From positions 802,501-866,500 of the forward strand of contig NZ_CP041348.1 in the NCBI RefSeq assembly GCF_009834365.1: a DNA stretch of 64,000 nt, given 5' to 3'. The stretch's first letter is position 1, and each line of letters opens with the position of its first letter. Under the pieces are notes generated by a model that was not told the DNA's origin, did not search any database, and saw only the letters and a program-made list of their open reading frames with translations. Position numbers and translations under genes: made by a program. Source of the DNA: Komagataeibacter xylinus (GTDB lineage: Bacteria; Pseudomonadota; Alphaproteobacteria; Acetobacterales; Acetobacteraceae). Of the stretch, positions 1 through 64,000 are shown one piece after another.

Positions 1-488
1 AGCACGTCGGAATCGACCTTGTCACCCACCACGATTCCCAGTTTTTCGGTAATGCCGGCCTGCAGTTCCAGGGTGGCGCGCACGGGGCCATGGCTGCTGA
101 TACGGGCCAGGCTGAGCGGCACGGCATTCTCGACAATGGAGGAGATGCGGTTATCCGCCCCGATAAAGACGATATCGAGCGAGGCCTTGGTGTTCTCCAT
201 CCACATGTCGCTCTGGCGCGGATAGGACCATACGAAGATCATTCCGGCATCAGCCGGCACGGAAGGGCGAAACATTTCACCCACCTGCTGCTCACGCGGG
301 GTCATGGCCTTTTCCACCGTGAACACATGTTTTGTGCCATCGGCGGTGGTGATGGTGAGCGGCACAGTGGGCAGCGGGGCCTGCGCGTGGGTAGGTTCAC
401 CCGTTTCCTCCGCCGCCATGGCGGGAACGGACACTGCGGCCATGCATGCGGCCAGGGCCAGCCACCGGCCCGCCTTGAAGGACATCAT
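1..488 (-). CDS. DUF192 family exported protein (3' end outside window)
   Basis: The frame is open from ATG at 488 to the left edge with no stop, so the C-terminus is missing; 162 residues are visible. The N-terminus is a Sec signal peptide (MMSFKAGRWLALAACMAAVS, cleavage expected after AMA). The body carries the DUF192 pattern: GEMFR, then GMIFVW, then MWMENT and LDIVFI. DUF192 proteins are small exported proteins of unknown function. A GGAG lies about 12 bases before the double ATG (488 or 485). It follows the MBL-fold hydrolase on the same strand with a gap of about 36 bases, so the two may be co-transcribed. Family assignment is confident; function is not known. Confidence 0.85.
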   Translation of the reverse strand, partial: MMSFKAGRWLALAACMAAVSVPAMAAEETGEPTHAQAPLPTVPLTITTADGTKHVFTVEKAMTPREQQVGEMFRPSVPADAGMIFVWSYPRQSDMWMENTKASLDIVFIGADNRISSIVENAVPLSLARISSHGPVRATLELQAGITEKLGIVVGDKVDSDV

Positions 489-524
489 AAGCAAATACTC
501 TCCTGCACCCTTTAAATTTATCCG

Positions 525-1184
525 TCAGGCCAGGAAAGGATTGCCCTTCCGCTCCGCGCCGATTGTCGTTGCGGGACCATGACCGGGCAGGATCGTGACA
601 TCATCATCCAATGTAAGCAATTCCCGCCCGATCGCATCAATCAACTGCGCGTGGTCGCCATAGGGGAAATCGGTCCGCCCCACGCCACCCTTGAACAGGG
701 TATCGCCAACAAAGGCGAAGCGGGCAGCGGAATCATAAAACACGACATGGCCGGGCGTATGGCCAGGCACATGACGCACTTCAAAGCTGTGGCCCAGAGC
801 CTCAAGCTTTTCGCCATGCTGCACAAAACGGTCGGGCTTTACATTCTCCAGCCCGGTCAGGCCAAACAGGGCAGCCTGCTGCACAATGGTTTCAAGCAGG
901 GGCGCATCCGCCTTCTCCGGCCCCAGCACCGGCACGGGGGTACCCTGCCGGGCCGAGAGTTCGCGCCGCAGGGCATCGGCCCCGCCTGCGTGGTCAAGAT
1001 GGCCGTGCGTGAGCCAGATGGCATCAACCGTCAGGGCCTTGTCCGTCAGGGCGGCCATGATGCGGGGCACGTCCCCGCCCGGATCGACCACGACCGCATG
1101 ATGCGTATCGGGGTTCCACAGGATGGAGCAGTTCTGCCCGAATGCGGTCACGGGCACGACTTCGAGTGACAGGGGTGCTGGCAT
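525..1184 (-). CDS. MBL-fold metallo-hydrolase (glyoxalase II-like)
   Basis: A 219-residue metallo-beta-lactamase-fold protein. The metal-binding motif THGHLDH lies near residue 60, followed by HVPGHTPGH and GDTLFKGGVGRTDF, the arrangement found in hydroxyacylglutathione hydrolase-like and persulfide dioxygenase-like proteins. Length fits the short YcbL/GloB2-type subfamily, which lacks the C-terminal glutathione-binding domain of true GloB. It is therefore likely a cytosolic thioester or related hydrolase; substrate not determined. I prefer ATG 1184 (MPAPLSLEVV) over ATG 1205, because family similarity begins just after it. It sits downstream of a hairpin terminator and upstream of the DUF192 gene. 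Confidence 0.85.
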   Translation of the reverse strand: MPAPLSLEVVPVTAFGQNCSILWNPDTHHAVVVDPGGDVPRIMAALTDKALTVDAIWLTHGHLDHAGGADALRRELSARQGTPVPVLGPEKADAPLLETIVQQAALFGLTGLENVKPDRFVQHGEKLEALGHSFEVRHVPGHTPGHVVFYDSAARFAFVGDTLFKGGVGRTDFPYGDHAQLIDAIGRELLTLDDDVTILPGHGPATTIGAERKGNPFLA

Positions 1185-1201
1185 GATAAAAAGCCCTACA
1201 A

Positions 1202-1235
1202 ACAAAAAATGCGCCCCACGTTACCGCGGGGCGCA
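1202..1235 (-). terminator. Rho-independent terminator for the host-attachment-like gene
   Basis: An inverted repeat TGCGCCCC (1210-1217) / GGGGCGCA (1228-1235) with a 10-base loop. On the minus strand it is followed directly by TTTTTTGTT. It lies between the stop of the gene ending at 1260 and the start of the MBL hydrolase, so it separates these two transcripts. Confidence 0.8.
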
Positions 1236-1259
1236 CCGTTACTGAACCATGGCTGCGGC

Positions 1260-1640
1260 TCAGCGCTCCTTGGCGAGCGGCCAGCCGGTGGCCGGAATAT
1301 CGAAATGCGGGGCCAGCTTATTGTCCGGCGTGTTGGTCAGGTCATGCTCGAGCACCTTCACCACCAGCGGGCGGGCTTCCACGTCCAGATGCTCGCGGAT
1401 CTGGTGCATCACCTCACCGGGGGCCGCCAGCGCAAGACCCGGCGCTTCCTTCGCGCGGACGGCCTTGTTCAGGAACTCGGCAATCACCTTGCCATAGGCA
1501 CCGTTGCGCGGGGCGTCCATGCCCTTGGCGTCGTCGCTCTTGAGGTGAGTGAAGGTGGCCAGGCCGTGTTCGCCGTGCTTGAGAATGCGGGCGTGAATGC
1601 TATCGGCCACAACATACCAGACCGGATCGACATAGCTCAT
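1260..1640 (-). CDS. Host-attachment-protein family (PF10116-like)
   Basis: A 126-residue protein starting MSYVDPVWYVVADSIHARIL, followed by GEHGLATFTHL and, near the end, HFDIPATGWPL. The order VVADSxxARI at the N-terminus and a basic C-terminal half resembles the family annotated as 'protein required for attachment to host cells', often about 140 residues. No signal peptide or membrane segment is visible, so the name should not be read as proof of surface location. ATG 1640 has GGAG 8 bases upstream. It is divergent from xdhC and ends at a good terminator, so it is probably monocistronic. Confidence 0.6.
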   Translation of the reverse strand: MSYVDPVWYVVADSIHARILKHGEHGLATFTHLKSDDAKGMDAPRNGAYGKVIAEFLNKAVRAKEAPGLALAAPGEVMHQIREHLDVEARPLVVKVLEHDLTNTPDNKLAPHFDIPATGWPLAKER

Positions 1641-1769
1641 ATAAAATACTCCATTTATGTATCAGGCCATCCTGTGGTGGCCCGCGTGTTGTTACACTAC
1701 ATGGGGTGTTCGGGCATGCATGTCCAGCGGGTGACAGGCGCGCATACGTGCTGATAAAGTAAAGCTGCC

Positions 1770-2855
1770 ATGACAAAGCTTTCCTCTACGCCCGATCCGC
1801 TGGATCTCCTGATCGAATGGGCCCGGGCCGGACTGCCCTGCGCCCTTGCCACCGTTACCTCGACCTGGGGCAGTTCTCCCCGGCCTGCAGGCAGCATGAT
1901 GGCCGTGTGCGAGAATGGTCGCATTGAAGGCTCGGTCAGCGGCGGCTGCGTGGAAGGCGCGGTCATAGAAGAAGCCACGACCGTCATGCGCACCGGCAGG
2001 CCCGCGCCCCTGTCCTATGGCGTATCGAGCGATGATGCCTGGGCGGTGGGGCTGGCCTGTGGCGGGCTGCTTGATGTGTATGTGGCCGCCATCAGTACCC
2101 CCACCCACCCGCAGGGCACGCTGCCGCTGGAAATGCTGGAAACCGTAGCCGAAAAGCGCCGCGCCCGCGTGCCCGTAATCATGGCGACCGAGTTTGCCAC
2201 CGGCGCGTGCCGCCTGCTGTATGACACTACCCCTGCCACCCCCGCCACATCCACGGACCCTGAAGCCCGGCTGGTCGCCCGCGCGCGCGAAGTTTTTGAA
2301 ACTGGTCGCAGCCTGAGGCTGGAAGATGAAGCGGGGCAGGCCACGTGGTTCCTGCATCTGGTGCCCATGCCGCCGCGCCTGCTGGTGGTGGGGGCGGTGC
2401 ATATTGCGCAGGTGCTGGCCCCCATGGCGCAGAGCACCGGCTTCTCGGTCACGGTCATTGACCCGCGCACGCAACTGGCCACGCCAGAGCGCTTTCCCGG
2501 CATTACGCTGGATACCGACTGGCCGGATGAAGCCCTTGAGCGATTGGGCATCGATAACCAGACCGCCATCGTCACCCTGACGCATGATGCCAAGCTTGAT
2601 GATCCGACGCTGCAATACGCCCTGGGCAGCGAGGCTTTCTATATAGGCGCGCTGGGCTCGCGCAAAACGCAGGCCTCACGCGTGGCCCGACTGCATGAGA
2701 GCGGCTTTGCCGCGGATCAGATCGCGCGCATTCACGGCCCCGTAGGGCTTGCCATTGGCGCGGTAGGGGCAGCGGAAATCGCGCTCTCGATCCTGGCCGA
2801 GATCGTGGCCGTGCGGCACAATAAGCCATTGGGGCGGATATCGGGCTGGGCGTGA
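1770..2855 (+). CDS. XdhC family protein (molybdenum cofactor insertion/sulfuration)
   Basis: A 361-residue protein with both XdhC halves. The N-terminal XdhC/CoxI domain shows WGSSPRPAGSMM and GSVSGGCVEGAV; the C-terminal Rossmann domain begins RLLVVGAVHIAQVLAP and ends with HGPVGLAIGAVGAAEIALSI. XdhC proteins bind molybdenum cofactor and help insert its sulfurated form into xanthine-dehydrogenase-type enzymes. The GTGA overlap with the next gene, a MobA-like nucleotidyltransferase, indicates translational coupling and a joint role in maturing a molybdo-enzyme. No large molybdo-enzyme subunit is encoded in the window, so the client enzyme lies elsewhere. Confidence 0.92.
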   Translation: MTKLSSTPDPLDLLIEWARAGLPCALATVTSTWGSSPRPAGSMMAVCENGRIEGSVSGGCVEGAVIEEATTVMRTGRPAPLSYGVSSDDAWAVGLACGGLLDVYVAAISTPTHPQGTLPLEMLETVAEKRRARVPVIMATEFATGACRLLYDTTPATPATSTDPEARLVARAREVFETGRSLRLEDEAGQATWFLHLVPMPPRLLVVGAVHIAQVLAPMAQSTGFSVTVIDPRTQLATPERFPGITLDTDWPDEALERLGIDNQTAIVTLTHDAKLDDPTLQYALGSEAFYIGALGSRKTQASRVARLHESGFAADQIARIHGPVGLAIGAVGAAEIALSILAEIVAVRHNKPLGRISGWA

Positions 2856-3490
2856 CAGCAGCACCCGGGCGCATCGCCGCCATCGTGCTGGCGGGGGGTA
2901 CCTCAAGCCGCACAGCACCCGCGCACAAGCTGCTTGCCCCGGATGCCACCGGCCTGCCCATGATTGCCCGCACCCTGCGCGCGGCCACGGCCAGCCGGGC
3001 AGACCCGGTCATGGTTGTGCTTGGCCACCGGGAGGCCGAGATCCGGCAGGCGGCATTACAGGGGCCGCAACCGGAGCGGCCGCCCCATTTCATCATCGCA
3101 ACCGACCATGCCCATGGCCTGTCACGCACGCTGGCGGCAGGCATGCACGCCATTACTGGCGACCCCACCATAACAGGCGCGCTGATCTGCCTCGGTGACA
3201 TGCCGCTGGTCGGCACGGAATTGCTCGACCGCATGATGGCCACATTTCATGCCCATCCCGGCTGCCCCGGCGTGCTGGCCGTACATGAAGGCAGACGCGG
3301 CAATCCGGTGCTGTGGAGCCGCACTCTTTTCCCCGCCCTGATGGCGGGCCAGGGCGATAGGGGAGCCCGCCACCTGCTGGCGCAGCATGCCCCAGCCATG
3401 CCCCGCGTGGCGGCAGGTGAGGAAATTGCGGCGGATTTTGATACCCCGGCGCGACTGGCTGAATTCAGGCGCCTTTTCGGGGGGAGTTGA
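2852..3490 (+). CDS. MobA/MocA-like NTP transferase (molybdopterin cytidylyltransferase-like)
   Basis: A 212-residue NTP_transf_3-type protein. The nucleotide-binding loop AAIVLAGGTSSR is at residues 9-20, followed by HKLL, GDMPLVG near residue 115 and RGNPVLWSR, as in MocA/MobA proteins that transfer CMP or GMP to molybdopterin. The start is GTG 2852, overlapping the xdhC stop by 4 bases. Pairing with XdhC favours the MocA role, making the molybdopterin cytosine dinucleotide used by xanthine-dehydrogenase-family enzymes. CTP versus GTP preference cannot be read with certainty by eye. Confidence 0.85.
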   Translation: MTAAPGRIAAIVLAGGTSSRTAPAHKLLAPDATGLPMIARTLRAATASRADPVMVVLGHREAEIRQAALQGPQPERPPHFIIATDHAHGLSRTLAAGMHAITGDPTITGALICLGDMPLVGTELLDRMMATFHAHPGCPGVLAVHEGRRGNPVLWSRTLFPALMAGQGDRGARHLLAQHAPAMPRVAAGEEIAADFDTPARLAEFRRLFGGS

Positions 3491-3570
3491 CCTCAGCCCG
3501 GCCCGGCGCGAAGAGGAAAGGCAGCGCATGTGGCACGCCGCATGCCAACCAACCAACCAGGATCCATAAC

Positions 3571-3921
3571 ATGAGCAAGATCATTCGCACCGAGCCCAAC
3601 CCCATCCTGTCCAAGGTGGTGGAGTATCATGGCTTCCTGTTCACGCAGGGATTCGTGGCGCGCGACCTGTCCGCCGACGTCACGGCCCAGACCAAGGACG
3701 TGCTGGCCCAGATTGACGAGGCGCTGGAACTGCATGGCACCGACAACACCCGCCTGCTGCAGGCCCAGATCTGGCTGAAGGACATCAATGACCGTGACGC
3801 GCTGAATGCCGTGTGGGGCCCCTGGCTGCCCAAGGGCGGCGCACCGGCCCGCGCCTGTGTCGAGGCCAAGATGGCGCACCCGGACGTGCTGGTCGAAATC
3901 ATGATCATCGCCACCAAATAA
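3571..3921 (+). CDS. RidA family protein (enamine/imine deaminase type)
   Basis: A 116-residue RidA/YjgF-fold protein. The C-terminal signature PARACVEAKM followed by VLVEIMIIA includes the arginine that binds the substrate carboxylate in deaminating RidA proteins, so activity on 2-aminoacrylate-type enamines is plausible. ATG 3571 is preferred over an upstream in-frame start at 3487: it has AGGA just upstream and gives the usual family length. It lies 80 bases after the MobA-like gene and may be in the same transcript. A second, more divergent RidA homologue is at 40016-40483. Confidence 0.9.
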   Translation: MSKIIRTEPNPILSKVVEYHGFLFTQGFVARDLSADVTAQTKDVLAQIDEALELHGTDNTRLLQAQIWLKDINDRDALNAVWGPWLPKGGAPARACVEAKMAHPDVLVEIMIIATK

Positions 3922-4242
3922 GACCTCGGGGCAGCGGGAAAGGTGCCTGTGAAACATGTCACATTTTTGCAACTTTCCCGCTTTCCCAGAATCATTCTAC
4001 TTCTGTTCTCCTCGCTGAAATCCTTGGAATAAGCGACGGTAAATCAGGGCATAAACAGTCCGAATAAAGAATATATTCCTATTTTTTTGATCTGATCGTG
4101 TTTTTGGGGGAAATATGCAATGTTGCTCTTCATCCTCCACAGCGCAGGCTTGTCAGACTTGCAATGGGCTTGCTACTCGATGAACGCGATGTGAGCGGAT
4201 CATTTTGAGAATCACCCGGATGCGGTGGAGAGATTGCGAAAA
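3922..4242. other. Intergenic region, ridA to CHAP amidase
   Basis: 321 bases without a gene, A+T-rich in its second half. It holds a 10-base inverted repeat AGCGGGAAAG (3933-3942) / CTTTCCCGCT (3973-3982), and inside its 30-base loop a CRP-type site (3948-3963). The inverted repeat may also terminate ridA, although the loop is long and no clear T-run follows. The promoter of the CHAP gene is presumably here; I did not see an unambiguous -35/-10 pair. Confidence 0.5.
3948..3963. promoter_or_regulatory. CRP-type binding site
   Basis: TGTGA-AACATG-TCACA, an exact match to the TGTGA-N6-TCACA pattern recognised by CRP-family regulators. It lies about 280 bases upstream of the CHAP amidase start and 27 bases after the ridA stop. 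Which gene it controls, if any, is inferred from position only. Confidence 0.4.
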
Positions 4243-5004
4243 ATGCGGATCAGAAACATGAAGCGTGGCGTCCTGCTTTCCGTCCTTACGGCCACTTTCG
4301 GATTCATGTTTGCTGAACAGGGTCAGGCCCGTGCCGTACGGCATGTCAGCCATGTGCACCCGACCGCTGCGCATACCACCACCTCTCCCCATGCCACGGT
4401 GCGCCATGCTGCCTATCATGGCACCCATACCTATGAGCGCGGGCATGTCATCCAGTGCGTGGCGTTTGCCAAGGCGGCATCCGATGTCGAGATTCGCGGC
4501 AACGCGGTAGACTGGTGGTATAACGCTGCAGGCCGTTACGCCCGCGGCAACGCACCGGAGGAGGGCAGCGTGCTCAACTTCCGTGGCACGCGCCGCATGC
4601 CGCTTGGCCACGTGGCCGTGGTGCGTCAGGTGGTCAATAACCGCACCATCGTCATTGACCAGTCGCACTGGGGCCAGCGCGGCATCAGCCGCGATGTGCC
4701 GGTTATCGATGTTTCCCCCAACAATGACTGGTCCGCCGTGCGCGTGGCGCTTAACAGCCGCAACGGCGCATTCGGCAGCATTTACCCCACCTACGGCTTC
4801 ATCTACGCCCGGCCTGACACTACCTCGCACATGATGCTGAGCACCTACCAGAAGGCCATGCATAATCCTGCCGTCATGGCGCAGGCACACAGCACCACCC
4901 GCCGCAACAGCACGGAAGTGGCGGAAGCGCCCGAGGGCATTGCAGGGCGTGGCTCCTCATCCCTCGCCTATTCGGATGACGCGCCCAACCGTTCGCTGCG
5001 CTAA
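4243..5004 (+). CDS. Secreted CHAP-domain amidase/endopeptidase
   Basis: A 253-residue exported protein. The N-terminal signal peptide includes MKRGVLLSVLTATFGFMF and likely ends at GQARA. The CHAP (NlpC/P60-like) domain spans about residues 65-190: the nucleophile is in HVIQCVAFAK, the histidine in GHVAVVRQV, and a polar third residue probably follows in IDQSHWG. CHAP enzymes cleave peptidoglycan cross-links, so a cell-wall remodelling role in the periplasm is expected. Possible starts are GTG 4225, ATG 4243 and ATG 4258; 4243 has GGAG upstream. The His-rich segment after the signal peptide (residues 30-60) is low complexity. No lytic partner is nearby. Confidence 0.85.
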   Translation: MRIRNMKRGVLLSVLTATFGFMFAEQGQARAVRHVSHVHPTAAHTTTSPHATVRHAAYHGTHTYERGHVIQCVAFAKAASDVEIRGNAVDWWYNAAGRYARGNAPEEGSVLNFRGTRRMPLGHVAVVRQVVNNRTIVIDQSHWGQRGISRDVPVIDVSPNNDWSAVRVALNSRNGAFGSIYPTYGFIYARPDTTSHMMLSTYQKAMHNPAVMAQAHSTTRRNSTEVAEAPEGIAGRGSSSLAYSDDAPNRSLR

Positions 5005-5035
5005 AAAGCCCACGCGGCACCAGGCCTGTCCCCAG

Positions 5036-5073
5036 AAAGTTTTTGGTGAAGCTTTTTAAAAAAAAGCGGTGCC
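5036..5073. repeat. Two-hairpin intergenic repeat, copy 1 (partial)
   Basis: Only the terminal repeat AAAGTTTTTGGTG and the AAGCTTTTT hairpin half are intact, followed by a remnant GCGGTGCC. Located between the convergent ends of the CHAP gene and rlmH. Confidence 0.8.
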
Positions 5074-5119
5074 TCAGGTCATGTACGCCATTTCTTCATG
5101 ACGACCATACAGGCAGCCT

Positions 5120-5581
5120 TCAGTCAGGGCGCCCCGCACGATGATAGGGATGCCCGGCTGAAATGGCGCGGGCACGATAAAGCTGCTCGGCCAGCATGCC
5201 ACGCACGAGCATGTGCGGCCATGTCATCTTGCCAAGCGAGAGCGTATGGTCGGCACGCTGCACAACAGGGCCATCGAGCCCTTCCGCCCCACCAATGACA
5301 AAACACAGCGGCCTTGGTGTCTCGATCCACTGTTCAACCGCGCGGGAGAAGGCCACGCTGTCGTAGGTGCGGCCACCTTCATCCATGGCGACGACAATGG
5401 CGCGATCGGGCAGGGCTGACAGGATCGCCTGCCCTTCCCTGCGTTTGATCTCGTTGGGCGCACCGCGCCCTTCGGGCAGTTCAACCAACTTGATGCGAGG
5501 CGAAAGCCGGGTGGCGTAACGCTCGAACAGGTCGCGCTCCACCCGGTCCTTCATGCGGCCCACGGCAATCAGGTGAAACAA
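5120..5581 (-). CDS. rlmH: 23S rRNA (pseudouridine-1915-N3)-methyltransferase RlmH
   Basis: 153 residues, the normal length for this SPOUT-class enzyme. It has the family start MFHLIAVGRMKD, the central ERYATRLSP, and the SAM-binding trefoil-knot region CFVIGGAEGLDG, LSLGKMTWPHML and EQLYRA. RlmH methylates pseudouridine 1915 in helix 69 of 23S rRNA on 70S ribosomes. It follows rsfS by only 3 bases in a minus-strand operon (proA-nadD-rsfS-rlmH), a common alphaproteobacterial order. Confidence 0.97.
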   Translation of the reverse strand: MFHLIAVGRMKDRVERDLFERYATRLSPRIKLVELPEGRGAPNEIKRREGQAILSALPDRAIVVAMDEGGRTYDSVAFSRAVEQWIETPRPLCFVIGGAEGLDGPVVQRADHTLSLGKMTWPHMLVRGMLAEQLYRARAISAGHPYHRAGRPD

Positions 5582-5584
5582 GGC

Positions 5585-6226
5585 TTACGCCACCGGGCCT
5601 GCGGGCGCCTCCGGCGGCACGTCGAGGTCATCGCCCCACATACGCTCCAGCCCATAAAGCGCACGGGCTTCAGCCTTGAACAGATGCACCACGATATCGC
5701 CTGCATCAAGCAGCACCCAGTCGGAGCCGGTTGCCCCTTCCGTGCGCACGCGCTTGAGCCCGGCCTCGCCAAGCTTGCGGTCGATATGCGCGGCCATGGC
5801 AGCAATCTGCCGGTCGGCAAGGCCGGTGGCGATCACCATGCGGTCAGCAAAGGAGGCGCGGCCTGTCAGATCGATCACCACGATATCCTCAGCCTTGTCA
5901 TCTTCAAGACTGGTGGTGATGATCTCCAGAAACTGCTCCACGCGCGGGTCAGGCTCACGCGTTTCAGCAGGGGTTGGGCCTGCCACGGCAGCCTTCTTGC
6001 GCGGCGTGCCCGGCACCTGCACGGCACTGCCCAGTGAACCCGTGACGGCACGCGGCGCGGCATGGGGGCTGCCGGTACGGCGCTTGGCGCCACTCTCGGC
6101 TATAGGCTTTCTGGTTATGGCTGTTACTCCCGTCGGCGGCCATGCGCGGCCTGCGATGCACGTATTTCTGTAGCTGATATAGCGTTCTGCGGCGCGGGAA
6201 GAAAGACCCATGCGGGCGGCATGCAT
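5585..6226 (-). CDS. rsfS: Ribosomal silencing factor RsfS (Iojap)
   Basis: The Iojap domain fills the C-terminal 110 residues: EQFLEIITTSLEDDKAEDIV, then FADRMVIATG, DWVLLDAGDIVVHLF and LYGLERMWGD. RsfS binds ribosomal protein L14 and blocks subunit joining in starvation. The start is uncertain. ATG 6226 makes the gene overlap nadD by 103 bases and adds a long basic Ala/Pro-rich leader; the only other plausible in-frame start that avoids nadD is GTG 6022, giving about 145 residues. Neither has a strong ribosome-binding site. Family assignment is secure; the N-terminal 68 residues may not be translated. Confidence 0.9.
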   Translation of the reverse strand: MHAARMGLSSRAAERYISYRNTCIAGRAWPPTGVTAITRKPIAESGAKRRTGSPHAAPRAVTGSLGSAVQVPGTPRKKAAVAGPTPAETREPDPRVEQFLEIITTSLEDDKAEDIVVIDLTGRASFADRMVIATGLADRQIAAMAAHIDRKLGEAGLKRVRTEGATGSDWVLLDAGDIVVHLFKAEARALYGLERMWGDDLDVPPEAPAGPVA

Positions 6227-6768
6227 GTTGCCAGCGTTCCCGCCCTGCGCGCAGGCAGCCGCCAGCGCGCAAGCCTGCGGGCAATCTGGCCGTGCAATGC
6301 GGCAGGATTATAGCCAGGGCGCGGCAATACGGCGAAGGGGGTCATACGCACGATATCGCGCCACCGTCGCCACCGGTTCATCTGCGCCAGCCCATCCGCC
6401 CCCATCAGCCAGACGAAATGCACCTGCGGAAAAAGCTGCCGGAGCCGCGCCAGCGTATCGACCGTATAGCGGGTGCCAATGCGGCTTTCGATATCGGTGG
6501 CCACCAGCCGCCTGCCCGAAACACCATCAATGCGCGCCCGCACCCCTGCCAGCCGCTGCGCCAGGGGAGCCATGCCCGCCACCGGCTTGAGCGGATTGCC
6601 CGGCGAGACAAGGAACCATACCTGATCCAGCCCCAGTTGCCGCAACGCCCGGCAGGCAAGCTGCACATGGCCTTCATGCATCGGGTTGAACGAGCCACCG
6701 AGCAGGCCCACGCGCATGCGCCGCCCGTCCCCATGGGTCGGGATTACAGGCGCCATGCCACCGCGCAC
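6124..6768 (-). CDS. nadD: Nicotinate-nucleotide adenylyltransferase NadD
   Basis: About 210 residues with the nucleotidyltransferase motif MRVGLLGGSFNPMHEGH near the N-terminus, VWFLVSPGNPLK, WLMGADGLAQM, and the C-terminal SATEIRAS motif. NadD makes deamido-NAD from nicotinate mononucleotide and ATP. GTG 6768 opens the frame, but ATG 6756 or ATG 6717 (MRVGLLGG) are also possible. It lies 7 bases after proA and overlaps rsfS if the long rsfS start is used. Glutamine-dependent NAD synthetase, the next enzyme, is encoded at 31274-33334. Confidence 0.95.
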   Translation of the reverse strand: MRGGMAPVIPTHGDGRRMRVGLLGGSFNPMHEGHVQLACRALRQLGLDQVWFLVSPGNPLKPVAGMAPLAQRLAGVRARIDGVSGRRLVATDIESRIGTRYTVDTLARLRQLFPQVHFVWLMGADGLAQMNRWRRWRDIVRMTPFAVLPRPGYNPAALHGQIARRLARWRLPARRAGTLATCMPPAWVFLPAPQNAISATEIRASQAAHGRRRE

Positions 6769-6775
6769 GGCCAGA

Positions 6776-8059
6776 TCAGGGCCGGACCTGCCCCGTGCCG
6801 ATCACCTCGTAGCGGAAGGTGGTGAGTTGCTCGAGCCCGACCGGACCACGGGCATGGAACCGCCCGGTGGCAATGCCGATCTCGGCCCCGAAGCCGAACT
6901 CGCCGCCATCACAGAACTGGGTGGAGGCATTCCACATCACCACCGCGCTATCCGTGCCGTTGAGGAAGGTGGTGGCCGCCTGCGCATCTTCCGTCACGAT
7001 GGCTTCGGTATGGGCGCTGCCATAACGGGCGATATGGGCCAGCGCATCCTCGACGCCATCCACCACGCCCACCGAGAGCACGGCATCAAGCCATTCGGTG
7101 GCGAAATCCGCATCGGTAGCGGCAGGCAGGTCGGGAATGATTGCACGCGCGCGCTCATCGGCGCGGAAGGTGCAGCCACGGGTGGCCAGATCCTCGATCA
7201 GGCCGGGCAGGATCTTTGGCGCAATGGCCTGATCCACCAGCAGGGTCTCGGTGGCGCCACAGATGCCGGGACGGCGCAGCTTGGCGTTGAGCACGATGCG
7301 CCGCGCCATTTCCAGATCAGCCGCCGCATGCACATAGGTGTGGCAAAGCCCTTCGGCATGGGCCAGCACCGGCACGCGGGCCTCGGCACACACGCGCTCG
7401 ACAAGCGACTTGCCGCCACGCGGAATGATGAGGTCGATCAGCCCGGCGGCACCGAGCATGGAGGCCACATGAGCACGATCGGCATCGGGGGGGATCTGCA
7501 CGCATTCAACCGGCAGGCTGGCAGCCGCAAGCCCCGCCTGCATGGCCGTATGAATCACGCGCGCGCTGTTCAGGCTGTCTGACCCGCCGCGCAGGATCAC
7601 GGCATTGCCGGACTTGATGCACAGCGCCGCCGCATCGGCCCCCACATTGGGGCGGCTTTCATAAATCATGCCAATCACGCCCACGGGCGTGGCCACCCGG
7701 CGGATGCGCAGCCCGTTGGGCCGGTCCCACTCCGCCATGATGTGACCCACGGGGTCCGGCAGGGCGGCAATCTGTTCAAGCCCCTGCGCCATGGCCTCGA
7801 CCCGCTCGGGGTTGAGCGTCAGCCGGTCGCGGAATGAAGCCGCCCCGGTAAACGCCGCCACGTCACGCGCATTGGCCGCGAGCAGTTCCGGCTGGGCCGC
7901 GCGCAGGGCTGCGGCGGCGGCGGTCAAGGCCTTGTTGCGGGTTTCTGTCGTGCTGCGGGCCAGCACGCGGGCCGCCGTGCGGGCGGCGAGCGCCATGGTG
8001 CGGATCACGCCCGGCTGCGGTGCGTCGGCCCGCGCGGGGGTTGCAACAGCCTGGTCCAT
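6776..8059 (-). CDS. proA: Glutamate-5-semialdehyde dehydrogenase ProA
   Basis: 427 residues, the normal length. Typical gamma-glutamyl phosphate reductase motifs are seen: [34 protein letters not shown], and the catalytic cysteine in [11 protein letters not shown]. It reduces gamma-glutamyl phosphate to glutamate semialdehyde in proline synthesis. proC, the last step of the pathway, is at 18437-19273. A short hairpin (8088-8104) lies between ychF and proA. It heads the proA-nadD-rsfS-rlmH cluster. Confidence 0.97.
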
Positions 8060-8105
8060 GATCCGTAACTCCCTGATCTATCCCTGAACGGGCACCGTGC
8101 CCGTA

Positions 8106-9200
8106 TCAGACGTTAAAGCGGAACAGCAGGACATCACCATCCTGCACCACGTAATCCCGCCCTTCGATGCGCAGCTTGCCCGCCTCACGGGCACCCGCCT
8201 CGCCATTGCAGGCGATGTAATCATCATATGCAATGGTCTCGCACGCAATGAAGCCCCGCTCGAAATCATTATGGATGACGGCGGCGGCCTGCGGAGCCTT
8301 GGTGCCTTCGGTAATGGTCCAGGCCCGCGTCTCCTTCGGCCCTACGGTGAAGTAGGTGCTCAGGCCCAGCAGGCGGTAGCCTGCGGCAATGACGCGGTCG
8401 AGCCCGCTATCCTTCAGGCCAAGGCCTTCAAGGAACTCGACCCGGTCTTCAGCGCCCAGCTGGCTCACTTCGGCCTCGATCGCGGCGGAGACAACAACCA
8501 TTGCCGCCCCTTCCTCTTCCGCCCGCTTGCGCACGCGCTCGGAAAATTCGTTGCCGGTGGCTGCCGAGGCTTCATCCACGTTGCACACATACAGCACGGG
8601 CTTCGAGGTCATGAGCTGCAGGCGGCGCACTGCCTCCTCCTGCCCCGCCGGGATTGCCTTGCGTGCGGGCAGGCCCTCACGCAGGGCTTCGATCAGCGGC
8701 TCCATCAGTTCAACCTGGGCTGCGGCCTCGCGGTCATTGCCGCGTGCCTTCTTCTGGAGCGCCACGATCCGCTTCTCCAGCGATTCGAGGTCGGCCAGCA
8801 TCAGTTCGGTCTCGATGATCTCGGCATCGCGGATGGGGTCCACGCCACCTTCCACATGGGTGATGTCATCATCTTCAAAGCAGCGCAGCACGTGGATGAT
8901 GGCATCCACCTCGCGGATATTGGCCAGGAACTGGTTGCCCAGTCCCTCCCCGCGCGAGGCACCGCGCACCAGGCCCGCGATATCGACGAATTCGAGGCTG
9001 GTGGGCAGGATCTTCTGTGATTTGCCAATCCGCGCCAGTTCCGCCAGCCGCGCATCGGGCACGGCCACGCGCCCGACATTGGGCTCGATGGTGCAGAACG
9101 GATAGTTCGCGGCCTGCGCCGACGCGGTCTCGGTCAGGGCGTTGAACAGGGTCGATTTGCCCACGTTGGGCAGGCCCACGATGCCACAGTTAAAGCCCAT
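8106..9200 (-). CDS. ychF: Redox-regulated GTP/ATPase YchF
   Basis: 364 residues. The Walker A motif is GLPNVGKSTLF at the N-terminus, with VDIAGLVRGASRGEGLGNQF as switch II and the C-terminal TGS domain ending AGKLRIEGRDYVVQDGDVLL. YchF is an Obg-family ATPase that binds ribosomes and takes part in stress responses. It starts 6 bases after pth, which is the classic pth-ychF operon arrangement; rplY lies upstream on the same strand, completing the common rplY-pth-ychF order. Confidence 0.97.
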   Translation of the reverse strand: MGFNCGIVGLPNVGKSTLFNALTETASAQAANYPFCTIEPNVGRVAVPDARLAELARIGKSQKILPTSLEFVDIAGLVRGASRGEGLGNQFLANIREVDAIIHVLRCFEDDDITHVEGGVDPIRDAEIIETELMLADLESLEKRIVALQKKARGNDREAAAQVELMEPLIEALREGLPARKAIPAGQEEAVRRLQLMTSKPVLYVCNVDEASAATGNEFSERVRKRAEEEGAAMVVVSAAIEAEVSQLGAEDRVEFLEGLGLKDSGLDRVIAAGYRLLGLSTYFTVGPKETRAWTITEGTKAPQAAAVIHNDFERGFIACETIAYDDYIACNGEAGAREAGKLRIEGRDYVVQDGDVLLFRFNV

Positions 9201-9206
9201 ACGCCC

Positions 9207-9779
9207 TTACTCCCCGGCCTGCGCGGCCATTCTTGTCATGAACAGTTCCGGCCTGCCATCCGCCAGCAGCGTGGCTTCATCAGCCAGCGTATCAAGCATC
9301 GGGTCCAGCCACTCGCGGTCCGTGCGGGAAAAATCGCCCAGCACATGGCCCGTCACACGCTCGCGGCTGCCGGGATGCCCGATGCCAAGCCGCACGCGCC
9401 AGTATTCTTTCGTGCCCAGCATGCGATCCATCGACCGCAGGCCGTTATGCCCCGCCGCCCCGCCGCCACGCTTGACGCGGATGCGGCCCGGCTCGAGGTC
9501 AAGTTCGTCATGGAAGGCGGTAATGGCCTCGGCGGGCAGTTTGTAGAAGGCTGCCGCCTGCTGAACGCTCTCGCCCGAGAGGTTCATGTAGGTCATGGGC
9601 TTGAGCAGCAGCACCTTGTGCCGCCCCACCATGCCTTCGGCAATCTCGCCACGGAAGCGCTTGCGCCACGGGCCGAACCCGTGGCGCTGCGCAATCCGGT
9701 CCACCGCCATGAAGCCGACATTGTGACGATTCCGGCTCATCCCCGTCTCGGGATTACCAAGACCGGTCCAGAGCAACAT
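9207..9779 (-). CDS. pth: Peptidyl-tRNA hydrolase
   Basis: 190 residues with the Pth signatures: GLGNPETGMSRNRHNVGF with the catalytic histidine, LLKPMTYMNLSGESV, FHDELDL and GGGAAGHNGLRSM. It frees tRNAs from stalled peptidyl-tRNA. It lies between rplY (43 bases upstream) and ychF (6 bases downstream), consistent with a single transcript. Confidence 0.97.
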   Translation of the reverse strand: MLLWTGLGNPETGMSRNRHNVGFMAVDRIAQRHGFGPWRKRFRGEIAEGMVGRHKVLLLKPMTYMNLSGESVQQAAAFYKLPAEAITAFHDELDLEPGRIRVKRGGGAAGHNGLRSMDRMLGTKEYWRVRLGIGHPGSRERVTGHVLGDFSRTDREWLDPMLDTLADEATLLADGRPELFMTRMAAQAGE

Positions 9780-9822
9780 CGTTCAGTCTCCTGTAAGGCG
9801 TTTCGTGGCGGTGGGTGGGCAA

Positions 9823-10443
9823 TCAGCCCTCGGCTGCGCCTTCGGCGGCCTCGGCTGCTTCGGGCTCTTCATCAACGCTCGGCGGTGCCACGTTGGCGAT
9901 GACGAAGTTGTTGTCCTGCAGCACGGGGGTCACTTTTTCGGTGCCCTTGAGGTCTTCCCAGCGCACGTTGTCGTGGAAGTCGAGCTTGGAAAGGTCGGCG
10001 GTGAAGAATTCCGGGATATCGGCCGGATCAACCACCACATCAACCGTGTGGCGGACGATGTTCATCACGCCACCGCGCTTGACACCCGGCGAAACCTCTT
10101 CACCCGTGAAGCGGATTTCCACTTCCACATGCACCTTGTGGCCAGCGGCGAGGCGCTGATAATCCACATGGATCGGGGCATCGGTTACGGGGTGCAGCTG
10201 GATCTCGCGCAGCAGGGCGTGCACGGAAGCACCACCTTCAACGGAGATGTCATAGATGCGCGAACGCCAGCCGGACTTATGCAGCTCACGGTGCACGATG
10301 CGGGGGTCAAGCGCGATCAGGATGGGTTCCTGGCCGCCGCCATAGATCACGCCGGGCACGTGGCCGGCACGCCTCGTTGCACGCGCTGCCCCCTTACCAG
10401 CCTTCGCGCGCGAAGAGACTTCGATTTTGGTGAATTTGGTCAC
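9823..10443 (-). CDS. rplY: 50S ribosomal protein L25 (CTC type)
   Basis: 206 residues: an N-terminal L25 5S-rRNA-binding domain ([32 protein letters not shown]) plus the C-terminal TL5/CTC beta domain ([20 protein letters not shown]) and an acidic Ala/Glu tail. GTG 10443 is chosen over ATG 10464 because AGGAG sits 7 bases before it and the protein then begins MTKFTKIEV as in homologues. It is upstream of pth and ychF. Confidence 0.95.
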
Positions 10444-10556
10444 TTGTCTGCTCCTGAAACACAAGCGCGCGGGCCTCCAGGGGTGCCAGCGCGTGCGCGG
10501 CCTTTAACGGAAAACCACGCCTTATGCAATCACCAAGCCCCGACAGCCCCGGTTTT

Positions 10557-11147
10557 TCAGGAAAGCGCGGTGAGACTCCACACCGGCGTCGCCCCCGGCT
10601 CGGCCCACATGGGAGTGGCATTGGGCAGGCGCACGTTGGGCTTGAGGTGCATGGCCGCGCGCAGGGCGCGGAACATCGCGCCATGGCACACGATCAGCGG
10701 CACGCCATCTTGCTCAAGCGCACGATTGACCGCCGAGACCGCGCGCTCGCGCAGGTCGGCAAAGCTTTCGCCATCAGGGGGGGTATACTCGCCTGCAATC
10801 CAGCTGTCGTACCACGAGCCCATCGGCTTGCCTTCTTCCGACCCGAAGCAGACTTCCTTCAGCCCGTCATCAAGGGCGACCTCAAGGCGGGGGGCACCAT
10901 TGGCTGCAAGCTGGTCGGCCACGATCTCGGCCGTGCGCCGCGCGCGCACCAAGGGAGATGCGACAATGCGCACGATCGGCGCATGATCGCGCCAGTGCCG
11001 CGCCAGTAGCAGGCCCGCCGCCTCGGCCTGGGCAATGCCCGTGGCGTTGAGCGGAATATCGGTGCGCCCCTGCGAGCGCCCCTGCGCATTCCAGTCCGTT
11101 TCCCCATGGCGCAGGTACCAGTATGGCCGGGTAATCAGGTCAGTCAT
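10557..11147 (-). CDS. Histidine phosphatase family protein
   Basis: 196 residues with the phosphoglycerate-mutase-like core: YLRHGETDWNAQGRSQGRTD contains the catalytic RHG, GLKEVCFGSEEG follows, and the second histidine is in LIVCHGAMFRAL. Such proteins dephosphorylate small phosphomolecules; the substrate is not predictable here. ATG 11147 has AAGGAACG upstream and replaces a longer frame from 11225 that begins with unrelated basic residues. It lies between prs and rplY on the same strand. Confidence 0.88.
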   Translation of the reverse strand: MTDLITRPYWYLRHGETDWNAQGRSQGRTDIPLNATGIAQAEAAGLLLARHWRDHAPIVRIVASPLVRARRTAEIVADQLAANGAPRLEVALDDGLKEVCFGSEEGKPMGSWYDSWIAGEYTPPDGESFADLRERAVSAVNRALEQDGVPLIVCHGAMFRALRAAMHLKPNVRLPNATPMWAEPGATPVWSLTALS

Positions 11148-11230
11148 GCGTCGTTCCTTCACTCTACTACGCCCTTGGGGGTAGCGCCGTGCGGGCGGGG
11201 CGGTCAATCCCGCGCCCTGCCTCAAAGCGT

Positions 11231-12220
11231 TCAGTCGAACAGCGAGGAGACCGAGCTTTCATCCGAGATGGCCTGCATGGCGCGTGAAATCAGGGCCGCC
11301 GTGCTGATCTGGCGGATATTGGCTGCATCCTTTACGGCCTCGGTGGCCTTGATGCTGTCGGTCAGGGTCAGCATGCCCAGCGGGGATTGCCCCACGCGGC
11401 TGACCGCGCTGCCAGTCAGCACGCCGTGGGTCACATATGCCTCGACTGCGGCGGCCCCATGCTTCATCAGCGCTTCGGCCGCGTTGCACAGCGAGCCGCC
11501 GCTATCGACGATATCATCGACCAGAATGCAGTAGCGGCCCCGCACGTCGCCAATCACGTTCATCACCTCCGACACGCCCGCGCGCTCGCGGCGCTTGTCG
11601 ATGATGGCGAGGTCCACGTTCAGCCGCTGCGCGAGCTGGCGGGCGCGCACCACGCCCCCCACATCGGGCGAGACGATCATGAGGTTGTGCGGGCCGCCGG
11701 GAATGTCCATGGGCGGCGCGTCATAGGGCAGCGGGGGCTCGCCCTCAAGCTTCATGCGGCCACGGATGTCACGCGTGAACAGGGGGGCTGCATAGAGGTT
11801 ATCAACGGGGATATCGAAGAAGCCCTGGATCTGCATGGCGTGCAGGTCCATGGTGAGCACGCGGTTGGCGCCCGCCTCCACCAGAATGTTGGCCACGAGC
11901 TTGGCGCTGATGGGCGTGCGCGGGCCGGATTTGCGATCCTGCCGCGCATAACCGAAATACGGCATGACCGCCGTGATGCGCCGCGCCGAGCCCCGTCGCA
12001 GGGCATCGAGCATGATCAGCAGTTCCATGAGGTTATCATTGGTGGGCGAGCAGGTGCTCTGGATGACGAACACATCCTCGCCACGCACGTTCTCATGAAT
12101 CTCGACAAAAATTTCCATGTCGGCAAAACGCCGCACGGTCGCGTTGCAGAGCGGTAGCCCCAGTTCCGCCGCAACTTTCTCGGCGAGAGGCAGGTTGCTG
12201 TTACAGGCGACAATCTTCAT
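11231..12220 (-). CDS. prs: Ribose-phosphate pyrophosphokinase
   Basis: 329 residues of class I PRPP synthase: starts [17 protein letters not shown], with [20 protein letters not shown], the signature [27 protein letters not shown], the flexible-loop KRRERAG and the PRPP loop [11 protein letters not shown]. It makes PRPP from ribose 5-phosphate and ATP for nucleotide, histidine and NAD synthesis. ATG 12220 has GGGAG upstream and gives the standard length; the open frame to 12340 is excluded for those reasons. Confidence 0.97.
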
Positions 12221-12399
12221 CGTGTGACGCTCCCGGGCGGCGGTAGAGGCGCTGGAGGGCGGTTTTTTTCCGCCCCCGTTGTGTATGTGCGGCGTTCTAT
12301 CAACCGGCACATGGCCTGTCACCTGCCTAAGGGTATGCAAACCTGCACGTCTGCCCCCCGTTGCCGATCCGTCACACCCTTATGGACCGCCAGGCAGGA

Positions 12400-12470
12400 A
12401 GGCGGCTTTTTTCCACAAGCTGCACCAGAACACCGCCTTTTTGGAAAAAGGCGGCACCAAAAAACGTTTA
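12400..12470. repeat. Two-hairpin intergenic repeat, copy 2
   Basis: Degenerate AAGCTT-side half, then AGAACACCGCCTTTTT and AAAAAGGCGGCACC forming the second hairpin, then AAAAAACGTTTATTATT. Located just downstream of the lipoprotein gene stop (12513, minus strand) and upstream of prs. Confidence 0.85.
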
Positions 12471-12512
12471 TTATTCTTTATCAGGGCTCTGTTTTTAAAG
12501 ATTCATTCAAGA

Positions 12513-13499
12513 TCACGGCTGTGCGGGAGCAGCGGGGGATGCGCTGACTGCGGAGGCCGGAGCAGGCGCGCTGCCCGGCGTGGGCAGGGTGCCATCGGCG
12601 GCAAGCGGCGCGTTTTCCCGGCCGGAATAACGGGTGATGATCTGCCGCACGGCCCCGGCTGCCTCATCGGCGGCGGCCACGGCCACATCGCCCCAGCGGG
12701 AATCCAGCGAATGGGCCGCGATATCATGAATCTGGGTGGCGGCCCCTGCTTCATTCCCCTGCGCGTCGAGCACCTTCCATGTCAGCACGATATGCTGCTG
12801 GGGTGTCGTCGAGGTGGTGGTGACCGCATCATTGAGCACCACAGTGCAGCGCACGGTGTAATCCGCGCCGGTGGCCGTATGCCGCAGGTCTTCATGCGCA
12901 TCGGGGAAAGCAGCGGTAAAGGCACGGGCCAGCGCGTGGTCACCATCGCCCGGCGCACCCTGCACGCCCGCGAAATAGACATGGGCGGGGCGGTTCTTGA
13001 GGCTGTTGGGGTCTTTTTGCATCTGGGCGGCCTGGATGCCGGTCAGCAGTTCGGCAACGCCGGGGGCCACCTCCTGCGCCGAGCGGGTCTCGGCCTGCCC
13101 GTCCGCCGCCTGCCATTGCGCCGCAGGCACCGCGGCACCGCTCATATGGCCGCGTTCCTCGCCCTTGGGGGTCATGACGGCATAGGTGGGAATGACCGTG
13201 CCATCCTGCGCCGTGGTGGTCATTTTCAGCCACCAGTCACCGGGCTTGACCGGCTGGCCCATGGCGGGCACCGACTGCGCGAGCATGGCCTCGACCATGG
13301 CATGCTGCCAGGCCTGCGTGCCGGCCTCATCCGTGCCTGATGCGGTGGAAACCGGCACGGCCAGCCGCGCGGTGGGGGGCTGCGCGCCGGAGCCATCATG
13401 GCGGAAGGGATGCGGCACATCCACGCAGCCACCCAGCAGGGAAAGCCCCACAAGGGCCGCGAGCGTGCCCGACCGGTGGGCAAAAATGTCTGACATCAT
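12513..13499 (-). CDS. Putative lipoprotein, unknown function
   Basis: 328 residues. The N-terminus has a type II signal peptide: LAALVGLSLLGGC is a good lipobox with the acylated cysteine near residue 25. The rest is soluble, with no recognised domain; a central part reads GDWWLKMTTTAQDGTVIPTY, a later part VVLNDAVTTTSTTPQQHIVL, and the tail is Ala/Pro/Ser-rich. It lies just downstream of pgeF on the same strand (8 bases), so it probably shares the lgt-methyltransferase-pgeF transcript. I do not recognise a family beyond an acetic-acid-bacterial conserved lipoprotein. Confidence 0.75.
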   Translation of the reverse strand: MMSDIFAHRSGTLAALVGLSLLGGCVDVPHPFRHDGSGAQPPTARLAVPVSTASGTDEAGTQAWQHAMVEAMLAQSVPAMGQPVKPGDWWLKMTTTAQDGTVIPTYAVMTPKGEERGHMSGAAVPAAQWQAADGQAETRSAQEVAPGVAELLTGIQAAQMQKDPNSLKNRPAHVYFAGVQGAPGDGDHALARAFTAAFPDAHEDLRHTATGADYTVRCTVVLNDAVTTTSTTPQQHIVLTWKVLDAQGNEAGAATQIHDIAAHSLDSRWGDVAVAAADEAAGAVRQIITRYSGRENAPLAADGTLPTPGSAPAPASAVSASPAAPAQP

Positions 13500-13507
13500 G
13501 GCACCCC

Positions 13508-14299
13508 TTATACCGCCCGGCAGGCGATAACGGAAATCTGGTGCCCGATCGGCCCGCCGCCTGCCAGCGTGCGGCGCCGATGGCTGAAAAACCGCACATC
13601 ATCACGCAGGGTATCGAGGCCGAGCGCCATGGCGGACCCTACCGTGCACCGTTCAAGGCGCATGACGCAGTAACCCGGCAGGTCAAACATGAAATGCCCC
13701 GCCCGCACAGCCGGACTGAAAAACGCGCCTGCCTCCGCATCACAGGCCAGCACGGCATCGCGCATGTCTGGCCCGACCTCGTAGCTGGCCGGTGCGATAC
13801 ACGGGCCGACGACAGCGGTGATCTCACCGGCCGCGCAGCCCAGCGCGCCCATCGCCGCCACCGTGGCCTCGATAATGCCGCCACACGCCCCCCGCCAGCC
13901 GGCATGGGCCGCGCCCACCACCGTGCCCTGCGCATTGCTGAACAGAACCGGCGCGCAGTCAGCCGTAATCACGCCCAGCGCCAGACCGGGCGTGGCCGTG
14001 ACCAGAGCGTCCCCCTCCGGCCCGGCACCTGTTGGCCAGGGGGCAGTTACCGTCATTACGCGGTCGCCATGCACCTGGGTCAGGCCCAGCAGGCAGTCGG
14101 GCGAAACCCCGACATACTGCGCCACGCGGCGGCGGTTTTCACGTAAGGCGCGCGGATCATCCGCCGAGCGGGTCGAGCAGTTGAGCGTGGCATACGGCCC
14201 GGTGGAGACCCCGCCAAGGCGGGTGAAGAATCCATGCCGCACGCTTTCAAGGGCCGGGGCCCGCACCACCTGCGCATCCGTAATTGCGCTATCTGTCAT
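13508..14299 (-). CDS. pgeF: PgeF/YfiH (LACC1-type) purine nucleoside phosphorylase-like protein
   Basis: 263 residues with the YfiH motifs: HGFFTRLGGVS, LTQVHGDRV, TADCAPVL with metal-binding cysteine, HAGWRG, and VGPCIAPASYEVG. The family, once called multicopper polyphenol oxidase, is now linked to peptidoglycan editing (PgeF) and to zinc-dependent purine nucleoside metabolism. It follows the MidA-like methyltransferase and lgt, the usual alphaproteobacterial order, although a repeat copy separates it from the methyltransferase gene. Confidence 0.93.
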   Translation of the reverse strand: MTDSAITDAQVVRAPALESVRHGFFTRLGGVSTGPYATLNCSTRSADDPRALRENRRRVAQYVGVSPDCLLGLTQVHGDRVMTVTAPWPTGAGPEGDALVTATPGLALGVITADCAPVLFSNAQGTVVGAAHAGWRGACGGIIEATVAAMGALGCAAGEITAVVGPCIAPASYEVGPDMRDAVLACDAEAGAFFSPAVRAGHFMFDLPGYCVMRLERCTVGSAMALGLDTLRDDVRFFSHRRRTLAGGGPIGHQISVIACRAV

Positions 14300-14337
14300 C
14301 AGTGTTTCCCCTCATCCCGTAGCGGACAAATTTATAG

Positions 14338-14409
14338 AAGTTTTTGGGCGCCGTTTTTTTTAAAAGGCCGCGTTCTTCGAAGCTTTAAAAAAAAGCTTCA
14401 CCAAAAAAT
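14338..14409. repeat. Two-hairpin intergenic repeat, copy 3
   Basis: AAGTTTTTGGGCGCCG, a GGCCGCG-side hairpin, GTTCTTCGAAGCTTT, an AAGCTT hairpin and CACCAAAAAATT. Located immediately after the stop of the MidA-like methyltransferase gene (14413, minus strand). Confidence 0.85.
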
Positions 14410-14412
14410 TCC

Positions 14413-15450
14413 TTATGCTGACTGCGGTGCACCACTTCCACGCACTCCCGCAAAACCCGGCAACAGGCCCGTCATGCCCACCGACAGCCCCAGCACGCGA
14501 AACAGCCGCCCCATCTGCTCAGGCGCTGCCAGCCGCCGCGCGGCCGCCCTGATGTCGTGCGCCTGGTCGGGAGCCGCGCGGGCAAGCTGCTCGCAGCGCG
14601 CGCCCAGCCCGAGTGCACCCAAAAAATCGCCCTGCTTCACGCTGCCCCACACATCCACCCCGCCTGCCGCCTGTGCCATGCTGGCAAAATCGACATGAGC
14701 AGTCAGGTCCGCCGTGCCGGGATCACATAACGGATCAACCGGTTGGCCTGCCCGTAGCGCCTGCAGGCTGTCGCCCCAGGCCGGGGCATCGTAACCGTAA
14801 TCAATCAGCAGCGCCGCCCCGCGCCCGCGTTGCAGACGGGCGGCAAGCGTGCTGACAAAATCGAGCGCGGGCTGGCAGGTTTCCAGCACGTCTCCCTCAG
14901 GAACAGACCGCGCCAGAGCCGGGTGGCCAGGAGGCAGAACAGCCGCCTGCTCTACAAAGCGCCCCGCCTGCACAAAGCGCTCCGCCCAGCCCTGCCCATG
15001 GCGCACAAACTGGCGGATGGGCAGCGCATCGACAAACTCGTTGCCCAGCAGGATGAACGGCCCCTCGGGCAGGCTGGCAAGACCGTCATGCCAGTTGACA
15101 GGGGTTGGCGTGGCATCCTTCAAAGCCACTTTCTGGCAGGCTCGCAGGCGGGGCGAGGTCTCGATCAGGTGCACCCGTGCTGCCGCATGGCAGGCAGGGG
15201 CCACCCGGCGCAGCAGGCGCAGGGCATCGGCCATGAGCGTGCCCCGGCCCGGCCCCGCCTCAGCCAGCACGAAAGGAGCGGGGCGGCCAAGCTGCTCCCA
15301 CACCACGGCCACCCATGCGCCCAGCAGTTCACCGAACATCTGCGAGATTTCGGGCGATGTAATGAAATCGGCAAACGGGTCGCGGCCTGCATAATAGGCC
15401 GCGTTGGCCCGCGCCATGAAGTGGTCCAGCCGTTCGGGCTGCCCGGTCAT
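14413..15450 (-). CDS. MidA/NDUFAF7-type class I SAM-dependent methyltransferase
   Basis: 345 residues. DPFADFITSPEISQMFGELL at residues 24-43 and AEAGPGRGTLMAD are diagnostic of PF02636 (Methyltransf_28), the family of human NDUFAF7, which methylates an arginine of complex I subunit NDUFS2. HLIETSPRLRACQ and LLGNEFVDALPIRQF follow. A complex I assembly role is therefore plausible, and an accessory complex I subunit (NDUFA12) is encoded at 37751. ATG 15450 overlaps the lgt stop by 4 bases (ATGA), which decides this start over one at 15561. Confidence 0.9.
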   Translation of the reverse strand: MTGQPERLDHFMARANAAYYAGRDPFADFITSPEISQMFGELLGAWVAVVWEQLGRPAPFVLAEAGPGRGTLMADALRLLRRVAPACHAAARVHLIETSPRLRACQKVALKDATPTPVNWHDGLASLPEGPFILLGNEFVDALPIRQFVRHGQGWAERFVQAGRFVEQAAVLPPGHPALARSVPEGDVLETCQPALDFVSTLAARLQRGRGAALLIDYGYDAPAWGDSLQALRAGQPVDPLCDPGTADLTAHVDFASMAQAAGGVDVWGSVKQGDFLGALGLGARCEQLARAAPDQAHDIRAAARRLAAPEQMGRLFRVLGLSVGMTGLLPGFAGVRGSGAPQSA

Positions 15451-16301
15451 GCCTTGCCCTCGGCGGCCTCTTCCGCCGGTTCTGCCATCACTACGGTGCG
15501 CGCGGGGCGCATACAGGCATTGAGCATAAGCCCCAGCCCGCCAATGGCCATGGGCACGCACAAAACCTGCCCCATGGTCACGCCAAAGGGCAGGAAGCCG
15601 ATAAACGCATCGGGCTCACGGAAGCATTCGCACACCGTGCGCGCCACCGCGTAGCCAAACAGGAACAGCCCTGCGATGAAGCCGGGATGCTGGCGCACCT
15701 TCAGGCTGCGCGAGACGCACCACAGCAGGGTGAACAGCAAAAGCCCTTCGGCAAAGGCTTCATACAGTTCGGATGGATGGCGCGGCTCCGGCCCGGCATC
15801 GGGAAAGATCATGGCCCAGGGCAGCGAGGGCGAGGCAGGCCTGCCCCATAATTCGCCATTGATGAAGTTGGCGATGCGCCCCAGCCCCAGCCCGATGGGC
15901 ACCACCGTGGTGATCCGGTCGGAAAAGGCAAGGAAGCTCAGCCCGTTGAGCCGCGTAAACGCGATCAGCGCAATGATCACGCCCGCAGCGCCACCATGAA
16001 ACGACATGCCTCCATGCCATACCTGCAAAATGGCCAGCGGGTGCGTGAGGTAATAGCCAGGCTGATAGAACAGGATATAGCCCAGCCGCCCACCCAGCAC
16101 CACGCCCAGCGTGGCCCATGTCAGGAAGTCATCGACCTGCAGCGCCGTGGCGGCCCGGGGGGGCAGGGCCGCGAGGCGGCGGGCAATGCGCCACCCCGCC
16201 ACCAGGGCCACGATATAGGCCATGGCGTACCAGCGTATGGCGAACGGCCCGAAATGGACCATTACCGGATCAAACTGCGGAAAGACCAGAACAGGCAGCA
16301 T
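15447..16301 (-). CDS. lgt: Prolipoprotein diacylglyceryl transferase Lgt
   Basis: 284 residues, seven predicted membrane segments. Family motifs include RWYAMAYIVALVAGWRIARR, HGGMSFHGGA, and the Lgt signature GRIANFINGELWGRP, then HPSELYEAFAEG. It transfers diacylglycerol from phosphatidylglycerol to lipobox cysteines in the inner membrane. It is coupled by ATGA overlap to the MidA-like methyltransferase. The putative lipoprotein encoded downstream in the same direction is a possible substrate, like any lipoprotein. Confidence 0.97.
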   Translation of the reverse strand: MLPVLVFPQFDPVMVHFGPFAIRWYAMAYIVALVAGWRIARRLAALPPRAATALQVDDFLTWATLGVVLGGRLGYILFYQPGYYLTHPLAILQVWHGGMSFHGGAAGVIIALIAFTRLNGLSFLAFSDRITTVVPIGLGLGRIANFINGELWGRPASPSLPWAMIFPDAGPEPRHPSELYEAFAEGLLLFTLLWCVSRSLKVRQHPGFIAGLFLFGYAVARTVCECFREPDAFIGFLPFGVTMGQVLCVPMAIGGLGLMLNACMRPARTVVMAEPAEEAAEGKA

Positions 16302-16349
16302 GGGCCGACTTTCAGTAATCAGGAAGGAAGCAGGGGCAGCGCCCGATGC

Positions 16350-17330
16350 CTAGAGATAGGGATCAGGGGTGGCAAGATAGTCGTGCACGTAACGCCGCAC
16401 GCCATCCTCCAGCGTGGTGAAGGGGTGGCTGTAACCCGCCGCCCGCAGCCTGCGCATGTCGGCACAGGTAAAGGACTGGTACTGCCCGCGCAGGGATTGC
16501 GGCATGTCGATGAACTCGATCCTGGGTGCCAAGCCCGCTGCATCGCACACCGCATGCGCAAGGTCGGCATAAGTGCGCGCAATGCCGGTGCCGCAGTTGA
16601 ACAGCCCGCACACATTCGTATGGTCCAGCAGCCACAGCATGACATTGACCACATCACCCACCCAGATGAAGTCACGCGCCTGCGCGCCATCGGCCAGGCC
16701 CGGCACGTCGGAGCGGAACAGCGTGAGCGGCCCGCCTGCCCGCGCCTCGTCATACTTGACCTTCACCACCGAGATCATGCGCCCCTTGTGGTACTCGTTG
16801 GGGCCATAGACATTGAAGAACTTCAGCCCCGCCCATGACAGGCCTGAAAGTTCGCCACGCGCCAGCCGGCGTTGCAAGATCTGGTCAAACGCCTGCTTGG
16901 ACCAGCCATACAGGTTGAGCGGGTTGAGCCTGTCCAGCCCCGCCGGGTCATCGCTGAACTGCTCGACCCTGTCCGCAGCCCCATAGGTCGCGGCCGATGA
17001 GGCATAGATGAAGCGCACCCCCTCATGCGCGCACCACTGGGCCAGCCGGCATGACAGGTCGACATTGGTGCGCCACACAAGATCGCCATCGCTTGCCGTC
17101 GTCTCGCTGATTGCACCGAGATGCACCACCGCCGACACATCGGGCCGGGTGGCCAGCCACGCATCAAGCGCCTCAGGCGCCACGATCTGCACGGGGGCAT
17201 GGTGGCGCAGGTTGCGCCATTTGCCAGCGCTGCCCAGCCAGTCCACCACCACCGTGTCGACCCCGCGCGCGTGCAGGGCCTGCTGCATGCACGAACCGAT
17301 AAAGCCCGCGCCCCCGGTAATCACGATCAC
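16350..17330 (-). CDS. hldD: ADP-L-glycero-D-manno-heptose-6-epimerase
   Basis: 326 residues. The Rossmann loop VITGGAGFIGS starts at residue 4; SSAATYG and YGWSKQAFD give the catalytic Ser/Tyr/Lys set, followed by KFFNVYGPNEYHKG and RDFIWVGDVV, both typical of HldD. It converts ADP-D-glycero-D-manno-heptose to the L-form used in the LPS inner core. GTG 17330 is chosen because GGAG lies 5 bases upstream and homologues begin at this point; ATG 17384 would add 18 unrelated residues. No other heptose gene is nearby. Confidence 0.95.
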   Translation of the reverse strand: MIVITGGAGFIGSCMQQALHARGVDTVVVDWLGSAGKWRNLRHHAPVQIVAPEALDAWLATRPDVSAVVHLGAISETTASDGDLVWRTNVDLSCRLAQWCAHEGVRFIYASSAATYGAADRVEQFSDDPAGLDRLNPLNLYGWSKQAFDQILQRRLARGELSGLSWAGLKFFNVYGPNEYHKGRMISVVKVKYDEARAGGPLTLFRSDVPGLADGAQARDFIWVGDVVNVMLWLLDHTNVCGLFNCGTGIARTYADLAHAVCDAAGLAPRIEFIDMPQSLRGQYQSFTCADMRRLRAAGYSHPFTTLEDGVRRYVHDYLATPDPYL

Positions 17331-17491
17331 TGCTCCGCACCCCGCTGCTGCCTGCACATTGATTGCGGCACCGAAGGCCGCCACAATCGTGCGGATAGCC
17401 CTGAGGCGGCAATGTGTCTATAGTAGCGCCTTTCCCCTTCGCGCGGCAGCCGGGTCACGGTGGCGGCGCGGAACGTCATGGAGTATCCACT

Positions 17492-17782
17492 ATGTCCGAC
17501 AGGCCCCGCATTTTTGATGACCTTGCCGGTGTGGCCGGCGGCGCGTTCTCGGCACTTGCTGGCGTGCGCGAGGAAATCGGCGCCATGGTCCGTGCCCGCG
17601 TGGATGAAACACTCGGCAGCCTGAACCTCGTGCGCCGCGATGAATTTGAAGTGGTGCGTGAAGTCGCGACCCGCGCGCGCCTGGCACAGGGCGAGATGGA
17701 AAACCGCATCGCCCGCCTTGAAGAGCGCGTCTCCGATCTTGAAGCCAGCATGACTTCCCCCACCCCCCATACTGGCGGCTGA
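17492..17782 (+). CDS. ubiK: Ubiquinone biosynthesis accessory factor UbiK (BMFP domain)
   Basis: 96 residues: an amphipathic N-terminal helix (IFDDLAGVAGGAFSALAGVR), then VRRDEFEVVREVATRAR and a C-terminal coiled coil IARLEERVSDLEAS. This is the BMFP/YqiC family, now UbiK, which helps the aerobic ubiquinone complex. ATG 17492 has GGAG upstream; the longer frame from 17414 is rejected. It precedes a YbjN-like gene and proC, and a protein that may have a COQ9-like fold. Confidence 0.85.
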   Translation: MSDRPRIFDDLAGVAGGAFSALAGVREEIGAMVRARVDETLGSLNLVRRDEFEVVREVATRARLAQGEMENRIARLEERVSDLEASMTSPTPHTGG

Positions 17783-17933
17783 GCACGAGGCTTGCAGCCA
17801 ATGCCTGTGGGCCATAGTGTAACGGGACGGTCCGCGCCCTGATTCCCCGCAACAGGACACGGACCGGGTTGCAGAGACACGGAATCCGGCATCATGCCCG
17901 GATCTCCTCCACGACGGCTTCGGGGAGTGCCAC

Positions 17934-18437
17934 ATGCCTGCTCTGACTCAGATCACGACCTCTCGTAATACAAACCCGCTCGACCAGATGGAACAGATCG
18001 TGGGCGGGTACGACTGGAATTTCGAGCGCCGCAGCGATTCGGAAATGGCAGCCGAGGCACCGGGCAAATGGTGCGATTACGGCCTGTTCTTCTGCTGGTC
18101 GGAAGAGGTGAACGCCATGCACTTCACCTGCACGTTCGACCTCAAGGTGCCGCCCGAGCAGCGCCGCAACCTGTTTGAACTCGTGGCACTGGCCAATGAG
18201 CGGCTGTGGATCGGCCATTTCGGCATGGATCTTGAGCACGGCACGCCCGTGTTCCGCCATGCGGTGCTGCTGCGCGGCTCGCGCGGGGCCTCGATGGAAA
18301 GCCTTGAGGACATGATCGATATCGCGCTGACGGAATGCGAGCGCTTCTATCCCGCCTTCCAGTTCGTGCTGTGGGGCGGCAAAAAACCGGCGGAAGCGCT
18401 CGAGGCCGCCATGCTTGACTGCGCGGGGATGGCATAA
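17934..18437 (+). CDS. YbjN domain-containing protein
   Basis: 167 residues. The sequence NFERRSDSEMAA, FFCWSEEVNAMHFTC, RRNLFELVALANERLWIGHF and VLLRGSRGASMESLEDM matches the alphaproteobacterial YbjN family, related to type III secretion chaperone folds; its role is unknown. GGGGAG precedes ATG 17934. The TAATG junction (18435-18439) overlaps proC by one base, indicating coupling. The 151-base gap upstream contains a G+C-rich inverted repeat near 17884-17903 that might be a promoter-proximal structure. Confidence 0.88.
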   Translation: MPALTQITTSRNTNPLDQMEQIVGGYDWNFERRSDSEMAAEAPGKWCDYGLFFCWSEEVNAMHFTCTFDLKVPPEQRRNLFELVALANERLWIGHFGMDLEHGTPVFRHAVLLRGSRGASMESLEDMIDIALTECERFYPAFQFVLWGGKKPAEALEAAMLDCAGMA

Positions 18438-19273
18438 TGAGCGAACTCCTTCCGCCGCTGCTGCTCGTGGGATGCGGCAAGATGGGGGGTGCGATGCTCG
18501 ACGGCTGGCTGAAGGAGGGGCTCGCCCCTTCCTTCATCGTTGATCGCCATCGCGACTCGGTGCCGCCGCCGCATCAGCTCGTACGCAGCATTGATGCGAT
18601 TCCCGCCAGTTTCCGCCCCGGCATGATCGTGCTGGCCACAAAACCGCAGAAGGTGGATGCGGCGGTGCCCGCTCTTGCGCCCTTTGCCGCCCACGCCCCC
18701 GTGCTGTCCGTGCTGGCAGGCCGCACGGTGGAGAGCCTGGCTTCGGCACTGAGCGCCTGCCTGCCCGCAGGCAGCCCGCCCCCTGCCGTGATCCGCGCCA
18801 TGCCCAACACGCCCAGCGCCATCGGGCAGGGCATGACGGTATGCTATGCCCCGCCCCCCGCCACCGCAGCCGATCGCAGGCTGTGCGCGCGCCTGATGAG
18901 TGCCGTGGGCGAAGTGGCCTGGATTGACCATGAAGACCAGATGGACATGGTCACCGCCATTTCAGGCAGTGGCCCGGCCTATGTGTTCCTGCTGGCCGAA
19001 CTGCTCGAGCAGGTAGGAATCGACCATGGCCTGCCTGCCCCCCTTGCCCGCCAGATCGCGCGCCAGACGGTGGCAGGCTCCGGCGCGCTCATGCAGGCCA
19101 GCGGGCTTGATGCCGCTACCCTGCGCCAGAACGTGACCAGCCCCGGCGGCACCACGCAGGCCGCCCTTGCGGTGCTGATGGCGCCCGATGCCTGGCCCGC
19201 CACGCTCGATACCGCCCTTGCCGCCGCCGCGAGGCGCGCGCGCGAACTGTCAGGCCCGCAGCCCGTTTCATGA
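18437..19273 (+). CDS. proC: Pyrroline-5-carboxylate reductase
   Basis: 278 residues with an N-terminal dinucleotide-binding fold LLVGCGKMGGAMLDGW, LATKPQK, AMPNTPSAIGQG, and the signature GSGPAYVFLLAELLEQ, then TVAGSGALM and VTSPGGTT. It completes proline biosynthesis using NAD(P)H; proA is at 6776-8059. It is coupled to the upstream YbjN-like gene and followed by the TetR/COQ9-like gene 57 bases later. Confidence 0.97.
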   Translation: MSELLPPLLLVGCGKMGGAMLDGWLKEGLAPSFIVDRHRDSVPPPHQLVRSIDAIPASFRPGMIVLATKPQKVDAAVPALAPFAAHAPVLSVLAGRTVESLASALSACLPAGSPPPAVIRAMPNTPSAIGQGMTVCYAPPPATAADRRLCARLMSAVGEVAWIDHEDQMDMVTAISGSGPAYVFLLAELLEQVGIDHGLPAPLARQIARQTVAGSGALMQASGLDAATLRQNVTSPGGTTQAALAVLMAPDAWPATLDTALAAAARRARELSGPQPVS

Positions 19274-19330
19274 CACAGCGGCAGCATGCGGCCCCCATTT
19301 CCATCCCTAACCCGGAAGATCAGACCATCC

Positions 19331-19969
19331 ATGGATAACGACCTGTTTGACGCCACCCTTCTCCGCTCCGCGCTGGAGCGTGCCGGTTCGCACGGATGGC
19401 GGCACACCACGGTCGTTGATGCCGCGCGTGATGCCGGGCTGAGCCTCGAGACCGCGCGCAAGCGCTTTGCATGCAAGACCAAGCTGCTGTTCATGCTCGG
19501 GCGCCTGGCCGATGAATCCGCCCTGGTGGAAGACGAAACGGAAGGCAGCGTGCGCGACAAACTGTTCGACATGCTCATGCGCAGGCTTGATGTGTTCCAG
19601 CAATACCGTGAGGGCGTGCGTAGCGTGCTGCGCGCCCTGCCCACCGACCCTGCTCTGGCCCTGCTGCTCGGTGGGGCCACGCTGGAAAGCATGAAGTGGA
19701 TCGCCACCGCCGCGGGCGTGGACACCAATGGCCTTGCCGGGGCACTGCGCCTGCAGGCGCTGGTGGGCGCATGGACCCTGACCCTGCGCACATGGGACCG
19801 TGATGACAGCGTTGACATGGGCCAGACCATGGCAGCCCTGGAGGAGGCGCTCAAACGCGCGGGCCGCTTTGTCTCCTTCGGGCCTGAAGCTGCGGAACCC
19901 ACGGCGCCCGCAGGCCACGGCCACGACACCGACCCGCTGGTCGACCTGCCGCTTGAGCCTTCAGCCTGA
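19331..19969 (+). CDS. TetR/COQ9-fold protein
   Basis: 212 residues. The N-terminal 55 residues form an HTH pattern (SHGWRHTTVVDAARDAGLSL then ARKRFACKTKLLFMLGRLAD) shared by TetR regulators and COQ9 lipid-binding proteins. The rest is helical: RDKLFDMLMRRLDVFQQYRE, and a C-terminal LVGAWTLTLRTWDRDDS. The pattern of a TetR-like start followed by RRLxxFxxYRxGV is also seen in COQ9, so a ubiquinone-lipid-binding function cannot be excluded, and ubiK is close by. Most databases would call it a TetR-family regulator. The start ATG 19331 has only a weak ribosome-binding site. Confidence 0.7.
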   Translation: MDNDLFDATLLRSALERAGSHGWRHTTVVDAARDAGLSLETARKRFACKTKLLFMLGRLADESALVEDETEGSVRDKLFDMLMRRLDVFQQYREGVRSVLRALPTDPALALLLGGATLESMKWIATAAGVDTNGLAGALRLQALVGAWTLTLRTWDRDDSVDMGQTMAALEEALKRAGRFVSFGPEAAEPTAPAGHGHDTDPLVDLPLEPSA

Positions 19970-19997
19970 CGTGCCAAGGACACTGTTAAAAATAACT

Positions 19998-20094
19998 CAT
20001 TGATAAAACATAATAAAACTTCTGAGCGCCGCCTTTTTTTTCAAAAAGGCGGCATTCTTTTGGAGCTTTTTGAAAAGAGCTTCCCCAAAAACTT
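19998..20094. repeat. Two-hairpin intergenic repeat, copy 4 (near full length)
   Basis: CATTGATAAAA and ATAAAACTTCTGAGC, then the GCCGCCTTTTT / AAAAAGGCGGC hairpin, ATTCTTTTGG, the AGCTTTTTGAAAAGAGCTT hairpin and CCCCAAAAACTT. Located between the TetR/COQ9-like gene and tRNA-Gln. Confidence 0.9.
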
Positions 20095-20193
20095 CTTTCT
20101 GATGGCCCCGATGTTTCGGGGACAGACTTTTCAAACCGCGCCTGAGATATTAGAACAGCATCACGCCGCGCGAATCGCGTGACGTCAGCCTGT

Positions 20194-20268
20194 TGGGGCG
20201 TAGCCAAGTGGTAAGGCAGCGGATTTTGATTCCGCCATGCGGAGGTTCGAACCCTCCCGCCCCAGCCA
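20194..20268 (+). tRNA. tRNA-Gln (anticodon TTG)
   Basis: 75 bases including an encoded CCA end. Acceptor stem TGGGGCG/CGCCCCA, anticodon stem-loop GCGGATTTTGATTCCGC with anticodon TTG, T arm GGAGGTTCGAACCCTCC. It is flanked on both sides by copies of the two-hairpin repeat. Confidence 0.97.
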
Positions 20269-20344
20269 GTTTCCTTTCTGAAAAAACTGTATGTGACCCT
20301 CCGGTCCGTATTTACGGGAGCGCGAAGGGATCTGCCTGCGCTGG

Positions 20345-20405
20345 AAAATAAAAGTTTTCGGGCGCCACTTTTTTTAAAAAAAGCGGCGTTCTTAAAAGCT
20401 TTTTA
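20345..20405. repeat. Two-hairpin intergenic repeat, copy 5 (partial)
   Basis: AATAAAAGTTTTCGGGCGCC, a degenerate GCC/GGCG hairpin, GTTCTTAAAAGCTTTTT; the final terminal repeat is missing. Between tRNA-Gln and the convergent alpha-E gene. Confidence 0.8.
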
Positions 20406-20415
20406 CCCTTACCCG

Positions 20416-21432
20416 CTACCCGCTACCCGCCACTCGCAGGGCCACCGGGGGCCAGAAAGCATCGGCGATCTCGTTCTGGATCAGCCGCAATTCGCGCTGG
20501 ATCCAGTCCATGTATTCATGCAGGCCGCGCAGGATGATGTCTTCCACCGTCTGTTCGGCCAGTGTCACGCGCAGTTCCTCCACCCGCTCCAGAATCGGCC
20601 CGCAATGGCGTAGCCGGTATTCCCCCGCCAGTGAGCCAAGCACGCTGTAGACACAGCGCAGGCTGGTGGAGAGCGAACGCGGAAACCCGTCATTCTTGAG
20701 CAGGAAGCCCACGATATTGGCAGGCGTCATGCCCTCGGGCAGCACGCGGCGAAAGGCGTGGTAAGCCGCCGCCGAACGCAGAACGGAAGTCCACTGGCTC
20801 AGGTCGATATCCGATCCCACCCCTTCCCCACTGGGCAGCAGGGTGTGGTATTTGATGTCGATCAGCCGCGTGATCTGGTCCGCGCGCTCAAGGTTTTTGC
20901 CCAGCAGGTAGAACAGCCAGGCCTGATCACGGTACAGCGTGCCCTCGGTTATGCCAAAATGGGTCTGGCAGTCCTGCTTGAGCCGCGTGCACAGCGTGGA
21001 CAGATAGCTTGCCCCCACATCATCAGGCCCGAGGTCCATCGCCCAGCGGGTAAACACGTTGAGGTGCATCCACATCTCGGTCGAGATCAGCGGGCGCAGC
21101 ACGCGGGCGTTCTCGCGCACGCACCGCGCCATGGATACGATCGAATCCGGGTTATCGGGGTCAATGATGTAGAATTCGACCACGGTGCGCTCGGTCGCCA
21201 CCTTGTGGCGCAGGAAGAACGTATCCTCATCGGCATTGATGCGGATGACGCTGTCCCATCCCGCATCCATGTTGCTGGCATGCACCGATGTGCCCGTGAC
21301 CTCGATCAGCCGGGCCATGTTCTCGATGCGCTCCATGTAACGCGCCAGCCACATCGTGCTTTCCGCATAACGCGAGAGCAGGTTGCGCAGGCCCGGCAGC
21401 ACCGGGGTGGGAAAAACCGAAAGCTGTGTCAT
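20416..21432 (-). CDS. Alpha-E domain-containing protein (DUF403)
   Basis: 338 residues. LLSRYAESTMWLARYMERIEN and ARLIEVTGT near the N-terminus, then FYLLGKNLERADQITRLIDI, are the conserved helical alpha-E repeats. The protein is all-helical with no known catalytic residues. Alpha-E proteins are encoded with circularly permuted ATP-grasp ligases and transglutaminases in predicted peptide-ligation systems. ATG 21432 overlaps the ATP-grasp stop by 4 bases (ATGA), which fixes the start and shows coupling. Function is inferred from context only. Confidence 0.93.
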   Translation of the reverse strand: MTQLSVFPTPVLPGLRNLLSRYAESTMWLARYMERIENMARLIEVTGTSVHASNMDAGWDSVIRINADEDTFFLRHKVATERTVVEFYIIDPDNPDSIVSMARCVRENARVLRPLISTEMWMHLNVFTRWAMDLGPDDVGASYLSTLCTRLKQDCQTHFGITEGTLYRDQAWLFYLLGKNLERADQITRLIDIKYHTLLPSGEGVGSDIDLSQWTSVLRSAAAYHAFRRVLPEGMTPANIVGFLLKNDGFPRSLSTSLRCVYSVLGSLAGEYRLRHCGPILERVEELRVTLAEQTVEDIILRGLHEYMDWIQRELRLIQNEIADAFWPPVALRVAGSG

Positions 21433-22895
21433 GACGCCAGCACCCATGTATCCTTCGCCCCGCCGCCCTGCGAGGAATTGACCACAAGCGACCCCTTGCG
21501 CAGCGCCACGCGCGACAGGCCGCCGGGCAGCACCCATGTCTCGCGCCCGGTTACGGCAAAGGGGCGCAGGTCCACATGCCGCGCCTCGACACCGGCAGGG
21601 CATAGCGTGGGCGAGACCGACAGGCTGATGACGGGCTGGCTGATGTAATTGGCCGGGTCCGCACGCAGCCTGCCGCGAAAATCCTCCAGCTCGGCCTGTG
21701 TGGCATGCGGGCCGATCAGCAGGCCGTAGCCGCCGGATTCGCCCACCGGCTTGACCACAAGGTGCTCAAGGTTGGCCAGCGTATAGGCCAGCCCCTCGGG
21801 CTCGGCGCAGATATGCGTCTCCACGTTGGTCAGGATCGGCTCTTCATCAAGGTAGTAGCGGATGATGCGCGGCATGTAGGCATAGACCGCCTTGTCATCG
21901 GCCACCCCGGTGCCGATGGCGTTGGCCAGCGTGACATTGCCGCGCCGGTAGGCATCGACCAGACCCGGCACGCCGAGCAGGCTGTCGGGGTTGAACACCT
22001 GCGGGTCGAGAAAGTCATCATTGAGCCTGCGATAGATGGAATGGACCGGCTGCAGCCCGGCCACGGTGCGCATGTACACCCGCCCGTCCTCCACGGTCAG
22101 GTCACGGCCTTCCACCAGCGGTATGCCCATCTCGCGCGCAAGGAACACATGCTCGAAATAGGCGGCGTTGTAGATGCCCGGCGAGAGCAGGACCACCTGC
22201 GGGTCATCCACGCCCGCGGGTGCCACCTCCGCCAGCGCGCGGTGCAGGCGGGGGCCGTATTCATCAACCGGGCGCAGGTCCAGCCCGGAGGCAAGGTCGG
22301 GCATGAGGCGCAGCATCATCTGCCGGTCCTCGAGCACATACGACACGCCTGAAGGCGTGCGCGCATTATCCTCAAGCACCAGAAAGCGGCCATCGCGGTC
22401 GCGCACGAGATCGGTGCCATTGATGTGCACGTACACCCCGCCGGGCACGTCGAGCCCCACCATGGCCTGACAGTAATTGGCGTTGCCCAGCACCAGCTGC
22501 GCCGGGATCACGCCATCACGCAATATGCGCCGCTCGTGATAGATATCGTGCAGGAACAGGTTGATGGCCCTGACGCGCTGCTGCACGCCACGCTCGACAT
22601 GATCCCACTCGGATGCCGTCAGCACACGGGGAATGACATCGAATGGCAGCACACGGTCGATCGCCTCGCGGTCGGAATAGACGGTAAACGTGATGCCAAG
22701 GCGGTAGAACTGCGCCTCGACCGCAGCGGCGCGGCGGCGCAGCTCGGCCAGGTCAAAACGGGCCAGCCGGTCGCGCACCTGTTGCAGCCCGGCGGGCGGG
22801 ATGTCCTTGCGGTTGAGCAGTTCACAGAAAAAATCCGGGACATCATACGTCGCGAACAGCCCGGCGGCCTGTGCCGCCATCTTCATGTCACTCAT
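21429..22895 (-). CDS. Circularly permuted ATP-grasp type 2 protein (DUF404/DUF407)
   Basis: 488 residues. RVRAINLFLHDIYHERRILR, HINGTDLVRDRDGRFLVLED and NARTPSGVSYVLEDRQMM are the hallmark motifs of the family; later motifs include LSPGIYNAAYFEH, NAIGTGVADDKAVYAYMP and VVKPVGESGGYG. Such enzymes are predicted ATP-dependent carboxylate-amine ligases, possibly forming peptide or amide bonds. ATG 22895 has GGAGG 9 bases upstream and is far better than the frame opening at 22964. It is the first gene of a two-gene minus-strand operon with the alpha-E gene and is divergent from the transglutaminase. Confidence 0.93.
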   Translation of the reverse strand: MSDMKMAAQAAGLFATYDVPDFFCELLNRKDIPPAGLQQVRDRLARFDLAELRRRAAAVEAQFYRLGITFTVYSDREAIDRVLPFDVIPRVLTASEWDHVERGVQQRVRAINLFLHDIYHERRILRDGVIPAQLVLGNANYCQAMVGLDVPGGVYVHINGTDLVRDRDGRFLVLEDNARTPSGVSYVLEDRQMMLRLMPDLASGLDLRPVDEYGPRLHRALAEVAPAGVDDPQVVLLSPGIYNAAYFEHVFLAREMGIPLVEGRDLTVEDGRVYMRTVAGLQPVHSIYRRLNDDFLDPQVFNPDSLLGVPGLVDAYRRGNVTLANAIGTGVADDKAVYAYMPRIIRYYLDEEPILTNVETHICAEPEGLAYTLANLEHLVVKPVGESGGYGLLIGPHATQAELEDFRGRLRADPANYISQPVISLSVSPTLCPAGVEARHVDLRPFAVTGRETWVLPGGLSRVALRKGSLVVNSSQGGGAKDTWVLAS

Positions 22896-23175
22896 GCCCT
22901 GCCTCCGTTTGCGGGGAGGAGGATCAGGCGTGAAGGAGTCATGTCCACCCACCTGCTGTTTCATTTCGATCCGTTACTAGCGGAGCAAGAAAATCATCTC
23001 TTGCCAAGAACGAATCTGCAATCCCTTCCCTTTCGGGCCAGAATGCCGAAAAAATACAATATTGCTGCCACCGCCAATCCTGATACCGTGGGAGTGGCAT
23101 ACCCACCATGTCAGGACCGTACCATCGCCGGGATCACGATGGCAGGCAGAACAGTTTACCGAGGCTCAGGATTAC

Positions 23176-24087
23176 ATGAACGCGCGTGCCATGCTGGTCC
23201 ACCACACACGCTACCGCTACGACCGGCCTGTTCATCTTGGCCCGCAGACCATCCGCCTGCACCCCCTGCCCGGCTGCGCCCCCCTGCTCGCCCACGGGCT
23301 GGAGATCAGCCCCGCGCCCAGCTCGCAGGCCTGGTGCCATGACCCGTTTGGCAACCGCGTTGCCCGAGTCACGTTTGACGAGCGTGTCACGTATTTCGAT
23401 ATTACCGTCCAGCTCACCACCGACCAGACGCCCACAGCACCCCGCCCCCTTGCCATCGCACCTGCCGCCCGGATCTGGACGGCGCAGAGCGTGGATGACA
23501 GCCCGTCGCTGATTGCGTACCGGCAACCCGCTCCTACCGATGCCCCGACCCGGCCCACGCCACAACTTGACGCGCTGGTGGAAAAATGGCGCGCGCGTCT
23601 GCCCCGCCCCACGGCCGAACTGCTCATGGACCTGACGCGCGCCATCGCAGCCGACATCACCTACCGCATCCGCCCCGAAGCAGGCGTGTGGTCACCCGAG
23701 GAAACCCTGGGTCATGCCGCGGGATCATGCCGCGATACCGCATGGCTGCTCATTGCCGTCCTGCGCCGCCTGGGCTTTGCCGCGCGTTTCGTGTCGGGCT
23801 ACCTGTTCCAGCCCGAGCGCGACGCGCCGGAGCAACTGGGCTGCGAACTCCATGCCTGGGCGCAGGTGCATGTGCCCGGTGCCGGATGGGTGGGGCTGGA
23901 TACGACATCGGGCCTGCAGGCAACACAGGGGCATGTGGCGCTGGCCGTTGCCCCCCGCCCGCAGCAGGCCGCCCCCGTGAGCGGGCTGCTTGACCAGTGC
24001 AAGGCCACCTTCGAGGCGACGATGCACACCACCGTGCTGCCCCCGCACGCCGCATGCGGGACGCTTCGGTCGAGCCTGTCTTCATGA
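23176..24087 (+). CDS. Transglutaminase-like cysteine peptidase family protein
   Basis: 303 residues. The N-terminal bacterial transglutaminase-like domain (VHHTRYRYDRPVHLGPQTIR, residues about 7-27) precedes the catalytic domain: cysteine in GHAAGSCRDTAWLLI, histidine in CELHAWAQVHVPGAGW and aspartate in GLDTTSG. All three catalytic residues are present, so the enzyme should be active as an amidase, protease or transamidase. ATG 23176 has an AGGA box; an in-frame start at 23062 is rejected. It is cytosolic (no signal peptide) and overlaps the metallopeptidase gene by 4 bases. Confidence 0.93.
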   Translation: MNARAMLVHHTRYRYDRPVHLGPQTIRLHPLPGCAPLLAHGLEISPAPSSQAWCHDPFGNRVARVTFDERVTYFDITVQLTTDQTPTAPRPLAIAPAARIWTAQSVDDSPSLIAYRQPAPTDAPTRPTPQLDALVEKWRARLPRPTAELLMDLTRAIAADITYRIRPEAGVWSPEETLGHAAGSCRDTAWLLIAVLRRLGFAARFVSGYLFQPERDAPEQLGCELHAWAQVHVPGAGWVGLDTTSGLQATQGHVALAVAPRPQQAAPVSGLLDQCKATFEATMHTTVLPPHAACGTLRSSLSS

Positions 24088-25145
24088 AGCTGTTTTTCTG
24101 CCAGTCATGCCAGCAGATCCTGTTTTTCGAGAATACAGCCTGCGAGCGCTGTGGCCACACGCTGGGCTACCTGCCCGAGCAGACCGAACTCAGCGCGCTC
24201 GATGCCCTCGGCGGTGATTTGTGGAAACCCCTCGCCGCCCCCGATCAGGCGCGCGCGCTCTGCGCCAACAACGCCCATAGCGCATGCAACTGGCTGGCGC
24301 AGCCAGGCCAGGCCTACTGCATCGCCTGCAGTTTCAACCGCACCATCCCCAACCTGTCTGTACCCGGCAATATCGAGCGGTGGCAGAAACTCGAGGTCGC
24401 CAAGCACCGGCTGTTCTATAGCCTGCTGCGGCTCGGCCTGCCGCTGCGCAACCGCAGGCAGGACCCCGAGGGCGGGCTGGCCTTTGATTTTCTGGACAGC
24501 CAGCCTGATGGCACGCCCGCCATGACCGGGCACATGAATGGCATCATCACCATCGCCATCCATGAGGCCGATGATGCCCAGCGCGAACGCCTGCGGCTGG
24601 AAATGGGGGAATATTACCGCACCCTGCTCGGCCATTTCCGCCACGAGATCGGCCATTATTACTGGAACGTGCTCATCCGCGATGCGGGGCCCGAACGCCA
24701 GGCCACCTGCCGCGCGGTGTTTGGCGATGACCGGCGCGACTATGGCGCAAGCCTCGAGGCCTATTACGCCGCCCCCCCCGGCACCACATGGCAGGGGCGG
24801 TATGTCAGCCAGTATGCCACCTCCCACCCGTGGGAGGACTTTGCCGAGACATGGGCGCATTACCTGCACATCATCTCGACACTGGAGACCGCCTGGGCCT
24901 ATGGCATGTCGCTCAACGCGCGCGGCGCACAGGCTCCGCCGCTACGCGCCAGCGTCACGCGCGACCCCTATACCGAGATGACCTTTGACGAAATCACGCA
25001 GGGCTGGCTGCCGCTGACCTATGCCGTCAACAGCCTCAACCGCTCCATGGGGCTGCCGGATTTCTACCCTTTCGTGCTCACGCCCGACATCCTGCGCAAG
25101 CTTGCCTTCATCCACGATTTGATACGCGAGAGCCGCGTGGGGTAG
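24084..25145 (+). CDS. Zinc-ribbon plus zinc-binding metallopeptidase (Peptidase_Mx type)
   Basis: 353 residues. The N-terminal zinc ribbon has CQSC and CERC pairs (residues 6-24), with further cysteines at CANNAHSAC and CIAC. The metallopeptidase motif HFRHEIGHYYW (residues about 190-200) contains HExxH, and HPWEDFAETWAHYLH carries a likely third ligand. No signal peptide, so it acts in the cytosol. It is coupled by ATGA overlap to the transglutaminase, and this fourth gene is commonly found with ATP-grasp/alpha-E/transglutaminase sets. Substrate unknown. Confidence 0.88.
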   Translation: MKLFFCQSCQQILFFENTACERCGHTLGYLPEQTELSALDALGGDLWKPLAAPDQARALCANNAHSACNWLAQPGQAYCIACSFNRTIPNLSVPGNIERWQKLEVAKHRLFYSLLRLGLPLRNRRQDPEGGLAFDFLDSQPDGTPAMTGHMNGIITIAIHEADDAQRERLRLEMGEYYRTLLGHFRHEIGHYYWNVLIRDAGPERQATCRAVFGDDRRDYGASLEAYYAAPPGTTWQGRYVSQYATSHPWEDFAETWAHYLHIISTLETAWAYGMSLNARGAQAPPLRASVTRDPYTEMTFDEITQGWLPLTYAVNSLNRSMGLPDFYPFVLTPDILRKLAFIHDLIRESRVG

Positions 25146-25163
25146 TCGGCACGGTTTTGTAAG

Positions 25164-25214
25164 AAAAACTGCCGGATGCCGCCTTTTTGAAAAAAGCTTC
25201 ACCAAAAACTTTTG
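25164..25214. repeat. Two-hairpin intergenic repeat, copy 6 (partial)
   Basis: AAAAACTGCCGGATGCCGCC, a fused hairpin TTTTTGAAAAAAGCTTC and ACCAAAAACTTTTG. The two hairpins seem to have recombined, deleting the middle. It abuts the lysR stop codon and follows the metallopeptidase stop (convergent genes). Confidence 0.85.
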
Positions 25215-26153
25215 TCATTCCCCTTCAGCCTCACCGAGCACGATGGCGTGCGCACCGGCATGCATGCCGCGGCAGCACGCCCGCAGGGTCGAGATGAAAT
25301 TGGACAGCAGCGGCACATGCTGGCCCGCGCGCATGGCAATGGCCAGTTCCGCCCGCGGCGCCTTGGCGCCGAGCGAATGATAGGTCACGCCGCCGGAATG
25401 GATCTGGTGCAGCGAACGCGGCACGACCGAAACCCCGAGCCCCGCCGCAACCAGCGGCACGGTCGAGGCGATCTGCGGGGCCTGCTGGCCCATGCGCGGC
25501 GTAAAGCCCGCATTGTGGCAGGCAGACAGGATGGCATCATGAAAGCCCGGCCCCAGTTCACGCGGGAAGATGATGAAAGGTTCATCGGCCAGCATTTCAA
25601 GTTCCAGATGCCTGTAGACAGCCAGAGGGTGCCCCTTGGGCAGCGCCACGACCGTCTCCTCCTCCAGCAGTGGCGAGACCAGCAGCCCCGCCCCATCGGG
25701 CACCGGCGGGCGCACGATGGCGATATCGATCGCGCGGTCATGCAGCGCCTTGCGCAGGGCGGGAGTGTTACTTTCCTCAAGGTAGATGGTCACATCGGGC
25801 CACACTTCACGGAAGCGGCGCACGGTCAGCGGAATCATGGGCAGCAGCGAGACCGCGCCCGCCAGCCCCACGCGGATATGCCCCTTCTCGCCCCGCGCCA
25901 GCCCCGTGGCGGTGGCGATGAACTGCTGCTGCATGCCCAGAAGCGCGCGGGCCTGATCAAGCAGCACAAGGCCGATATCGGTCAGCTTGACGCCACGCGT
26001 CAGGCGCTGGAACAGCAGAACGCCGAGTTCATTTTCCAACTGCTTGATCTGCTGGCTCAGAGGTGGCTGTTCCATGCCTAGCTGCTCTGCAGCCCGCGTG
26101 AAGCTCCCGTTCTCGGCAACCGCCACGAAATATCGTAAATGCCTTAAATCCAT
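25215..26153 (-). CDS. LysR family transcriptional regulator
   Basis: 312 residues. The N-terminal winged HTH is MDLRHLRYFVAVAENGSFTR followed by AAEQLGMEQPPLSQQIKQLE; a periplasmic-binding-like effector domain follows (VRVGLAG-type start at residue 95). It is divergent from lutABC with an inverted repeat starting two bases from its start codon, so it most likely controls the lactate operon and itself. The effector is unknown; lactate is a reasonable guess. A GGGA in the operator is the only ribosome-binding site candidate. Confidence 0.93.
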   Translation of the reverse strand: MDLRHLRYFVAVAENGSFTRAAEQLGMEQPPLSQQIKQLENELGVLLFQRLTRGVKLTDIGLVLLDQARALLGMQQQFIATATGLARGEKGHIRVGLAGAVSLLPMIPLTVRRFREVWPDVTIYLEESNTPALRKALHDRAIDIAIVRPPVPDGAGLLVSPLLEEETVVALPKGHPLAVYRHLELEMLADEPFIIFPRELGPGFHDAILSACHNAGFTPRMGQQAPQIASTVPLVAAGLGVSVVPRSLHQIHSGGVTYHSLGAKAPRAELAIAMRAGQHVPLLSNFISTLRACCRGMHAGAHAIVLGEAEGE

Positions 26154-26154
26154 A

Positions 26155-26177
26155 TCCCATATAAATTATATATGGGA
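26155..26177. promoter_or_regulatory. Inverted-repeat operator between lysR and lutA
   Basis: TCCCATATA (26155-26163) - AATTA - TATATGGGA (26169-26177): a perfect 9-base inverted repeat, A+T-rich, lying immediately upstream of the lysR start codon and about 83 bases upstream of lutA. Location and symmetry fit a LysR-type autoregulatory site. Binding is inferred. Confidence 0.55.
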
Positions 26178-26259
26178 ATCTCCTTCAATATATATTTGAC
26201 GAAATAACATGCCATGCGCCACGTTTCGCGCCAACCGTGCTGAGGATGAGTATCCCCTG

Positions 26260-27003
26260 ATGAAAATTGGCCTGTTCATTCCGTGTTATATCGACGCTTT
26301 CTATCCCGATGCCGGGATTGCCACGCTGGAGCTGCTGGAAAAACTGGGGCAGGATGTCGAATATCCGCTGGACCAGACCTGCTGTGGCCAGCCCATGGGC
26401 AACTCCGGCTGCAACTCGGATGCCGCAGCAGCGGAAGCGCTGTTCGTGCGCAACTTCGCCAGATACGACAAGATCGTCATGCCCTCAGGCAGCTGCACGC
26501 ACCATGTGCGTGACAATTTCGATGCAATTCCCCAGACGGATGAAGTCCGCCACGTGCGTGAGAACACCTATGAACTGGTGGAATTCCTGCACGATATCCT
26601 GAAGGTCGATGCCTTCCCCTGGGCCGAGTTCAACCACACCGTGGGCCTGCACAACAGCTGCGGCACGCTGCGCGCGCTGCGCACGGCCAGCATGTCGGAA
26701 CTGGGCGAAAAGCCCTTCTCCAAGCCGATGGACCTGCTGAGCAAGGTCAAGGGCATCCGCTTCGCCACCCCCAAGCGGCCTGATGAATGCTGCGGATTCG
26801 GCGGCACCTTCTCGGTCACGGAAGAGGCCGTGTCGGCCAAGATGGGCGTGGACAAGGTGCGCGACCACCATCAGGCAGGCGCGGAATACATCGTCTCGGC
26901 TGATTCCTCGTGCATCATGCACCAGCAGGGCTGCGCCGAGCGCGCGGGCGTGCCGATCCGCTTCATTCACATTGCGCAGATCCTCAACGGAGCATCCCAA
27001 TGA
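26260..27003 (+). CDS. lutA: (Fe-S)-binding lactate utilization protein LutA/LldE
   Basis: 247 residues with two CCG domains: DQTCCGQPMGNSGCNS in the first half and DECCGFGGTFSVTEEAVSAK in the second. Together with LutB and LutC it forms the iron-sulfur L-lactate oxidation complex that converts lactate to pyruvate. ATG 26260 has GAGGATGAG upstream; an earlier start at 26209 is disfavoured. It overlaps lutB by 4 bases. No lactate permease gene is adjacent. Confidence 0.93.
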   Translation: MKIGLFIPCYIDAFYPDAGIATLELLEKLGQDVEYPLDQTCCGQPMGNSGCNSDAAAAEALFVRNFARYDKIVMPSGSCTHHVRDNFDAIPQTDEVRHVRENTYELVEFLHDILKVDAFPWAEFNHTVGLHNSCGTLRALRTASMSELGEKPFSKPMDLLSKVKGIRFATPKRPDECCGFGGTFSVTEEAVSAKMGVDKVRDHHQAGAEYIVSADSSCIMHQQGCAERAGVPIRFIHIAQILNGASQ

Positions 27004-28415
27004 GCGACAAGCCCGTCAATCACGCCAGGGCGGCGGAGCACTTCATCGAGGATACGCCCCACCTGCAGTTCCATGATGAACGCCTGTGGGACATGCGCCA
27101 GAAGCGCGATGCCCAGATGCACATCCTGCCCGAGTGGCAGGAACTGCGCGAGGAAGCCTCGCGCATTAAGGAACACACGCTCTCACGCCTGCCCGAATAC
27201 CTTGAGCAGTTCGAGACCAATGCCAGGAAGAACGGCATTCACGTGCACTGGGCGCGCGACGGGGCGGAGCACAACCGCATCGTGGGCGAGATCCTCAAGG
27301 CCCATAACGCGCGCAACCTGATCAAGAGCAAGTCCATGGTCACCGAAGAGTGTGACATGCGGCCCTATCTTGCCAAGCAGGGCGTGACCGTAACCGAAAC
27401 CGACCTTGGCGAGCGCATCCAGCAGCTTGATGACCAGCTGCCCAGCCACATCGTGGTGCCGGCAGTGCACAAGCTGACTGCGGATGTGGCGAAGATCTTC
27501 GCCAAGGACTATCACACCGACCCCGAAATCCGCGATCCGCACCTGCTTGCCGAGGCCCAGCGCCAGGCGGCCCGCCCCGTGATCCTGCATGCCGATGCAG
27601 GCATGACCGGCGGCAACTTCGTGGTGGCGGAAACCGGCACGTTTGTGGTGTGCACCAATGAAGGCAATGCCGACCTGAGTGCCACGGTGCCCAACCTGCA
27701 CATCGCCACCATCGGCATCGAGCGCCTCGTGCCGCGCATGGCGGATATGGGCGTGTTCATCCGCCTGCTCTCGCGCAGCGCGCTCGGCTCGCCCATTACG
27801 CAGTACACCACCCATTTCCGTGGCCCGCAGAAGGGGGGCGAGATGCATGTGGTGCTCGTCGATAACGGGCGTTCCGCACGCCTGGGCATGGAAGATTTCT
27901 GGACCTCGCTCAAATGCATCCGCTGCGGCGCGTGCATGAACACCTGCCCGGTCTATCGCCGCTCGGGCGGGCTGTCCTATGGCGCGGTATATTCCGGCCC
28001 GATCGGCGCGATCATCGACCCGACCTTCAACGAGCGCAAATACAGCACCCTGCCCTATGCCTCCACGCTGAACGGCAGCTGCACCAATGTCTGCCCGGTC
28101 AAGATCAACATTCACGAGCAGCTGTACAAATGGCGCCGCGTGCTGGTGCAGCACCACGAGATGCCGTTCGTAAAGCGCGAGATCATGCACATGGCGGGCA
28201 AGCTGATGGGTCAGCCCAGGATGTACCGCGCCGCCATCAAGGCCACCGAGGTCTCGCTCAGCACCATGCCGCGCTTCGTGCTCTATAACTGGCTCAACCC
28301 GTGGGGCAAGCACCGCGAAAACCCCCATCCGGTCAAGCAGACCTTCAATGACTGGTATCGCAAGAACCGCGAGACCGCAGCAAAGCCCGCCGCCGCACCG
28401 GAGACCAAGAAATGA
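27000..28415 (+). CDS. lutB: LutB/LldF iron-sulfur cluster-binding protein
   Basis: 471 residues. A LUD domain (NARNLIKSKSMVTEECDM, residues about 95-115; GMTGGNFVVAETGT) is followed by a ferredoxin-type pair CIRCGACMNTCPVYR and GSCTNVCPVKI for two [4Fe-4S] clusters, then a helical C-terminus. It is the electron-transferring and probably catalytic subunit of the LutABC lactate oxidation complex. Start ATG 27000 lies in an ATGA overlap with lutA, so the longer frame from 26910 is excluded. Confidence 0.95.
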   Translation: MSDKPVNHARAAEHFIEDTPHLQFHDERLWDMRQKRDAQMHILPEWQELREEASRIKEHTLSRLPEYLEQFETNARKNGIHVHWARDGAEHNRIVGEILKAHNARNLIKSKSMVTEECDMRPYLAKQGVTVTETDLGERIQQLDDQLPSHIVVPAVHKLTADVAKIFAKDYHTDPEIRDPHLLAEAQRQAARPVILHADAGMTGGNFVVAETGTFVVCTNEGNADLSATVPNLHIATIGIERLVPRMADMGVFIRLLSRSALGSPITQYTTHFRGPQKGGEMHVVLVDNGRSARLGMEDFWTSLKCIRCGACMNTCPVYRRSGGLSYGAVYSGPIGAIIDPTFNERKYSTLPYASTLNGSCTNVCPVKINIHEQLYKWRRVLVQHHEMPFVKREIMHMAGKLMGQPRMYRAAIKATEVSLSTMPRFVLYNWLNPWGKHRENPHPVKQTFNDWYRKNRETAAKPAAAPETKK

Positions 28416-28999
28416 GCACCGCACGCGACGAGATCCTGCAGGCCCTGCGGGCCAACCGCCCCACGCCGGAAAACCATCCGCTGCCGCCGGTAGCCACCCT
28501 TGGTGACCTTGATGCCAGCCGTGAGCGCTTCATCACCAGCCTCAAGATCCTGGGCGGTGACGTGCTCGAGCCGGTGGAGGGTGAAACGCTGGATCAGGCA
28601 ATCCTGCGCCGCCACCCCGATGCCAAGGTGATCTGCTCCAACGTGCCCGAGGCACGCGGCACGCTGCCGGTCGAGAAGGTGAAGACCCCGCAGGATGCCG
28701 CCACCATCGACGTAACCGTGGTGCGCGCGCCCTTCGGCATTGCGGAAATGGGTTCGATCTTCCTGAGCGAGGCGCAGCTACCCATCAACTCGTTTGCCCA
28801 TCTGGGCCAGCATATCGTGGTGCTGCTATCGGTTGATCAGCTGACCGCCAACATGCACACCGCCTATCAGGAGCGGCCCGAATTCAAGACCGCCAATTAT
28901 GGCGTGCTGATGAGCGGCCCCTCCGCCACGGCGGATATTCAGGGCGTCCTGATCCGTGGCGCACAGGGCGTGCGTTCGCTTTCGGTCTGGTTTACCTGA
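28412..28999 (+). CDS. lutC: LutC/LldG lactate utilization protein
   Basis: 195 residues with a LUD domain: VTVVRAPFGIAEMGSIFLSE, LPINSFAHLGQHIVVLL, and the C-terminal GPSATADIQGVLIRGAQGVR. It is the third subunit of the LutABC complex. The start overlaps lutB by 4 bases (ATGA). The three genes form a tightly coupled operon ending before the hairpin at 29009-29035. Confidence 0.95.
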   Translation: MSTARDEILQALRANRPTPENHPLPPVATLGDLDASRERFITSLKILGGDVLEPVEGETLDQAILRRHPDAKVICSNVPEARGTLPVEKVKTPQDAATIDVTVVRAPFGIAEMGSIFLSEAQLPINSFAHLGQHIVVLLSVDQLTANMHTAYQERPEFKTANYGVLMSGPSATADIQGVLIRGAQGVRSLSVWFT

Positions 29000-29003
29000 T
29001 TGC

Positions 29004-29035
29004 AAAAACGGCTCCTTCCGCGCAGGAAGGGGCCG
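29004..29035 (-). terminator. Terminator of the HU gene (bidirectional candidate)
   Basis: CGGCTCCTTCC (29009-29019) and GGAAGGGGCCG (29025-29035) form an 11-base stem with one G-T wobble. On the minus strand it is followed by TTTTTGCA, a good rho-independent terminator for the HU gene. On the plus strand there is no T-run, but it may still help to end lutABC. Confidence 0.75.
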
Positions 29036-29047
29036 GACATCAGAAGG

Positions 29048-29317
29048 TCAGACGGCTTTTTTCAGGTTCGGGCTGGCCTTGAAACGCACAGTCTTGCCTG
29101 CCTTGACCTTGACCGGCTCGCCCGTGCGCGGGTTGAGCGCCTTGCGGGCCTTGGTCTTCTTGACCGTAAACGTGCCAAAAGACGGCAGGGTGAAACCACC
29201 CTCGCGCTTCAGTTCCTTGACAATGGCGGCAATCAGGTCAGATGCGGCCTGATTGGCCGCAACGCCAGTGCAATCGATCGAATCCTGAATGACGGCTGCA
29301 ATGAAGGCCTTACTCAT
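29048..29317 (-). CDS. HU family DNA-binding protein
   Basis: 89 residues: MSKAFIAAVIQDSI, then GGFTLPSFGTFTVKKTKARK, the DNA-binding arm LNPRTGEPVKVKAGKTVRFK and KASPNLKKAV. A nucleoid protein that bends DNA. AAGGAG is about 12 bases upstream of ATG 29317. Monocistronic, between lutC (convergent) and the 470-base A+T-rich gap. Confidence 0.95.
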   Translation of the reverse strand: MSKAFIAAVIQDSIDCTGVAANQAASDLIAAIVKELKREGGFTLPSFGTFTVKKTKARKALNPRTGEPVKVKAGKTVRFKASPNLKKAV

Positions 29318-29787
29318 CGGAACTGACTACTCCTTCCGGGCTGGAAATGAATTTCGTAAATATCCTGCACCCGTCTTGAAAACAGGCCAGTTGCCCCACC
29401 GGGCCGGACGGTCGCGGCTTGTAACCTGATGACTGAGGTTAGACCAGCAATTTTTTGTTATCACATGAAAATTATCGCTGATATGCGCAGCAATAACCGG
29501 CTGAATTCATAAAATCGCAGTCTTGGGCATCGATATATACGGTCATGAAAACTTCATATCGATAAGGCATCATCAGGAATTGATTTGAAATTAACCCATT
29601 GATGAAAAAAGATAAAATTTTACAGGAATTTTCTTTTTTTAAAAAAAGCCATGTTGTCTGAAGCTTTTTGAAAAAAAGCTTTACCAAAACTTCTTTTAAT
29701 TTGCCGGATCTCGCATCAGCAGGCTGTTCTGACCACCTGCAGGGAAGCGTACAGGCTTGTTGGAGGGGGCGATTCCGCCCCCCGGTG
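29318..29787. other. Intergenic region, HU to RTX-like gene
   Basis: 470 bases, strongly A+T-rich in 29440-29700. It must hold the HU promoter near 29318-29440. Repeat copy 7 occupies 29597-29696. Short open frames here (for example 29472-29687, minus) are made of repeat sequence and are not called. Confidence 0.6.
29597..29696. repeat. Two-hairpin intergenic repeat, copy 7
   Basis: CATTGATGAAAAAAGATAAA, ATTTTACAGG, a degenerate first hairpin rich in T and A, GTTGTCTG, then AAGCTTTTTG / AAAAAAGCTT hairpin and TACCAAAACTTCTTTT. Downstream of the RTX-like gene stop (29788, minus strand). Confidence 0.85.
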
Positions 29788-31122
29788 TCAGCTTTTGAAA
29801 TTCTGCGTCTTGAGGTCGGTCACGCCTACGAAGGTGATCTGGGTCTTGTCATCAAGGCTGACGGTTGTATTGCCCCCGCTGATGGTGGCCTGGTCGAGCA
29901 TGGACTGGATGGAAGCCGGAGTCGCATCATAACCGGACAGGAGAATGGCGTTACCGGCCGACTTGCCAAAATCCTGGATGATGTCGGTGCCACCACCCTT
30001 GCCCTTGATGAATTCGAATTCGGTCGCGCCACTACCGCCCACAAGCGTATCGTTGCCCATGCCGCCCACAAGCGTGCTGCTGCCCTTGCCCCCTACAAGC
30101 AGATCATTGCCACTGCCTGCCACGGCATAGACTGCGCCTGCGGTTCCGCCATCAAGCGTTTCGTTGCCGCTACCGGCATAATACGTGGCCCTGCCGCTGG
30201 TGGTGGCGGTCAGGTCCACCCCTGCCGCGCCAAAAATGGTGGCGCTGCTGCCTGTTACGGTGTCGGCCACAAGCATGGGCGTGCTCGCGCTGATAAAGGT
30301 CAGTGCGGCCGACTGGCTGGCGTTGATCGTGCTGTCATCAAGGTCCTGCACCACCAGCGCGGTACCGGCATTGATGGTATCATGCGCGCCGCCATTGATG
30401 GTGACGGTCGCGTTGTCCGACCTGCTGTTGAAGAAACCATCGCTATCTGCGGTATTGACCGTATCGTATTCGGTATCCTGCACCACGACGCCATTGTACA
30501 CATCGAGCGTGCTCTCAGCGCCACTGAACTGCGTGGCGGTACCGGTCACTGCGCCGGGAGCGGTCCAGTCGCCGGTCACGGTGGGGGTGCTGTCATAGGC
30601 ATAGATGGTATCCGTGCCGCCCATGGTGTGGATGACATCCTGCCCCGTTCCGCTGAGGAAGAACGTGTCGCCCGCAGCAGCATAATAATCCACATTGCCT
30701 GAACCGCCGGCATAGACCACCGTGCCGTCATCGCCATCCATCACATTGGTCGAACCAGACCCGCCCTGGATGTTGATCGTCTGGTCGAGCACGCCGTTCG
30801 TCTCGCTGCCAATCTCCACCGTGCCGGCAGTAACATTGTAAGTGCCTGCTTTGGCCAGTGTCTCGATACGACCGTCCGAATCCTGCCTGAGCGCCCCGTC
30901 AATGGCAACCACGCCCACGGCCTGGGCGGCCAGCACCGCCCCCCAGGCGGGGTTGCTGCCATCCCCTTCCAGTGAGGTGATTTCGTTGGGGGATATCCCT
31001 TCATCAAGGGCATTCCGGGCATTCTGCGCCGCGTTCTGCTGCAGATCCTGCATCAACCCGGTCGTGTCCTGGTTAAGCCCCAGCGTGAGCCCGGTGGCAC
31101 CGGCTACGGTCACGTATCCCAT
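29788..31122 (-). CDS. RTX-like beta-roll (hemolysin-type calcium-binding) protein
   Basis: 444 residues, Gly/Asp/Thr/Asn-rich, no N-terminal signal peptide. Near residues 350-380 it has nonapeptide-like repeats: GSGNDLLVGGKGSSTLVGG, then GMGNDTLVGGSG, the Ca2+-binding GGxGxDxLx pattern, followed by FEFIKGKGGGTDIIQDFG, typical of RTX proteins exported by type I secretion. The N-terminal half is lower complexity with glycine-rich strands such as VVYAGGSGNVDYYAAAGDTF. No type I exporter is nearby. The start has AAGGAACGGA upstream. Function (adhesin, enzyme or structural) is unknown. Confidence 0.8.
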   Translation of the reverse strand: MGYVTVAGATGLTLGLNQDTTGLMQDLQQNAAQNARNALDEGISPNEITSLEGDGSNPAWGAVLAAQAVGVVAIDGALRQDSDGRIETLAKAGTYNVTAGTVEIGSETNGVLDQTINIQGGSGSTNVMDGDDGTVVYAGGSGNVDYYAAAGDTFFLSGTGQDVIHTMGGTDTIYAYDSTPTVTGDWTAPGAVTGTATQFSGAESTLDVYNGVVVQDTEYDTVNTADSDGFFNSRSDNATVTINGGAHDTINAGTALVVQDLDDSTINASQSAALTFISASTPMLVADTVTGSSATIFGAAGVDLTATTSGRATYYAGSGNETLDGGTAGAVYAVAGSGNDLLVGGKGSSTLVGGMGNDTLVGGSGATEFEFIKGKGGGTDIIQDFGKSAGNAILLSGYDATPASIQSMLDQATISGGNTTVSLDDKTQITFVGVTDLKTQNFKS

Positions 31123-31263
31123 TCATTCCGTTCCTTGTCTCACGGCGGCAGGAACCGGCCTCGCCGCAGATGATCCGCTGCCCCTCCCTGCCGGTCAGAC
31201 CGGGGGAAGCATTCTTTCAGGACCGTATTTGTCAGGAATGGGTTAAGAAATTCGGAATCAGGA

Positions 31264-31273
31264 TTGATCTAAA

Positions 31274-31277
<4 letters not shown>
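31264..31277. promoter_or_regulatory. FNR-type box upstream of the RTX-like gene
   Basis: TTGAT-CTAA-ATCAA, an exact FNR/FixK-type palindrome. It overlaps the nadE stop codon and lies about 142 bases upstream of the RTX-like start codon, in the correct direction to serve its promoter. Regulation by an FNR-family protein is inferred from the motif only. Confidence 0.45.
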
Positions 31278-33334
<2,057 letters not shown>

Positions 33335-33494
33335 GGGCTGCCTCCCGCCTGATCTGCGCGCAACCCCGCTCGGGTCGCGACCGCGCCGGGGCCAAAATAA
33401 CGTATTGCGATGAACCCGTCGCCCTCTGGCGCATTGTTAGGGGGCGGATGTCATGCCCGCGTCTGTCACAACATCGATCGGAAGGAACCGGATC

Positions 33495-33671
33495 ATGGAC
33501 CTGTTACGCTGGACCATCACATTCCTTGTTCTCGCCCTGATCGCCGCGGTTTTTGGCTTCGGCGGCATTTCGGACACGTTTGCCTATTTCGGCAAGGTGC
33601 TCTTCTTCATTTTCATCGTGCTGTTCATCCTTGGATTGTTTTTCGGCCGCGGCCGCGGAACTTCGCCCTGA
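33495..33671 (+). CDS. DUF1328 small membrane protein
   Basis: 58 residues with two hydrophobic segments (ITFLVLALIAAVFGFGGI and LFFIFIVLFILGLFFG), a short positively charged C-terminus and the DUF1328 core. Found in many proteobacteria, often stress-induced; function unknown. GGAAGGAACCGG precedes ATG 33495; the longer frame from 33453 is rejected. Its 3' end overlaps the convergent dsbB-type gene by 47 bases. Confidence 0.88.
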   Translation: MDLLRWTITFLVLALIAAVFGFGGISDTFAYFGKVLFFIFIVLFILGLFFGRGRGTSP

Positions 33672-34134
33672 TCCGTAACCCCCGGCGCACGACAGGGATC
33701 AGCGCCAGCGCGTAGATCCCGCCCATCGCCGCCATGGAAAGCGGCACGCCGGGCACAAGATAGGTTGCCGCGTCGCACGGCTTGGCCGGGCTACGCGGCA
33801 TGGAAGCCAGACGCTGCGCGAAACTGCCGCCATGAAACGTGGGCGCGCGGCATTCGGGCAGCGGACTGGACCACCAGCCCTGTTCCACGCCTACATGCAG
33901 CCCACCAAGAAAAGCTGCCACAAGCAGCACCGGCATGCACAGCCACAGCGCGCCACGCGCCGCATCACGCGGCAGCACGAGGCCCAGCAACCCCAGCCCC
34001 GCCAGCACCCGATAGGGCCAGCGCTCCCACAGGCACAGTCCGCAGGGCACATGGCCCAGCGTGTACTCACTCCACCACGCAACGCCAAGGGCAGCACACC
34101 CGGCCAGTACCATCAATAAAGCAGTTGAACGCAT
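33625..34134 (-). CDS. dsbB: Disulfide bond formation protein B
   Basis: 169 residues, four predicted membrane segments. The first cysteine pair is in HVPCGLCLWERWPYR and the second in LPECRAP and PAKPCDA, the two loops needed to pass electrons from DsbA to quinone. It reads VVRRGLRIRAKF at the C-terminus. It begins 7 bases after otsA, so it may be in the otsBA transcript. It overlaps the DUF1328 gene tail to tail. A DsbA-fold protein with one active-site cysteine lies at 52109. Confidence 0.88.
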   Translation of the reverse strand: MRSTALLMVLAGCAALGVAWWSEYTLGHVPCGLCLWERWPYRVLAGLGLLGLVLPRDAARGALWLCMPVLLVAAFLGGLHVGVEQGWWSSPLPECRAPTFHGGSFAQRLASMPRSPAKPCDAATYLVPGVPLSMAAMGGIYALALIPVVRRGLRIRAKFRGRGRKTIQG

Positions 34135-34140
34135 GAGCGG

Positions 34141-35493
34141 TTACGACCGCCCCGCAACAGGTGCCGCCTCAAGTGCCTGCAGGAAATCAGCCGCCCAGCT
34201 TATGGCCGTGGTGCTGCTCACCTCCTGCTCCAGCGCCTGCCAGCGCGTGCGCCGCTCCGCCAGCCCCATGGTCAGGGCGGCGTGCAGGGCATCGGCAATC
34301 TCATCGGGGTCATACGGATTGACCAGAATGCCTTCATCCATTTCCGGCGCGGCACCGGCAAAATGCGACAGGATCAGCACGCCCGGATTGGCCGGGTTCT
34401 GTGCTGCCACGTATTCCTTGGCCACGAGGTTCATGCCATCGCGCAGCGGCGTGATCAGGGCGGCTTCGGCCCGGCGGTAGAACCCGGCCAGCACCTCACG
34501 CGCCAGCGGGCGGGTAATGTAGCGGATCGGCGTCCAGTCAAATTCGGAATACGCACCATTGATCCGCCCGGTCAGCTCATCAAGCTGGCGACGGAGCTGG
34601 CGGTATTCCTCCACGCTGCCGCGCGAGATGGGAGCGACCTGCAGGAAGGTCACCTTGCCCCGATGCTCGGGGTAGCGCGCAAGCAGCGCCTCATAACCGC
34701 GAAACCGCTCTGGCAGGCCCTTGGAATAATCCAGCCGGTCCACGCCCAGCACCAGCTTGGCGCCGCGCAGGCTGCCTTCAAGCCGTTCGACCTCCGGGCC
34801 TTCCATGCTCTTTTCAGCCTGTGCGCGGAACTCATCGGGGTCAATGCCGATGGGGAAAGCCTGCCCGCGCGCGGCAAGGCCATTGACCTGAAGGGAATGG
34901 TTGAGGTTCTCGGCATCCTCGGGCGTCTGCACGCCAATCAGGTCGTAGCTCTGCATGTCCTCGAGCAGCAGGTCGGCACCGGGCAGCGAGCGCACGAGGC
35001 TCCATGGCGGGAACGGAATATGCAGGAAGAAGCCGATGCGGCACTTCACCCCAAGGTCACGCAACGCCTGCCCGAGCGGGAACAGGTGGTAGTCATGCAC
35101 CCAGATCGTGTCATCAGGCCTGAGCAGGGGCAGCAGCGTGCGGGCGAACATGGCGTTGACCGCCAGATAGGTCTTCCAGTCCGTGCGGGAATAGTTCATC
35201 AGCCCGACACGGTAATGGAATAGCGGCCACAGGATGCCGTTGGAGAAATTCTGGTAGAACCCCTCATACTGCAACGGGGTCAGGTCAATGGTGGCGTAGG
35301 TGACGTTATCGACCTTGTCGAGCCGGGGCACCGGGTCGCCGCCATGCAGTTGCACCTGCTTGCCCGACCAGCCAAACCAGAGCGATTCCCCCTCGCGCAA
35401 CGCATCTTTCAGCCCCACCGCCAGCCCGCCGGCGGGCTGGCTGCGCTCACGTGGGGAAGGCACGCGGTTGGATACGATAATCAGCCGCCCCAT
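34141..35493 (-). CDS. otsA: Trehalose-6-phosphate synthase
   Basis: 450 residues, GT20 family: WFGWSGKQVQ, WVHDYHLFPLGQALRDLG, RIGFFLHIPFPPW, GVDRLDYSKGLPERF and a C-terminal LVNPYDPDEIADALH. It makes trehalose 6-phosphate from UDP-glucose and glucose 6-phosphate. ATG 35493 is used because the frame overlaps otsB by 13 bases and homologues start MGRLIIVSNR; a start at 35529 is longer and unlikely. With otsB it gives osmoprotection by trehalose. Confidence 0.97.
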   Translation of the reverse strand: MGRLIIVSNRVPSPRERSQPAGGLAVGLKDALREGESLWFGWSGKQVQLHGGDPVPRLDKVDNVTYATIDLTPLQYEGFYQNFSNGILWPLFHYRVGLMNYSRTDWKTYLAVNAMFARTLLPLLRPDDTIWVHDYHLFPLGQALRDLGVKCRIGFFLHIPFPPWSLVRSLPGADLLLEDMQSYDLIGVQTPEDAENLNHSLQVNGLAARGQAFPIGIDPDEFRAQAEKSMEGPEVERLEGSLRGAKLVLGVDRLDYSKGLPERFRGYEALLARYPEHRGKVTFLQVAPISRGSVEEYRQLRRQLDELTGRINGAYSEFDWTPIRYITRPLAREVLAGFYRRAEAALITPLRDGMNLVAKEYVAAQNPANPGVLILSHFAGAAPEMDEGILVNPYDPDEIADALHAALTMGLAERRTRWQALEQEVSSTTAISWAADFLQALEAAPVAGRS

Positions 35494-36236
35494 GCGCCAT
35501 CCCCCCCCTGTGCCAACCGGGCCAGCCATGCACGGAAGGCCGTCGGATCAGGAAAATCATTGGGAATGCGAAAGCCCACGCCACCGAGGCTGACCGCGGC
35601 CCGCATGCCATCCTCATCGGTCACGTCATCGCCCACGAAAATGGGCAGGCGGCCTGCAAAGGGCGCGCTTTTCATCACCGCTTCGACCGCATGGCCCTTG
35701 TCAATGCCAGCGGGGCGGATTTCCCACGCCATCTTGGCGGCCTGCACATGAAACGCGCCGTTGGTGGCGCCAACCCATTCATCCGCGATCCGGCCAAGGG
35801 CCGGACCCGCATCGGGCGCGCCGCGGTAATGCAGCACCAGCCCTGCCTTCTTGTGCTCGATCCTTACGCCAGGATGGGCCGCGGCCAGCTTCTCCGCCTC
35901 ATCCATCCATGCCTGGGGCACCGGAGGCAGCGCTGCGCGCTCAATGACCTGGCCCGGCGCATGGCGGATGGCGATGCCATGCTCGCCCGCTACGGCATAA
36001 GGCACATCAGGCAGGAAATGGTCGATCTGCTCGATGGGGCGACCCGAAATGACCGCGAGCGCATTACCGCATTTATCGCGCAGGCGGCACAATGTATCGC
36101 GCAGGCCGGGCGCCACGACCACGGATTCGGGCGTGGGCGCGATATCCACCAGCGTGCCGTCAAAGTCCAGAAGGAAGGCCGCCCGCGCGGGAGGCGGCAG
36201 CCGATCGAGCGAAGGGAGGGAGGGTGTCTTGCTCAT
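35481..36236 (-). CDS. otsB: Trehalose-phosphatase
   Basis: 251 residues, HAD fold: the nucleophile loop FLLDFDGTLVDIAPTP at residue 22, VISGRPIEQID, and the C-terminal FVGDDVTDEDGM. It hydrolyses trehalose 6-phosphate to trehalose. AGAGG lies 13 bases before ATG 36236; the frame to 36305 is rejected. Directly upstream of otsA with a 13-base overlap. Confidence 0.97.
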   Translation of the reverse strand: MSKTPSLPSLDRLPPPARAAFLLDFDGTLVDIAPTPESVVVAPGLRDTLCRLRDKCGNALAVISGRPIEQIDHFLPDVPYAVAGEHGIAIRHAPGQVIERAALPPVPQAWMDEAEKLAAAHPGVRIEHKKAGLVLHYRGAPDAGPALGRIADEWVGATNGAFHVQAAKMAWEIRPAGIDKGHAVEAVMKSAPFAGRLPIFVGDDVTDEDGMRAAVSLGGVGFRIPNDFPDPTAFRAWLARLAQGGDGAWGG

Positions 36237-36331
36237 GGTAGGTCTAGCCTCTGGCAAAGCGGGATAATACGCAAGCCCACAAGCTGCTGGACAGGGCTGC
36301 AGCATTTATACGACACAAATTAAATTATTTT

Positions 36332-36943
36332 CTAATGCAGCATGAGGGGCGCGGCTCCCTCATCAGCAGGCTCGGGCACCCGGGCAGGCAGCGGCGGGGA
36401 AACCGGCTGTGGTGCTCCGGGCGGGGCGGCAGGTGCCGCGCCTGCCGCAGGCGGCACGGGCTGGCCATCAGGCGTAACAGCGGGTGCGGTCTCAGTGGGT
36501 GCGGCCACAGCGGCGAGTGGCGGCGGGGCGGGGGCTACATTGTCACCCGCGCAACCCACGAGCTGCACATCATAAAGCGGGTTCTGGAACACGCCGGTGG
36601 CGGGCTCGGCTACCGCCATCCAGCCCTGAAAGGCAGCCATGCCCTCATGCGCGTCATGCACGTCGAGCCAGGCAGCGCTATCGGCAGGCAGGGTGGCGGG
36701 GCGCTGCAGGCAAGACGTGGCATGCAGGGTCAGGCTTTTATAGGGCATGTCCTGGCCTGTGGGCACGTTGAGCAGCACGACATGGGCATCAAGCTTGTCG
36801 AGCACGCGCACCACCGCCACCGTGCGCCCCTGCCACGTATCGGGCGGGTACATGGCGGGCGGCGCCAGCCATTCGGTGGCGTGGGCAAGGCACGGCAGGC
36901 CAGCGAGCAGCAGGGCGGGCAGACAACGGAGCACGCGCCTCAT
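36332..36943 (-). CDS. DUF2155 domain exported protein
   Basis: 203 residues. Signal peptide MRRVLRCLPALLLAGLPCLA, cleavage expected after HA. The DUF2155 domain has VAVVRVLDKLDAHVVLLNV, SCLQRP, and GWMAVAEPATG followed by NPLYDVQLVGC, with two conserved cysteines. The C-terminal 70 residues are Ala/Pro-rich low complexity. DUF2155 genes lie beside NDUFA12 and mlaD genes in many alphaproteobacteria; function unknown. The start overlaps the next gene by ATGA. Confidence 0.85.
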   Translation of the reverse strand: MRRVLRCLPALLLAGLPCLAHATEWLAPPAMYPPDTWQGRTVAVVRVLDKLDAHVVLLNVPTGQDMPYKSLTLHATSCLQRPATLPADSAAWLDVHDAHEGMAAFQGWMAVAEPATGVFQNPLYDVQLVGCAGDNVAPAPPPLAAVAAPTETAPAVTPDGQPVPPAAGAAPAAPPGAPQPVSPPLPARVPEPADEGAAPLMLH

Positions 36944-37158
36944 GCGTGGGGGCTCCGCAGGGTGTTGACCACGTCGATCAGGATCTGGCGCATGGCCGCC
37001 TCATCCACGCCCATCAGCACCGCATCCTCGAACGCATCTTGCAGTATACCCTGCACTTCCTGATGGTTTTCGCGCAGTACCAGCAATTTGTCGCGGCATG
37101 AAACCGGCGTGCCATCGCGCTGCGGCCACACGGTGGGCCGGGTGCTCTCACCGCTCAT
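36940..37158 (-). CDS. Small protein of unknown function between mlaD and DUF2155
   Basis: 72 residues, no signal peptide or membrane segment; helical and acidic: CRDKLLVLRENHQEVQGILQ, then DAFEDAVLMGVDEAAMRQIL. It overlaps both neighbours by 4 bases (ATGA with the DUF2155 gene downstream and with mlaD upstream), strong evidence that it is a real translated gene and co-expressed. I do not recognise a family. Confidence 0.7.
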   Translation of the reverse strand: MSGESTRPTVWPQRDGTPVSCRDKLLVLRENHQEVQGILQDAFEDAVLMGVDEAAMRQILIDVVNTLRSPHA

Positions 37159-37691
37159 GGCGCATCTCCGCCCGGCGCGGGGGCTGTGGCCTGATTTGCC
37201 TTGTCCTGTCGGGCCTTGGTCAGCGTATCGGTCACCGAGAAGATGAATTTGCTGAGCAGTTGCTCGAGACTGATCGCGCCCTGTGTCTCGCCAATCGTGC
37301 CGCCGGGGGCAAGCATCTTGTCGTCGCCGCCGGGTGAGAGCGCGATGTATTTGCCGCCAAGCAGGCTGTCGCTGGTAATGATGGCCGCCGTGTCATCAGG
37401 CAGCCTGATGTCGGGCCGCACGGTAAAGGTCACCTGTGCGGCATAGGTTTTGGGGTTGACGCTCTCATCGACCACCTGCCCCACCGTAATGCCCGCAAGC
37501 CTGACATCCGAGCCGATGGACAGGCCATCAATATGGGCAAATCCGGCATGAAGCCGGTAGCCGGTTTCATGCGGGCGGCCCTTGTCGAGCACGGCATAGG
37601 CCAGCAGCCCCGCAAGCGCGGCCAGCACGGCAAAACCGGCAAGAAGTTCCGCTGGCTGACGGCCCGCGCGCCCTGAAACAGCAGCAACCAT
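37155..37691 (-). CDS. mlaD: MlaD-type outer membrane lipid asymmetry protein
   Basis: 178 residues: one N-terminal membrane anchor (PAELLAGFAVLAALAGLLAY) then an MCE domain with YRLHAGFAHIDGLSIGSDVR, LAGITVGQV, and a C-terminal QGAISLEQLLSKFIFSV helix. MlaD forms the hexameric substrate-binding ring of the Mla phospholipid transporter. ATG 37691 is preferred; GTG 37727 is an alternative. No mlaE/mlaF is in the window; the lone position beside NDUFA12 is usual in alphaproteobacteria. Confidence 0.93.
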   Translation of the reverse strand: MVAAVSGRAGRQPAELLAGFAVLAALAGLLAYAVLDKGRPHETGYRLHAGFAHIDGLSIGSDVRLAGITVGQVVDESVNPKTYAAQVTFTVRPDIRLPDDTAAIITSDSLLGGKYIALSPGGDDKMLAPGGTIGETQGAISLEQLLSKFIFSVTDTLTKARQDKANQATAPAPGGDAP

Positions 37692-37750
37692 GGTGGCAAA
37701 GCTTCCCCAATATCCAATGGCGCGCACCCTAGCAGGTTACGCCACGGGTT

Positions 37751-38119
37751 TCATCCCTCGGGGTACCATGCCTCATAATCACTGGTGGTTGAAGCCCGCT
37801 GGCCGCCCCGGCAGTCGCTGCCCGGCGGGTGGTACGCATTGGCCGTGCCGGTCTGGTTGGGCTGCCACGGCTGCTGCCAGGGCTGGCGCGCGCTTTCGGG
37901 CAGGGGGGCGGCCTCCATGTGGTGCAGCCAGCCCCACCATTCGGGCGGCACGGCGGATGCGTCCTCGCCTTTGAGGTAGATGACCCAGCGCTCGTGGCGC
38001 GTTTCTCCGCCGCCGGTGCGGTTGGGAGTGCGGGCCTCATAATAACAGCGGCCATCGGCATCCTTGCCGACCAGCCGCCCCCTGAAGCGGGTATAGATAC
38101 GGGTGCCTAGATTTGCCAT
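37751..38119 (-). CDS. NADH:ubiquinone oxidoreductase subunit NDUFA12
   Basis: 122 residues with the B17.2/NDUFA12 sequence: GRLVGKDADGRCYYEAR, RHERWVIYLKGEDASAVPPEWWGWLHHM separated over residues 41-68, and DYEAWYPEG at the end. It is an accessory complex I subunit found in alphaproteobacteria and mitochondria. It lies just upstream of mlaD. The window's MidA-like methyltransferase (14413) is also complex-I related. Confidence 0.95.
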   Translation of the reverse strand: MANLGTRIYTRFRGRLVGKDADGRCYYEARTPNRTGGGETRHERWVIYLKGEDASAVPPEWWGWLHHMEAAPLPESARQPWQQPWQPNQTGTANAYHPPGSDCRGGQRASTTSDYEAWYPEG

Positions 38120-38376
38120 GCCACAAGCCTAATCCGCCAGTACCCGCGCGGTCCACGCGCATATGCGTGCGCAACCCTCACATCTGCGGGATCAGCGCGG
38201 GGTGTGTGCCGAGGCGGCCTGCGCTTTCAGAAATGCCGCCTCACGGCGCGGTGATGGCCGTGCGCGCAGGCATTGCATAGTTATCCCCCATATCCACTGT
38301 ATTCAGTGGCATGTATAGTTGCGACTCCGCAGCAAGCGGGTTCCGCTGGCGTGCAGCCGCCCGGTAAACAGGAAGC

Positions 38377-39972
38377 ATGACAGCACGAAGCCACTGGAAC
38401 GGCGTGCGTATGCGTACCGTTGAAGCCGCAGCGGACCCAGACGACGCGCCGCGTTCCGTAACCCTGCCCGCCGACTGGGATGACACGGCAGCCGAGGCCG
38501 TGGCCCGGCTGGCCCCCGGCCATGGCCCCGCCAACCTGCCCGAACTCGCGGCGCGATGGATCGATGACCTGTGCGCGGGCGAGGTGTCCGGCCCGGTCAT
38601 TGGCCCGGTTGCGCGTGCGCTGTCGTGCCTGCTGCTCATGCGCCAAGCCGCGCCCACCGAAAGCCTGTGGCATGGCCACCATGACCGCAGGCCCGCCTTC
38701 GTGATCAACCTCGCCGCCTTTGTCGAGGCCGATAACAGCTTCATGGCGCACGACTTCGTGGCGGCCCTGCGCCTGCTTGCCCGCGTGCTGCGCACCCTTG
38801 CGCACCAGAAGCTGCACATGCGCAATGGCGAACTGCCCCTGCCCGAGCCCGAAGGCGGCGCGGTTGCGCATCTGCGCGCCGTGGCCCTGCCTACTGCCGG
38901 TGGAAGCCATGAGCACCCCACGGTTGCGGGCGCGCTGCTGCTCACCAACCTCGATGCCTGCCTTGCCGGGCTGGGGCTTGATTATGACAGCGAGGCCGGA
39001 CGCGACGCGGCATGCAGCATCGTGGCGCTGGCCACCCTGGTCGCCCATGCGGGCGAAGGGGCGGATGCCATGCCGCTGCCCCCCGTGCGCAGCATCCTGC
39101 CCGGCGTGAGCCAGATCGCGCGCAGCGTGTGGCAGGAAGCGGCTGTCGAGACCGACCAGCCCGCCGCCCGCGTCGAGACCGGCTTTTCCATCCCCGGCCC
39201 CATCGATGCGCTGCTGGGCGTGGAAGCCTGCGGGCTGGCGCCTGTCTTTTCCCCGCTGCGGGCTGACGGGCGGCTGGCCATGAGCACGCTGGCCCGCCTG
39301 GCCAGCCGGGGCCTGACGCTGGAGGCAGCCTTTGCTGCAACCCTTGCAGGCGAGAGCGTGCTGCCCCTGCCGGGTGCCGTATCGCATCAGGCCATGCACC
39401 GCGCGCTGAGCGGGTTTGTGGACCGCGTGCCCGCCCGCCCTGATGCCACGCGCGACACGCTGGCCACCCGCGCGGGGCTGGAGCGCGGCGTGCGCCGCCA
39501 CCTGCCCGCCCGCCATGGCGGCTTTACGCAGAAGACCCGCATCGGCGGCCACCGCCTGTTCCTGCGCACGGGGGAATATGCCGATGGCTCGCTCGGCGAG
39601 ATCAGCTTCACACCCACGCGGGAAAGCCCGATGGTGCGCGGCCTGATGGACACGCTGGGCCAGGCCGTGAGCATTGGCCTGCAATACGGCGCGCCGCTGG
39701 AAAGCTATGTGGAAGCATTTGCCTACACCCAGTTCGGCCCTGCCGGCACGGTGGAGGGCGATCCGGTTGCATCCTACGCCACATCCATGCTCGACTATGC
39801 CTTCCGCGCCCTGTCTGATGCCTATCTGGGCCGCAGGCTACCCGATGCTCCGCATGAGGAGATGCTGGCCGAAAGCCCTGCGCCCATGCTGCCGCTCGAC
39901 CTGCCCGGCTCCGGCAATGACGATGGCGATGACACGCCCCCCCGGCGGCGCGGGCTGCGGCTGGTCGGATAA
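38377..39972 (+). CDS. Stand-alone TSCPD-domain protein (B12-dependent RNR C-terminal-like)
   Basis: 531 residues. The last 160 residues match the TSCPD region of class II ribonucleotide reductase NrdJ: GGFTQKTRIGGHRLFLRTGE, YADGSLGEISF, SIGLQYGAPLESYVEAFAYT, QFGPAGTVEGD, then ATSMLDYAFRAL and AYLGRR. The N-terminal 350 residues show no reductase active-site motifs and I do not recognise them. The protein may therefore be a regulator or a derived relative of NrdJ rather than a reductase. AGGAAG lies 4 bases before ATG 38377. It is followed by ridA (40016). Confidence 0.75.
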   Translation: MTARSHWNGVRMRTVEAAADPDDAPRSVTLPADWDDTAAEAVARLAPGHGPANLPELAARWIDDLCAGEVSGPVIGPVARALSCLLLMRQAAPTESLWHGHHDRRPAFVINLAAFVEADNSFMAHDFVAALRLLARVLRTLAHQKLHMRNGELPLPEPEGGAVAHLRAVALPTAGGSHEHPTVAGALLLTNLDACLAGLGLDYDSEAGRDAACSIVALATLVAHAGEGADAMPLPPVRSILPGVSQIARSVWQEAAVETDQPAARVETGFSIPGPIDALLGVEACGLAPVFSPLRADGRLAMSTLARLASRGLTLEAAFAATLAGESVLPLPGAVSHQAMHRALSGFVDRVPARPDATRDTLATRAGLERGVRRHLPARHGGFTQKTRIGGHRLFLRTGEYADGSLGEISFTPTRESPMVRGLMDTLGQAVSIGLQYGAPLESYVEAFAYTQFGPAGTVEGDPVASYATSMLDYAFRALSDAYLGRRLPDAPHEEMLAESPAPMLPLDLPGSGNDDGDDTPPRRRGLRLVG

Positions 39973-40015
39973 CCCGGCCCGGCATCCCGCCGCCTGAACA
40001 CAAGGATTGTTGCCC

Positions 40016-40483
40016 ATGTCCGATACAACACCCGAACAGCGCCTCAGACAGCTTGGCATCGTGCTGCCCACGCCTGCCACCCCCGTGGCCAATTACGTGG
40101 GCACCGTCATCAGCGGGTCATCGCTGGTGGTGTCCGGCCAGTTGCCGCTGGTTGATGGCAAGCTGCTGACCACCGGCAAGCTCGGCGGCACCGTGGCGGT
40201 GGAACTGGCGGTGGAAGCCGCGCGCTACAGCATGATCAACGTGATTGCGCAGGTTAAGGCCGCCGTGGGCGACCTCTCACGCGTCAGGCGCGTGGTGCGG
40301 CTGGGCGGATTCATTGCCTGCACGCCCGACTTCACGCAGCATGCCGCTGTCATGAACGGGGCCTCCGACCTGGCAGTGGCCGTGTTTGGCGATGCGGGCC
40401 GCCATGCCCGCTCGACCGTGGGCGTGCCCTCGCTGCCGCTCGACTCCGCTGTCGAGGTCGAGGGCCTGTTCGAAATCAGCTGA
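40016..40483 (+). CDS. RidA family protein (second homologue)
   Basis: 155 residues of RidA/YjgF fold: SGQLPLVDGK, NVIAQVKAAVGDLSRVRRVV and the C-terminal ARSTVGVPSLPLDSAVEVEG. The arginine in HARSTVGV corresponds to the substrate-binding residue. AAGGATT precedes ATG 40016; the TTG at 40007 is rejected. It lies between the TSCPD protein and the DUF482 gene. Confidence 0.9.
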   Translation: MSDTTPEQRLRQLGIVLPTPATPVANYVGTVISGSSLVVSGQLPLVDGKLLTTGKLGGTVAVELAVEAARYSMINVIAQVKAAVGDLSRVRRVVRLGGFIACTPDFTQHAAVMNGASDLAVAVFGDAGRHARSTVGVPSLPLDSAVEVEGLFEIS

Positions 40484-40516
40484 TGTAACCACCACACACG
40501 TCCAAGGGAGCCTGTC

Positions 40517-40564
40517 ATGACCGCACCGCCCCGCACCGCCTGCACTCCGGCGCAGGCATCATGA
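40517..40564 (+). CDS. Possible leader peptide upstream of the DUF482 gene
   Basis: A 15-codon open frame (MTAPPRTACTPAQAS) beginning at ATG 40517 with AAGGGAG 6 bases upstream. Its stop overlaps the start of the DUF482 gene (ATGA at 40561-40564), a pattern of translational coupling. It is either a short regulatory leader or an accidental frame; no homology can be assessed. Confidence 0.3.
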   Translation: MTAPPRTACTPAQAS

Positions 40565-41715
40565 CCGGCACCACCATGACCCTGCACCGTCGGATTGCCG
40601 AGATCCCGGCGGCGCAGTGGGATGGCTGCGCGGGCGATGACAACCCGTTTGTCAGCCACGCCTTCCTCTCCGCACTGGAAGACAGCGGCTCCACCGGCCC
40701 GCAGACCGGCTGGATGCCCCAGCACCTTGCCCTGCGCGACGCTGAAGGCCGCCTGCTGGCGGTCGCCCCGCTTTACGCCAAGGGCCATTCCTTTGGTGAA
40801 TACGTGTTCGACCATGCCTGGGCGCGTGCCTTCGAGCAGGCGGGCGGGCAGTACTACCCCAAATTGCAGGTGGCCGTGCCGTTCTCTCCCGTGCCGGGGC
40901 CGCGCCTGCTCGTTCACCCCACCGCCGCCGATGCCGACAGCCTGCGCCTGCTGGCGGGCCGCGCGCTGCGGCAGGCCTGTGGGGAGATGGAGCTATCTTC
41001 CGTGCATATTACCTTCTGCACGACGCATGAATATGAACTGCTGGGTGAAAGTGGCTGGCTGCAGCGCCTTGGCGTGCAGTACCACTGGGATAATCAGGAC
41101 TACACCAGCTTTGACGATTTTCTGGGCATGCTCGCCTCACGCAAGCGCAAGGCCATCAGGCGCGAGCGGCGTGATGCCAATGCCTGCGGGCTGACATTCC
41201 ACACCTATCGCGGCACCGAGATTACCGAGGCGCTGTGGCAGGATTTCCATCACTTCTACCTCTCCACCGTGGACCGCAAATGGGGCAGCGCCTATCTGCA
41301 GCCCGCCTTCTTCCCGCTCCTGTCCGAACGGCTGGGCGACAGGGTGGTGCTGATGATTGCGAAGCAGGACGGCGTGCCGGTGGCGGGCGCGCTCAACCTG
41401 ATGGGGCGCGATACGCTATATGGCCGCAACTGGGGACGGCGCGAGGGGGACTGGCCGTTCCTGCACTTCGAGCTGTGCTATTACCGCGCCATCGACTTCG
41501 CCATTGCCCACGGGCTGAAACGGGTGGAAGCGGGGGCGCAGGGCGAGCACAAGCTGCAACGCGGCTACCGCCCCTGCCTGACCCATTCCGCCCACTGGAT
41601 CAGCCACCCCGGCCTGCGTGAGGCCGTGGCCGAATTCCTGCAACACGAGCGCGCGGCCATACGGGCCGAGCTGCCCGCCCTTGATGCCATGACACCCTAC
41701 CGCACAGAAGAGTAA
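40561..41715 (+). CDS. DUF482 / GNAT-like acyltransferase family protein
   Basis: 384 residues. NPFVSHAFLSALEDSGS at the N-terminus, HWDNQDYTSFDDFLGML, the basic motif SRKRKAIRRERR, and YYRAIDFAIAHGLKRVEAG then GEHKLQRGY are characteristic of the PF04339 family (peptidoglycan-type aminoacyl/GNAT fold). Function in bacteria is not established; FemAB-like aminoacyl transfer is suggested by fold only. It lies after ridA and has no ribosome-binding site of its own apart from the coupling with the leader frame. Confidence 0.85.
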   Translation: MTGTTMTLHRRIAEIPAAQWDGCAGDDNPFVSHAFLSALEDSGSTGPQTGWMPQHLALRDAEGRLLAVAPLYAKGHSFGEYVFDHAWARAFEQAGGQYYPKLQVAVPFSPVPGPRLLVHPTAADADSLRLLAGRALRQACGEMELSSVHITFCTTHEYELLGESGWLQRLGVQYHWDNQDYTSFDDFLGMLASRKRKAIRRERRDANACGLTFHTYRGTEITEALWQDFHHFYLSTVDRKWGSAYLQPAFFPLLSERLGDRVVLMIAKQDGVPVAGALNLMGRDTLYGRNWGRREGDWPFLHFELCYYRAIDFAIAHGLKRVEAGAQGEHKLQRGYRPCLTHSAHWISHPGLREAVAEFLQHERAAIRAELPALDAMTPYRTEE

Positions 41716-41732
41716 GCCCGGACATTCCCCCT

Positions 41733-41814
41733 AAAAGTTTCTGGTAAAGCTTTTTTCAGAAAGCTTCGACAGGCACGTCACCTTTTTGAAAAAAGGCGGC
41801 ACCCGGGAACTTCT
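41733..41814. repeat. Two-hairpin intergenic repeat, copy 8
   Basis: AAAAGTTTCTGGTAAAGC, AAGCTTTTTTCAGAAAGCTT hairpin, CGACAGG, CACCTTTTTG / AAAAAGGCGGC hairpin, CACCCGGGAACTTCT. Downstream of the DUF482 gene, upstream of the alcohol dehydrogenase gene. Confidence 0.85.
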
Positions 41815-41935
41815 GTTTTTTTTGCAGTCCTTGTGATGATGCAGGTCATGCCGCACGGGCCATGACCATGCTAGCCTGCGGCATCATGGCACCAGCGGCC
41901 AGCAGGCCGCCCTGTACAGCCAAAGGAGCGCCACC

Positions 41936-42922
41936 ATGTACGCAATGCGACTGCTCGCCCCCCACACCCCCCTGCAATGGACCGAACTGCCCGACCCGCA
42001 GCCGGGGCCGGGGCAGATCCGCGTGACCGTAGGCGCGTGTGGCGTGTGCCGCACCGACCTGCACGTGGTCGATGCCGACCTGCCCTTCCCCGGTCATGCG
42101 CTTACCCCCGGCCACGAGATCGTGGGCCGGATCGACGCCATCGGCCCCAATGTGGAAGGGCTGCATATAGGTCAGCGCGTGGGCATTCCGTGGCTCGGGC
42201 ATACCTGTGGCTGCTGCCACTATTGCCAGACCGACCACGAGAACCTGTGCGACCACCCGCTGTTCACCGGCTACACGCGTGATGGCGGCTATGCCACGAA
42301 AGCGGTGGCGGATGCACATTTCACCTTCCCCCTGCCTGATGGAGATGACGACGTAGCCACGGCCCCGCTGCTCTGCGCGGGGCTGATCGGCTGGCGCTCG
42401 CTGGTCATGGCAGGCAAGGAGGCGCACAGCATCGGGCTGTATGGCTTTGGGGCCGCGGCCCATATCATTGCGCAGGTGGCGGTGTGGCAGGGGCGCAAGG
42501 TCTATGCCTTTACCCGCCCTGGTGACACGAAAACCCAGGAATTCGCCCGCTCGCTCGGTTGCGTATGGGCTGGTGGCTCGGATGAGGCCCCGCCCGAACA
42601 GCTTGACGCCACCATCATCTTCGCCCCCGTGGGGGCGCTTGTGCCCGCGGCCCTCAAGGCCGTGCACAAGGCCGGGCGCGTGGTATGCGCGGGCATCCAC
42701 ATGAGCGAGATCCCGGCATTTTCCTATGACCTGCTGTGGGAGGAGCGCCAGATCATGTCGGTGGCCAACCTGACCCGGCAGGACGGGATCGACTTCCTTG
42801 AACTCGTGCCGCGCGTGGGCATCCGCACCACCACCACACCGTATGCGCTCAAGGATGCCAACAAAGCGCTTGATGACCTGCGCCACGGCCGCTTTGAAGG
42901 CGCTGCCGTGCTGGTGCCCTGA
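41936..42922 (+). CDS. Zinc-dependent alcohol dehydrogenase
   Basis: 328 residues, medium-chain dehydrogenase fold. Catalytic zinc ligands lie in CGVCRTDLHVVD and HALTPGHEIVGRIDAIG; the structural zinc cluster is CGCCHYCQTDHENLC; the nucleotide loop YGFGAAAHIIAQVA starts near residue 168. It is similar to AdhA/AdhP-type NAD(P)-linked alcohol dehydrogenases that act in the cytosol. Substrate and cofactor are unproven. It is bounded by repeats on both sides (copies 8 and 9). Confidence 0.9.
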   Translation: MYAMRLLAPHTPLQWTELPDPQPGPGQIRVTVGACGVCRTDLHVVDADLPFPGHALTPGHEIVGRIDAIGPNVEGLHIGQRVGIPWLGHTCGCCHYCQTDHENLCDHPLFTGYTRDGGYATKAVADAHFTFPLPDGDDDVATAPLLCAGLIGWRSLVMAGKEAHSIGLYGFGAAAHIIAQVAVWQGRKVYAFTRPGDTKTQEFARSLGCVWAGGSDEAPPEQLDATIIFAPVGALVPAALKAVHKAGRVVCAGIHMSEIPAFSYDLLWEERQIMSVANLTRQDGIDFLELVPRVGIRTTTTPYALKDANKALDDLRHGRFEGAAVLVP

Positions 42923-42931
42923 AAAACCGGG

Positions 42932-43013
42932 AAAAGTTTCTGGTGAAGCTTTCTTCAAAAAAGCTTCGAAAAGAACGCAGCTTTACAAATGAAGGCGGCA
43001 TCCGGAAACTTTT
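42932..43013. repeat. Two-hairpin intergenic repeat, copy 9
   Basis: AAAAGTTTCTGGTG, AAGCTTTCTTC / AAAAAAGCTT hairpin, AAAGAACGC, a decayed second hairpin ending AAGGCGGC, ATCCGGAAACTTTTTT. Follows the alcohol dehydrogenase stop. Confidence 0.85.
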
Positions 43014-43206
43014 TTCCGCCCCCGGTCCGCATTGAACGGTGCCTGCGCGCACGCGCAAAAATGCCCCGGCCATTATTAATTCTGGCTTTTGGGGCAATCA
43101 TTCTTTATGCACCGGCCTTCTCCCCTGACGCATGAACACGGCCGGCGGCCAGTTTCCTTCCTGCGTCGCCCATGTTCTTCATGTTTTTGTCCGGATTGCC
43201 CGATAC

Positions 43207-44982
43207 ATGCCGTTTCCCGAAACCCACCCCGCCCTGCAACGCGCGCTGGACGAGCGTGGGTACGATAACCCGACTCCCGTCCAGAAAGCGGTCCTGGATG
43301 TCGCAGCCGAGGGGCGCGACCTCCTCGTCTCCGCCCAGACCGGCTCGGGCAAGACCGTTGCCTTCGGCATCGCCATGGCCGACACCCTGCTTGGTGGCGC
43401 CGAGCGCTTTGGCCCCGCAGGCCCGCCGCTGGCCGTCATTATTGCGCCCACGCGCGAACTGGCCATGCAGGTCACGCGCGAGCTGACCTGGCTGTATGCC
43501 CCCGCAGGCGGGCGCATCGTGTCGTGCATTGGCGGCATGGATGCAAGGCGCGAGGCGCGCGCGCTCCAGATGGGCGCGCACATTGTGGTCGGCACGCCAG
43601 GGCGGCTGTGCGATCATCAGTCCCGTGGCCGTCTGGACATGTCGGACCTGCGCGTGGTCGTGCTTGATGAAGCCGACGAGATGCTTGACCTCGGCTTCCG
43701 CGATGAACTCGAGCAGTTGCTCGACGCCATGCCCAAGACCCGCCGCACGCTGCTGTTCTCGGCCACCATCGCCAAGGAAATCGCCTCGCTGGCGCGCCGC
43801 TACCAGAACGACGCCGTGCGCATTGATACGCTGTCGGGTGCCAAGCAGCATGCCGATATCGAATACCGCGCCATCGTGGCCGATGCGCGCGAACTGATCC
43901 CCGCCGTTGTCAACGTGCTGCGCTATACCGACAGCCAGACCACCATGGTGTTCTGTGCCACGCGTGAGATGGTGCGCCACATGCAGGCGGCCCTGGTCGA
44001 GCGCGGTTTCTCTTCCGTCGCCCTTTCGGGTGAGCTGGGGCAGAACGAGCGCACACGCGCCATCGACAGCCTGCGCAAGGGCCAGGCCAATGTGTGCGTG
44101 GCGACCGACGTGGCCGCCCGTGGCATCGACATCCCCGCGCTGGCGCTGGTGGTGCATGCCACCCTGCCGACCGACCCGGCAACGCTTTTGCACCGTTCGG
44201 GCCGCACGGGCCGCGCGGGCCGCAAGGGCGTGTGCGTGCTGATGGTGCCCATGTCGCAGCGCCGCCGCGCCGAGCGCCTGATGCAGGGTGCCAAGATCAC
44301 CGCCACATGGTCCGGCGTGCCGACGGCCGCCGAAATCCGCGCCAATGACGCCAAGCGCCTGCTGGCCGATCCCGTGCTGAACCAGGACGTGGCGGAAGCC
44401 GATGCCGAACTGGTGGGCCAGCTTGTTGAAGGCCGCACGAGCGAGCAGCTTGCTGCTGCACTGCTGCAGATGTACCGCGCCCGCCTGCCCGCGCCGGAGA
44501 ACGTGCGCCACATCACGCCCGATGCCCCGCGCCCCGTGCGTGAGCGCCCCGAGCGTGATGGCCCCCGCCCCCCGCGCGAGAGCTATGGCAGCGGCGAGCC
44601 GGGCGCCTGGTTTGCCATGAATGTGGGCCGCCAGGAAAAGGCCGACCCGAAATGGCTGATTCCGCTGATCTGCCGCCTTGGTGGCGTGCGCAAGGCGGAT
44701 ATCGGCGCCATCCGCATCAACGACAGCCAGACGCTGTTCGAGATCACGCCGGAATCGACCGAGAAGTTCCGCTCGTGCATCGCCGCGATCGAGAATGACG
44801 AAGTGCAGATCTCACCCGCCGCCGCTCCGGCTGGTGGTGCAGGCCCGCGCCGCAGCGGTCCGCCGCGTGGTGGCCGCCCCTTCGCCCGCAAGCCCGGTGG
44901 TGGCGGTGGTCGCCCTGGTGGCGGGTTTGGCGGTGGACCGCGCGGGGCTGCTTCATCGCGCAAGCGCCCGCCACGTTCCTGA
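43207..44982 (+). CDS. DEAD-box RNA helicase with DbpA-like RNA-binding domain
   Basis: 591 residues. Helicase motifs in order: Q-motif NPTPVQKAV, AQTGSGKT, PTRELA, TPGRL, DEAD (VLDEADEML), SAT, and HRSGRTGRAGRKG. A DbpA RNA-binding domain follows (WFAMNVGRQEKADPKW, LIPLICRLGGVRKADIGAI), and a Gly/Arg-rich tail ends in SSRKRPPRS. It is likely a ribosome-assembly or RNA-decay helicase. ATG 43207 gives the family N-terminus MPFPETHPALQRAL; 43132 is a longer alternative. A 9-base hairpin after it (45010-45033) may terminate it. Confidence 0.95.
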   Translation: MPFPETHPALQRALDERGYDNPTPVQKAVLDVAAEGRDLLVSAQTGSGKTVAFGIAMADTLLGGAERFGPAGPPLAVIIAPTRELAMQVTRELTWLYAPAGGRIVSCIGGMDARREARALQMGAHIVVGTPGRLCDHQSRGRLDMSDLRVVVLDEADEMLDLGFRDELEQLLDAMPKTRRTLLFSATIAKEIASLARRYQNDAVRIDTLSGAKQHADIEYRAIVADARELIPAVVNVLRYTDSQTTMVFCATREMVRHMQAALVERGFSSVALSGELGQNERTRAIDSLRKGQANVCVATDVAARGIDIPALALVVHATLPTDPATLLHRSGRTGRAGRKGVCVLMVPMSQRRRAERLMQGAKITATWSGVPTAAEIRANDAKRLLADPVLNQDVAEADAELVGQLVEGRTSEQLAAALLQMYRARLPAPENVRHITPDAPRPVRERPERDGPRPPRESYGSGEPGAWFAMNVGRQEKADPKWLIPLICRLGGVRKADIGAIRINDSQTLFEITPESTEKFRSCIAAIENDEVQISPAAAPAGGAGPRRSGPPRGGRPFARKPGGGGGRPGGGFGGGPRGAASSRKRPPRS

Positions 44983-45009
44983 GCGCCAGACGTCTTTTTT
45001 TGTTTCCTT

Positions 45010-45033
45010 CATGCCCGGCATCGTCCGGGCATG
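45010..45033 (+). terminator. Hairpin after the DEAD-box helicase
   Basis: CATGCCCGG / CCGGGCATG, a 9-base perfect stem with a 6-base loop, followed by TTGCGTTT. A weak T-run makes it only a probable terminator; repeat copy 10 lies further on. Confidence 0.55.
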
Positions 45034-45383
45034 TTGCGTTTCAGGGCTGTAAAACAGAGCCATCTCGCATGCGACGCGCCTGTTCCTTTTCAGTGGCCTG
45101 TCCTCTGTACTTCCAGCCCCCATGCCGCGTGCGCACATAGCACGGTGGGGAGCAGGCCGCAGACGAAGGGTACTGCTACGTGCCGGATCACACACCGGCT
45201 GCTGGCGAAGCATTTTTTCAAAACAGTTTCATGAATGCCGTCTATTTGAAAAACCGCAATAACCAGAGAATTTCTGGAAACGGTTATTTCATAAAGGTAT
45301 AAAAAAATGCCACCTTTTTGAAAAAGGTAGCATTTCAAAAGCTTTGATATTTTTTATCTTAAAAATTGTTCCAGAACAGTTCT
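45034..45383. other. Intergenic region, helicase to exported coiled-coil gene
   Basis: 350 bases between convergent genes. The first 170 bases show nothing I recognise; 45207-45346 is a composite, decayed copy of the two-hairpin repeat. A 60-85 codon frame on each strand here shows no coding character. Confidence 0.5.
45207..45346. repeat. Two-hairpin intergenic repeat, copy 10 (composite, degenerate)
   Basis: GAAGCATTTTTTCAAAACAG and TGAATGCCGTCTATTTG in a decayed first half; then ATGCCACCTTTTTG / AAAAAGGTAGCAT, a clear hairpin, and TTTCAAAAGCTTTG. Two copies may have been inserted here. Between convergent genes. Confidence 0.65.
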
Positions 45384-45866
45384 TTACTGACTGTTCTGGT
45401 TATTGCCGCCAAACAGGCCGCTCACGTCGGAGTTGGTCTGGCTTTTGAGGTTATCCCACCGCTGGCGTTCCTCGCTGCCTGCATCACGCAGTTTGTCGAG
45501 GCGGTTTTTGGGCGCGTTGCGAATCGCATCAAGCCGGTCACGGCCGTTCTGGATCTTCTGGTCAACGCGATCGCGGTCATCGGTCAGATTCTGCTTTTCA
45601 TTATCCCACCGGCCTACCGTGTTCTGGCGCAGCGTATCCTTGCGGTCCTGATAGCTCTGCTCAACGTTCTGCCGCTTGTCCTTCCATGCCTGCTCACGGT
45701 CCTGCAGCCGGGTGTTGGCGCAGTCACCGGCCTGTGCCACGCGACCGAGCACATCCCACTTGGAGGTGGTCTGGCTGCCATCACAGTCAGCGGCCCGCGC
45801 CGTTATGGACACGCCCGTACCTGCCGCGACAACTGCCAGAACAAGCATATATTTACGAAAATTCAT
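45384..45866 (-). CDS. Exported coiled-coil protein, unknown function
   Basis: 160 residues: a Sec signal peptide MNFRKYMLVLAVVAAGTGVS with cleavage after ARA, a short cysteine-containing segment (AADCDG, AGDCANTRL), then about 90 residues rich in Asp, Gln, Arg and Asn that alternate charge (DKRQNVEQSYQDRKDTLRQN) and should form a coiled coil, ending GLFGGNNQNSQ. It is periplasmic or surface; the family is not recognised. ATG 45866 has AAGG 12 bases upstream; the upstream frame to 45959 lacks a good start. Confidence 0.65.
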   Translation of the reverse strand: MNFRKYMLVLAVVAAGTGVSITARAADCDGSQTTSKWDVLGRVAQAGDCANTRLQDREQAWKDKRQNVEQSYQDRKDTLRQNTVGRWDNEKQNLTDDRDRVDQKIQNGRDRLDAIRNAPKNRLDKLRDAGSEERQRWDNLKSQTNSDVSGLFGGNNQNSQ

Positions 45867-46166
45867 TAACGGAACCTTGTACAAAATGGTTTCTACCTGA
45901 AACTTTACAGAAACATATGTCAGATTCCGGTCAGAAACATGACAATGCACTGTCATCATTCCTGAATATAGTAATCAGAAGCTGAAAGCGTAGCGCATGC
46001 AGCACATGCCACCTGCCCTGCAAACGCAGGTGAGCCCGATACCCATGGTGGACAGCCCGCGATAATGGCACTATGTGACGCTTAAACACATACTATTCCG
46101 AATTATAACCCTGAACCCGGTTGCCCTCCGCCGCCTTTGTTGCGGCAATGCTGCCGCCTGCCAGCA
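45867..46166. other. Intergenic region before the small wHTH-like gene
   Basis: 300 bases, A+T-rich in places. It holds a hairpin ACCTGC / GCAGGT near 46011-46032 and must contain the promoter of the S24 repressor pair on the plus strand and of the exported protein on the minus strand. Nothing else recognised. Confidence 0.5.
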
Positions 46167-46181
46167 ATGGTCCCTGCCGCG

Positions 46182-46400
46182 ATGTGGAATGAACCATACC
46201 TTGAAACCTGCTGCCGCTCGGCCCTGCACCGGCTGAAGCTGAGTGGTGAAAACGGACGCCCGACCGGCCTGCGCGATGACCCCTGCCTGCGCAGGCTCAC
46301 AGGCATGGGTCTGGCCCGCATGCATGGCGAGACCCGCTTCGCCATGACCAAGCAGGGGCAGGCCCGCCACCGGACCGAAATACTGAAACTGGCCCCATGA
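46182..46400 (+). CDS. Small winged-helix-like protein, unknown
   Basis: 72 residues: MWNEPYLETCCRSALHRLKL, GLRDDPCLRRLTGMGLAR and MTKQGQARHRTEIL. The short basic sequence with a wing-like GLARMHGETRFAMT suggests a minimal winged HTH, but no family is assigned. ATG 46182 is one choice; 46167 is another. Its stop overlaps the S24 gene start (ATGA, 46397-46400), which supports it as a real co-expressed gene. Confidence 0.55.
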   Translation: MWNEPYLETCCRSALHRLKLSGENGRPTGLRDDPCLRRLTGMGLARMHGETRFAMTKQGQARHRTEILKLAP

Positions 46401-47068
46401 TCACCCATGCCGACATCTGGCGCGCAATCGACCGCCTCGCCGCCGAGCGCGGACTGACCCCTTCCGGCCTTGCGCGGGCGGCCGGGCTGGACAGCACCAC
46501 CTTCAACCCATCCAAGCGGATCACGCCCTCGGGCCGCCCGCGCTGGCCGGGCACCGAGAGCCTGGCCCGCACGTTAAGCGCCACCGGCATCTCGTTTGAG
46601 GGGTTCAGCCGCCTGCTCGCGGGGCATGGTGACCCCGAGGCGGATGGCAAGGTGCATCATTCCCACCTCAGGATCGCCCCGTTCTCGCAACTGGCGCATC
46701 CTGAACTGTTCGACGAGACCGGCATGCCTGAAGGCGAGCGGTGGGAAAAATGGGACTACCACGGCATGGCGGACCATCATTCCTATGCCGTGCACGTGGA
46801 TTGCGATTCAATGGAGCCGATTTTCCGCAAGAATGGCACGCTGATCATCTCGCCCACGGCGGCCATACGCGTGGGCGACCGCGTGCTGCTCCATACCGCG
46901 CAGGGCATGGCCTGCTGCGGGCATGTGACCGAGCGCTGGCATGATGCACCCGTGACCGCCCCGCTGCATGAGCTTGTGCGCATCCGCGGCCTCGGTGCCA
47001 TTGACGGGCAGGAAATCATTCTGGATGGCAACACGCGCATCCATCGCATCACGATGGCGTGCATGTAG
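46397..47068 (+). CDS. S24/LexA-like HTH repressor lacking the catalytic lysine
   Basis: 223 residues: an N-terminal HTH (LTPSGLARAAGLDSTTFNPS, residues 20-39; SKRITPSGRPRWPGTESLA) and a C-terminal LexA/CI-type domain with the serine in VDCDSMEPIFRKNG. In the segment where the catalytic lysine of self-cleaving S24 proteases sits (RVGDRVLLHTAQGMACCGHV), no lysine is present. The protein may therefore be a non-cleaving regulator. It is coupled to the small upstream gene and lies 88 bases before lepA. Its targets are unknown. Confidence 0.85.
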   Translation: MITHADIWRAIDRLAAERGLTPSGLARAAGLDSTTFNPSKRITPSGRPRWPGTESLARTLSATGISFEGFSRLLAGHGDPEADGKVHHSHLRIAPFSQLAHPELFDETGMPEGERWEKWDYHGMADHHSYAVHVDCDSMEPIFRKNGTLIISPTAAIRVGDRVLLHTAQGMACCGHVTERWHDAPVTAPLHELVRIRGLGAIDGQEIILDGNTRIHRITMACM

Positions 47069-47156
47069 GCAGGCGCGCAGCCCTACCCCGATATTTTCCT
47101 GCCCGGCATGACAGGTAGCGGCTGACTTTCATGCAAATTTACACTATGTCTCGCCC

Positions 47157-48962
47157 ATGACCGACACGCCCCTCTCCCTGATCCGCAATTTCTCGATCAT
47201 CGCGCATATCGACCATGGCAAATCGACCCTGGCCGACCGCCTGATCCAGGCCTGCGGCGCGCTGACACAGCGGGAAATGACCAATCAGGTTCTGGACAAC
47301 ATGGATCTGGAACGTGAACGCGGCATCACCATCAAGGCGCAGACCGTCCGCCTGACCTACCCGGCGGAAGATGGCAAGACCTACGTGCTCAACCTCATGG
47401 ACACGCCTGGCCATGTCGACTTCGCCTATGAGGTCAGCCGCTCGCTGGCCGCATGCGAGGGCTCGCTGCTCGTTGTTGATGCATCGCAGGGGGTGGAGGC
47501 GCAGACCCTCGCCAACGTGTATCAGGCCATCGACGCCAATCACGAGATCGTGCCGGTGCTCAACAAGGTTGACCTGCCCGCCGCCGACTGCCCCCGCGTC
47601 AAGGAGCAGATCGAGGAAGTGGTGGGCATTGACGCCGAGGACGCCGTCGAGGTTTCGGCCAAGACCGGGCTGAACATCGAGGCCGTGCTTGAAGCCCTGG
47701 TCAGGCGCCTGCCGCCACCCACCGGCGATGCGGAGGCGCCGCTCAAGGCCCTGCTGGTTGATAGCTGGTACGACCCGTATCTGGGTGTCATCACGCTGGT
47801 GCGCGTGAAGGAAGGGCGGCTCAAGCGCGGCATGCGCATCCGCATGATGTCATCTGGCGTGGTGCACCTTGTGGACCAGGTGGGCGTATTCGCGCCCCGC
47901 ATGACCAACGTGGCCGAGCTTGGCCCGGGCGAGATCGGCTACATCAACGCCGCCATCAAGACCGTGGCCGACACCAATGTGGGCGACACCATTACCGATG
48001 ACCGCCGCCCCGCCGAGACCCCGCTGGCAGGCTTCAAGCCCTCCATCCCGGTGGTGTGGTGCGGCATGTATCCCATCGTGGCCGATGACTTTGAAAAGCT
48101 GCGTGACAGCCTTGCCAAGCTGCGGCTCAATGATGCCTCATTCCACTACGAGGCCGAGACGTCCGCCGCCCTTGGCTTTGGCTTCCGCTGCGGGTTCCTT
48201 GGCCTGCTGCACCTCGAGATCATCCAGGAGCGGCTGAGCCGCGAATTCGACCTTGACCTGATCGCGACCGCGCCTTCGGTGGTCTATAAGATGCAGTTGA
48301 CCAATGGCGAGACGGCGGAACTGCACAACCCCGCCGACATGCCCGACCTGTCGCTGATCGAGAAGATCGAGGAGCCGTGGATCAAGGCCACCATCATGGT
48401 GCCCGATGAATATCTGGGCGCGGTGCTGACCCTGTGCAGCGAACGCCGCGGCGTGCAGGAAGACCTGACCTATGTGGGCAACCGCGCCATGGCGGTTTAC
48501 CGCCTGCCGCTCAACGAGGTGGTGTTTGATTTCTACGACCGCCTGAAATCCGTCACCCGCGGCTATGCCAGCTTTGACTACCAGATGGACGGTTATGAGG
48601 AGAGCGACCTCGTGCGCATCTCCATCCTCGTCAACCAGGAACCGGTGGATGCGCTATCCTTCATCGCCCACCGCTCGGCCGCCGAGACGCGCGGGCGCTC
48701 CATCTGCGCCAAGCTCAAGGAACTGATCCCCCGCCAGTTGTTCAAGATCGCGGTGCAGGCCGCCATTGGCAGCCGCATCATCGCGCGCGAGACCATTGGC
48801 GCCATGTCGAAGGACGTGACCGCCAAATGTTATGGCGGTGACATCTCGCGCAAGCGCAAGCTGCTGGAAAAGCAGAAGGAAGGCAAGAAGCGCATGCGCC
48901 AGTTCGGCAAGGTCGAGATCCCGCAGAGCGCCTTCCTCGCAGCGCTCAAGATGGACCAGTAA
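47157..48962 (+). CDS. lepA: Elongation factor 4
   Basis: 601 residues: G1 motif [37 protein letters not shown], and the LepA-specific C-terminal domain with SYDYQ-type region FDYQMDGY and the ending [20 protein letters not shown]. LepA remodels or back-translocates stalled ribosomes. It begins 88 bases after the S24 repressor gene and ends at a strong hairpin (48973-49023). Confidence 0.98.
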
Positions 48963-48972
48963 CCCCTGCCCC

Positions 48973-49025
48973 GACCACCTGCCGCGCCGAATTGCGGCGG
49001 GTGGTCGCGGCATGCCGTTTTTCGC
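48973..49025 (+). terminator. lepA terminator
   Basis: GACCACCTGCCGC (48973-48985) and GCGGCGGGTGGTC (48994-49006) form a 13-base stem with one wobble; a second small palindrome CGGCATGCCG follows, then TTTTTCG. The double structure likely ends lepA before tRNA-Ser. Confidence 0.75.
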
Positions 49026-49106
49026 TTGCGCGGACGGAATTTGGTGATATGTTCCGCACCCATCGGATACCGCCACCCAAGCGTGTGGCCAGACTTCGAT
49101 ACGGCT

Positions 49107-49197
49107 GGAGAGATGGCCGAGCGGCTTAAGGCGCACGCTTGGAAAGCGTGTGTACGTTAATAGCGTACCGTGGGTTCGAATCCCACTCTCTCCGCCA
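49107..49197 (+). tRNA. tRNA-Ser (anticodon GGA)
   Basis: 91 bases with encoded CCA. Acceptor GGAGAGA/TCTCTCC, anticodon stem-loop CACGCTTGGAAAGCGTG with anticodon GGA, a long type II variable arm (TGTACG...CGTACC), T arm GTGGGTTCGAATCCCAC. No duplicated 3' end downstream, so no integrated element is suggested. Confidence 0.97.
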
Positions 49198-49667
49198 TAT
49201 GATGATTTCCCCTATCAAATCAGTCAGCTTTCTACGCGCGATATCATATCGTGCCGTATGCCCTGATGTACGAATCTCTGTTCTTATCCCGATTTCATCG
49301 GCTCAATTGCCATCATTGCACCCCAACCGGCAGGTGCACGACCTGTTCCCACGCGAACCGGAAAGCATGATGTAACGGTGCGCGCAGGGTTTTGCAGTAA
49401 CCAGGCATTGCCATGCGGCGGGTACTGCAAATATCTGAAATATAGCTGCACACATGCGCCAATGATGTGCGGAACATGACATTCCCCTATTCATTTCCTT
49501 TCCTTTTCATGACCGGAAAAGGGCTTTCCACACGTGCAGGCTCTATCGTTGCGTCAATCCGCACGGTCATATCGTAACAAAGAGTGACTGCTGCTTATCG
49601 ACGGATTATTTTATTCCAGATAGCATGGCCTTTGTCCGTCACGGGGATGACATGATTCCGTCATGGC
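49198..49667. other. Intergenic region after tRNA-Ser
   Basis: 470 bases, lower G+C than the coding regions. It includes a palindromic CGATATCATATCG near 49241 and a T-rich stretch at 49485-49510. It contains no repeat copy and no credible gene. The SDR promoter is presumably at its right-hand end. Confidence 0.4.
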
Positions 49668-50576
49668 ATGACAAAACAGCTTGCGGAATATCCAGTCTGG
49701 CGCGTATCAGGCGCGACAACAGGCATTGCGCTCAGGGAAGTACGAAGATCATTGGAAAAGAGTGCGTTAAACGAAAAACCCGGTGCAGGTGAAGGCCGGG
49801 TTGCCGTTGTCACGGGGGCAACGGGCGGCATCGGGCAGGCTCTCGTCCGTCGCATGCGCGCGCGGGGTTATACCATCCTCACCCTGTCGCGCCAGGCACG
49901 GGCCGCGAGCGCCGGCATCACGACCGTCATGTGTGACCTGACCGATAGCGAGAGCATAAAGCACGCCGTAGCCGATATCGCCGCCCATACGCCCAAAGTG
50001 GATGTGCTGGTGCACTGCGCGGGTGTGATCACGCCGCAGGCCGTGGGTGAACTCGACAGCGCCACGATTGCCAGCCAGATTGCCGTTGACCTGACCGCGC
50101 CGATCGAACTGACCAATGCCCTGCTGCCCATCATGCAGCGCAAGGGACACATTGTTTTTGTCAATTCCATGGCAGCGGCTTTTCCGCTTGCGGGCAGCAG
50201 TGTCTATACGGCGGCCAAATTCGGCCTGCGCGGGTTTGCGCGCGCGCTCGAGCAGGAATTGCGGCCCCGGCGTATTCAGGTTTCCTCCATCTATCCCGCC
50301 AGCGTCAACACCCCCATGCTTAGCCAGGAAATGGCGGCGGGCGGGTCAATCTACAACTTCATCGATCCGCCGCAGGAACCCGATGTCACGGCAGGACGCA
50401 TTCTTGAATGCTGCGAGCGTGGCAGCCGCGAAATCTTCAGTTCCGTGTTCGACAAGCTGTTCACCCATGCCTGCCTCACCTCCATGCGGCTGCTCAACCT
50501 GAGCCTGCCAGTCATGAAACTGCTCGGGCGCAGGGGCTACCGCCGCTACCAGCGCGGCCTCACCACCCGGCCCTGA
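49668..50576 (+). CDS. Short-chain dehydrogenase/reductase
   Basis: 302 residues, classical SDR: AVVTGATGGIGQALV, VLVHCAGVITP, active-site Ser in NSMAAAFPLAGSSVYTAAKFG with YxxxK, and YPASVNTPML. Substrate unpredictable; the C-terminal MRLLNLSLPVMKLLGRRGYR is hydrophobic and basic. The start is uncertain: ATG 49668 is far upstream of the Rossmann loop, and TTG 49752 would be a shorter form. It has no clear ribosome-binding site at 49668. Confidence 0.85.
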   Translation: MTKQLAEYPVWRVSGATTGIALREVRRSLEKSALNEKPGAGEGRVAVVTGATGGIGQALVRRMRARGYTILTLSRQARAASAGITTVMCDLTDSESIKHAVADIAAHTPKVDVLVHCAGVITPQAVGELDSATIASQIAVDLTAPIELTNALLPIMQRKGHIVFVNSMAAAFPLAGSSVYTAAKFGLRGFARALEQELRPRRIQVSSIYPASVNTPMLSQEMAAGGSIYNFIDPPQEPDVTAGRILECCERGSREIFSSVFDKLFTHACLTSMRLLNLSLPVMKLLGRRGYRRYQRGLTTRP

Positions 50577-50594
50577 CCCGCGCAAGGGCCGGAT

Positions 50595-51962
50595 TCAGGC
50601 TTTGAGCAGCAGTTCGCGCGCCAGTTCGTTATGCCGGTGGGCCAGGCGGTCAGGGTCGTGTTCGGTAAACTGCCCGTCCCGGATCAGCACGCGCCCGTTG
50701 ACAATGGTGCAGGACGTGCGGCGGGGCGTGCAGAACACAAGGGCGGCCACCGGGTCGGCCTGTGCGCCGGCATGGTCGATGCCGCGCAGGTCAAACGCCA
50801 CGATATCCGCCGCCATGCCTAGCGCAAGATGGCCAATATCATCGCGCCCCAGCACCGCCGCCCCGCCGCGCGTGGCCAGTTCCAGCACTTCACGCGCCTG
50901 CATCATGGGCTGGCCGTCCGGTGTTTCGAGCAGGCGGCCAAGCAGCATGGCCTGCCGAGCCTCGCCCAGCATGTGGCTACCATCATTCGAGGCCGAACCA
51001 TCCACTCCCAGCCCGACGCGCATGCCCGCCGCCACCATGCGGCGCACGGGGGCAATGCCCGAGCCAAGGCGCATGTTGGAGCACGGACAATGCGCCATGC
51101 CGGTATGGGTGGCGCCGAAACGGTGGATGCCGGCATCATCAAGCCGCACGCAGTGGGCATGCCACACATCGGGGCCGATCCAGCCGGTATCCTCGGCATA
51201 TTCGGCAGGCGTCATGTTGAATTTTTCGCGGCTGTAGGCGATGTCGCTGGCGTTTTCAGCCAGATGGGTATGCAGCATGGTGCCGGTGGCACGCGCCAGG
51301 GCGGCGGCATTGCGCATGAGGTCGCGGCTGACCGAAAAAGGCGAGCATGGCGCGACCGCAATGCGCTGCATGGCCAGCGGCTCGGGGTCATGATAGGCCG
51401 CGATCACGCGTTGGGTATCGGCCAGAATCGCGTCCTCATTCTCCACCACGCTGTCAGGCGGCAGGCCGCCTTTGCTTTCACCCACGCTCATTGCGCCACG
51501 GGCGGCATGAAAGCGCATGCCCATCTGCCGTGCCGCCTCGATCTCGTCATCAAGCCGCGCGCCATTGGGGAACAGGTACAGATGGTCACTGCTTGTGGTG
51601 CAGCCTGACCATAACAGTTCGGTCATGGCCGTGCAGGCGGAAACACGAATCATCTCGGGTGTCAGCCCCGCCCATATGGGGTAGAGCGCCTGCAGCCACC
51701 CGAACAGCGAGGCATCCTGCGCTGCGGGAATGACGCGGGTCAGGGTCTGGTACATGTGGTGATGGGTGTTGACCATGCCGGGCATGACCACATGGCCGGT
51801 CATGTCCATGACCTCGTCTGCTGCGGGCAGCGGATCGGTGGCGGTGCCGATGGCCGCCACCTGCCGGTCACGCACCAGCACCCACCCGCCTTCAATCTCG
51901 CGCCGCGCGGCATCCATCGTAACGAGACGCAGGGCATTCTTGAGCAAAAGGGTACACGCCAT
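50595..51962 (-). CDS. 8-oxoguanine deaminase-like amidohydrolase
   Basis: 455 residues, cytosine-deaminase-type amidohydrolase: NTHHHMYQTLTRVIPAAQDA, LHTHLAEN, HAHCVRLDD, MAHCPCSNMRLGSGIAPVRR and VDGSASNDGSHMLGEARQAM. The order and the NTHHHMYQ and GSGIAPVRRM motifs fit bacterial 8-oxoguanine deaminase, which removes the amino group of oxidised guanine; related guanine deaminase or TrzN-type enzymes are alternatives. It is convergent with the SDR, with an 18-base gap. Confidence 0.85.
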   Translation of the reverse strand: MACTLLLKNALRLVTMDAARREIEGGWVLVRDRQVAAIGTATDPLPAADEVMDMTGHVVMPGMVNTHHHMYQTLTRVIPAAQDASLFGWLQALYPIWAGLTPEMIRVSACTAMTELLWSGCTTSSDHLYLFPNGARLDDEIEAARQMGMRFHAARGAMSVGESKGGLPPDSVVENEDAILADTQRVIAAYHDPEPLAMQRIAVAPCSPFSVSRDLMRNAAALARATGTMLHTHLAENASDIAYSREKFNMTPAEYAEDTGWIGPDVWHAHCVRLDDAGIHRFGATHTGMAHCPCSNMRLGSGIAPVRRMVAAGMRVGLGVDGSASNDGSHMLGEARQAMLLGRLLETPDGQPMMQAREVLELATRGGAAVLGRDDIGHLALGMAADIVAFDLRGIDHAGAQADPVAALVFCTPRRTSCTIVNGRVLIRDGQFTEHDPDRLAHRHNELARELLLKA

Positions 51963-52108
51963 GGGCCACCACCATACAGAAACGGAAAAACCGTATGCTT
52001 ATGCCGCATTTTGCACGCCATGCCCATGGAACCACGCAAACGGGTATGGTTTCTAGAATTCTGAAAACCGGCTTTTGCCCCCCCTACCCTGAATGAGGAG
52101 TTCCCAAC

Positions 52109-52672
52109 ATGGCAGCACCCGCCGATACCCTGCATGTCGATCCACTCGTATGGGGCCATGGCCCGAAAATATTCGAAGCCTTTCTGGAGCCGACATGCCC
52201 GTTTTCCGTCCGGGCCTTCACCAAGCTGCCCGAATTGCTCGGGGCTGCGGGGCCAGAGCGCATCACCATCAAGATCCGCCTGCAGTCGCAGCCGTGGCAC
52301 ATGTTCTCGGGCGTGATCGTGCGCTGCATCCTCGCCGCCGCAACCCTGCCCGACGGGCGGGAAGCCGCCCGTGCCGTCATGGCAGCCGTAGGCGCGCACC
52401 GCGAGGAATTCGAGTTTACCGACCACTGCGCCGGACCGAACATGGATGCGACGCCCAACGACATCATCCGCCGGATCGAACGCTATAGCGGGCTGCAGCT
52501 TGCCACGGCCTTTGCCGTGCCCGCATTGCAGAAGGCCATCAAGTGGCAGTGCAAATATTCGCGCCAGAACGGCATTCACGTCTCGCCCACCTTCATGGTC
52601 GATGGCCTGATCGACCCTGCCATCAGCAGCGGTGATACGGTGGAGCAATGGATGGCACGCATTTTTGCCTGA
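52109..52672 (+). CDS. DsbA-fold (thioredoxin-like) protein with single active-site cysteine
   Basis: 187 residues. A thioredoxin/DsbA fold with the active-site region EPTCPFSVRAF, where CPFS has only one cysteine; the cis-proline loop HVSPTFMVDGLI is present. LQSQPWHMFSGVIVRCIL is typical of DsbA-like oxidoreductase homologues. No signal peptide is visible, so a cytosolic place is likely. Function may be glutathione- or mycothiol-like transfer rather than disulfide exchange. GAGGAG lies before ATG 52109. Confidence 0.75.
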   Translation: MAAPADTLHVDPLVWGHGPKIFEAFLEPTCPFSVRAFTKLPELLGAAGPERITIKIRLQSQPWHMFSGVIVRCILAAATLPDGREAARAVMAAVGAHREEFEFTDHCAGPNMDATPNDIIRRIERYSGLQLATAFAVPALQKAIKWQCKYSRQNGIHVSPTFMVDGLIDPAISSGDTVEQWMARIFA

Positions 52673-52675
52673 CCG

Positions 52676-52761
52676 GCGATAAAGGCCCGGAGCGCTGCCT
52701 TTATTTTAAAAAAGGCAGCGTTTTCCAAAGCTTTTTGAAAAACGCTTCACCAGAAAATTTT
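52676..52761. repeat. Two-hairpin intergenic repeat, copy 11
   Basis: GGCGATAAAGGCCCGG, the GCTGCCTTTA / AAAAGGCAGC hairpin, GTTTTCCAAAGCTTTTTG, AAAAACGCTT, and CACCAGAAAATTTT. Between the DsbA-fold gene and tRNA-Thr. Confidence 0.85.
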
Positions 52762-52777
52762 CATGATTTTATGGGAA

Positions 52778-52852
52778 TGGTGCCGGGTGAGGGATTTGAA
52801 CCCCCGGCCTTCGGTTTACAAAACCGCTGCACTACCACTGTGCTAACCCGGC
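52778..52852 (-). tRNA. tRNA-Thr (anticodon TGT)
   Basis: 75 bases on the minus strand with encoded CCA. Acceptor GCCGGGT/ACCCGGC, anticodon stem-loop GCGGTTTTGTAAACCG with anticodon TGT, T arm CCGGGGGTTCAAATCCCTC. Flanked on both sides by repeat copies (11 and 12). Confidence 0.96.
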
Positions 52853-52974
52853 ATTATAGCACTGCTGCTATACTGTTTCCCCTTTTTGCCGAAATGTCCC
52901 GCACGGTCAAGCAGGGATTCGCGGGACTGAAGACTGCATGAAAAGCCCATGCGGAAAACATCGTGCAAACAGAG

Positions 52975-53071
52975 AAAAGTTTTTGGTGAAGCTTTTTTCA
53001 AAAAGCTTTAAAGAACGCCGCCTTTTTGGAAAAAGGCGACACCCAAAAACTTTTATTATTTATTATCAATG
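52975..53071. repeat. Two-hairpin intergenic repeat, copy 12 (reference copy)
   Basis: AAAAGTTTTTGGTG, AAGCTTTTTTCAAAAAGCTT, TAAAGAAC, GCCGCCTTTTTGG / AAAAAGGCG, ACACCCAAAAACTTTTATT, TATTATCAATG. Both hairpins, both terminal repeats and the outer TTATCAATG are intact. Between tRNA-Thr and the AsmA gene stop. Confidence 0.92.
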
Positions 53072-53090
53072 CATTAAATGAAGTAACCCC

Positions 53091-55211
53091 TTAATGCGCT
53101 GCCATTTTCTTGGCCCAAGCAGCATGGATGCGCGCGCGTTCGGCGGCACTCAGCCCGCCACTGCCAACCGACGGAGCCGGAGCATTCGGAGCACTTGCCC
53201 GCGCATGTCTCCCGTGGCGCACCGGGCGCGAGGCATGCGGCGCAATGCCTGCGGCAGGGTTCTCGTTCACGTCCTGGATTGCGCTGGCGCAGGATGAGTT
53301 CTTGCCCACGCCGTCTTCAATGGTGGGCAGCAGGCCGATGGGCGAGAACACGAAACCCGTCAGCACCGAGGCCACGGCGCGGCCGATAATCTCGGCGCCC
53401 GGACGGATATTGGGGCTTTTGAGCGGCCCGGTGATGTAGAGCGGGCCGGGAAAAGAGGCAACGGCGAAATGCCGCGAATGCGTGAGCAGCGTGTAGTCGA
53501 TGGTGTTGTTGCTGAACTTGATGTCCCCCTTGCCCACCGTGCGCGTATCACCTGTTTCCAGCAGCATGGTGCGGGTATGAAAGACACCCTCATTGAGCGG
53601 CATGTCGGCTATGAGGCATTTGAGGTCGGTACGCGCGGGCAGGCCAAGGGCCGAGAGCAGCGCCTTGCCCAGTTCCAGCCCCAGCAGGTCGGGCAGGATG
53701 GCGGAAATATCACCACCCTCATCAAGGGCCACAGTTATACCGCCATTGCCGCTGCCCACGATCTGGGCCAGCGACTGGCCATGGCCATGCACCATGATGT
53801 GGCCGCCAATAATGCCCTGCCCGTGCAGGTTGCGGCCCATTGCCTGCATGAGCCGGGCAAGGTTGATCTGTTCCATGTCGATGCGGATGCGCGCATCCAC
53901 CCCGTTGCCCTGCGGTACGAAGGTGCCACTGCTGGCCAGCCGGCCACGGCCCACGCCAAAGTTCAGGTGGTGCACATCGATCGTGCCATCGCGGATATCC
54001 GCCAGCACGTCGATATTGTCGAGCGGGACATGCTGGTTCTCGATATGGTCGCCATGATAGGCGAGATGGACATTGGTGGCCTTGAGCTTGGGCATGTTGA
54101 TCGGCGTTGTGGGCAGCACGGCGCCACTGGCCTCATGCGCCTTTTCCTCCGCCGCCTGCTGCGCGGTGGAGGGATGATCACCCGGCGTCGCGCCAAAGAA
54201 ACCGCCCAGATCGGCCAGATCCACATGCCGTGAATGCAGGTCGGTATCGACAAAGGTCACGGCCTGATGCGGGTCCACGCTGATCGTGCCCCCCAGATCG
54301 CTGGAGCCGACCGTGCCCTCGAATTCATGAAAGCGCACCCGGCCATCAACATAATCAAGCCCGCCCGCCACATGGTAGGCAGGGGTTTGCGGAATCACCA
54401 CGCCGGTCAGCGGATAAAGCAGCGACATGTCCGGCCCCGCCAGCGTCAGCCGCAGCCGCGCGCCCCTGAACGAGAGCGGATCATCCACCGACCCCACCAG
54501 CGTCAGCCGCGTAGGCCCGTGGCGCACGTCTACATCCACCGGGTAGGGCTTTGTCCTGTCTGCCAGCGAGACCAGCGCCCCGCCCGAGAAATGGCCGATA
54601 ATCGCCTGCCCGGTATAGGTGCCGCGTATGTCAGCCACGATGCGGGGCTGCACATCGCCCTTGCCGGGCGTGGTATGCACCTGTGCGCGCATGTCGCTGC
54701 GCAGGCCCGCATGCACGAGGTGGAGCTGGCCGTCATTGATGTTGAGTTCGCCAATCTGCGGCATGCCGCCTGAAGAACTGCCGCCACTGTCAGGAAACTG
54801 GTAGTTGGCCCGGCCCCCGCGCTGCTCGTTGAGTTCAACCACCGGCCTGTCCAGTGCTATGACCGGCAGGTCGATCCGGCCACCAAGCAGGTGCCACAGG
54901 TTGAGGCCCACCATCAGGTGGTCGGCAGTGGCGAAGGGCGGCAGCTTTTCAAACCCGTCCGGCTCGTCAATCCGCACGTCATCGGCCGTAACGCGGATCA
55001 CGCGCCCGATATGCACATGCAGGTGCGCCACCGTCACCTTGCGGCCCAGAGCGGCCCCTGCCCTGCGCTCCACGATGGGAATGAACCAGTCCCATGACCA
55101 GAAGATGACCAGCGCCATGATTGCAATAGCCAGCACCCCCAGAACCGGAAAACGTATCTGTGCCAGCACCCCGCGCCGTGCCGTGCTGTTCTTGGGTTCC
55201 GGTTGAGGCAT
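53091..55211 (-). CDS. AsmA family protein
   Basis: 706 residues. One N-terminal membrane segment (FPVLGVLAIAIMALVIFWSW) followed by the AsmA pattern (WFIPIVERRAGAALGRKVTV) and a large periplasmic region, ending in a Pro/Ala-rich tail and ERARIHAAWAKKM. AsmA-like proteins are implicated in phospholipid transport to the outer membrane. GGAG is 12 bases upstream of ATG 55211. It is a single gene with repeat copy 12 just downstream. Confidence 0.9.
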   Translation of the reverse strand: MPQPEPKNSTARRGVLAQIRFPVLGVLAIAIMALVIFWSWDWFIPIVERRAGAALGRKVTVAHLHVHIGRVIRVTADDVRIDEPDGFEKLPPFATADHLMVGLNLWHLLGGRIDLPVIALDRPVVELNEQRGGRANYQFPDSGGSSSGGMPQIGELNINDGQLHLVHAGLRSDMRAQVHTTPGKGDVQPRIVADIRGTYTGQAIIGHFSGGALVSLADRTKPYPVDVDVRHGPTRLTLVGSVDDPLSFRGARLRLTLAGPDMSLLYPLTGVVIPQTPAYHVAGGLDYVDGRVRFHEFEGTVGSSDLGGTISVDPHQAVTFVDTDLHSRHVDLADLGGFFGATPGDHPSTAQQAAEEKAHEASGAVLPTTPINMPKLKATNVHLAYHGDHIENQHVPLDNIDVLADIRDGTIDVHHLNFGVGRGRLASSGTFVPQGNGVDARIRIDMEQINLARLMQAMGRNLHGQGIIGGHIMVHGHGQSLAQIVGSGNGGITVALDEGGDISAILPDLLGLELGKALLSALGLPARTDLKCLIADMPLNEGVFHTRTMLLETGDTRTVGKGDIKFSNNTIDYTLLTHSRHFAVASFPGPLYITGPLKSPNIRPGAEIIGRAVASVLTGFVFSPIGLLPTIEDGVGKNSSCASAIQDVNENPAAGIAPHASRPVRHGRHARASAPNAPAPSVGSGGLSAAERARIHAAWAKKMAAH

Positions 55212-55429
55212 TGCTGCATGTGCTCCTTGTGCAGATGGTGGTCAGCCATCAGATGAACGACTGGCTACAGGGTGGAGTTGCGCCCACACCCCCCGTAGCC
55301 TTGCACGTTCCGGGTTAACGGCTGGTTCAGGCCGGTGCGCTTTAGGGTGGCGCGGGGGGCGTGCGTCCTGTATGCGATCAGGCAACTTTATCCCCTTCTG
55401 TAACCAGATTGACGCGAGAGGTCACTGTC

Positions 55430-57292
55430 ATGCCCGCCTATCGTTCCCGCACTACGACCCATGGCCGCAACATGGCCGGTGCGCGCAGCCTGTGGCGTGC
55501 AACCGGCATGAAGGATGGCGACTTCGGCAAGCCGATCATCGCCATCGCCAATTCGTTCACGCAGTTCGTGCCCGGCCATGTCCATCTCAAGGATATGGGC
55601 CAGCTTGTGGCGGGCGCCGTGGCCGAGGCCGGTGGCATTGGCCGCGAGTTCAACACCATTGCGGTCGATGACGGCATCGCCATGGGCCATGGCGGCATGC
55701 TGTACAGCCTGCCCTCGCGCGAGCTGATTGCCGATGCGGTGGAATACATGGTCAACGCCCACTGCGCCGATGCGCTGGTGTGCATCAGCAACTGCGACAA
55801 GATCACGCCGGGCATGCTCATGGCGGCGATGCGGCTCAACATTCCCACCATCTTCGTCTCTGGCGGGCCGATGGAAGCGGGCAAGATCCTCAATAACGGC
55901 ACCGAGCAGCAGGTTGACCTCATTACGTCAATGGTGGCGGCGGCCAACTCGGATGTCAGCGATGAGCAGTCGGCCACGATCGAACGTTCCGCCTGCCCCA
56001 CCTGTGGCTCGTGCTCGGGCATGTTCACCGCCAATTCCATGAACTGCCTGACCGAGGCGCTCGGTCTGGCCCTGCCGGGCAATGGCAGCCTTGTCGCCAC
56101 CCATACCGACCGGCGCGAACTGTTCGAGCGCGCGGGCCGCGACATCGTGGCCCTGGCAAAACGGTGGTATGAAAATGATGATGCTACCGCCCTGCCGCGC
56201 GGCATCGCCACCAAACCCGCGTTCGAGAACGCCATGACGGTTGATGTCGCCATGGGTGGCTCGACCAACACCGTGCTGCACCTGCTGGCCGCAGCACATG
56301 AGGGCAAGGTGCCCTTCACCATGGCCGATATCGACCGCCTCTCGCGCCAGGTGCCCAATCTGTGCAAGGTCTCGCCCTCGCGCATGGATATCCATATGGA
56401 GGACGTGCACCGCGCGGGCGGCATTCCCGCCATCATGGGCGAACTGGCCCGTATGGGGCTGCTGAACATGGACGTACCCAGCGTGCATGCAGCCGATCTC
56501 GGCACGGCACTGGCACGGTGGGACATTGACACCAAGACTGCAGATGAAGCGGCCCGCACCTTCTTCCGTGCAGCACCCGGCGGCGTGCGCACCACGCAGG
56601 CATTCTCGCAGTCCAGCCGCTACAGGGCGCTTGATACCGACCGGGCGAATGGCGCGATCCGCGATGCGGAACATGCCTACAGCCGCGATGGCGGGCTGGC
56701 CGTGCTGTTTGGCAACCTGGCTGAAGATGGCGCCATCGTCAAAACCGCTGGCGTGGCTGACAACCTGCTCACCTTCACCGGGCCTGCCCGCATCTTTGAA
56801 AGCCAGGATGCCGCCGTCTCGGCCATTCTGGGCAACGAGATCGTGGCGGGCGACGTGGTGGTGATCCGCTACGAAGGCCCAAAAGGCGGGCCGGGCATGC
56901 AGGAAATGCTGTACCCGACCAGCTACCTCAAATCGAAGGGCCTGGCCGAGAAATGCGCCCTGATTACCGATGGCCGGTTCTCGGGTGGCAGTTCGGGGCT
57001 TTCGATCGGCCATATCTCGCCCGAGGCGGCGGAAGGCGGCATCATCGGCCTGCTTGAGGAAGGGGACACGATCGAGATCGACATCCCCAACCGCATCCTG
57101 CGCACCACCGTAAGCGATGCCACGCTGGCCGCCCGGCGCGACGCCATGGAAGAGCGCGGCGAGCGCGCCTGGCAGCCGGACCGCACGCGCACGGTCTCGG
57201 TCGCACTACAGGCCTATAGCGCGCTGACCACCAGCGCGGCCCGTGGCGCCGTGCGTGATGTCAGCCAGATTGGCCGCCGCACCAGCCGCTGA
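55430..57292 (+). CDS. ilvD: Dihydroxy-acid dehydratase
   Basis: 620 residues, the usual length of the long (E. coli-type) form. Iron-sulfur ligands and motifs: [46 protein letters not shown], and [14 protein letters not shown], followed by [20 protein letters not shown]. It carries out the penultimate step of valine/isoleucine synthesis. ATG 55430 ([20 protein letters not shown]) matches homologues; the frame to 55361 is upstream. A rho-independent terminator at 57303-57338 follows. Confidence 0.97.
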
Positions 57293-57302
57293 ACGGTTCG
57301 GA

Positions 57303-57338
57303 GTACCGCTTCCCTGCAAGGAGGCGGTACCTTTTTTT
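57303..57338 (+). terminator. ilvD terminator
   Basis: GTACCGC (57303-57309) and GCGGTAC (57324-57330) form a stem, followed by CTTTTTTTC. The T-run leads directly into repeat copy 13. Confidence 0.75.
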
Positions 57339-57374
57339 CGAAGCTTTTTGAAAAAAGCTTCACCAGAAACTTTT
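57321..57374. repeat. Two-hairpin intergenic repeat, copy 13 (partial)
   Basis: GGCGGTACCTTTTTTTCG, AAGCTTTTTG / AAAAAAGCTT hairpin, CACCAGAAACTTTTG. Between the convergent ilvD and the small exported gene. Confidence 0.8.
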
Positions 57375-57392
57375 GTTTTTTTAAGGGATACC

Positions 57393-57860
57393 TTACGCGC
57401 CCGGCAGGCAGGTCCTGCCGCGCCCCATGCGGCGGAAAGTAGCCGTGACATGGTGCCGCAGCGCCGCAAGGTCGGGCAGAATGGCGTTATGCAGCGAGCG
57501 CACGCTTTCATGCGTGGCATAAAAGCGCAGCGACGTGGCCAGCCCGGTGATGATGGCAGCCCCCACGAACACGCCATCCACTTCTATAATCTTTGAATCA
57601 AACATAACTTCCTGCCCTGAACGGCCCTTTGCACCAGCGCGCCGTACGGTTTCCCCTTGTGTGGAAAAAACCCGCATGCCGGTCATGGCCTGTTTCTTGC
57701 TATTGTCGTAACGCGCCAACGCGGCCTGGACCGAAGGGTTTCCCGGCGCATTGGCTCTTAAAAACATTTTTTTACAGACACTTGCGTCATATTTTGCAAC
57801 GCCGTGCCGTATCGTGTCGCCGCATGCTGTAGCATTTGCCGGCAAGGATAGAAAGAGCAT
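57393..57860 (-). CDS. Unknown protein, likely exported
   Basis: 155 residues. The N-terminal MLFLSLPANATAC resembles a short signal peptide; ATACGDTIRHGVAKYDASVC follows. The middle KGRSGQEVMFDSKIIEVDGV and the C-terminal GLATSLRFYATHESVRSLHN show no domain I recognise. A longer N-terminus cannot be found in frame. Lower codon bias than neighbours suggests an acquired or fast-evolving gene. It is convergent with ilvD. Confidence 0.5.
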   Translation of the reverse strand: MLFLSLPANATACGDTIRHGVAKYDASVCKKMFLRANAPGNPSVQAALARYDNSKKQAMTGMRVFSTQGETVRRAGAKGRSGQEVMFDSKIIEVDGVFVGAAIITGLATSLRFYATHESVRSLHNAILPDLAALRHHVTATFRRMGRGRTCLPGA

Positions 57861-58099
57861 TATTGTGGCATTTCAAGGGCCGGTTTACACCATGACAAAA
57901 TGATACTGTAACAATACATATGAAATATAATATATTTTTAATAATTCTACAAAACAGGCCTTCAATTACATAGATTTGATATGCAACCCTGCCATGAGGC
58001 ATACCCCGCCTGCCGGGCAGGGGTGGCAAGACGCCGCTCTTCATGACAGGAAAGGAGCCAGAACTGTTTTCCTTACCCTGAATACGGACTGCTCCCGCC

Positions 58100-58756
58100 T
58101 TGCACCGCCCTGCATGCTTTCCCCATCCGCACCGCCTGCGCCGCCTGCTTCAGGTTGCGGGGGCCTGTCTGGCCGTGACCGTGCTACCTGCCCGGGGCCA
58201 TGCGGCACCGGCCTATCCCGCCCCGATCATGGGGCCGCAGACCACGGCCCATGCCTGGGGCATCGACACCCGTTTTGCCCAGAGCACACCCTGCCGGGTG
58301 GAGATGAGCATCAACCAGACCACCTTCCTGGCCCACATGCCGGAAATGATTCAGGCAGGACTGTTCAACACGCAGGTCACACCCGCACTGCAAAAACAGA
58401 TCCCCCATTACCTCATGAACACATTGCAGATTGATGTGACGCCAGGCTTCGTGCATGCGCTGTTCACCCAGCGCGGCGCGCCCGCAAGCTGTCATTTCGA
58501 CTGGTTCTATACTGCCCCCGATGGCACCCGCCACCCGATGGTGAGCTTTGACATGACCCGCGCGGCCGATGCGCGGATTGACTGGGCGCATCTGCGCTTT
58601 GGCGATATGGCGGCGGCCACCCGCAACCCGGTAATAGACCCCCGGTTCGATGCGCTGGTCAATCAGGAAACGGTAGATGTCACCATAGCCCTCGGCCGCG
58701 CCACGCCAGATACCGACCTGCCGCCGCCTTCAAACGCAGGCAAGGGCGCGCGATAA
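58100..58756 (+). CDS. Exported protein, unknown function
   Basis: 218 residues: a basic N-terminus, a hydrophobic stretch LLQVAGACLAVTVLPARGHA with cleavage after GHA, then WGIDTRFAQSTPCRVEMSIN, three cysteines, FDWFYTAPDGTRHPMVSFDM and VDVTIALGRATPDTD. No family recognised. The only in-frame start after the preceding stop is TTG 58100, which is unusual; GTG codons inside the signal sequence are later alternatives. It is followed by repeat copy 14. Confidence 0.55.
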   Translation: MHRPACFPHPHRLRRLLQVAGACLAVTVLPARGHAAPAYPAPIMGPQTTAHAWGIDTRFAQSTPCRVEMSINQTTFLAHMPEMIQAGLFNTQVTPALQKQIPHYLMNTLQIDVTPGFVHALFTQRGAPASCHFDWFYTAPDGTRHPMVSFDMTRAADARIDWAHLRFGDMAAATRNPVIDPRFDALVNQETVDVTIALGRATPDTDLPPPSNAGKGAR

Positions 58757-58767
58757 CCATCCCCGCA

Positions 58768-58817
58768 AAGTCTGCCAGTACCGTCTTTTTTAAAAAAAGC
58801 TTTACCAGAAAATTTTA
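58768..58817. repeat. Two-hairpin intergenic repeat, copy 14 (partial)
   Basis: AAGTCTGCCAGTACCG, TCTTTTTTAAAAAAAGCTTTA, CCAGAAAATTTT. Between two convergent small genes. Confidence 0.7.
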
Positions 58818-58836
58818 TTACTCTTCTTTTGGTGCG

Positions 58837-59019
58837 CTAGGGGCGGTGCCTCAGGAACTGGAGCGCCAGATCCGTCAGGGCCGCTGCCAGCAGCAGAACC
58901 GTCACCACGCGCAGCACCAGCCGCAACCGGCGCTCACGCGGGGTCGGGGCCAGTTCGCGCCGGTTCATGACAAAGGGCTGCGACTGCTGCGGATTGCCTT
59001 GATCGGGTCGTTCAGCCAT
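58837..59019 (-). CDS. Small single-span membrane protein
   Basis: 60 residues: a polar N-terminus (MAERPDQGNPQQSQ), basic TPRERRLRLVL, and one hydrophobic segment VVTVLLLAAALTDLALQFL, ending RHRP. GGAACAGGG precedes ATG 59019. No family recognised. It is convergent with the exported unknown gene and divergent from the endonuclease. Confidence 0.6.
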   Translation of the reverse strand: MAERPDQGNPQQSQPFVMNRRELAPTPRERRLRLVLRVVTVLLLAAALTDLALQFLRHRP

Positions 59020-59088
59020 TGCCCTGTTCCATTAGATGTTTCATGGATAAGCCGCCGTTTTACCAGAACAGATGGATAACACCAGAGC

Positions 59089-59943
59089 GTGCCCCACCCC
59101 TTTCTCCGCCCGCGCACGGCCTGGTCCGCGCTGCTTTTTGCCACGGCCCTGCTCGCCAGCCTGCCCCACCACGCAGCCTACGCGCAGGGCTGTACGGAAC
59201 TCGGCGCAGGCCAGCAGTTGCCCGTGGTGGATAACCCCAAACTGGCGCGTGATACGCAACTCCTGTGCAGCACCCGCTTTGCCGTGCTGTATTCCGCCCT
59301 GGCACGTGAGCCGCTCTGGGTGGCCGAGCACCTTGATACCGCCATGGTCCGCGCCGCCATGCAGACCCCGCGTGAAGGCGAATTCCATCCTGATACGCGC
59401 ATTGCCCCCGGCGCACGCGCTGAACTTGAAGATTACGTGCGCTCCGGCTTCGATCGCGGGCACATGGCGCCCTCGGGCGACATGCCCGACCGGCAGACGC
59501 AACAGGAAACCTTCGCACTTTCCAACATCGTGCCCCAGCGCGCGGCGCTGAACCGGGGCCACTGGGCCGAGATCGAATCCGCCGTGCGTAGCCTGGCCCT
59601 GCGCACGGGCAATCTTTACGTGGTCACCGGCCCGGCCTTCCACTCAAGCAGCCTGTCGGCCATCGGGGCGGACCGGGTGCTTGTGCCTACCTCCACATGG
59701 AAGGCAGTCTATGACCCCCGCAGACAGCAATCTGGCGTGTATGTCTGCCATAATGTGGCACGCAGCCCTCGTTGCAGCCATGTCAGCGTGGCGGAACTGA
59801 CCCATATCACCGGTGTCGATCCCTTTCCCGCGCTGCCAGCGAACATCAAGCAGACCTGCATGACGCTGCCGCTTGGCCATGCCCGCACCGCCACGAAGCA
59901 CGCGCGCCGCCGCACCCGGCGGCGTGTCTATTATCGCTGGTAA
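59089..59943 (+). CDS. Secreted DNA/RNA non-specific endonuclease
   Basis: 284 residues: signal peptide (TAWSALLFATALLASLPHHA, cleavage after AYA), then the NucA/NucM-type nuclease domain: the signature DRGHMAPSGDMPD with catalytic histidine at residue about 124, ALSNIVPQ and NRGHWAEIES with the metal-binding asparagine. It degrades extracellular DNA or RNA. The start is GTG 59089. The C-terminus is basic (HARRRTRRRVYYRW), possibly for nucleic-acid or polysaccharide binding. Confidence 0.9.
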   Translation: MPHPFLRPRTAWSALLFATALLASLPHHAAYAQGCTELGAGQQLPVVDNPKLARDTQLLCSTRFAVLYSALAREPLWVAEHLDTAMVRAAMQTPREGEFHPDTRIAPGARAELEDYVRSGFDRGHMAPSGDMPDRQTQQETFALSNIVPQRAALNRGHWAEIESAVRSLALRTGNLYVVTGPAFHSSSLSAIGADRVLVPTSTWKAVYDPRRQQSGVYVCHNVARSPRCSHVSVAELTHITGVDPFPALPANIKQTCMTLPLGHARTATKHARRRTRRRVYYRW

Positions 59944-59948
59944 GAGTG

Positions 59949-60042
59949 CATTGATAAAAAAGATAAAAGTTTTCGAGTGCCGGCTTTTTCAAAAAGCCAG
60001 CGTTCTCTGAAGCTTTTTGAAAAAAGCTTCACCCAAAACTTC
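59949..60042. repeat. Two-hairpin intergenic repeat, copy 15 (near full length)
   Basis: CATTGATAAAAAAGATAAAA, GTTTTCGAGTG, CCGGCTTTTTC / AAAAAGCCAGC hairpin, GTTCTCTG, AAGCTTTTTG / AAAAAAGCTT hairpin, CACCCAAAACTTCT. Reverse orientation relative to copy 12. Follows the endonuclease gene. Confidence 0.9.
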
Positions 60043-60128
60043 TGATTGTTTGTGGGCTGGCTTTTCAACCGGCCGCCGGGAAATATTCCGAATGAGGCCG
60101 TATCCCCTCATTCACAGGAGAGATGACC

Positions 60129-60392
60129 ATGACCGCCCATTCCCCCGCCCTCGTGCCTTTTGCCGATAACAGCGCCAGCCGCACCATTGGCGGCATGACG
60201 GTGGAAAACGGCACCGACAGCATCGCTTTCTATGGCCAGACGGATTTCAGCCGCGACAAGGCCGGTCTGGCACGCGCCCAGGCGCTGCTTACGTTTATGC
60301 AGCAGGTGGTCACAACGCTTGAAGCACAGAAAGACCTGCCCGATGCCCTGCCGCCGCGCAAACCCGCCAAGGTAGACAATCCCTTCATGTAA
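60129..60392 (+). CDS. Conserved small protein, unknown function
   Basis: 87 residues, no signal peptide: MTAHSPALVPFADNSASRTI, GGMTVENGTDSIAFYGQTDF and a helical ARAQALLTFMQQVVTTLEAQ with a basic tail PPRKPAKVDNPFM. Starts ATG 60123 and 60129 are adjacent; 60129 is chosen because AGGAG lies 8 bases before it. No family recognised. A hairpin pair follows the stop. Confidence 0.65.
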   Translation: MTAHSPALVPFADNSASRTIGGMTVENGTDSIAFYGQTDFSRDKAGLARAQALLTFMQQVVTTLEAQKDLPDALPPRKPAKVDNPFM

Positions 60393-60393
60393 A

Positions 60394-60454
60394 AGGGCAT
60401 CCTGCCCTTCCCAAACGCACAACGGGGCCGGTCCATTGCTGGACCGACCCCGTT
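60394..60454. terminator. Convergent terminator between the small gene and rpsI
   Basis: AAGGGCA-TCC-TGCCCTT (60394-60410) and, next to it, AACGGGGCCGGTCCA and TGGACCGACCCCGTT (60421-60454), a 15-base stem with one mismatch. The second is the likely rho-independent terminator for the rplM-rpsI transcript; the first serves the plus-strand gene. Confidence 0.75.
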
Positions 60455-60498
60455 GAAAAACCCGTTCCCCGCGGCACAGGGCTGCGGGAAAATCCGGA

Positions 60499-61002
60499 TC
60501 AGCGCTTGCTGAACTGGAAGGAACGGCGGGCCTTGGCGCGGCCGTACTTCTTACGTTCAACAACACGCGAATCGCGCGTCAGGAAGCCAGCGGCCTTCAG
60601 GATGCTGCGCAGCGCGGGCTCGTAGTGGGTCAACGCACGGCTGATGCCGTGACGGACCGCACCGGCCTGGCCGGACAGACCACCACCAACGACCGTGCAG
60701 TACACGTCGAACTGGTTGTAGCGGTCAGCCACGAGGAAAGGCTGCGTGATCAGCATGCGCAGCACGGGGCGCGCGAAGTAGGTGCCGACCGGACGGCCAT
60801 TGACGATGATATCGCCCTTGCCCGGCTTGATCCACACGCGGGCCACGGCATCCTTACGGCGGCCGGTGGCATAGGCACGGCCCTGCGCATCGCGCTTGGC
60901 TTCGTAAACCGGAGCGGCTTCCTGCGAGGACGTCACCTGACCAGAAGCAACGGCTTCCTTGAGGTCAGCGAGCGTGCCTGTACGTTCTTGGGTTTCAGAC
61001 AT
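60499..61002 (-). CDS. rpsI: 30S ribosomal protein S9
   Basis: 167 residues. The S9 domain is the C-terminal 130 residues: [51 protein letters not shown] and the C-terminal [16 protein letters not shown]. The N-terminal 35-residue extension ([20 protein letters not shown]) is typical of alphaproteobacteria. It follows rplM by 5 bases in the standard rplM-rpsI operon. Confidence 0.98.
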
Positions 61003-61007
61003 ATGGT

Positions 61008-61490
61008 TCAGCCCCCGACCTTCTGGGTGTTGACGGCATTCTTGCGGTTGAGCGATGCAACATCGAGAACCTGCGGCTTCTGCCCCTCATGCGGGTGTTC
61101 GCTGCCGGCATAGACATACAGGTGCTTCATCTGCGCGCGCTGCAGCGGGCCGCGCGTGATCATGCGCTCGATGGCCTTGCGCACGACATGGCCGGGGTTC
61201 TTGCCGGTCAGGCGCTGGGTGATGGTGCGCTCCTTGATCCCGCCGGGGTAGCCGGTGTGATAGTGGAACAGCTTCTGGTCAACCTTGTTGCCGGTCAGGC
61301 GAACCTTCTCGGCGTTGATGATGACGATATTGTCGCCACAATCAACGTGCGGGGTGAACTGCGGCTTGTGCTTGCCGCGCAGGCGCTGGGCAACAATGGC
61401 GGCCAGACGGCCCAGAACGAGGCCCTCGGCGTCGATCAGGGTCCAGCCACGCGTCACCTCGGCGGGCTTCAGCGAAAGTGTGGTCTTCAT
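61008..61490 (-). CDS. rplM: 50S ribosomal protein L13
   Basis: 160 residues: start [20 protein letters not shown], then [40 protein letters not shown], and [21 protein letters not shown]. First gene of the rplM-rpsI operon, with a promoter-like sequence upstream (61535-61564). Confidence 0.98.
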
Positions 61491-61534
61491 GGATCTAGTG
61501 TTCCGTCCAGTAATGTAGCGGTAACAGGTGGCGC

Positions 61535-61564
61535 GTTATCAGCCGCATCATGTGCAAACGTCAA
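61535..61564 (-). promoter_or_regulatory. Promoter candidate for rplM-rpsI
   Basis: TTGACG (61559-61564) and GATAAC (61535-61540) on the minus strand with 18 bases between, a good match to sigma-70 -35 and -10 elements, 45 bases before the rplM start codon. Confidence 0.5.
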
Positions 61565-61612
61565 GCACATAATCCCTTAAGGGCGGCATTTTTCCGCTAA
61601 AAAATCGTGTGT

Positions 61613-61626
61613 GGTATCATGATACC
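61613..61626. promoter_or_regulatory. 14-base palindrome between rplM and the envelope gene
   Basis: GGTATCATGATACC, a perfect palindrome 96 bases upstream of the next gene's GTG start. It may be an operator of the plus-strand gene. A second palindrome CCCTTAAGGG lies at 61574-61583. Confidence 0.3.
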
Positions 61627-61721
61627 GCCATCTTTCGTATCACGACCTTCCCACGGGCGATTGCCGAGGGGGGGCACAATGCGATAGCAGTCAGTTCAAG
61701 GTCATTACGGATATCAGCCTC

Positions 61722-63068
61722 GTGAAGAAACTCTATCCCGCCATTCCCCTGCTTGTTCTTGTGCTGCTGGTTGGCAGCTGGGGGGTGCACCACTTTGCCC
61801 AGCACAGGCTTGAAGCCGGCATAGCCGACTTCCGCGCCTCCATCGGGCCGAACGCCACGTTCAGCTATGCCACGGCCCGGCCGCGCACGCTGGCGCGCGG
61901 CGCGCATTTCACTGCCGTCACCTACCATAACCCCGCCATGACGCTGATCGCGGCTGACGTGCGGCTTGGCGGGCTGACCGGCAACAACGTGCAGGGCGAG
62001 AAAATCGGCAGCATCGTGCTGCGCGATGTCAAGATCATGACCCAGACCAGCTCCATCTCGCTCGATGAGGTGGACCTGCGCAACCTGGTGCTGCCCAATA
62101 CCGACCGCGCGAGCGCCGATGCCAGCCGCCCGCTCGGCTTCGATTCCCTCGTGCTTGATAATGGCACGTTCACCAACATGCATCTCGCCGTGCCCACCAG
62201 CCAGACCGATGTCACCGTCGCCCGCATGACCGTGGAGCAGTACGGAATGGGCCGCACCTCGCATCTCGATCTCGACCGGCTGGCCACCCAGATCAACCTC
62301 ACGCCCACGCGCCGCATCTCGGTCGATCACATCAAGATCGACGGGCCGGATTTTGCCAGCGAGGTCGCAAGCCTGATCCAGTCGGGCCACCTGATCCATG
62401 AAAGCCATCCGCACACGATGAATCTGAAAAAGGTGGAGATCGACAGCACCCACCCCATGCTCCAGATCGACCATGTCGCCACCTCCAGCTTCTCCACCGC
62501 AACGGAGGACAAGATGGACACGACGCTGGGCAATCTTACGCTGTGGTCCACCGGCAATGATAACCAGACGATTCTCAATGCGTTCGGCTATGACCATTTC
62601 AACGGCAACATCCATATCAACAGCACCAGCGACCGCAGTGCCGGGCGCGTGCATCTCGAGCCGATGACCATCGAGTCGGCCGATATGGGCAACCTGACCG
62701 TGGTGGCCGAACTCGACCAGATTCCCTTTGATGACATGGCCATCATTCCCGAGACCGCCCGCATCGTCTCCGCCGCCATGACATGGGAGGATCACTCCCT
62801 TGCCAGCCATGTGCTGGCAGGCCTGGCAAAGAGCCGCAATACCGACCCCGAAATCTACCGCCAGAACCTGCTGGCCTCGCTAGCCGCCTCCGATGATGCC
62901 TCGCTGCGCGCCATGGGCCGGTTCCTGCAATCCCCGCAGGACCACCCGCTGCAGATCGCGCTGCGCCCGATGAAACCGGTCAACCTGATGATGCTGGGTG
63001 TTGCCCTGTCGATGGCGGGCGACCCGTCGGTCGCGGCCCCGCTGGGCCTGACCATTTCCACGCCCTGA
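61722..63068 (+). CDS. Membrane-anchored DUF945/AsmA-like protein, unknown
   Basis: 448 residues. One N-terminal hydrophobic anchor (YPAIPLLVLVLLVGSWGVHH) followed by a large beta-rich domain, for example FRASIGPNATFSYATARP, VTYHNPAMTLIAADVRLGGL and SISLDEVDLRNLVLPN. The overall pattern resembles YdgA (DUF945) and AsmA-like proteins, but no specific motif decides it. The start is GTG 61722. Overlaps the next gene by one base (TGATG), so they form an operon. Confidence 0.65.
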   Translation: MKKLYPAIPLLVLVLLVGSWGVHHFAQHRLEAGIADFRASIGPNATFSYATARPRTLARGAHFTAVTYHNPAMTLIAADVRLGGLTGNNVQGEKIGSIVLRDVKIMTQTSSISLDEVDLRNLVLPNTDRASADASRPLGFDSLVLDNGTFTNMHLAVPTSQTDVTVARMTVEQYGMGRTSHLDLDRLATQINLTPTRRISVDHIKIDGPDFASEVASLIQSGHLIHESHPHTMNLKKVEIDSTHPMLQIDHVATSSFSTATEDKMDTTLGNLTLWSTGNDNQTILNAFGYDHFNGNIHINSTSDRSAGRVHLEPMTIESADMGNLTVVAELDQIPFDDMAIIPETARIVSAAMTWEDHSLASHVLAGLAKSRNTDPEIYRQNLLASLAASDDASLRAMGRFLQSPQDHPLQIALRPMKPVNLMMLGVALSMAGDPSVAAPLGLTISTP

Positions 63069-63934
63069 TGCCCTGCTCCGGCCCCGTGCATGTCATCGGG
63101 GCCAATGGCCGCTCGGGGCTGGCGCTGTGCCGGGCGCTGCAGGCCGGGGGCCGCGATATCGTGCCCATCGTGCGCGACATCGCGCGCTGGCAGGCAACCT
63201 GCCTGCCCGTTCCTGCCCGGCTGGCCGACCTTGCGCATGACCCCGCCCGCCTGCGTCACGCCCTGCGTGATGCCACCACCATTGTCCTGACCGCCCATGC
63301 CCGCCACCTGCCCGCAGTAATCGCGGCGGCTCCGCCACAGGCCCGACTCGTGGCATTGGGCAGCACGCGCATCTTTACCCGCTGGCCCGATACCCATGCG
63401 CGCGGCGTGCTGCACGGCGCGCAGGCGCTGGCCCGCTCGGGCCGCGATGGCGTGCTGCTGCACCCCACCATGATCTATGGCGCAACGGGCGAGAACAATG
63501 TGCAGCGTCTGGCCGCCCTGATGCGCCGCCTGCCGCTACTGCCGCTACCGGATGCCGGGCGCGCACGGCTCCAGCCCATCTGGCAGGGCGACGTAACCCG
63601 TGCGCTGCTCGCCGCCATCGGGCGCGACTGGCATGGGCCACAAAGTCTGATTATCGCAGGGGGGGATCAGGTCAGCTACCGGGATTTTACGCGCATGGTG
63701 GCCATAGCCGCCGGGCTGAGGCCGCGCCCGGTGCTGCCGGTGCCGGGTGCCGTGCTGATGGTGCTGGCGCGGCTCAGGCTACCCGGCCTGCCCGTCATTA
63801 CGCCTGCCGAGATCCGGCGCCTCATGGAAGACAAGATTTTCGATATTGCTCCCATGCGCACGCAGCTCGGCCTTACGCCGCTACCGCTTGCGGCGGGACT
63901 TGCGCGCACGTTCAGACCGGCGGCTTTCTGCTGA
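63068..63934 (+). CDS. NAD(P)-binding epimerase-like (atypical SDR) protein
   Basis: 288 residues, extended/atypical SDR: VHVIGANGRSGLALCRALQ as the Rossmann loop near residue 8, LVALGSTRIFTRWPD, and LHPTMIYGATGENNVQR in place of the usual YxxxK loop. Similar proteins are NAD(P)H-binding epimerase-like proteins of varied function, often complex I assembly factors (NDUFA9-type); here no more can be said. The stop codon lies inside repeat copy 16. Confidence 0.8.
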   Translation: MPCSGPVHVIGANGRSGLALCRALQAGGRDIVPIVRDIARWQATCLPVPARLADLAHDPARLRHALRDATTIVLTAHARHLPAVIAAAPPQARLVALGSTRIFTRWPDTHARGVLHGAQALARSGRDGVLLHPTMIYGATGENNVQRLAALMRRLPLLPLPDAGRARLQPIWQGDVTRALLAAIGRDWHGPQSLIIAGGDQVSYRDFTRMVAIAAGLRPRPVLPVPGAVLMVLARLRLPGLPVITPAEIRRLMEDKIFDIAPMRTQLGLTPLPLAAGLARTFRPAAFC

Positions 63935-63960
63935 AAGCCGCACCAGAAAACGTTTTTATT
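63919..63960. repeat. Two-hairpin intergenic repeat, copy 16 (partial, overlaps a stop codon)
   Basis: GCGGCTTTC (63920-63928) - TGCT - GAAAGCCGC (63933-63941), a 9-base perfect hairpin whose loop includes the TGA stop of the SDR-like gene (63932-63934), followed by ACCAGAAAACGTTTTTATTTT. Possibly the remains of a copy that inserted at the gene end. Confidence 0.6.
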
Positions 63961-64000
63961 TTCAGGGAAATACGGGTTGGGGCGAACGACGGGGCTCGAA

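What the first reader, a model, noticed from the sequence alone, without database searches (positions are those of the whole stretch)
5036..63960. A two-hairpin intergenic repeat family with about sixteen copies, all placed at gene ends
Sixteen full or partial copies share terminal inverted repeats AAAAGTTTTTGGTG / CACCAAAAACTTTT, an AAGCTTTTT-type hairpin, a connector like AAGAAC or GTTCTT, and a GCCGCCTTTTT / AAAAAGGCGGC hairpin. The GCC side often extends to CATTGATAAAA (copies 4, 7, 12, 15). Full copies are about 95-100 bases. Copies 8, 9 and 12 run hairpin A then B; copies 3, 4, 7, 11 and 15 run B then A, so the element is inserted in both orientations. Each copy lies after at least one stop codon or tRNA 3' end, and none is inside a gene. 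The layout suggests a non-autonomous mobile element or REP-like family that now supplies terminators; the transposase that moved it is not in this window. I do not know whether it has been formally named.
Basis: partly seen in the sequence, partly recalled or inferred. Interest (0 to 1): 0.8.

Follow-up and report, generated by a model that had tools for sequence, protein, structure and literature searches.

The report
Paired-hairpin repeats at gene ends
A short DNA repeat made of two mirrored hairpins sits just after genes at an estimated couple of hundred places in this vinegar-bacterium genome; it resembles the known REP palindromes but carries a different tag, and the transposase that usually goes with them was not found in its genus, so what spread it is open.

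Summary
A covariance model finds 12 clear and 3 weaker copies in the window; two more degraded copies show only as repeats. In a 0.84-Mb sample, 67 copies: none mainly inside a gene, 35 convergent, 28 tandem, 1 divergent, 3 at edges; median 4 nt from a stop. Each element is two inverted copies of one unit: tag AAAAGTTTTTGG, then a hairpin with a constant T6CA5 core and a variable stem. This is the published head-to-head REP heterodimer/REPIN plan, but the tag is neither GTAG nor CGTC, and Y1 (RAYT) transposase was not found in 19 of 19 genus genomes. No target duplication was detected. Copies share sites with sister species, sometimes flipped in place, and diverge somewhat less than noncoding flanks, so selection is not excluded. 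Canonical terminator function is not supported. The architecture with other stems occurs in 22 of 102 Acetobacteraceae genera sampled; single units with the same tag and core also occur in Clostridia, Desulfoluna and Aminicenantes. New variant of a known kind; mobiliser unknown.

The parts
5035..5067 (+). copy 1, degraded A unit only (tag AAAGTTTTTGGTG plus remnant hairpin), between convergent genes
   Evidence: family D7; sister-species counterparts; not found by R1
12402..12472 (+). copy 2, degraded A plus good B hairpin
   Evidence: R1 35 bits over 12402-12455; right end read
14330..14416 (-). copy 3, full, B then A
   Evidence: R1 70.4 bits; reduced to a hybrid hairpin in G132 and G136, full in G125
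20008..20100 (-). copy 4, full, with CATTGATAAAA extension at the B end (19998 on)
   Evidence: R1 73.3 bits; orthologous in G132 and G136
20344..20428 (-). copy 5, B unit plus truncated A, downstream of tRNA-Gln
   Evidence: R1 37.2 bits
25158..25217 (-). copy 6, hybrid hairpin (B 5' arm joined to A 3' arm)
   Evidence: R1 20.7 bits, E 0.017; full copy in G132, none in G136
29608..29699 (-). copy 7, full but with a diverged B stem
   Evidence: R1 53.3 bits
41729..41820 (+). copy 8, full, A then B
   Evidence: R1 78.3 bits
42928..43019 (+). copy 9, full, A then B
   Evidence: R1 66.2 bits
45190..45269 (-). copy 10a, degraded
   Evidence: R1 15.6 bits, E 0.32; chance level on its own
45261..45351 (+). 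copy 10b, B hairpin with diverged A
   Evidence: R1 29.4 bits; G136 and G125 keep the B hairpin and B end at this site
52674..52765 (-). copy 11, full, between a CDS end and the 3' end of tRNA-Thr
   Evidence: R1 53.6 bits; aligned in 8 relatives (A end disrupted in one), with B stem GCTGCC/GGCAGC here and CACCGCC/GGCGGTG in G128
52971..53060 (+). copy 12, full, near consensus
   Evidence: R1 104.1 bits; present in 6 close relatives, absent in G131 and G128
57310..57378 (-). copy 13, hybrid hairpin between convergent genes (R1 match spans 57285-57378)
   Evidence: R1 56.3 bits
58760..58823 (-). copy 14, degraded hybrid
   Evidence: families D1 and D3; counterparts in G136 and G125; not found by R1
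59959..60047 (-). copy 15, full, with CATTGATAAAA extension from 59949
   Evidence: R1 89 bits
63915..63960 (+). copy 16, B-like hairpin with one terminal arm
   Evidence: sequence read; R1 only 12.8 bits, E 1.6

Best explanation
A REP-like family of dispersed palindromic DNA. The building block is one unit: a constant tag (AAAAGTTTTTGG, often followed by TG) directly 5' of a hairpin whose T6-C-A5 core is constant and whose stem varies (GAAGC in unit A, GCCGCC in unit B). The about 90-bp element is two such units head to head, tags outside, so a single strand can fold as a three-way junction. The family multiplied through the genome in ancestors of these species, presumably mobilised in trans by an enzyme that is not a Y1/RAYT transposase. 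It settles at, or survives almost only at, gene ends close to the stop codon. After arrival copies drift, lose hairpins by deletion between their repeated parts, and now and then flip in place between their inverted ends. At the RNA level each copy gives the upstream mRNA, and both mRNAs at convergent pairs, a strong 3' hairpin; a barrier to 3' exonuclease after Rho-dependent ends is the likely side effect. Shown here: anatomy, copy number, placement, shared sites, divergence, no detectable target duplication, no Y1 gene found in the genus. Inferred: transposition, the unknown enzyme, the RNA effect.
For: Anatomy and consensus. RNA fold of the typed consensus -38.9 kcal/mol, z -8.0, three-way junction. 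At least 150 copies, cap reached; 55 in 780 kb of chromosome sample outside the window, about 250 by extrapolation. Placement: 0 of 67 mainly inside genes, 1 of 64 typed copies divergent although 32% of intergenic slots are divergent (binomial 5e-10), 60 of 65 within 60 nt of a stop. Paralogues are nearly as alike (means 84-86%) as orthologues (means 87-90%), and the orthologue beats the best paralogue in only 6 of 26 pairs, as after a fairly recent multiplication. One copy in G128 lies at a convergent junction where own and eight other genomes have only a short gap. Y1_Tnp: 0 of 19 genus genomes at E 0.001, while 5 of 14 control genomes match. Other genera keep tag and core and change stems on both sides (12 of 32 pairs, 0 of 500 shuffles). 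Two-unit matches in G020 are also at gene ends (15 of 15 tandem or convergent, one weaker match of 16 dropped).
Against: No transposition event was seen. The G128-specific copy lies in about 170 nt of extra sequence without duplicated flanks. Five of the six G128 copies lie in gaps where own also has a copy or a remnant (with copy 14), so most copies are old and stay. Copies are somewhat more conserved than noncoding flanks (89.5% against 85.0% without gaps, 87.9% against 75.2% with gaps as differences; 26 pairs), though more so in only 13 pairs against 7, and pairs were picked for good scores on both sides. No autonomous relative and no enzyme was found; only the Y1 family was searched. The near-identical consensus in another genus (G073, up to 112.9 bits) needs either continuing activity or constraint.
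Confidence: 0.55

Rival explanations
1. Functional bidirectional gene-end element: a non-canonical terminator or 3' stability element kept by selection at each site and used by both genes of convergent pairs.
For: Extreme gene-end placement, median 4 nt from a stop; 34 of 87 convergent gaps of 40 nt or more carry a copy; very strong symmetric RNA fold; paired stems kept across genera; retained at the same sites in sister species; somewhat more conserved than noncoding flanks.
Against: Only 16 of 67 copies fit a hairpin-plus-T-tract rule, and convergent ends with and without a copy have separate canonical terminators equally often (12 of 68, 20 of 106). One copy lies between two canonical terminators (site C1:907555). 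Pair retention inside the genus is hardly above shuffled columns (91.8% against 91.1%), and hairpins are lost by deletion at some sites.
Confidence: 0.3
2. MITE of a DDE transposon: a deletion derivative with 12-14 bp terminal inverted repeats, moved by a transposase elsewhere in the genome.
For: Terminal inverted repeats, both orientations, many copies.
Against: No clear target-site duplication at 10 boundary offsets (34 of 54 copies given had both ends anchored; largest excess 3 observed against 1.3 expected). The constant tag recurs with single hairpins and other stems in other genera and phyla, which suits a tag-plus-hairpin unit better than terminal repeats.
Confidence: 0.1
3. DNA-level element: a cruciform or A-tract site between genes for a nucleoid protein or topoisomerase, as proposed for E. 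coli BIMEs (recalled).
For: Convergent gaps are over-represented (35 of 64 typed copies against 15% of slots); palindromic with A/T tracts.
Against: Convergent excess also follows from simple avoidance of promoters; no binding evidence could be sought here.
Confidence: 0.1

Closest known systems
REP head-to-head heterodimers (GTAG- and CGTC-tagged palindromes, PMC3733652; abstract and passages seen)
   Same: Short hairpins with a conserved tag at one end, single or paired with tags outside, partners with different stems, many copies, close to or overlapping gene ends; the paper says CGTC repeats apparently lack a dedicated transposase.
   Different: The tag here is AAAAGTTTTTGG, neither GTAG nor CGTC; the hairpin core T6CA5 is constant. 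The paper states that CGTC repeats are missing in Acetobacteraceae.
REPINs with RAYT (PMC3116915; abstract and passages seen)
   Same: Two inverted REP units act as one dispersed unit, with hairpin or 'clover' folds.
   Different: No Y1_Tnp gene found in 19 of 19 genus genomes, nor in G020, G119 and G073.
Bacterial MITEs
   Same: Short, non-coding, terminal inverted repeats, both orientations.
   Different: No target duplication detected and no parent element found (not searched for systematically).
Intrinsic terminators
   Same: Stable hairpins after stop codons.
   Different: T tracts lie mostly inside the 5' arms of the hairpins; 51 of 67 copies fail the rule on both strands.

Membership tests
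REP / REPIN-RAYT | short palindromic unit with a conserved tag at one end | tested here: met
   constant tag 5' of hairpin
REP / REPIN-RAYT | units paired in inverted orientation, tags outside | tested here: met
REP / REPIN-RAYT | tag is GTAG or CGTC | tested here: not met
   alignments: tag position reads AAAAGTTTTTGG
REP / REPIN-RAYT | RAYT (Y1_Tnp, PF01797) in the genome | tested here: not met
   0 of 19 genus genomes; 0 in G020, G119, G073, Acetobacter musti and an Asaia-labelled bin, but matches in the other 7 of 12 genomes (Clostridia-type, Aminicenantes, Acidiphilium, Roseomonas weakly), all holding single units. In the 10 Y1 loci read, one (Acidiphilium, L314) has a near-full unit about 0.9 kb away, the rest none
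REP / REPIN-RAYT | high copy number, extragenic | tested here: met
REP / REPIN-RAYT | excision or transposition intermediates | not testable with these tools
   needs population sequencing
MITE of a DDE element | terminal inverted repeats | tested here: met
MITE of a DDE element | target-site duplication | tested here: not met
   no clear excess at offsets 4-13, lengths 2-8, in 34 copies; none visible at the absent sites, whose flanks are diverged
MITE of a DDE element | autonomous element with the same ends | not tested
   no search for DDE transposases flanked by these ends was made
Intrinsic terminator | G+C-rich hairpin directly followed by a T tract | tested here: not met
   51 of 67 copies fail on both strands, 16 pass on one or both; not above shuffles
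Intrinsic terminator | RNA 3' ends at the element | not testable with these tools
   no transcript data
Any Rfam family | match at gathering score | tested here: not met
   window: three tRNAs only; 11 loci: none

The most novel reading that the evidence does not exclude
A third superfamily of tagged palindromic repeats, beside GTAG and CGTC REPs, defined by the tag AAAAGTTTTTG and a CTTTTTTCAAAAAG hairpin core with genome-specific stems, spread over several phyla (Acetobacteraceae, Clostridia, Desulfoluna, Aminicenantes), used singly, paired tags-out or paired tags-in, and moved by an undescribed non-Y1 enzyme that reads tag and core while tolerating any paired stem. Acetobacteraceae pair the units into gene-end elements that flip in place.
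Probability: 0.35. Interest if true: 0.82.

Novelty: new variant of a known kind. Interest (0 to 1): 0.6.

Why it matters
REP/REPIN biology is built largely on the pairing of GTAG repeats with RAYT transposases. A well-populated, REPIN-shaped family with another tag, in a bacterial family for which the 2013 survey reports no CGTC repeats, and with no Y1 transposase found in the genus, makes the question 'what spreads such repeats?' testable in culturable bacteria. If the cross-phylum single units are the same thing, the class is far wider. For annotation and strain engineering in cellulose-producing Komagataeibacter, these copies mark gene ends and are places of small deletions and flips.

Tried and rejected
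Canonical terminator reading: rejected as main explanation. DDE-type MITE: no duplication. RAYT system: no Y1 gene found in the genus; in unit-bearing genomes that do have Y1 genes, 10 loci were read and only one Acidiphilium locus has a near-full unit, about 0.9 kb away, which may be coincidence. Known RNA: none in Rfam. Phage records: no match. The RNAalifold consensus was replaced by a hand-written three-way junction; within-genus covariation is weak, partly because 30 of the 37 rows were chosen as the most similar to one copy. The class-wide R2 search found only the own genome (1 of 289), so the two-unit form looks confined to the family, at stricter filters that lose weak matches. Orientation of copies relative to tandem genes: 19 opposite, 9 same, not convincing. 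Outer flanks beyond the tags do not covary. Control against the single-unit argument: among the same 80 loci, T6CA5 cores without the tag also mostly sit in longer stems (26 of 30). Literature for a name or description: (listings seen) gave none for this repeat; the library holds open-licence papers only. PMC4686929 (passages) mentions MITEs and REPs only in general.
Full report
1. The observation. The repeats are real and far beyond chance. A covariance model of 37 copies (R1) re-finds 12 copies at 29 bits or more and one more at E 0.017; the remaining ones are degraded pieces, two of which (copies 1 and 14) the model misses. An evenly spaced sample of 39 stretches of 20 kb of C1 gives 55 further copies at 25 bits or more, that is about 250 on C1 by extrapolation; 20 kb of C2 gave none. 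BLAST of one copy against plasmid records hits five Komagataeibacter records and one Novacetimonas record, nothing else.

2. Anatomy. The A-B consensus reads ATAAAAGTTTTTGGTGAAGCTTTTTTCAAAAAGCTTC-connector-GCCGCCTTTTTGAAAAAAGGCGGCACCCAAAAACTTTTAT. Read from both ends it is one unit twice: tag AAAAGTTTTTGG(G)TG, stem, core CTTTTTTCAAAAAG, stem; stem GAAGC in unit A and GCCGCC in unit B. As RNA it folds at -38.9 kcal/mol (z -8.0) as a three-way junction, and equally well on the other strand (-39.3, z -7.9). Deletions follow the internal repeats: B 5' arm fused to A 3' arm (copies 6, 13, 14; site e3 in G132 and G136), or loss of hairpin A at GAAG/CTTTTAT (G132 opposite own C1:874687). A longer B-side tail with CATTGATAAAA is present in a minority of copies and was seen on the A side in none of 97 rows.

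3. Place. With home-made gene calls, of 67 copies none has more than 60% of its length inside a gene (the largest overlap is 32 nt), 35 lie between convergent genes, 28 between tandem genes, 1 between divergent genes and 3 at stretch edges; of 65 with a neighbouring stop, 60 lie within 60 nt, median 4. If copies were spread evenly over intergenic slots, 32% would be divergent and 15% convergent (binomial 5e-10 and 2e-13; the stop-distance binomial there used 66 trials, the counted number being 65). 34 of 87 convergent gaps of at least 40 nt hold a copy. In another genus (G020, 400 kb) 15 two-unit matches are 11 tandem and 4 convergent, none divergent or intragenic, 13 within 60 nt of a stop, median 15; several are weak (E up to 0.019) and the weakest of the 16 places (E 0.035) was left out. 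Single units are less strict: in other Acetobacteraceae-type loci 35 tandem, 20 convergent, 10 divergent, 6 at edges and 2 inside genes of 73; in Ruminococcus RUG10751 8 tandem, 3 convergent, 5 divergent of 16.

4. Terminator or not. My rule for intrinsic terminators fires at 0 of 101 divergent control gaps without a copy, at 20 of 106 convergent ends without a copy and 12 of 68 with one (copy masked), at 15 of 273 tandem ends without and 0 of 28 with one, and on the copy itself in 16 of 67. The scan tool finds no excess in two 20-kb regions, although it flags three window copies. One copy sits between two textbook terminators of convergent genes (site C1:907555). A branched or weak terminator, or an exonuclease stop after Rho-dependent ends, is not excluded.

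5. History. Against two sister species at about 92% identity, of own copies at 40 bits or more with synteny, 18 of 18 are matched in G136 and 13 of 16 in G132; 2 and 1 of these are inverted (1 and 3 more had no synteny). The other way round, 17 of 19 G136 copies and 13 of 14 G132 copies are matched in own. At C1:907555 the flip is bounded by the tags while the rest of the site aligns; the other flipped case (G136) is also truncated. In 26 ortholog pairs the mean identities are 87-90% for orthologues and 84-86% for paralogues, and the orthologue beats the best paralogue in 6 of 26. A fair recount gives, without gaps, 89.5% for copies, 85.0% for noncoding flank and 90.8% for coding flank; with gaps as differences 87.9%, 75.2% and 89.9%. 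Copies are the more conserved in 13 pairs and the less in 7 (15 and 10 of 33 pairs at a lower score limit). The pairs were picked for good scores, which inflates the copies. So copies drift, perhaps under mild constraint, and the family multiplied not long before these species split (inference). In the more distant G128 (flank identity about 71-92%), 9 window sites were examined because one search had hinted at shorter gaps: 7 show no copy, e5 keeps a B hairpin and e15 is unclear. G128 has 6 model matches in 67 kb: four map to gaps where own has a copy, one to the gap of degraded copy 14, and one (74.1 bits) to a convergent junction where own and eight other genomes have only a short gap. No target duplication was detected.

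6. Distribution. R1 matches 17 of 120 family genomes, 14 of 102 genera. Copies from other genera keep tag and core but change stems. In A4 (14 rows from 6 genomes of 5 genera, chosen from R1 hits) 12 of 32 pairs change on both sides, none of 500 shuffles reach that, and slid controls reach at most 5; the count of further pair types does not exceed shuffles (21 against 21.2). Related rows can beat such shuffles without structure. Model R2 from these matches 37 of 200 family genomes, 22 of 102 genera (several with only 1-3 matches near the limit), and only the own genome among 289 of the class. By record titles 71 of these 120 are labelled Acetobacteraceae, its genera or Rhodospirillales; the others include Ruminococcus, Acutalibacter, Anaerotignum, Oscillospiraceae, Aminicenantes, Cloacimonadota, Acidobacteria and Desulfoluna. 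Among the 80 loci examined, stems of at least 4 pairs follow in 72 of 79 units of the first group and 36 of 38 of the second; cores without the tag in the same loci also have such stems in 26 of 30, so the stem is tied to the core rather than to the tag. Exact counts per genome run from 0 (G040) and 1 (Anaerotruncus colihominis) to 587 (Ruminococcus RUG10751), with 0 for the reversed pattern in all 22 genomes counted; Desulfoluna spongiiphila has 14. RUG10751 units occur in part as tags-in pairs about 50 bp apart. Many distant hits are metagenome bins and may be contaminated, so common descent is open.

7. Comparison. PMC3733652 (abstract and passages) describes GTAG and CGTC repeats as single units or dimers, including head-to-head heterodimers with different stems, some overlapping gene ends, notes that CGTC repeats apparently lack a dedicated transposase, and says they are missing in Acetobacteraceae. 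PMC3116915 (abstract and passages) defines REPINs as inverted REP doublets linked to RAYTs, with hairpin or clover folds. The present family looks like these, but the tag differs and Y1_Tnp was not found in 19 of 19 genus genomes while 5 of 14 control genomes match. I therefore file it as REP-like, a new variant, not as a REPIN-RAYT member. No name or description was found in the searches.

Noticed in passing
L183, L224, L229 (Ruminococcus RUG10751): 587 exact tag-plus-core units in a 2.4-Mb bin, partly as tags-in pairs with about 50 bp between, followed by further G+C hairpins (GGGGC..GCCCC); not analysed further.
   Followed up: partly
L087 about 4650-4810 (G135), against window 52750: Roughly 130-150 nt of unrelated sequence replaces the A end of copy 11 in this relative, like an insertion-sequence end or remnant.
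   Followed up: no
L139 about 5460-5510 (G136), opposite window copy 10: A third hairpin CTGTTTTCAAAAAACTTTTTGAAAACAG lies next to the B-side CATTGATAAAA tail, perhaps another unit type joined to the element.
   Followed up: no
L314 (Acidiphilium rubrum, G507:C39): A Y1-transposase reading frame of 258 aa lies roughly 0.9 kb from a near-full tag-plus-hairpin unit.
   Followed up: partly
   Followed up: no
G508 (bin labelled Asaia bogorensis), G509 (Roseomonas sp. GC11): 180 and 206 exact single units, more than in the three Komagataeibacter genomes counted the same way (41-52).
   Followed up: no
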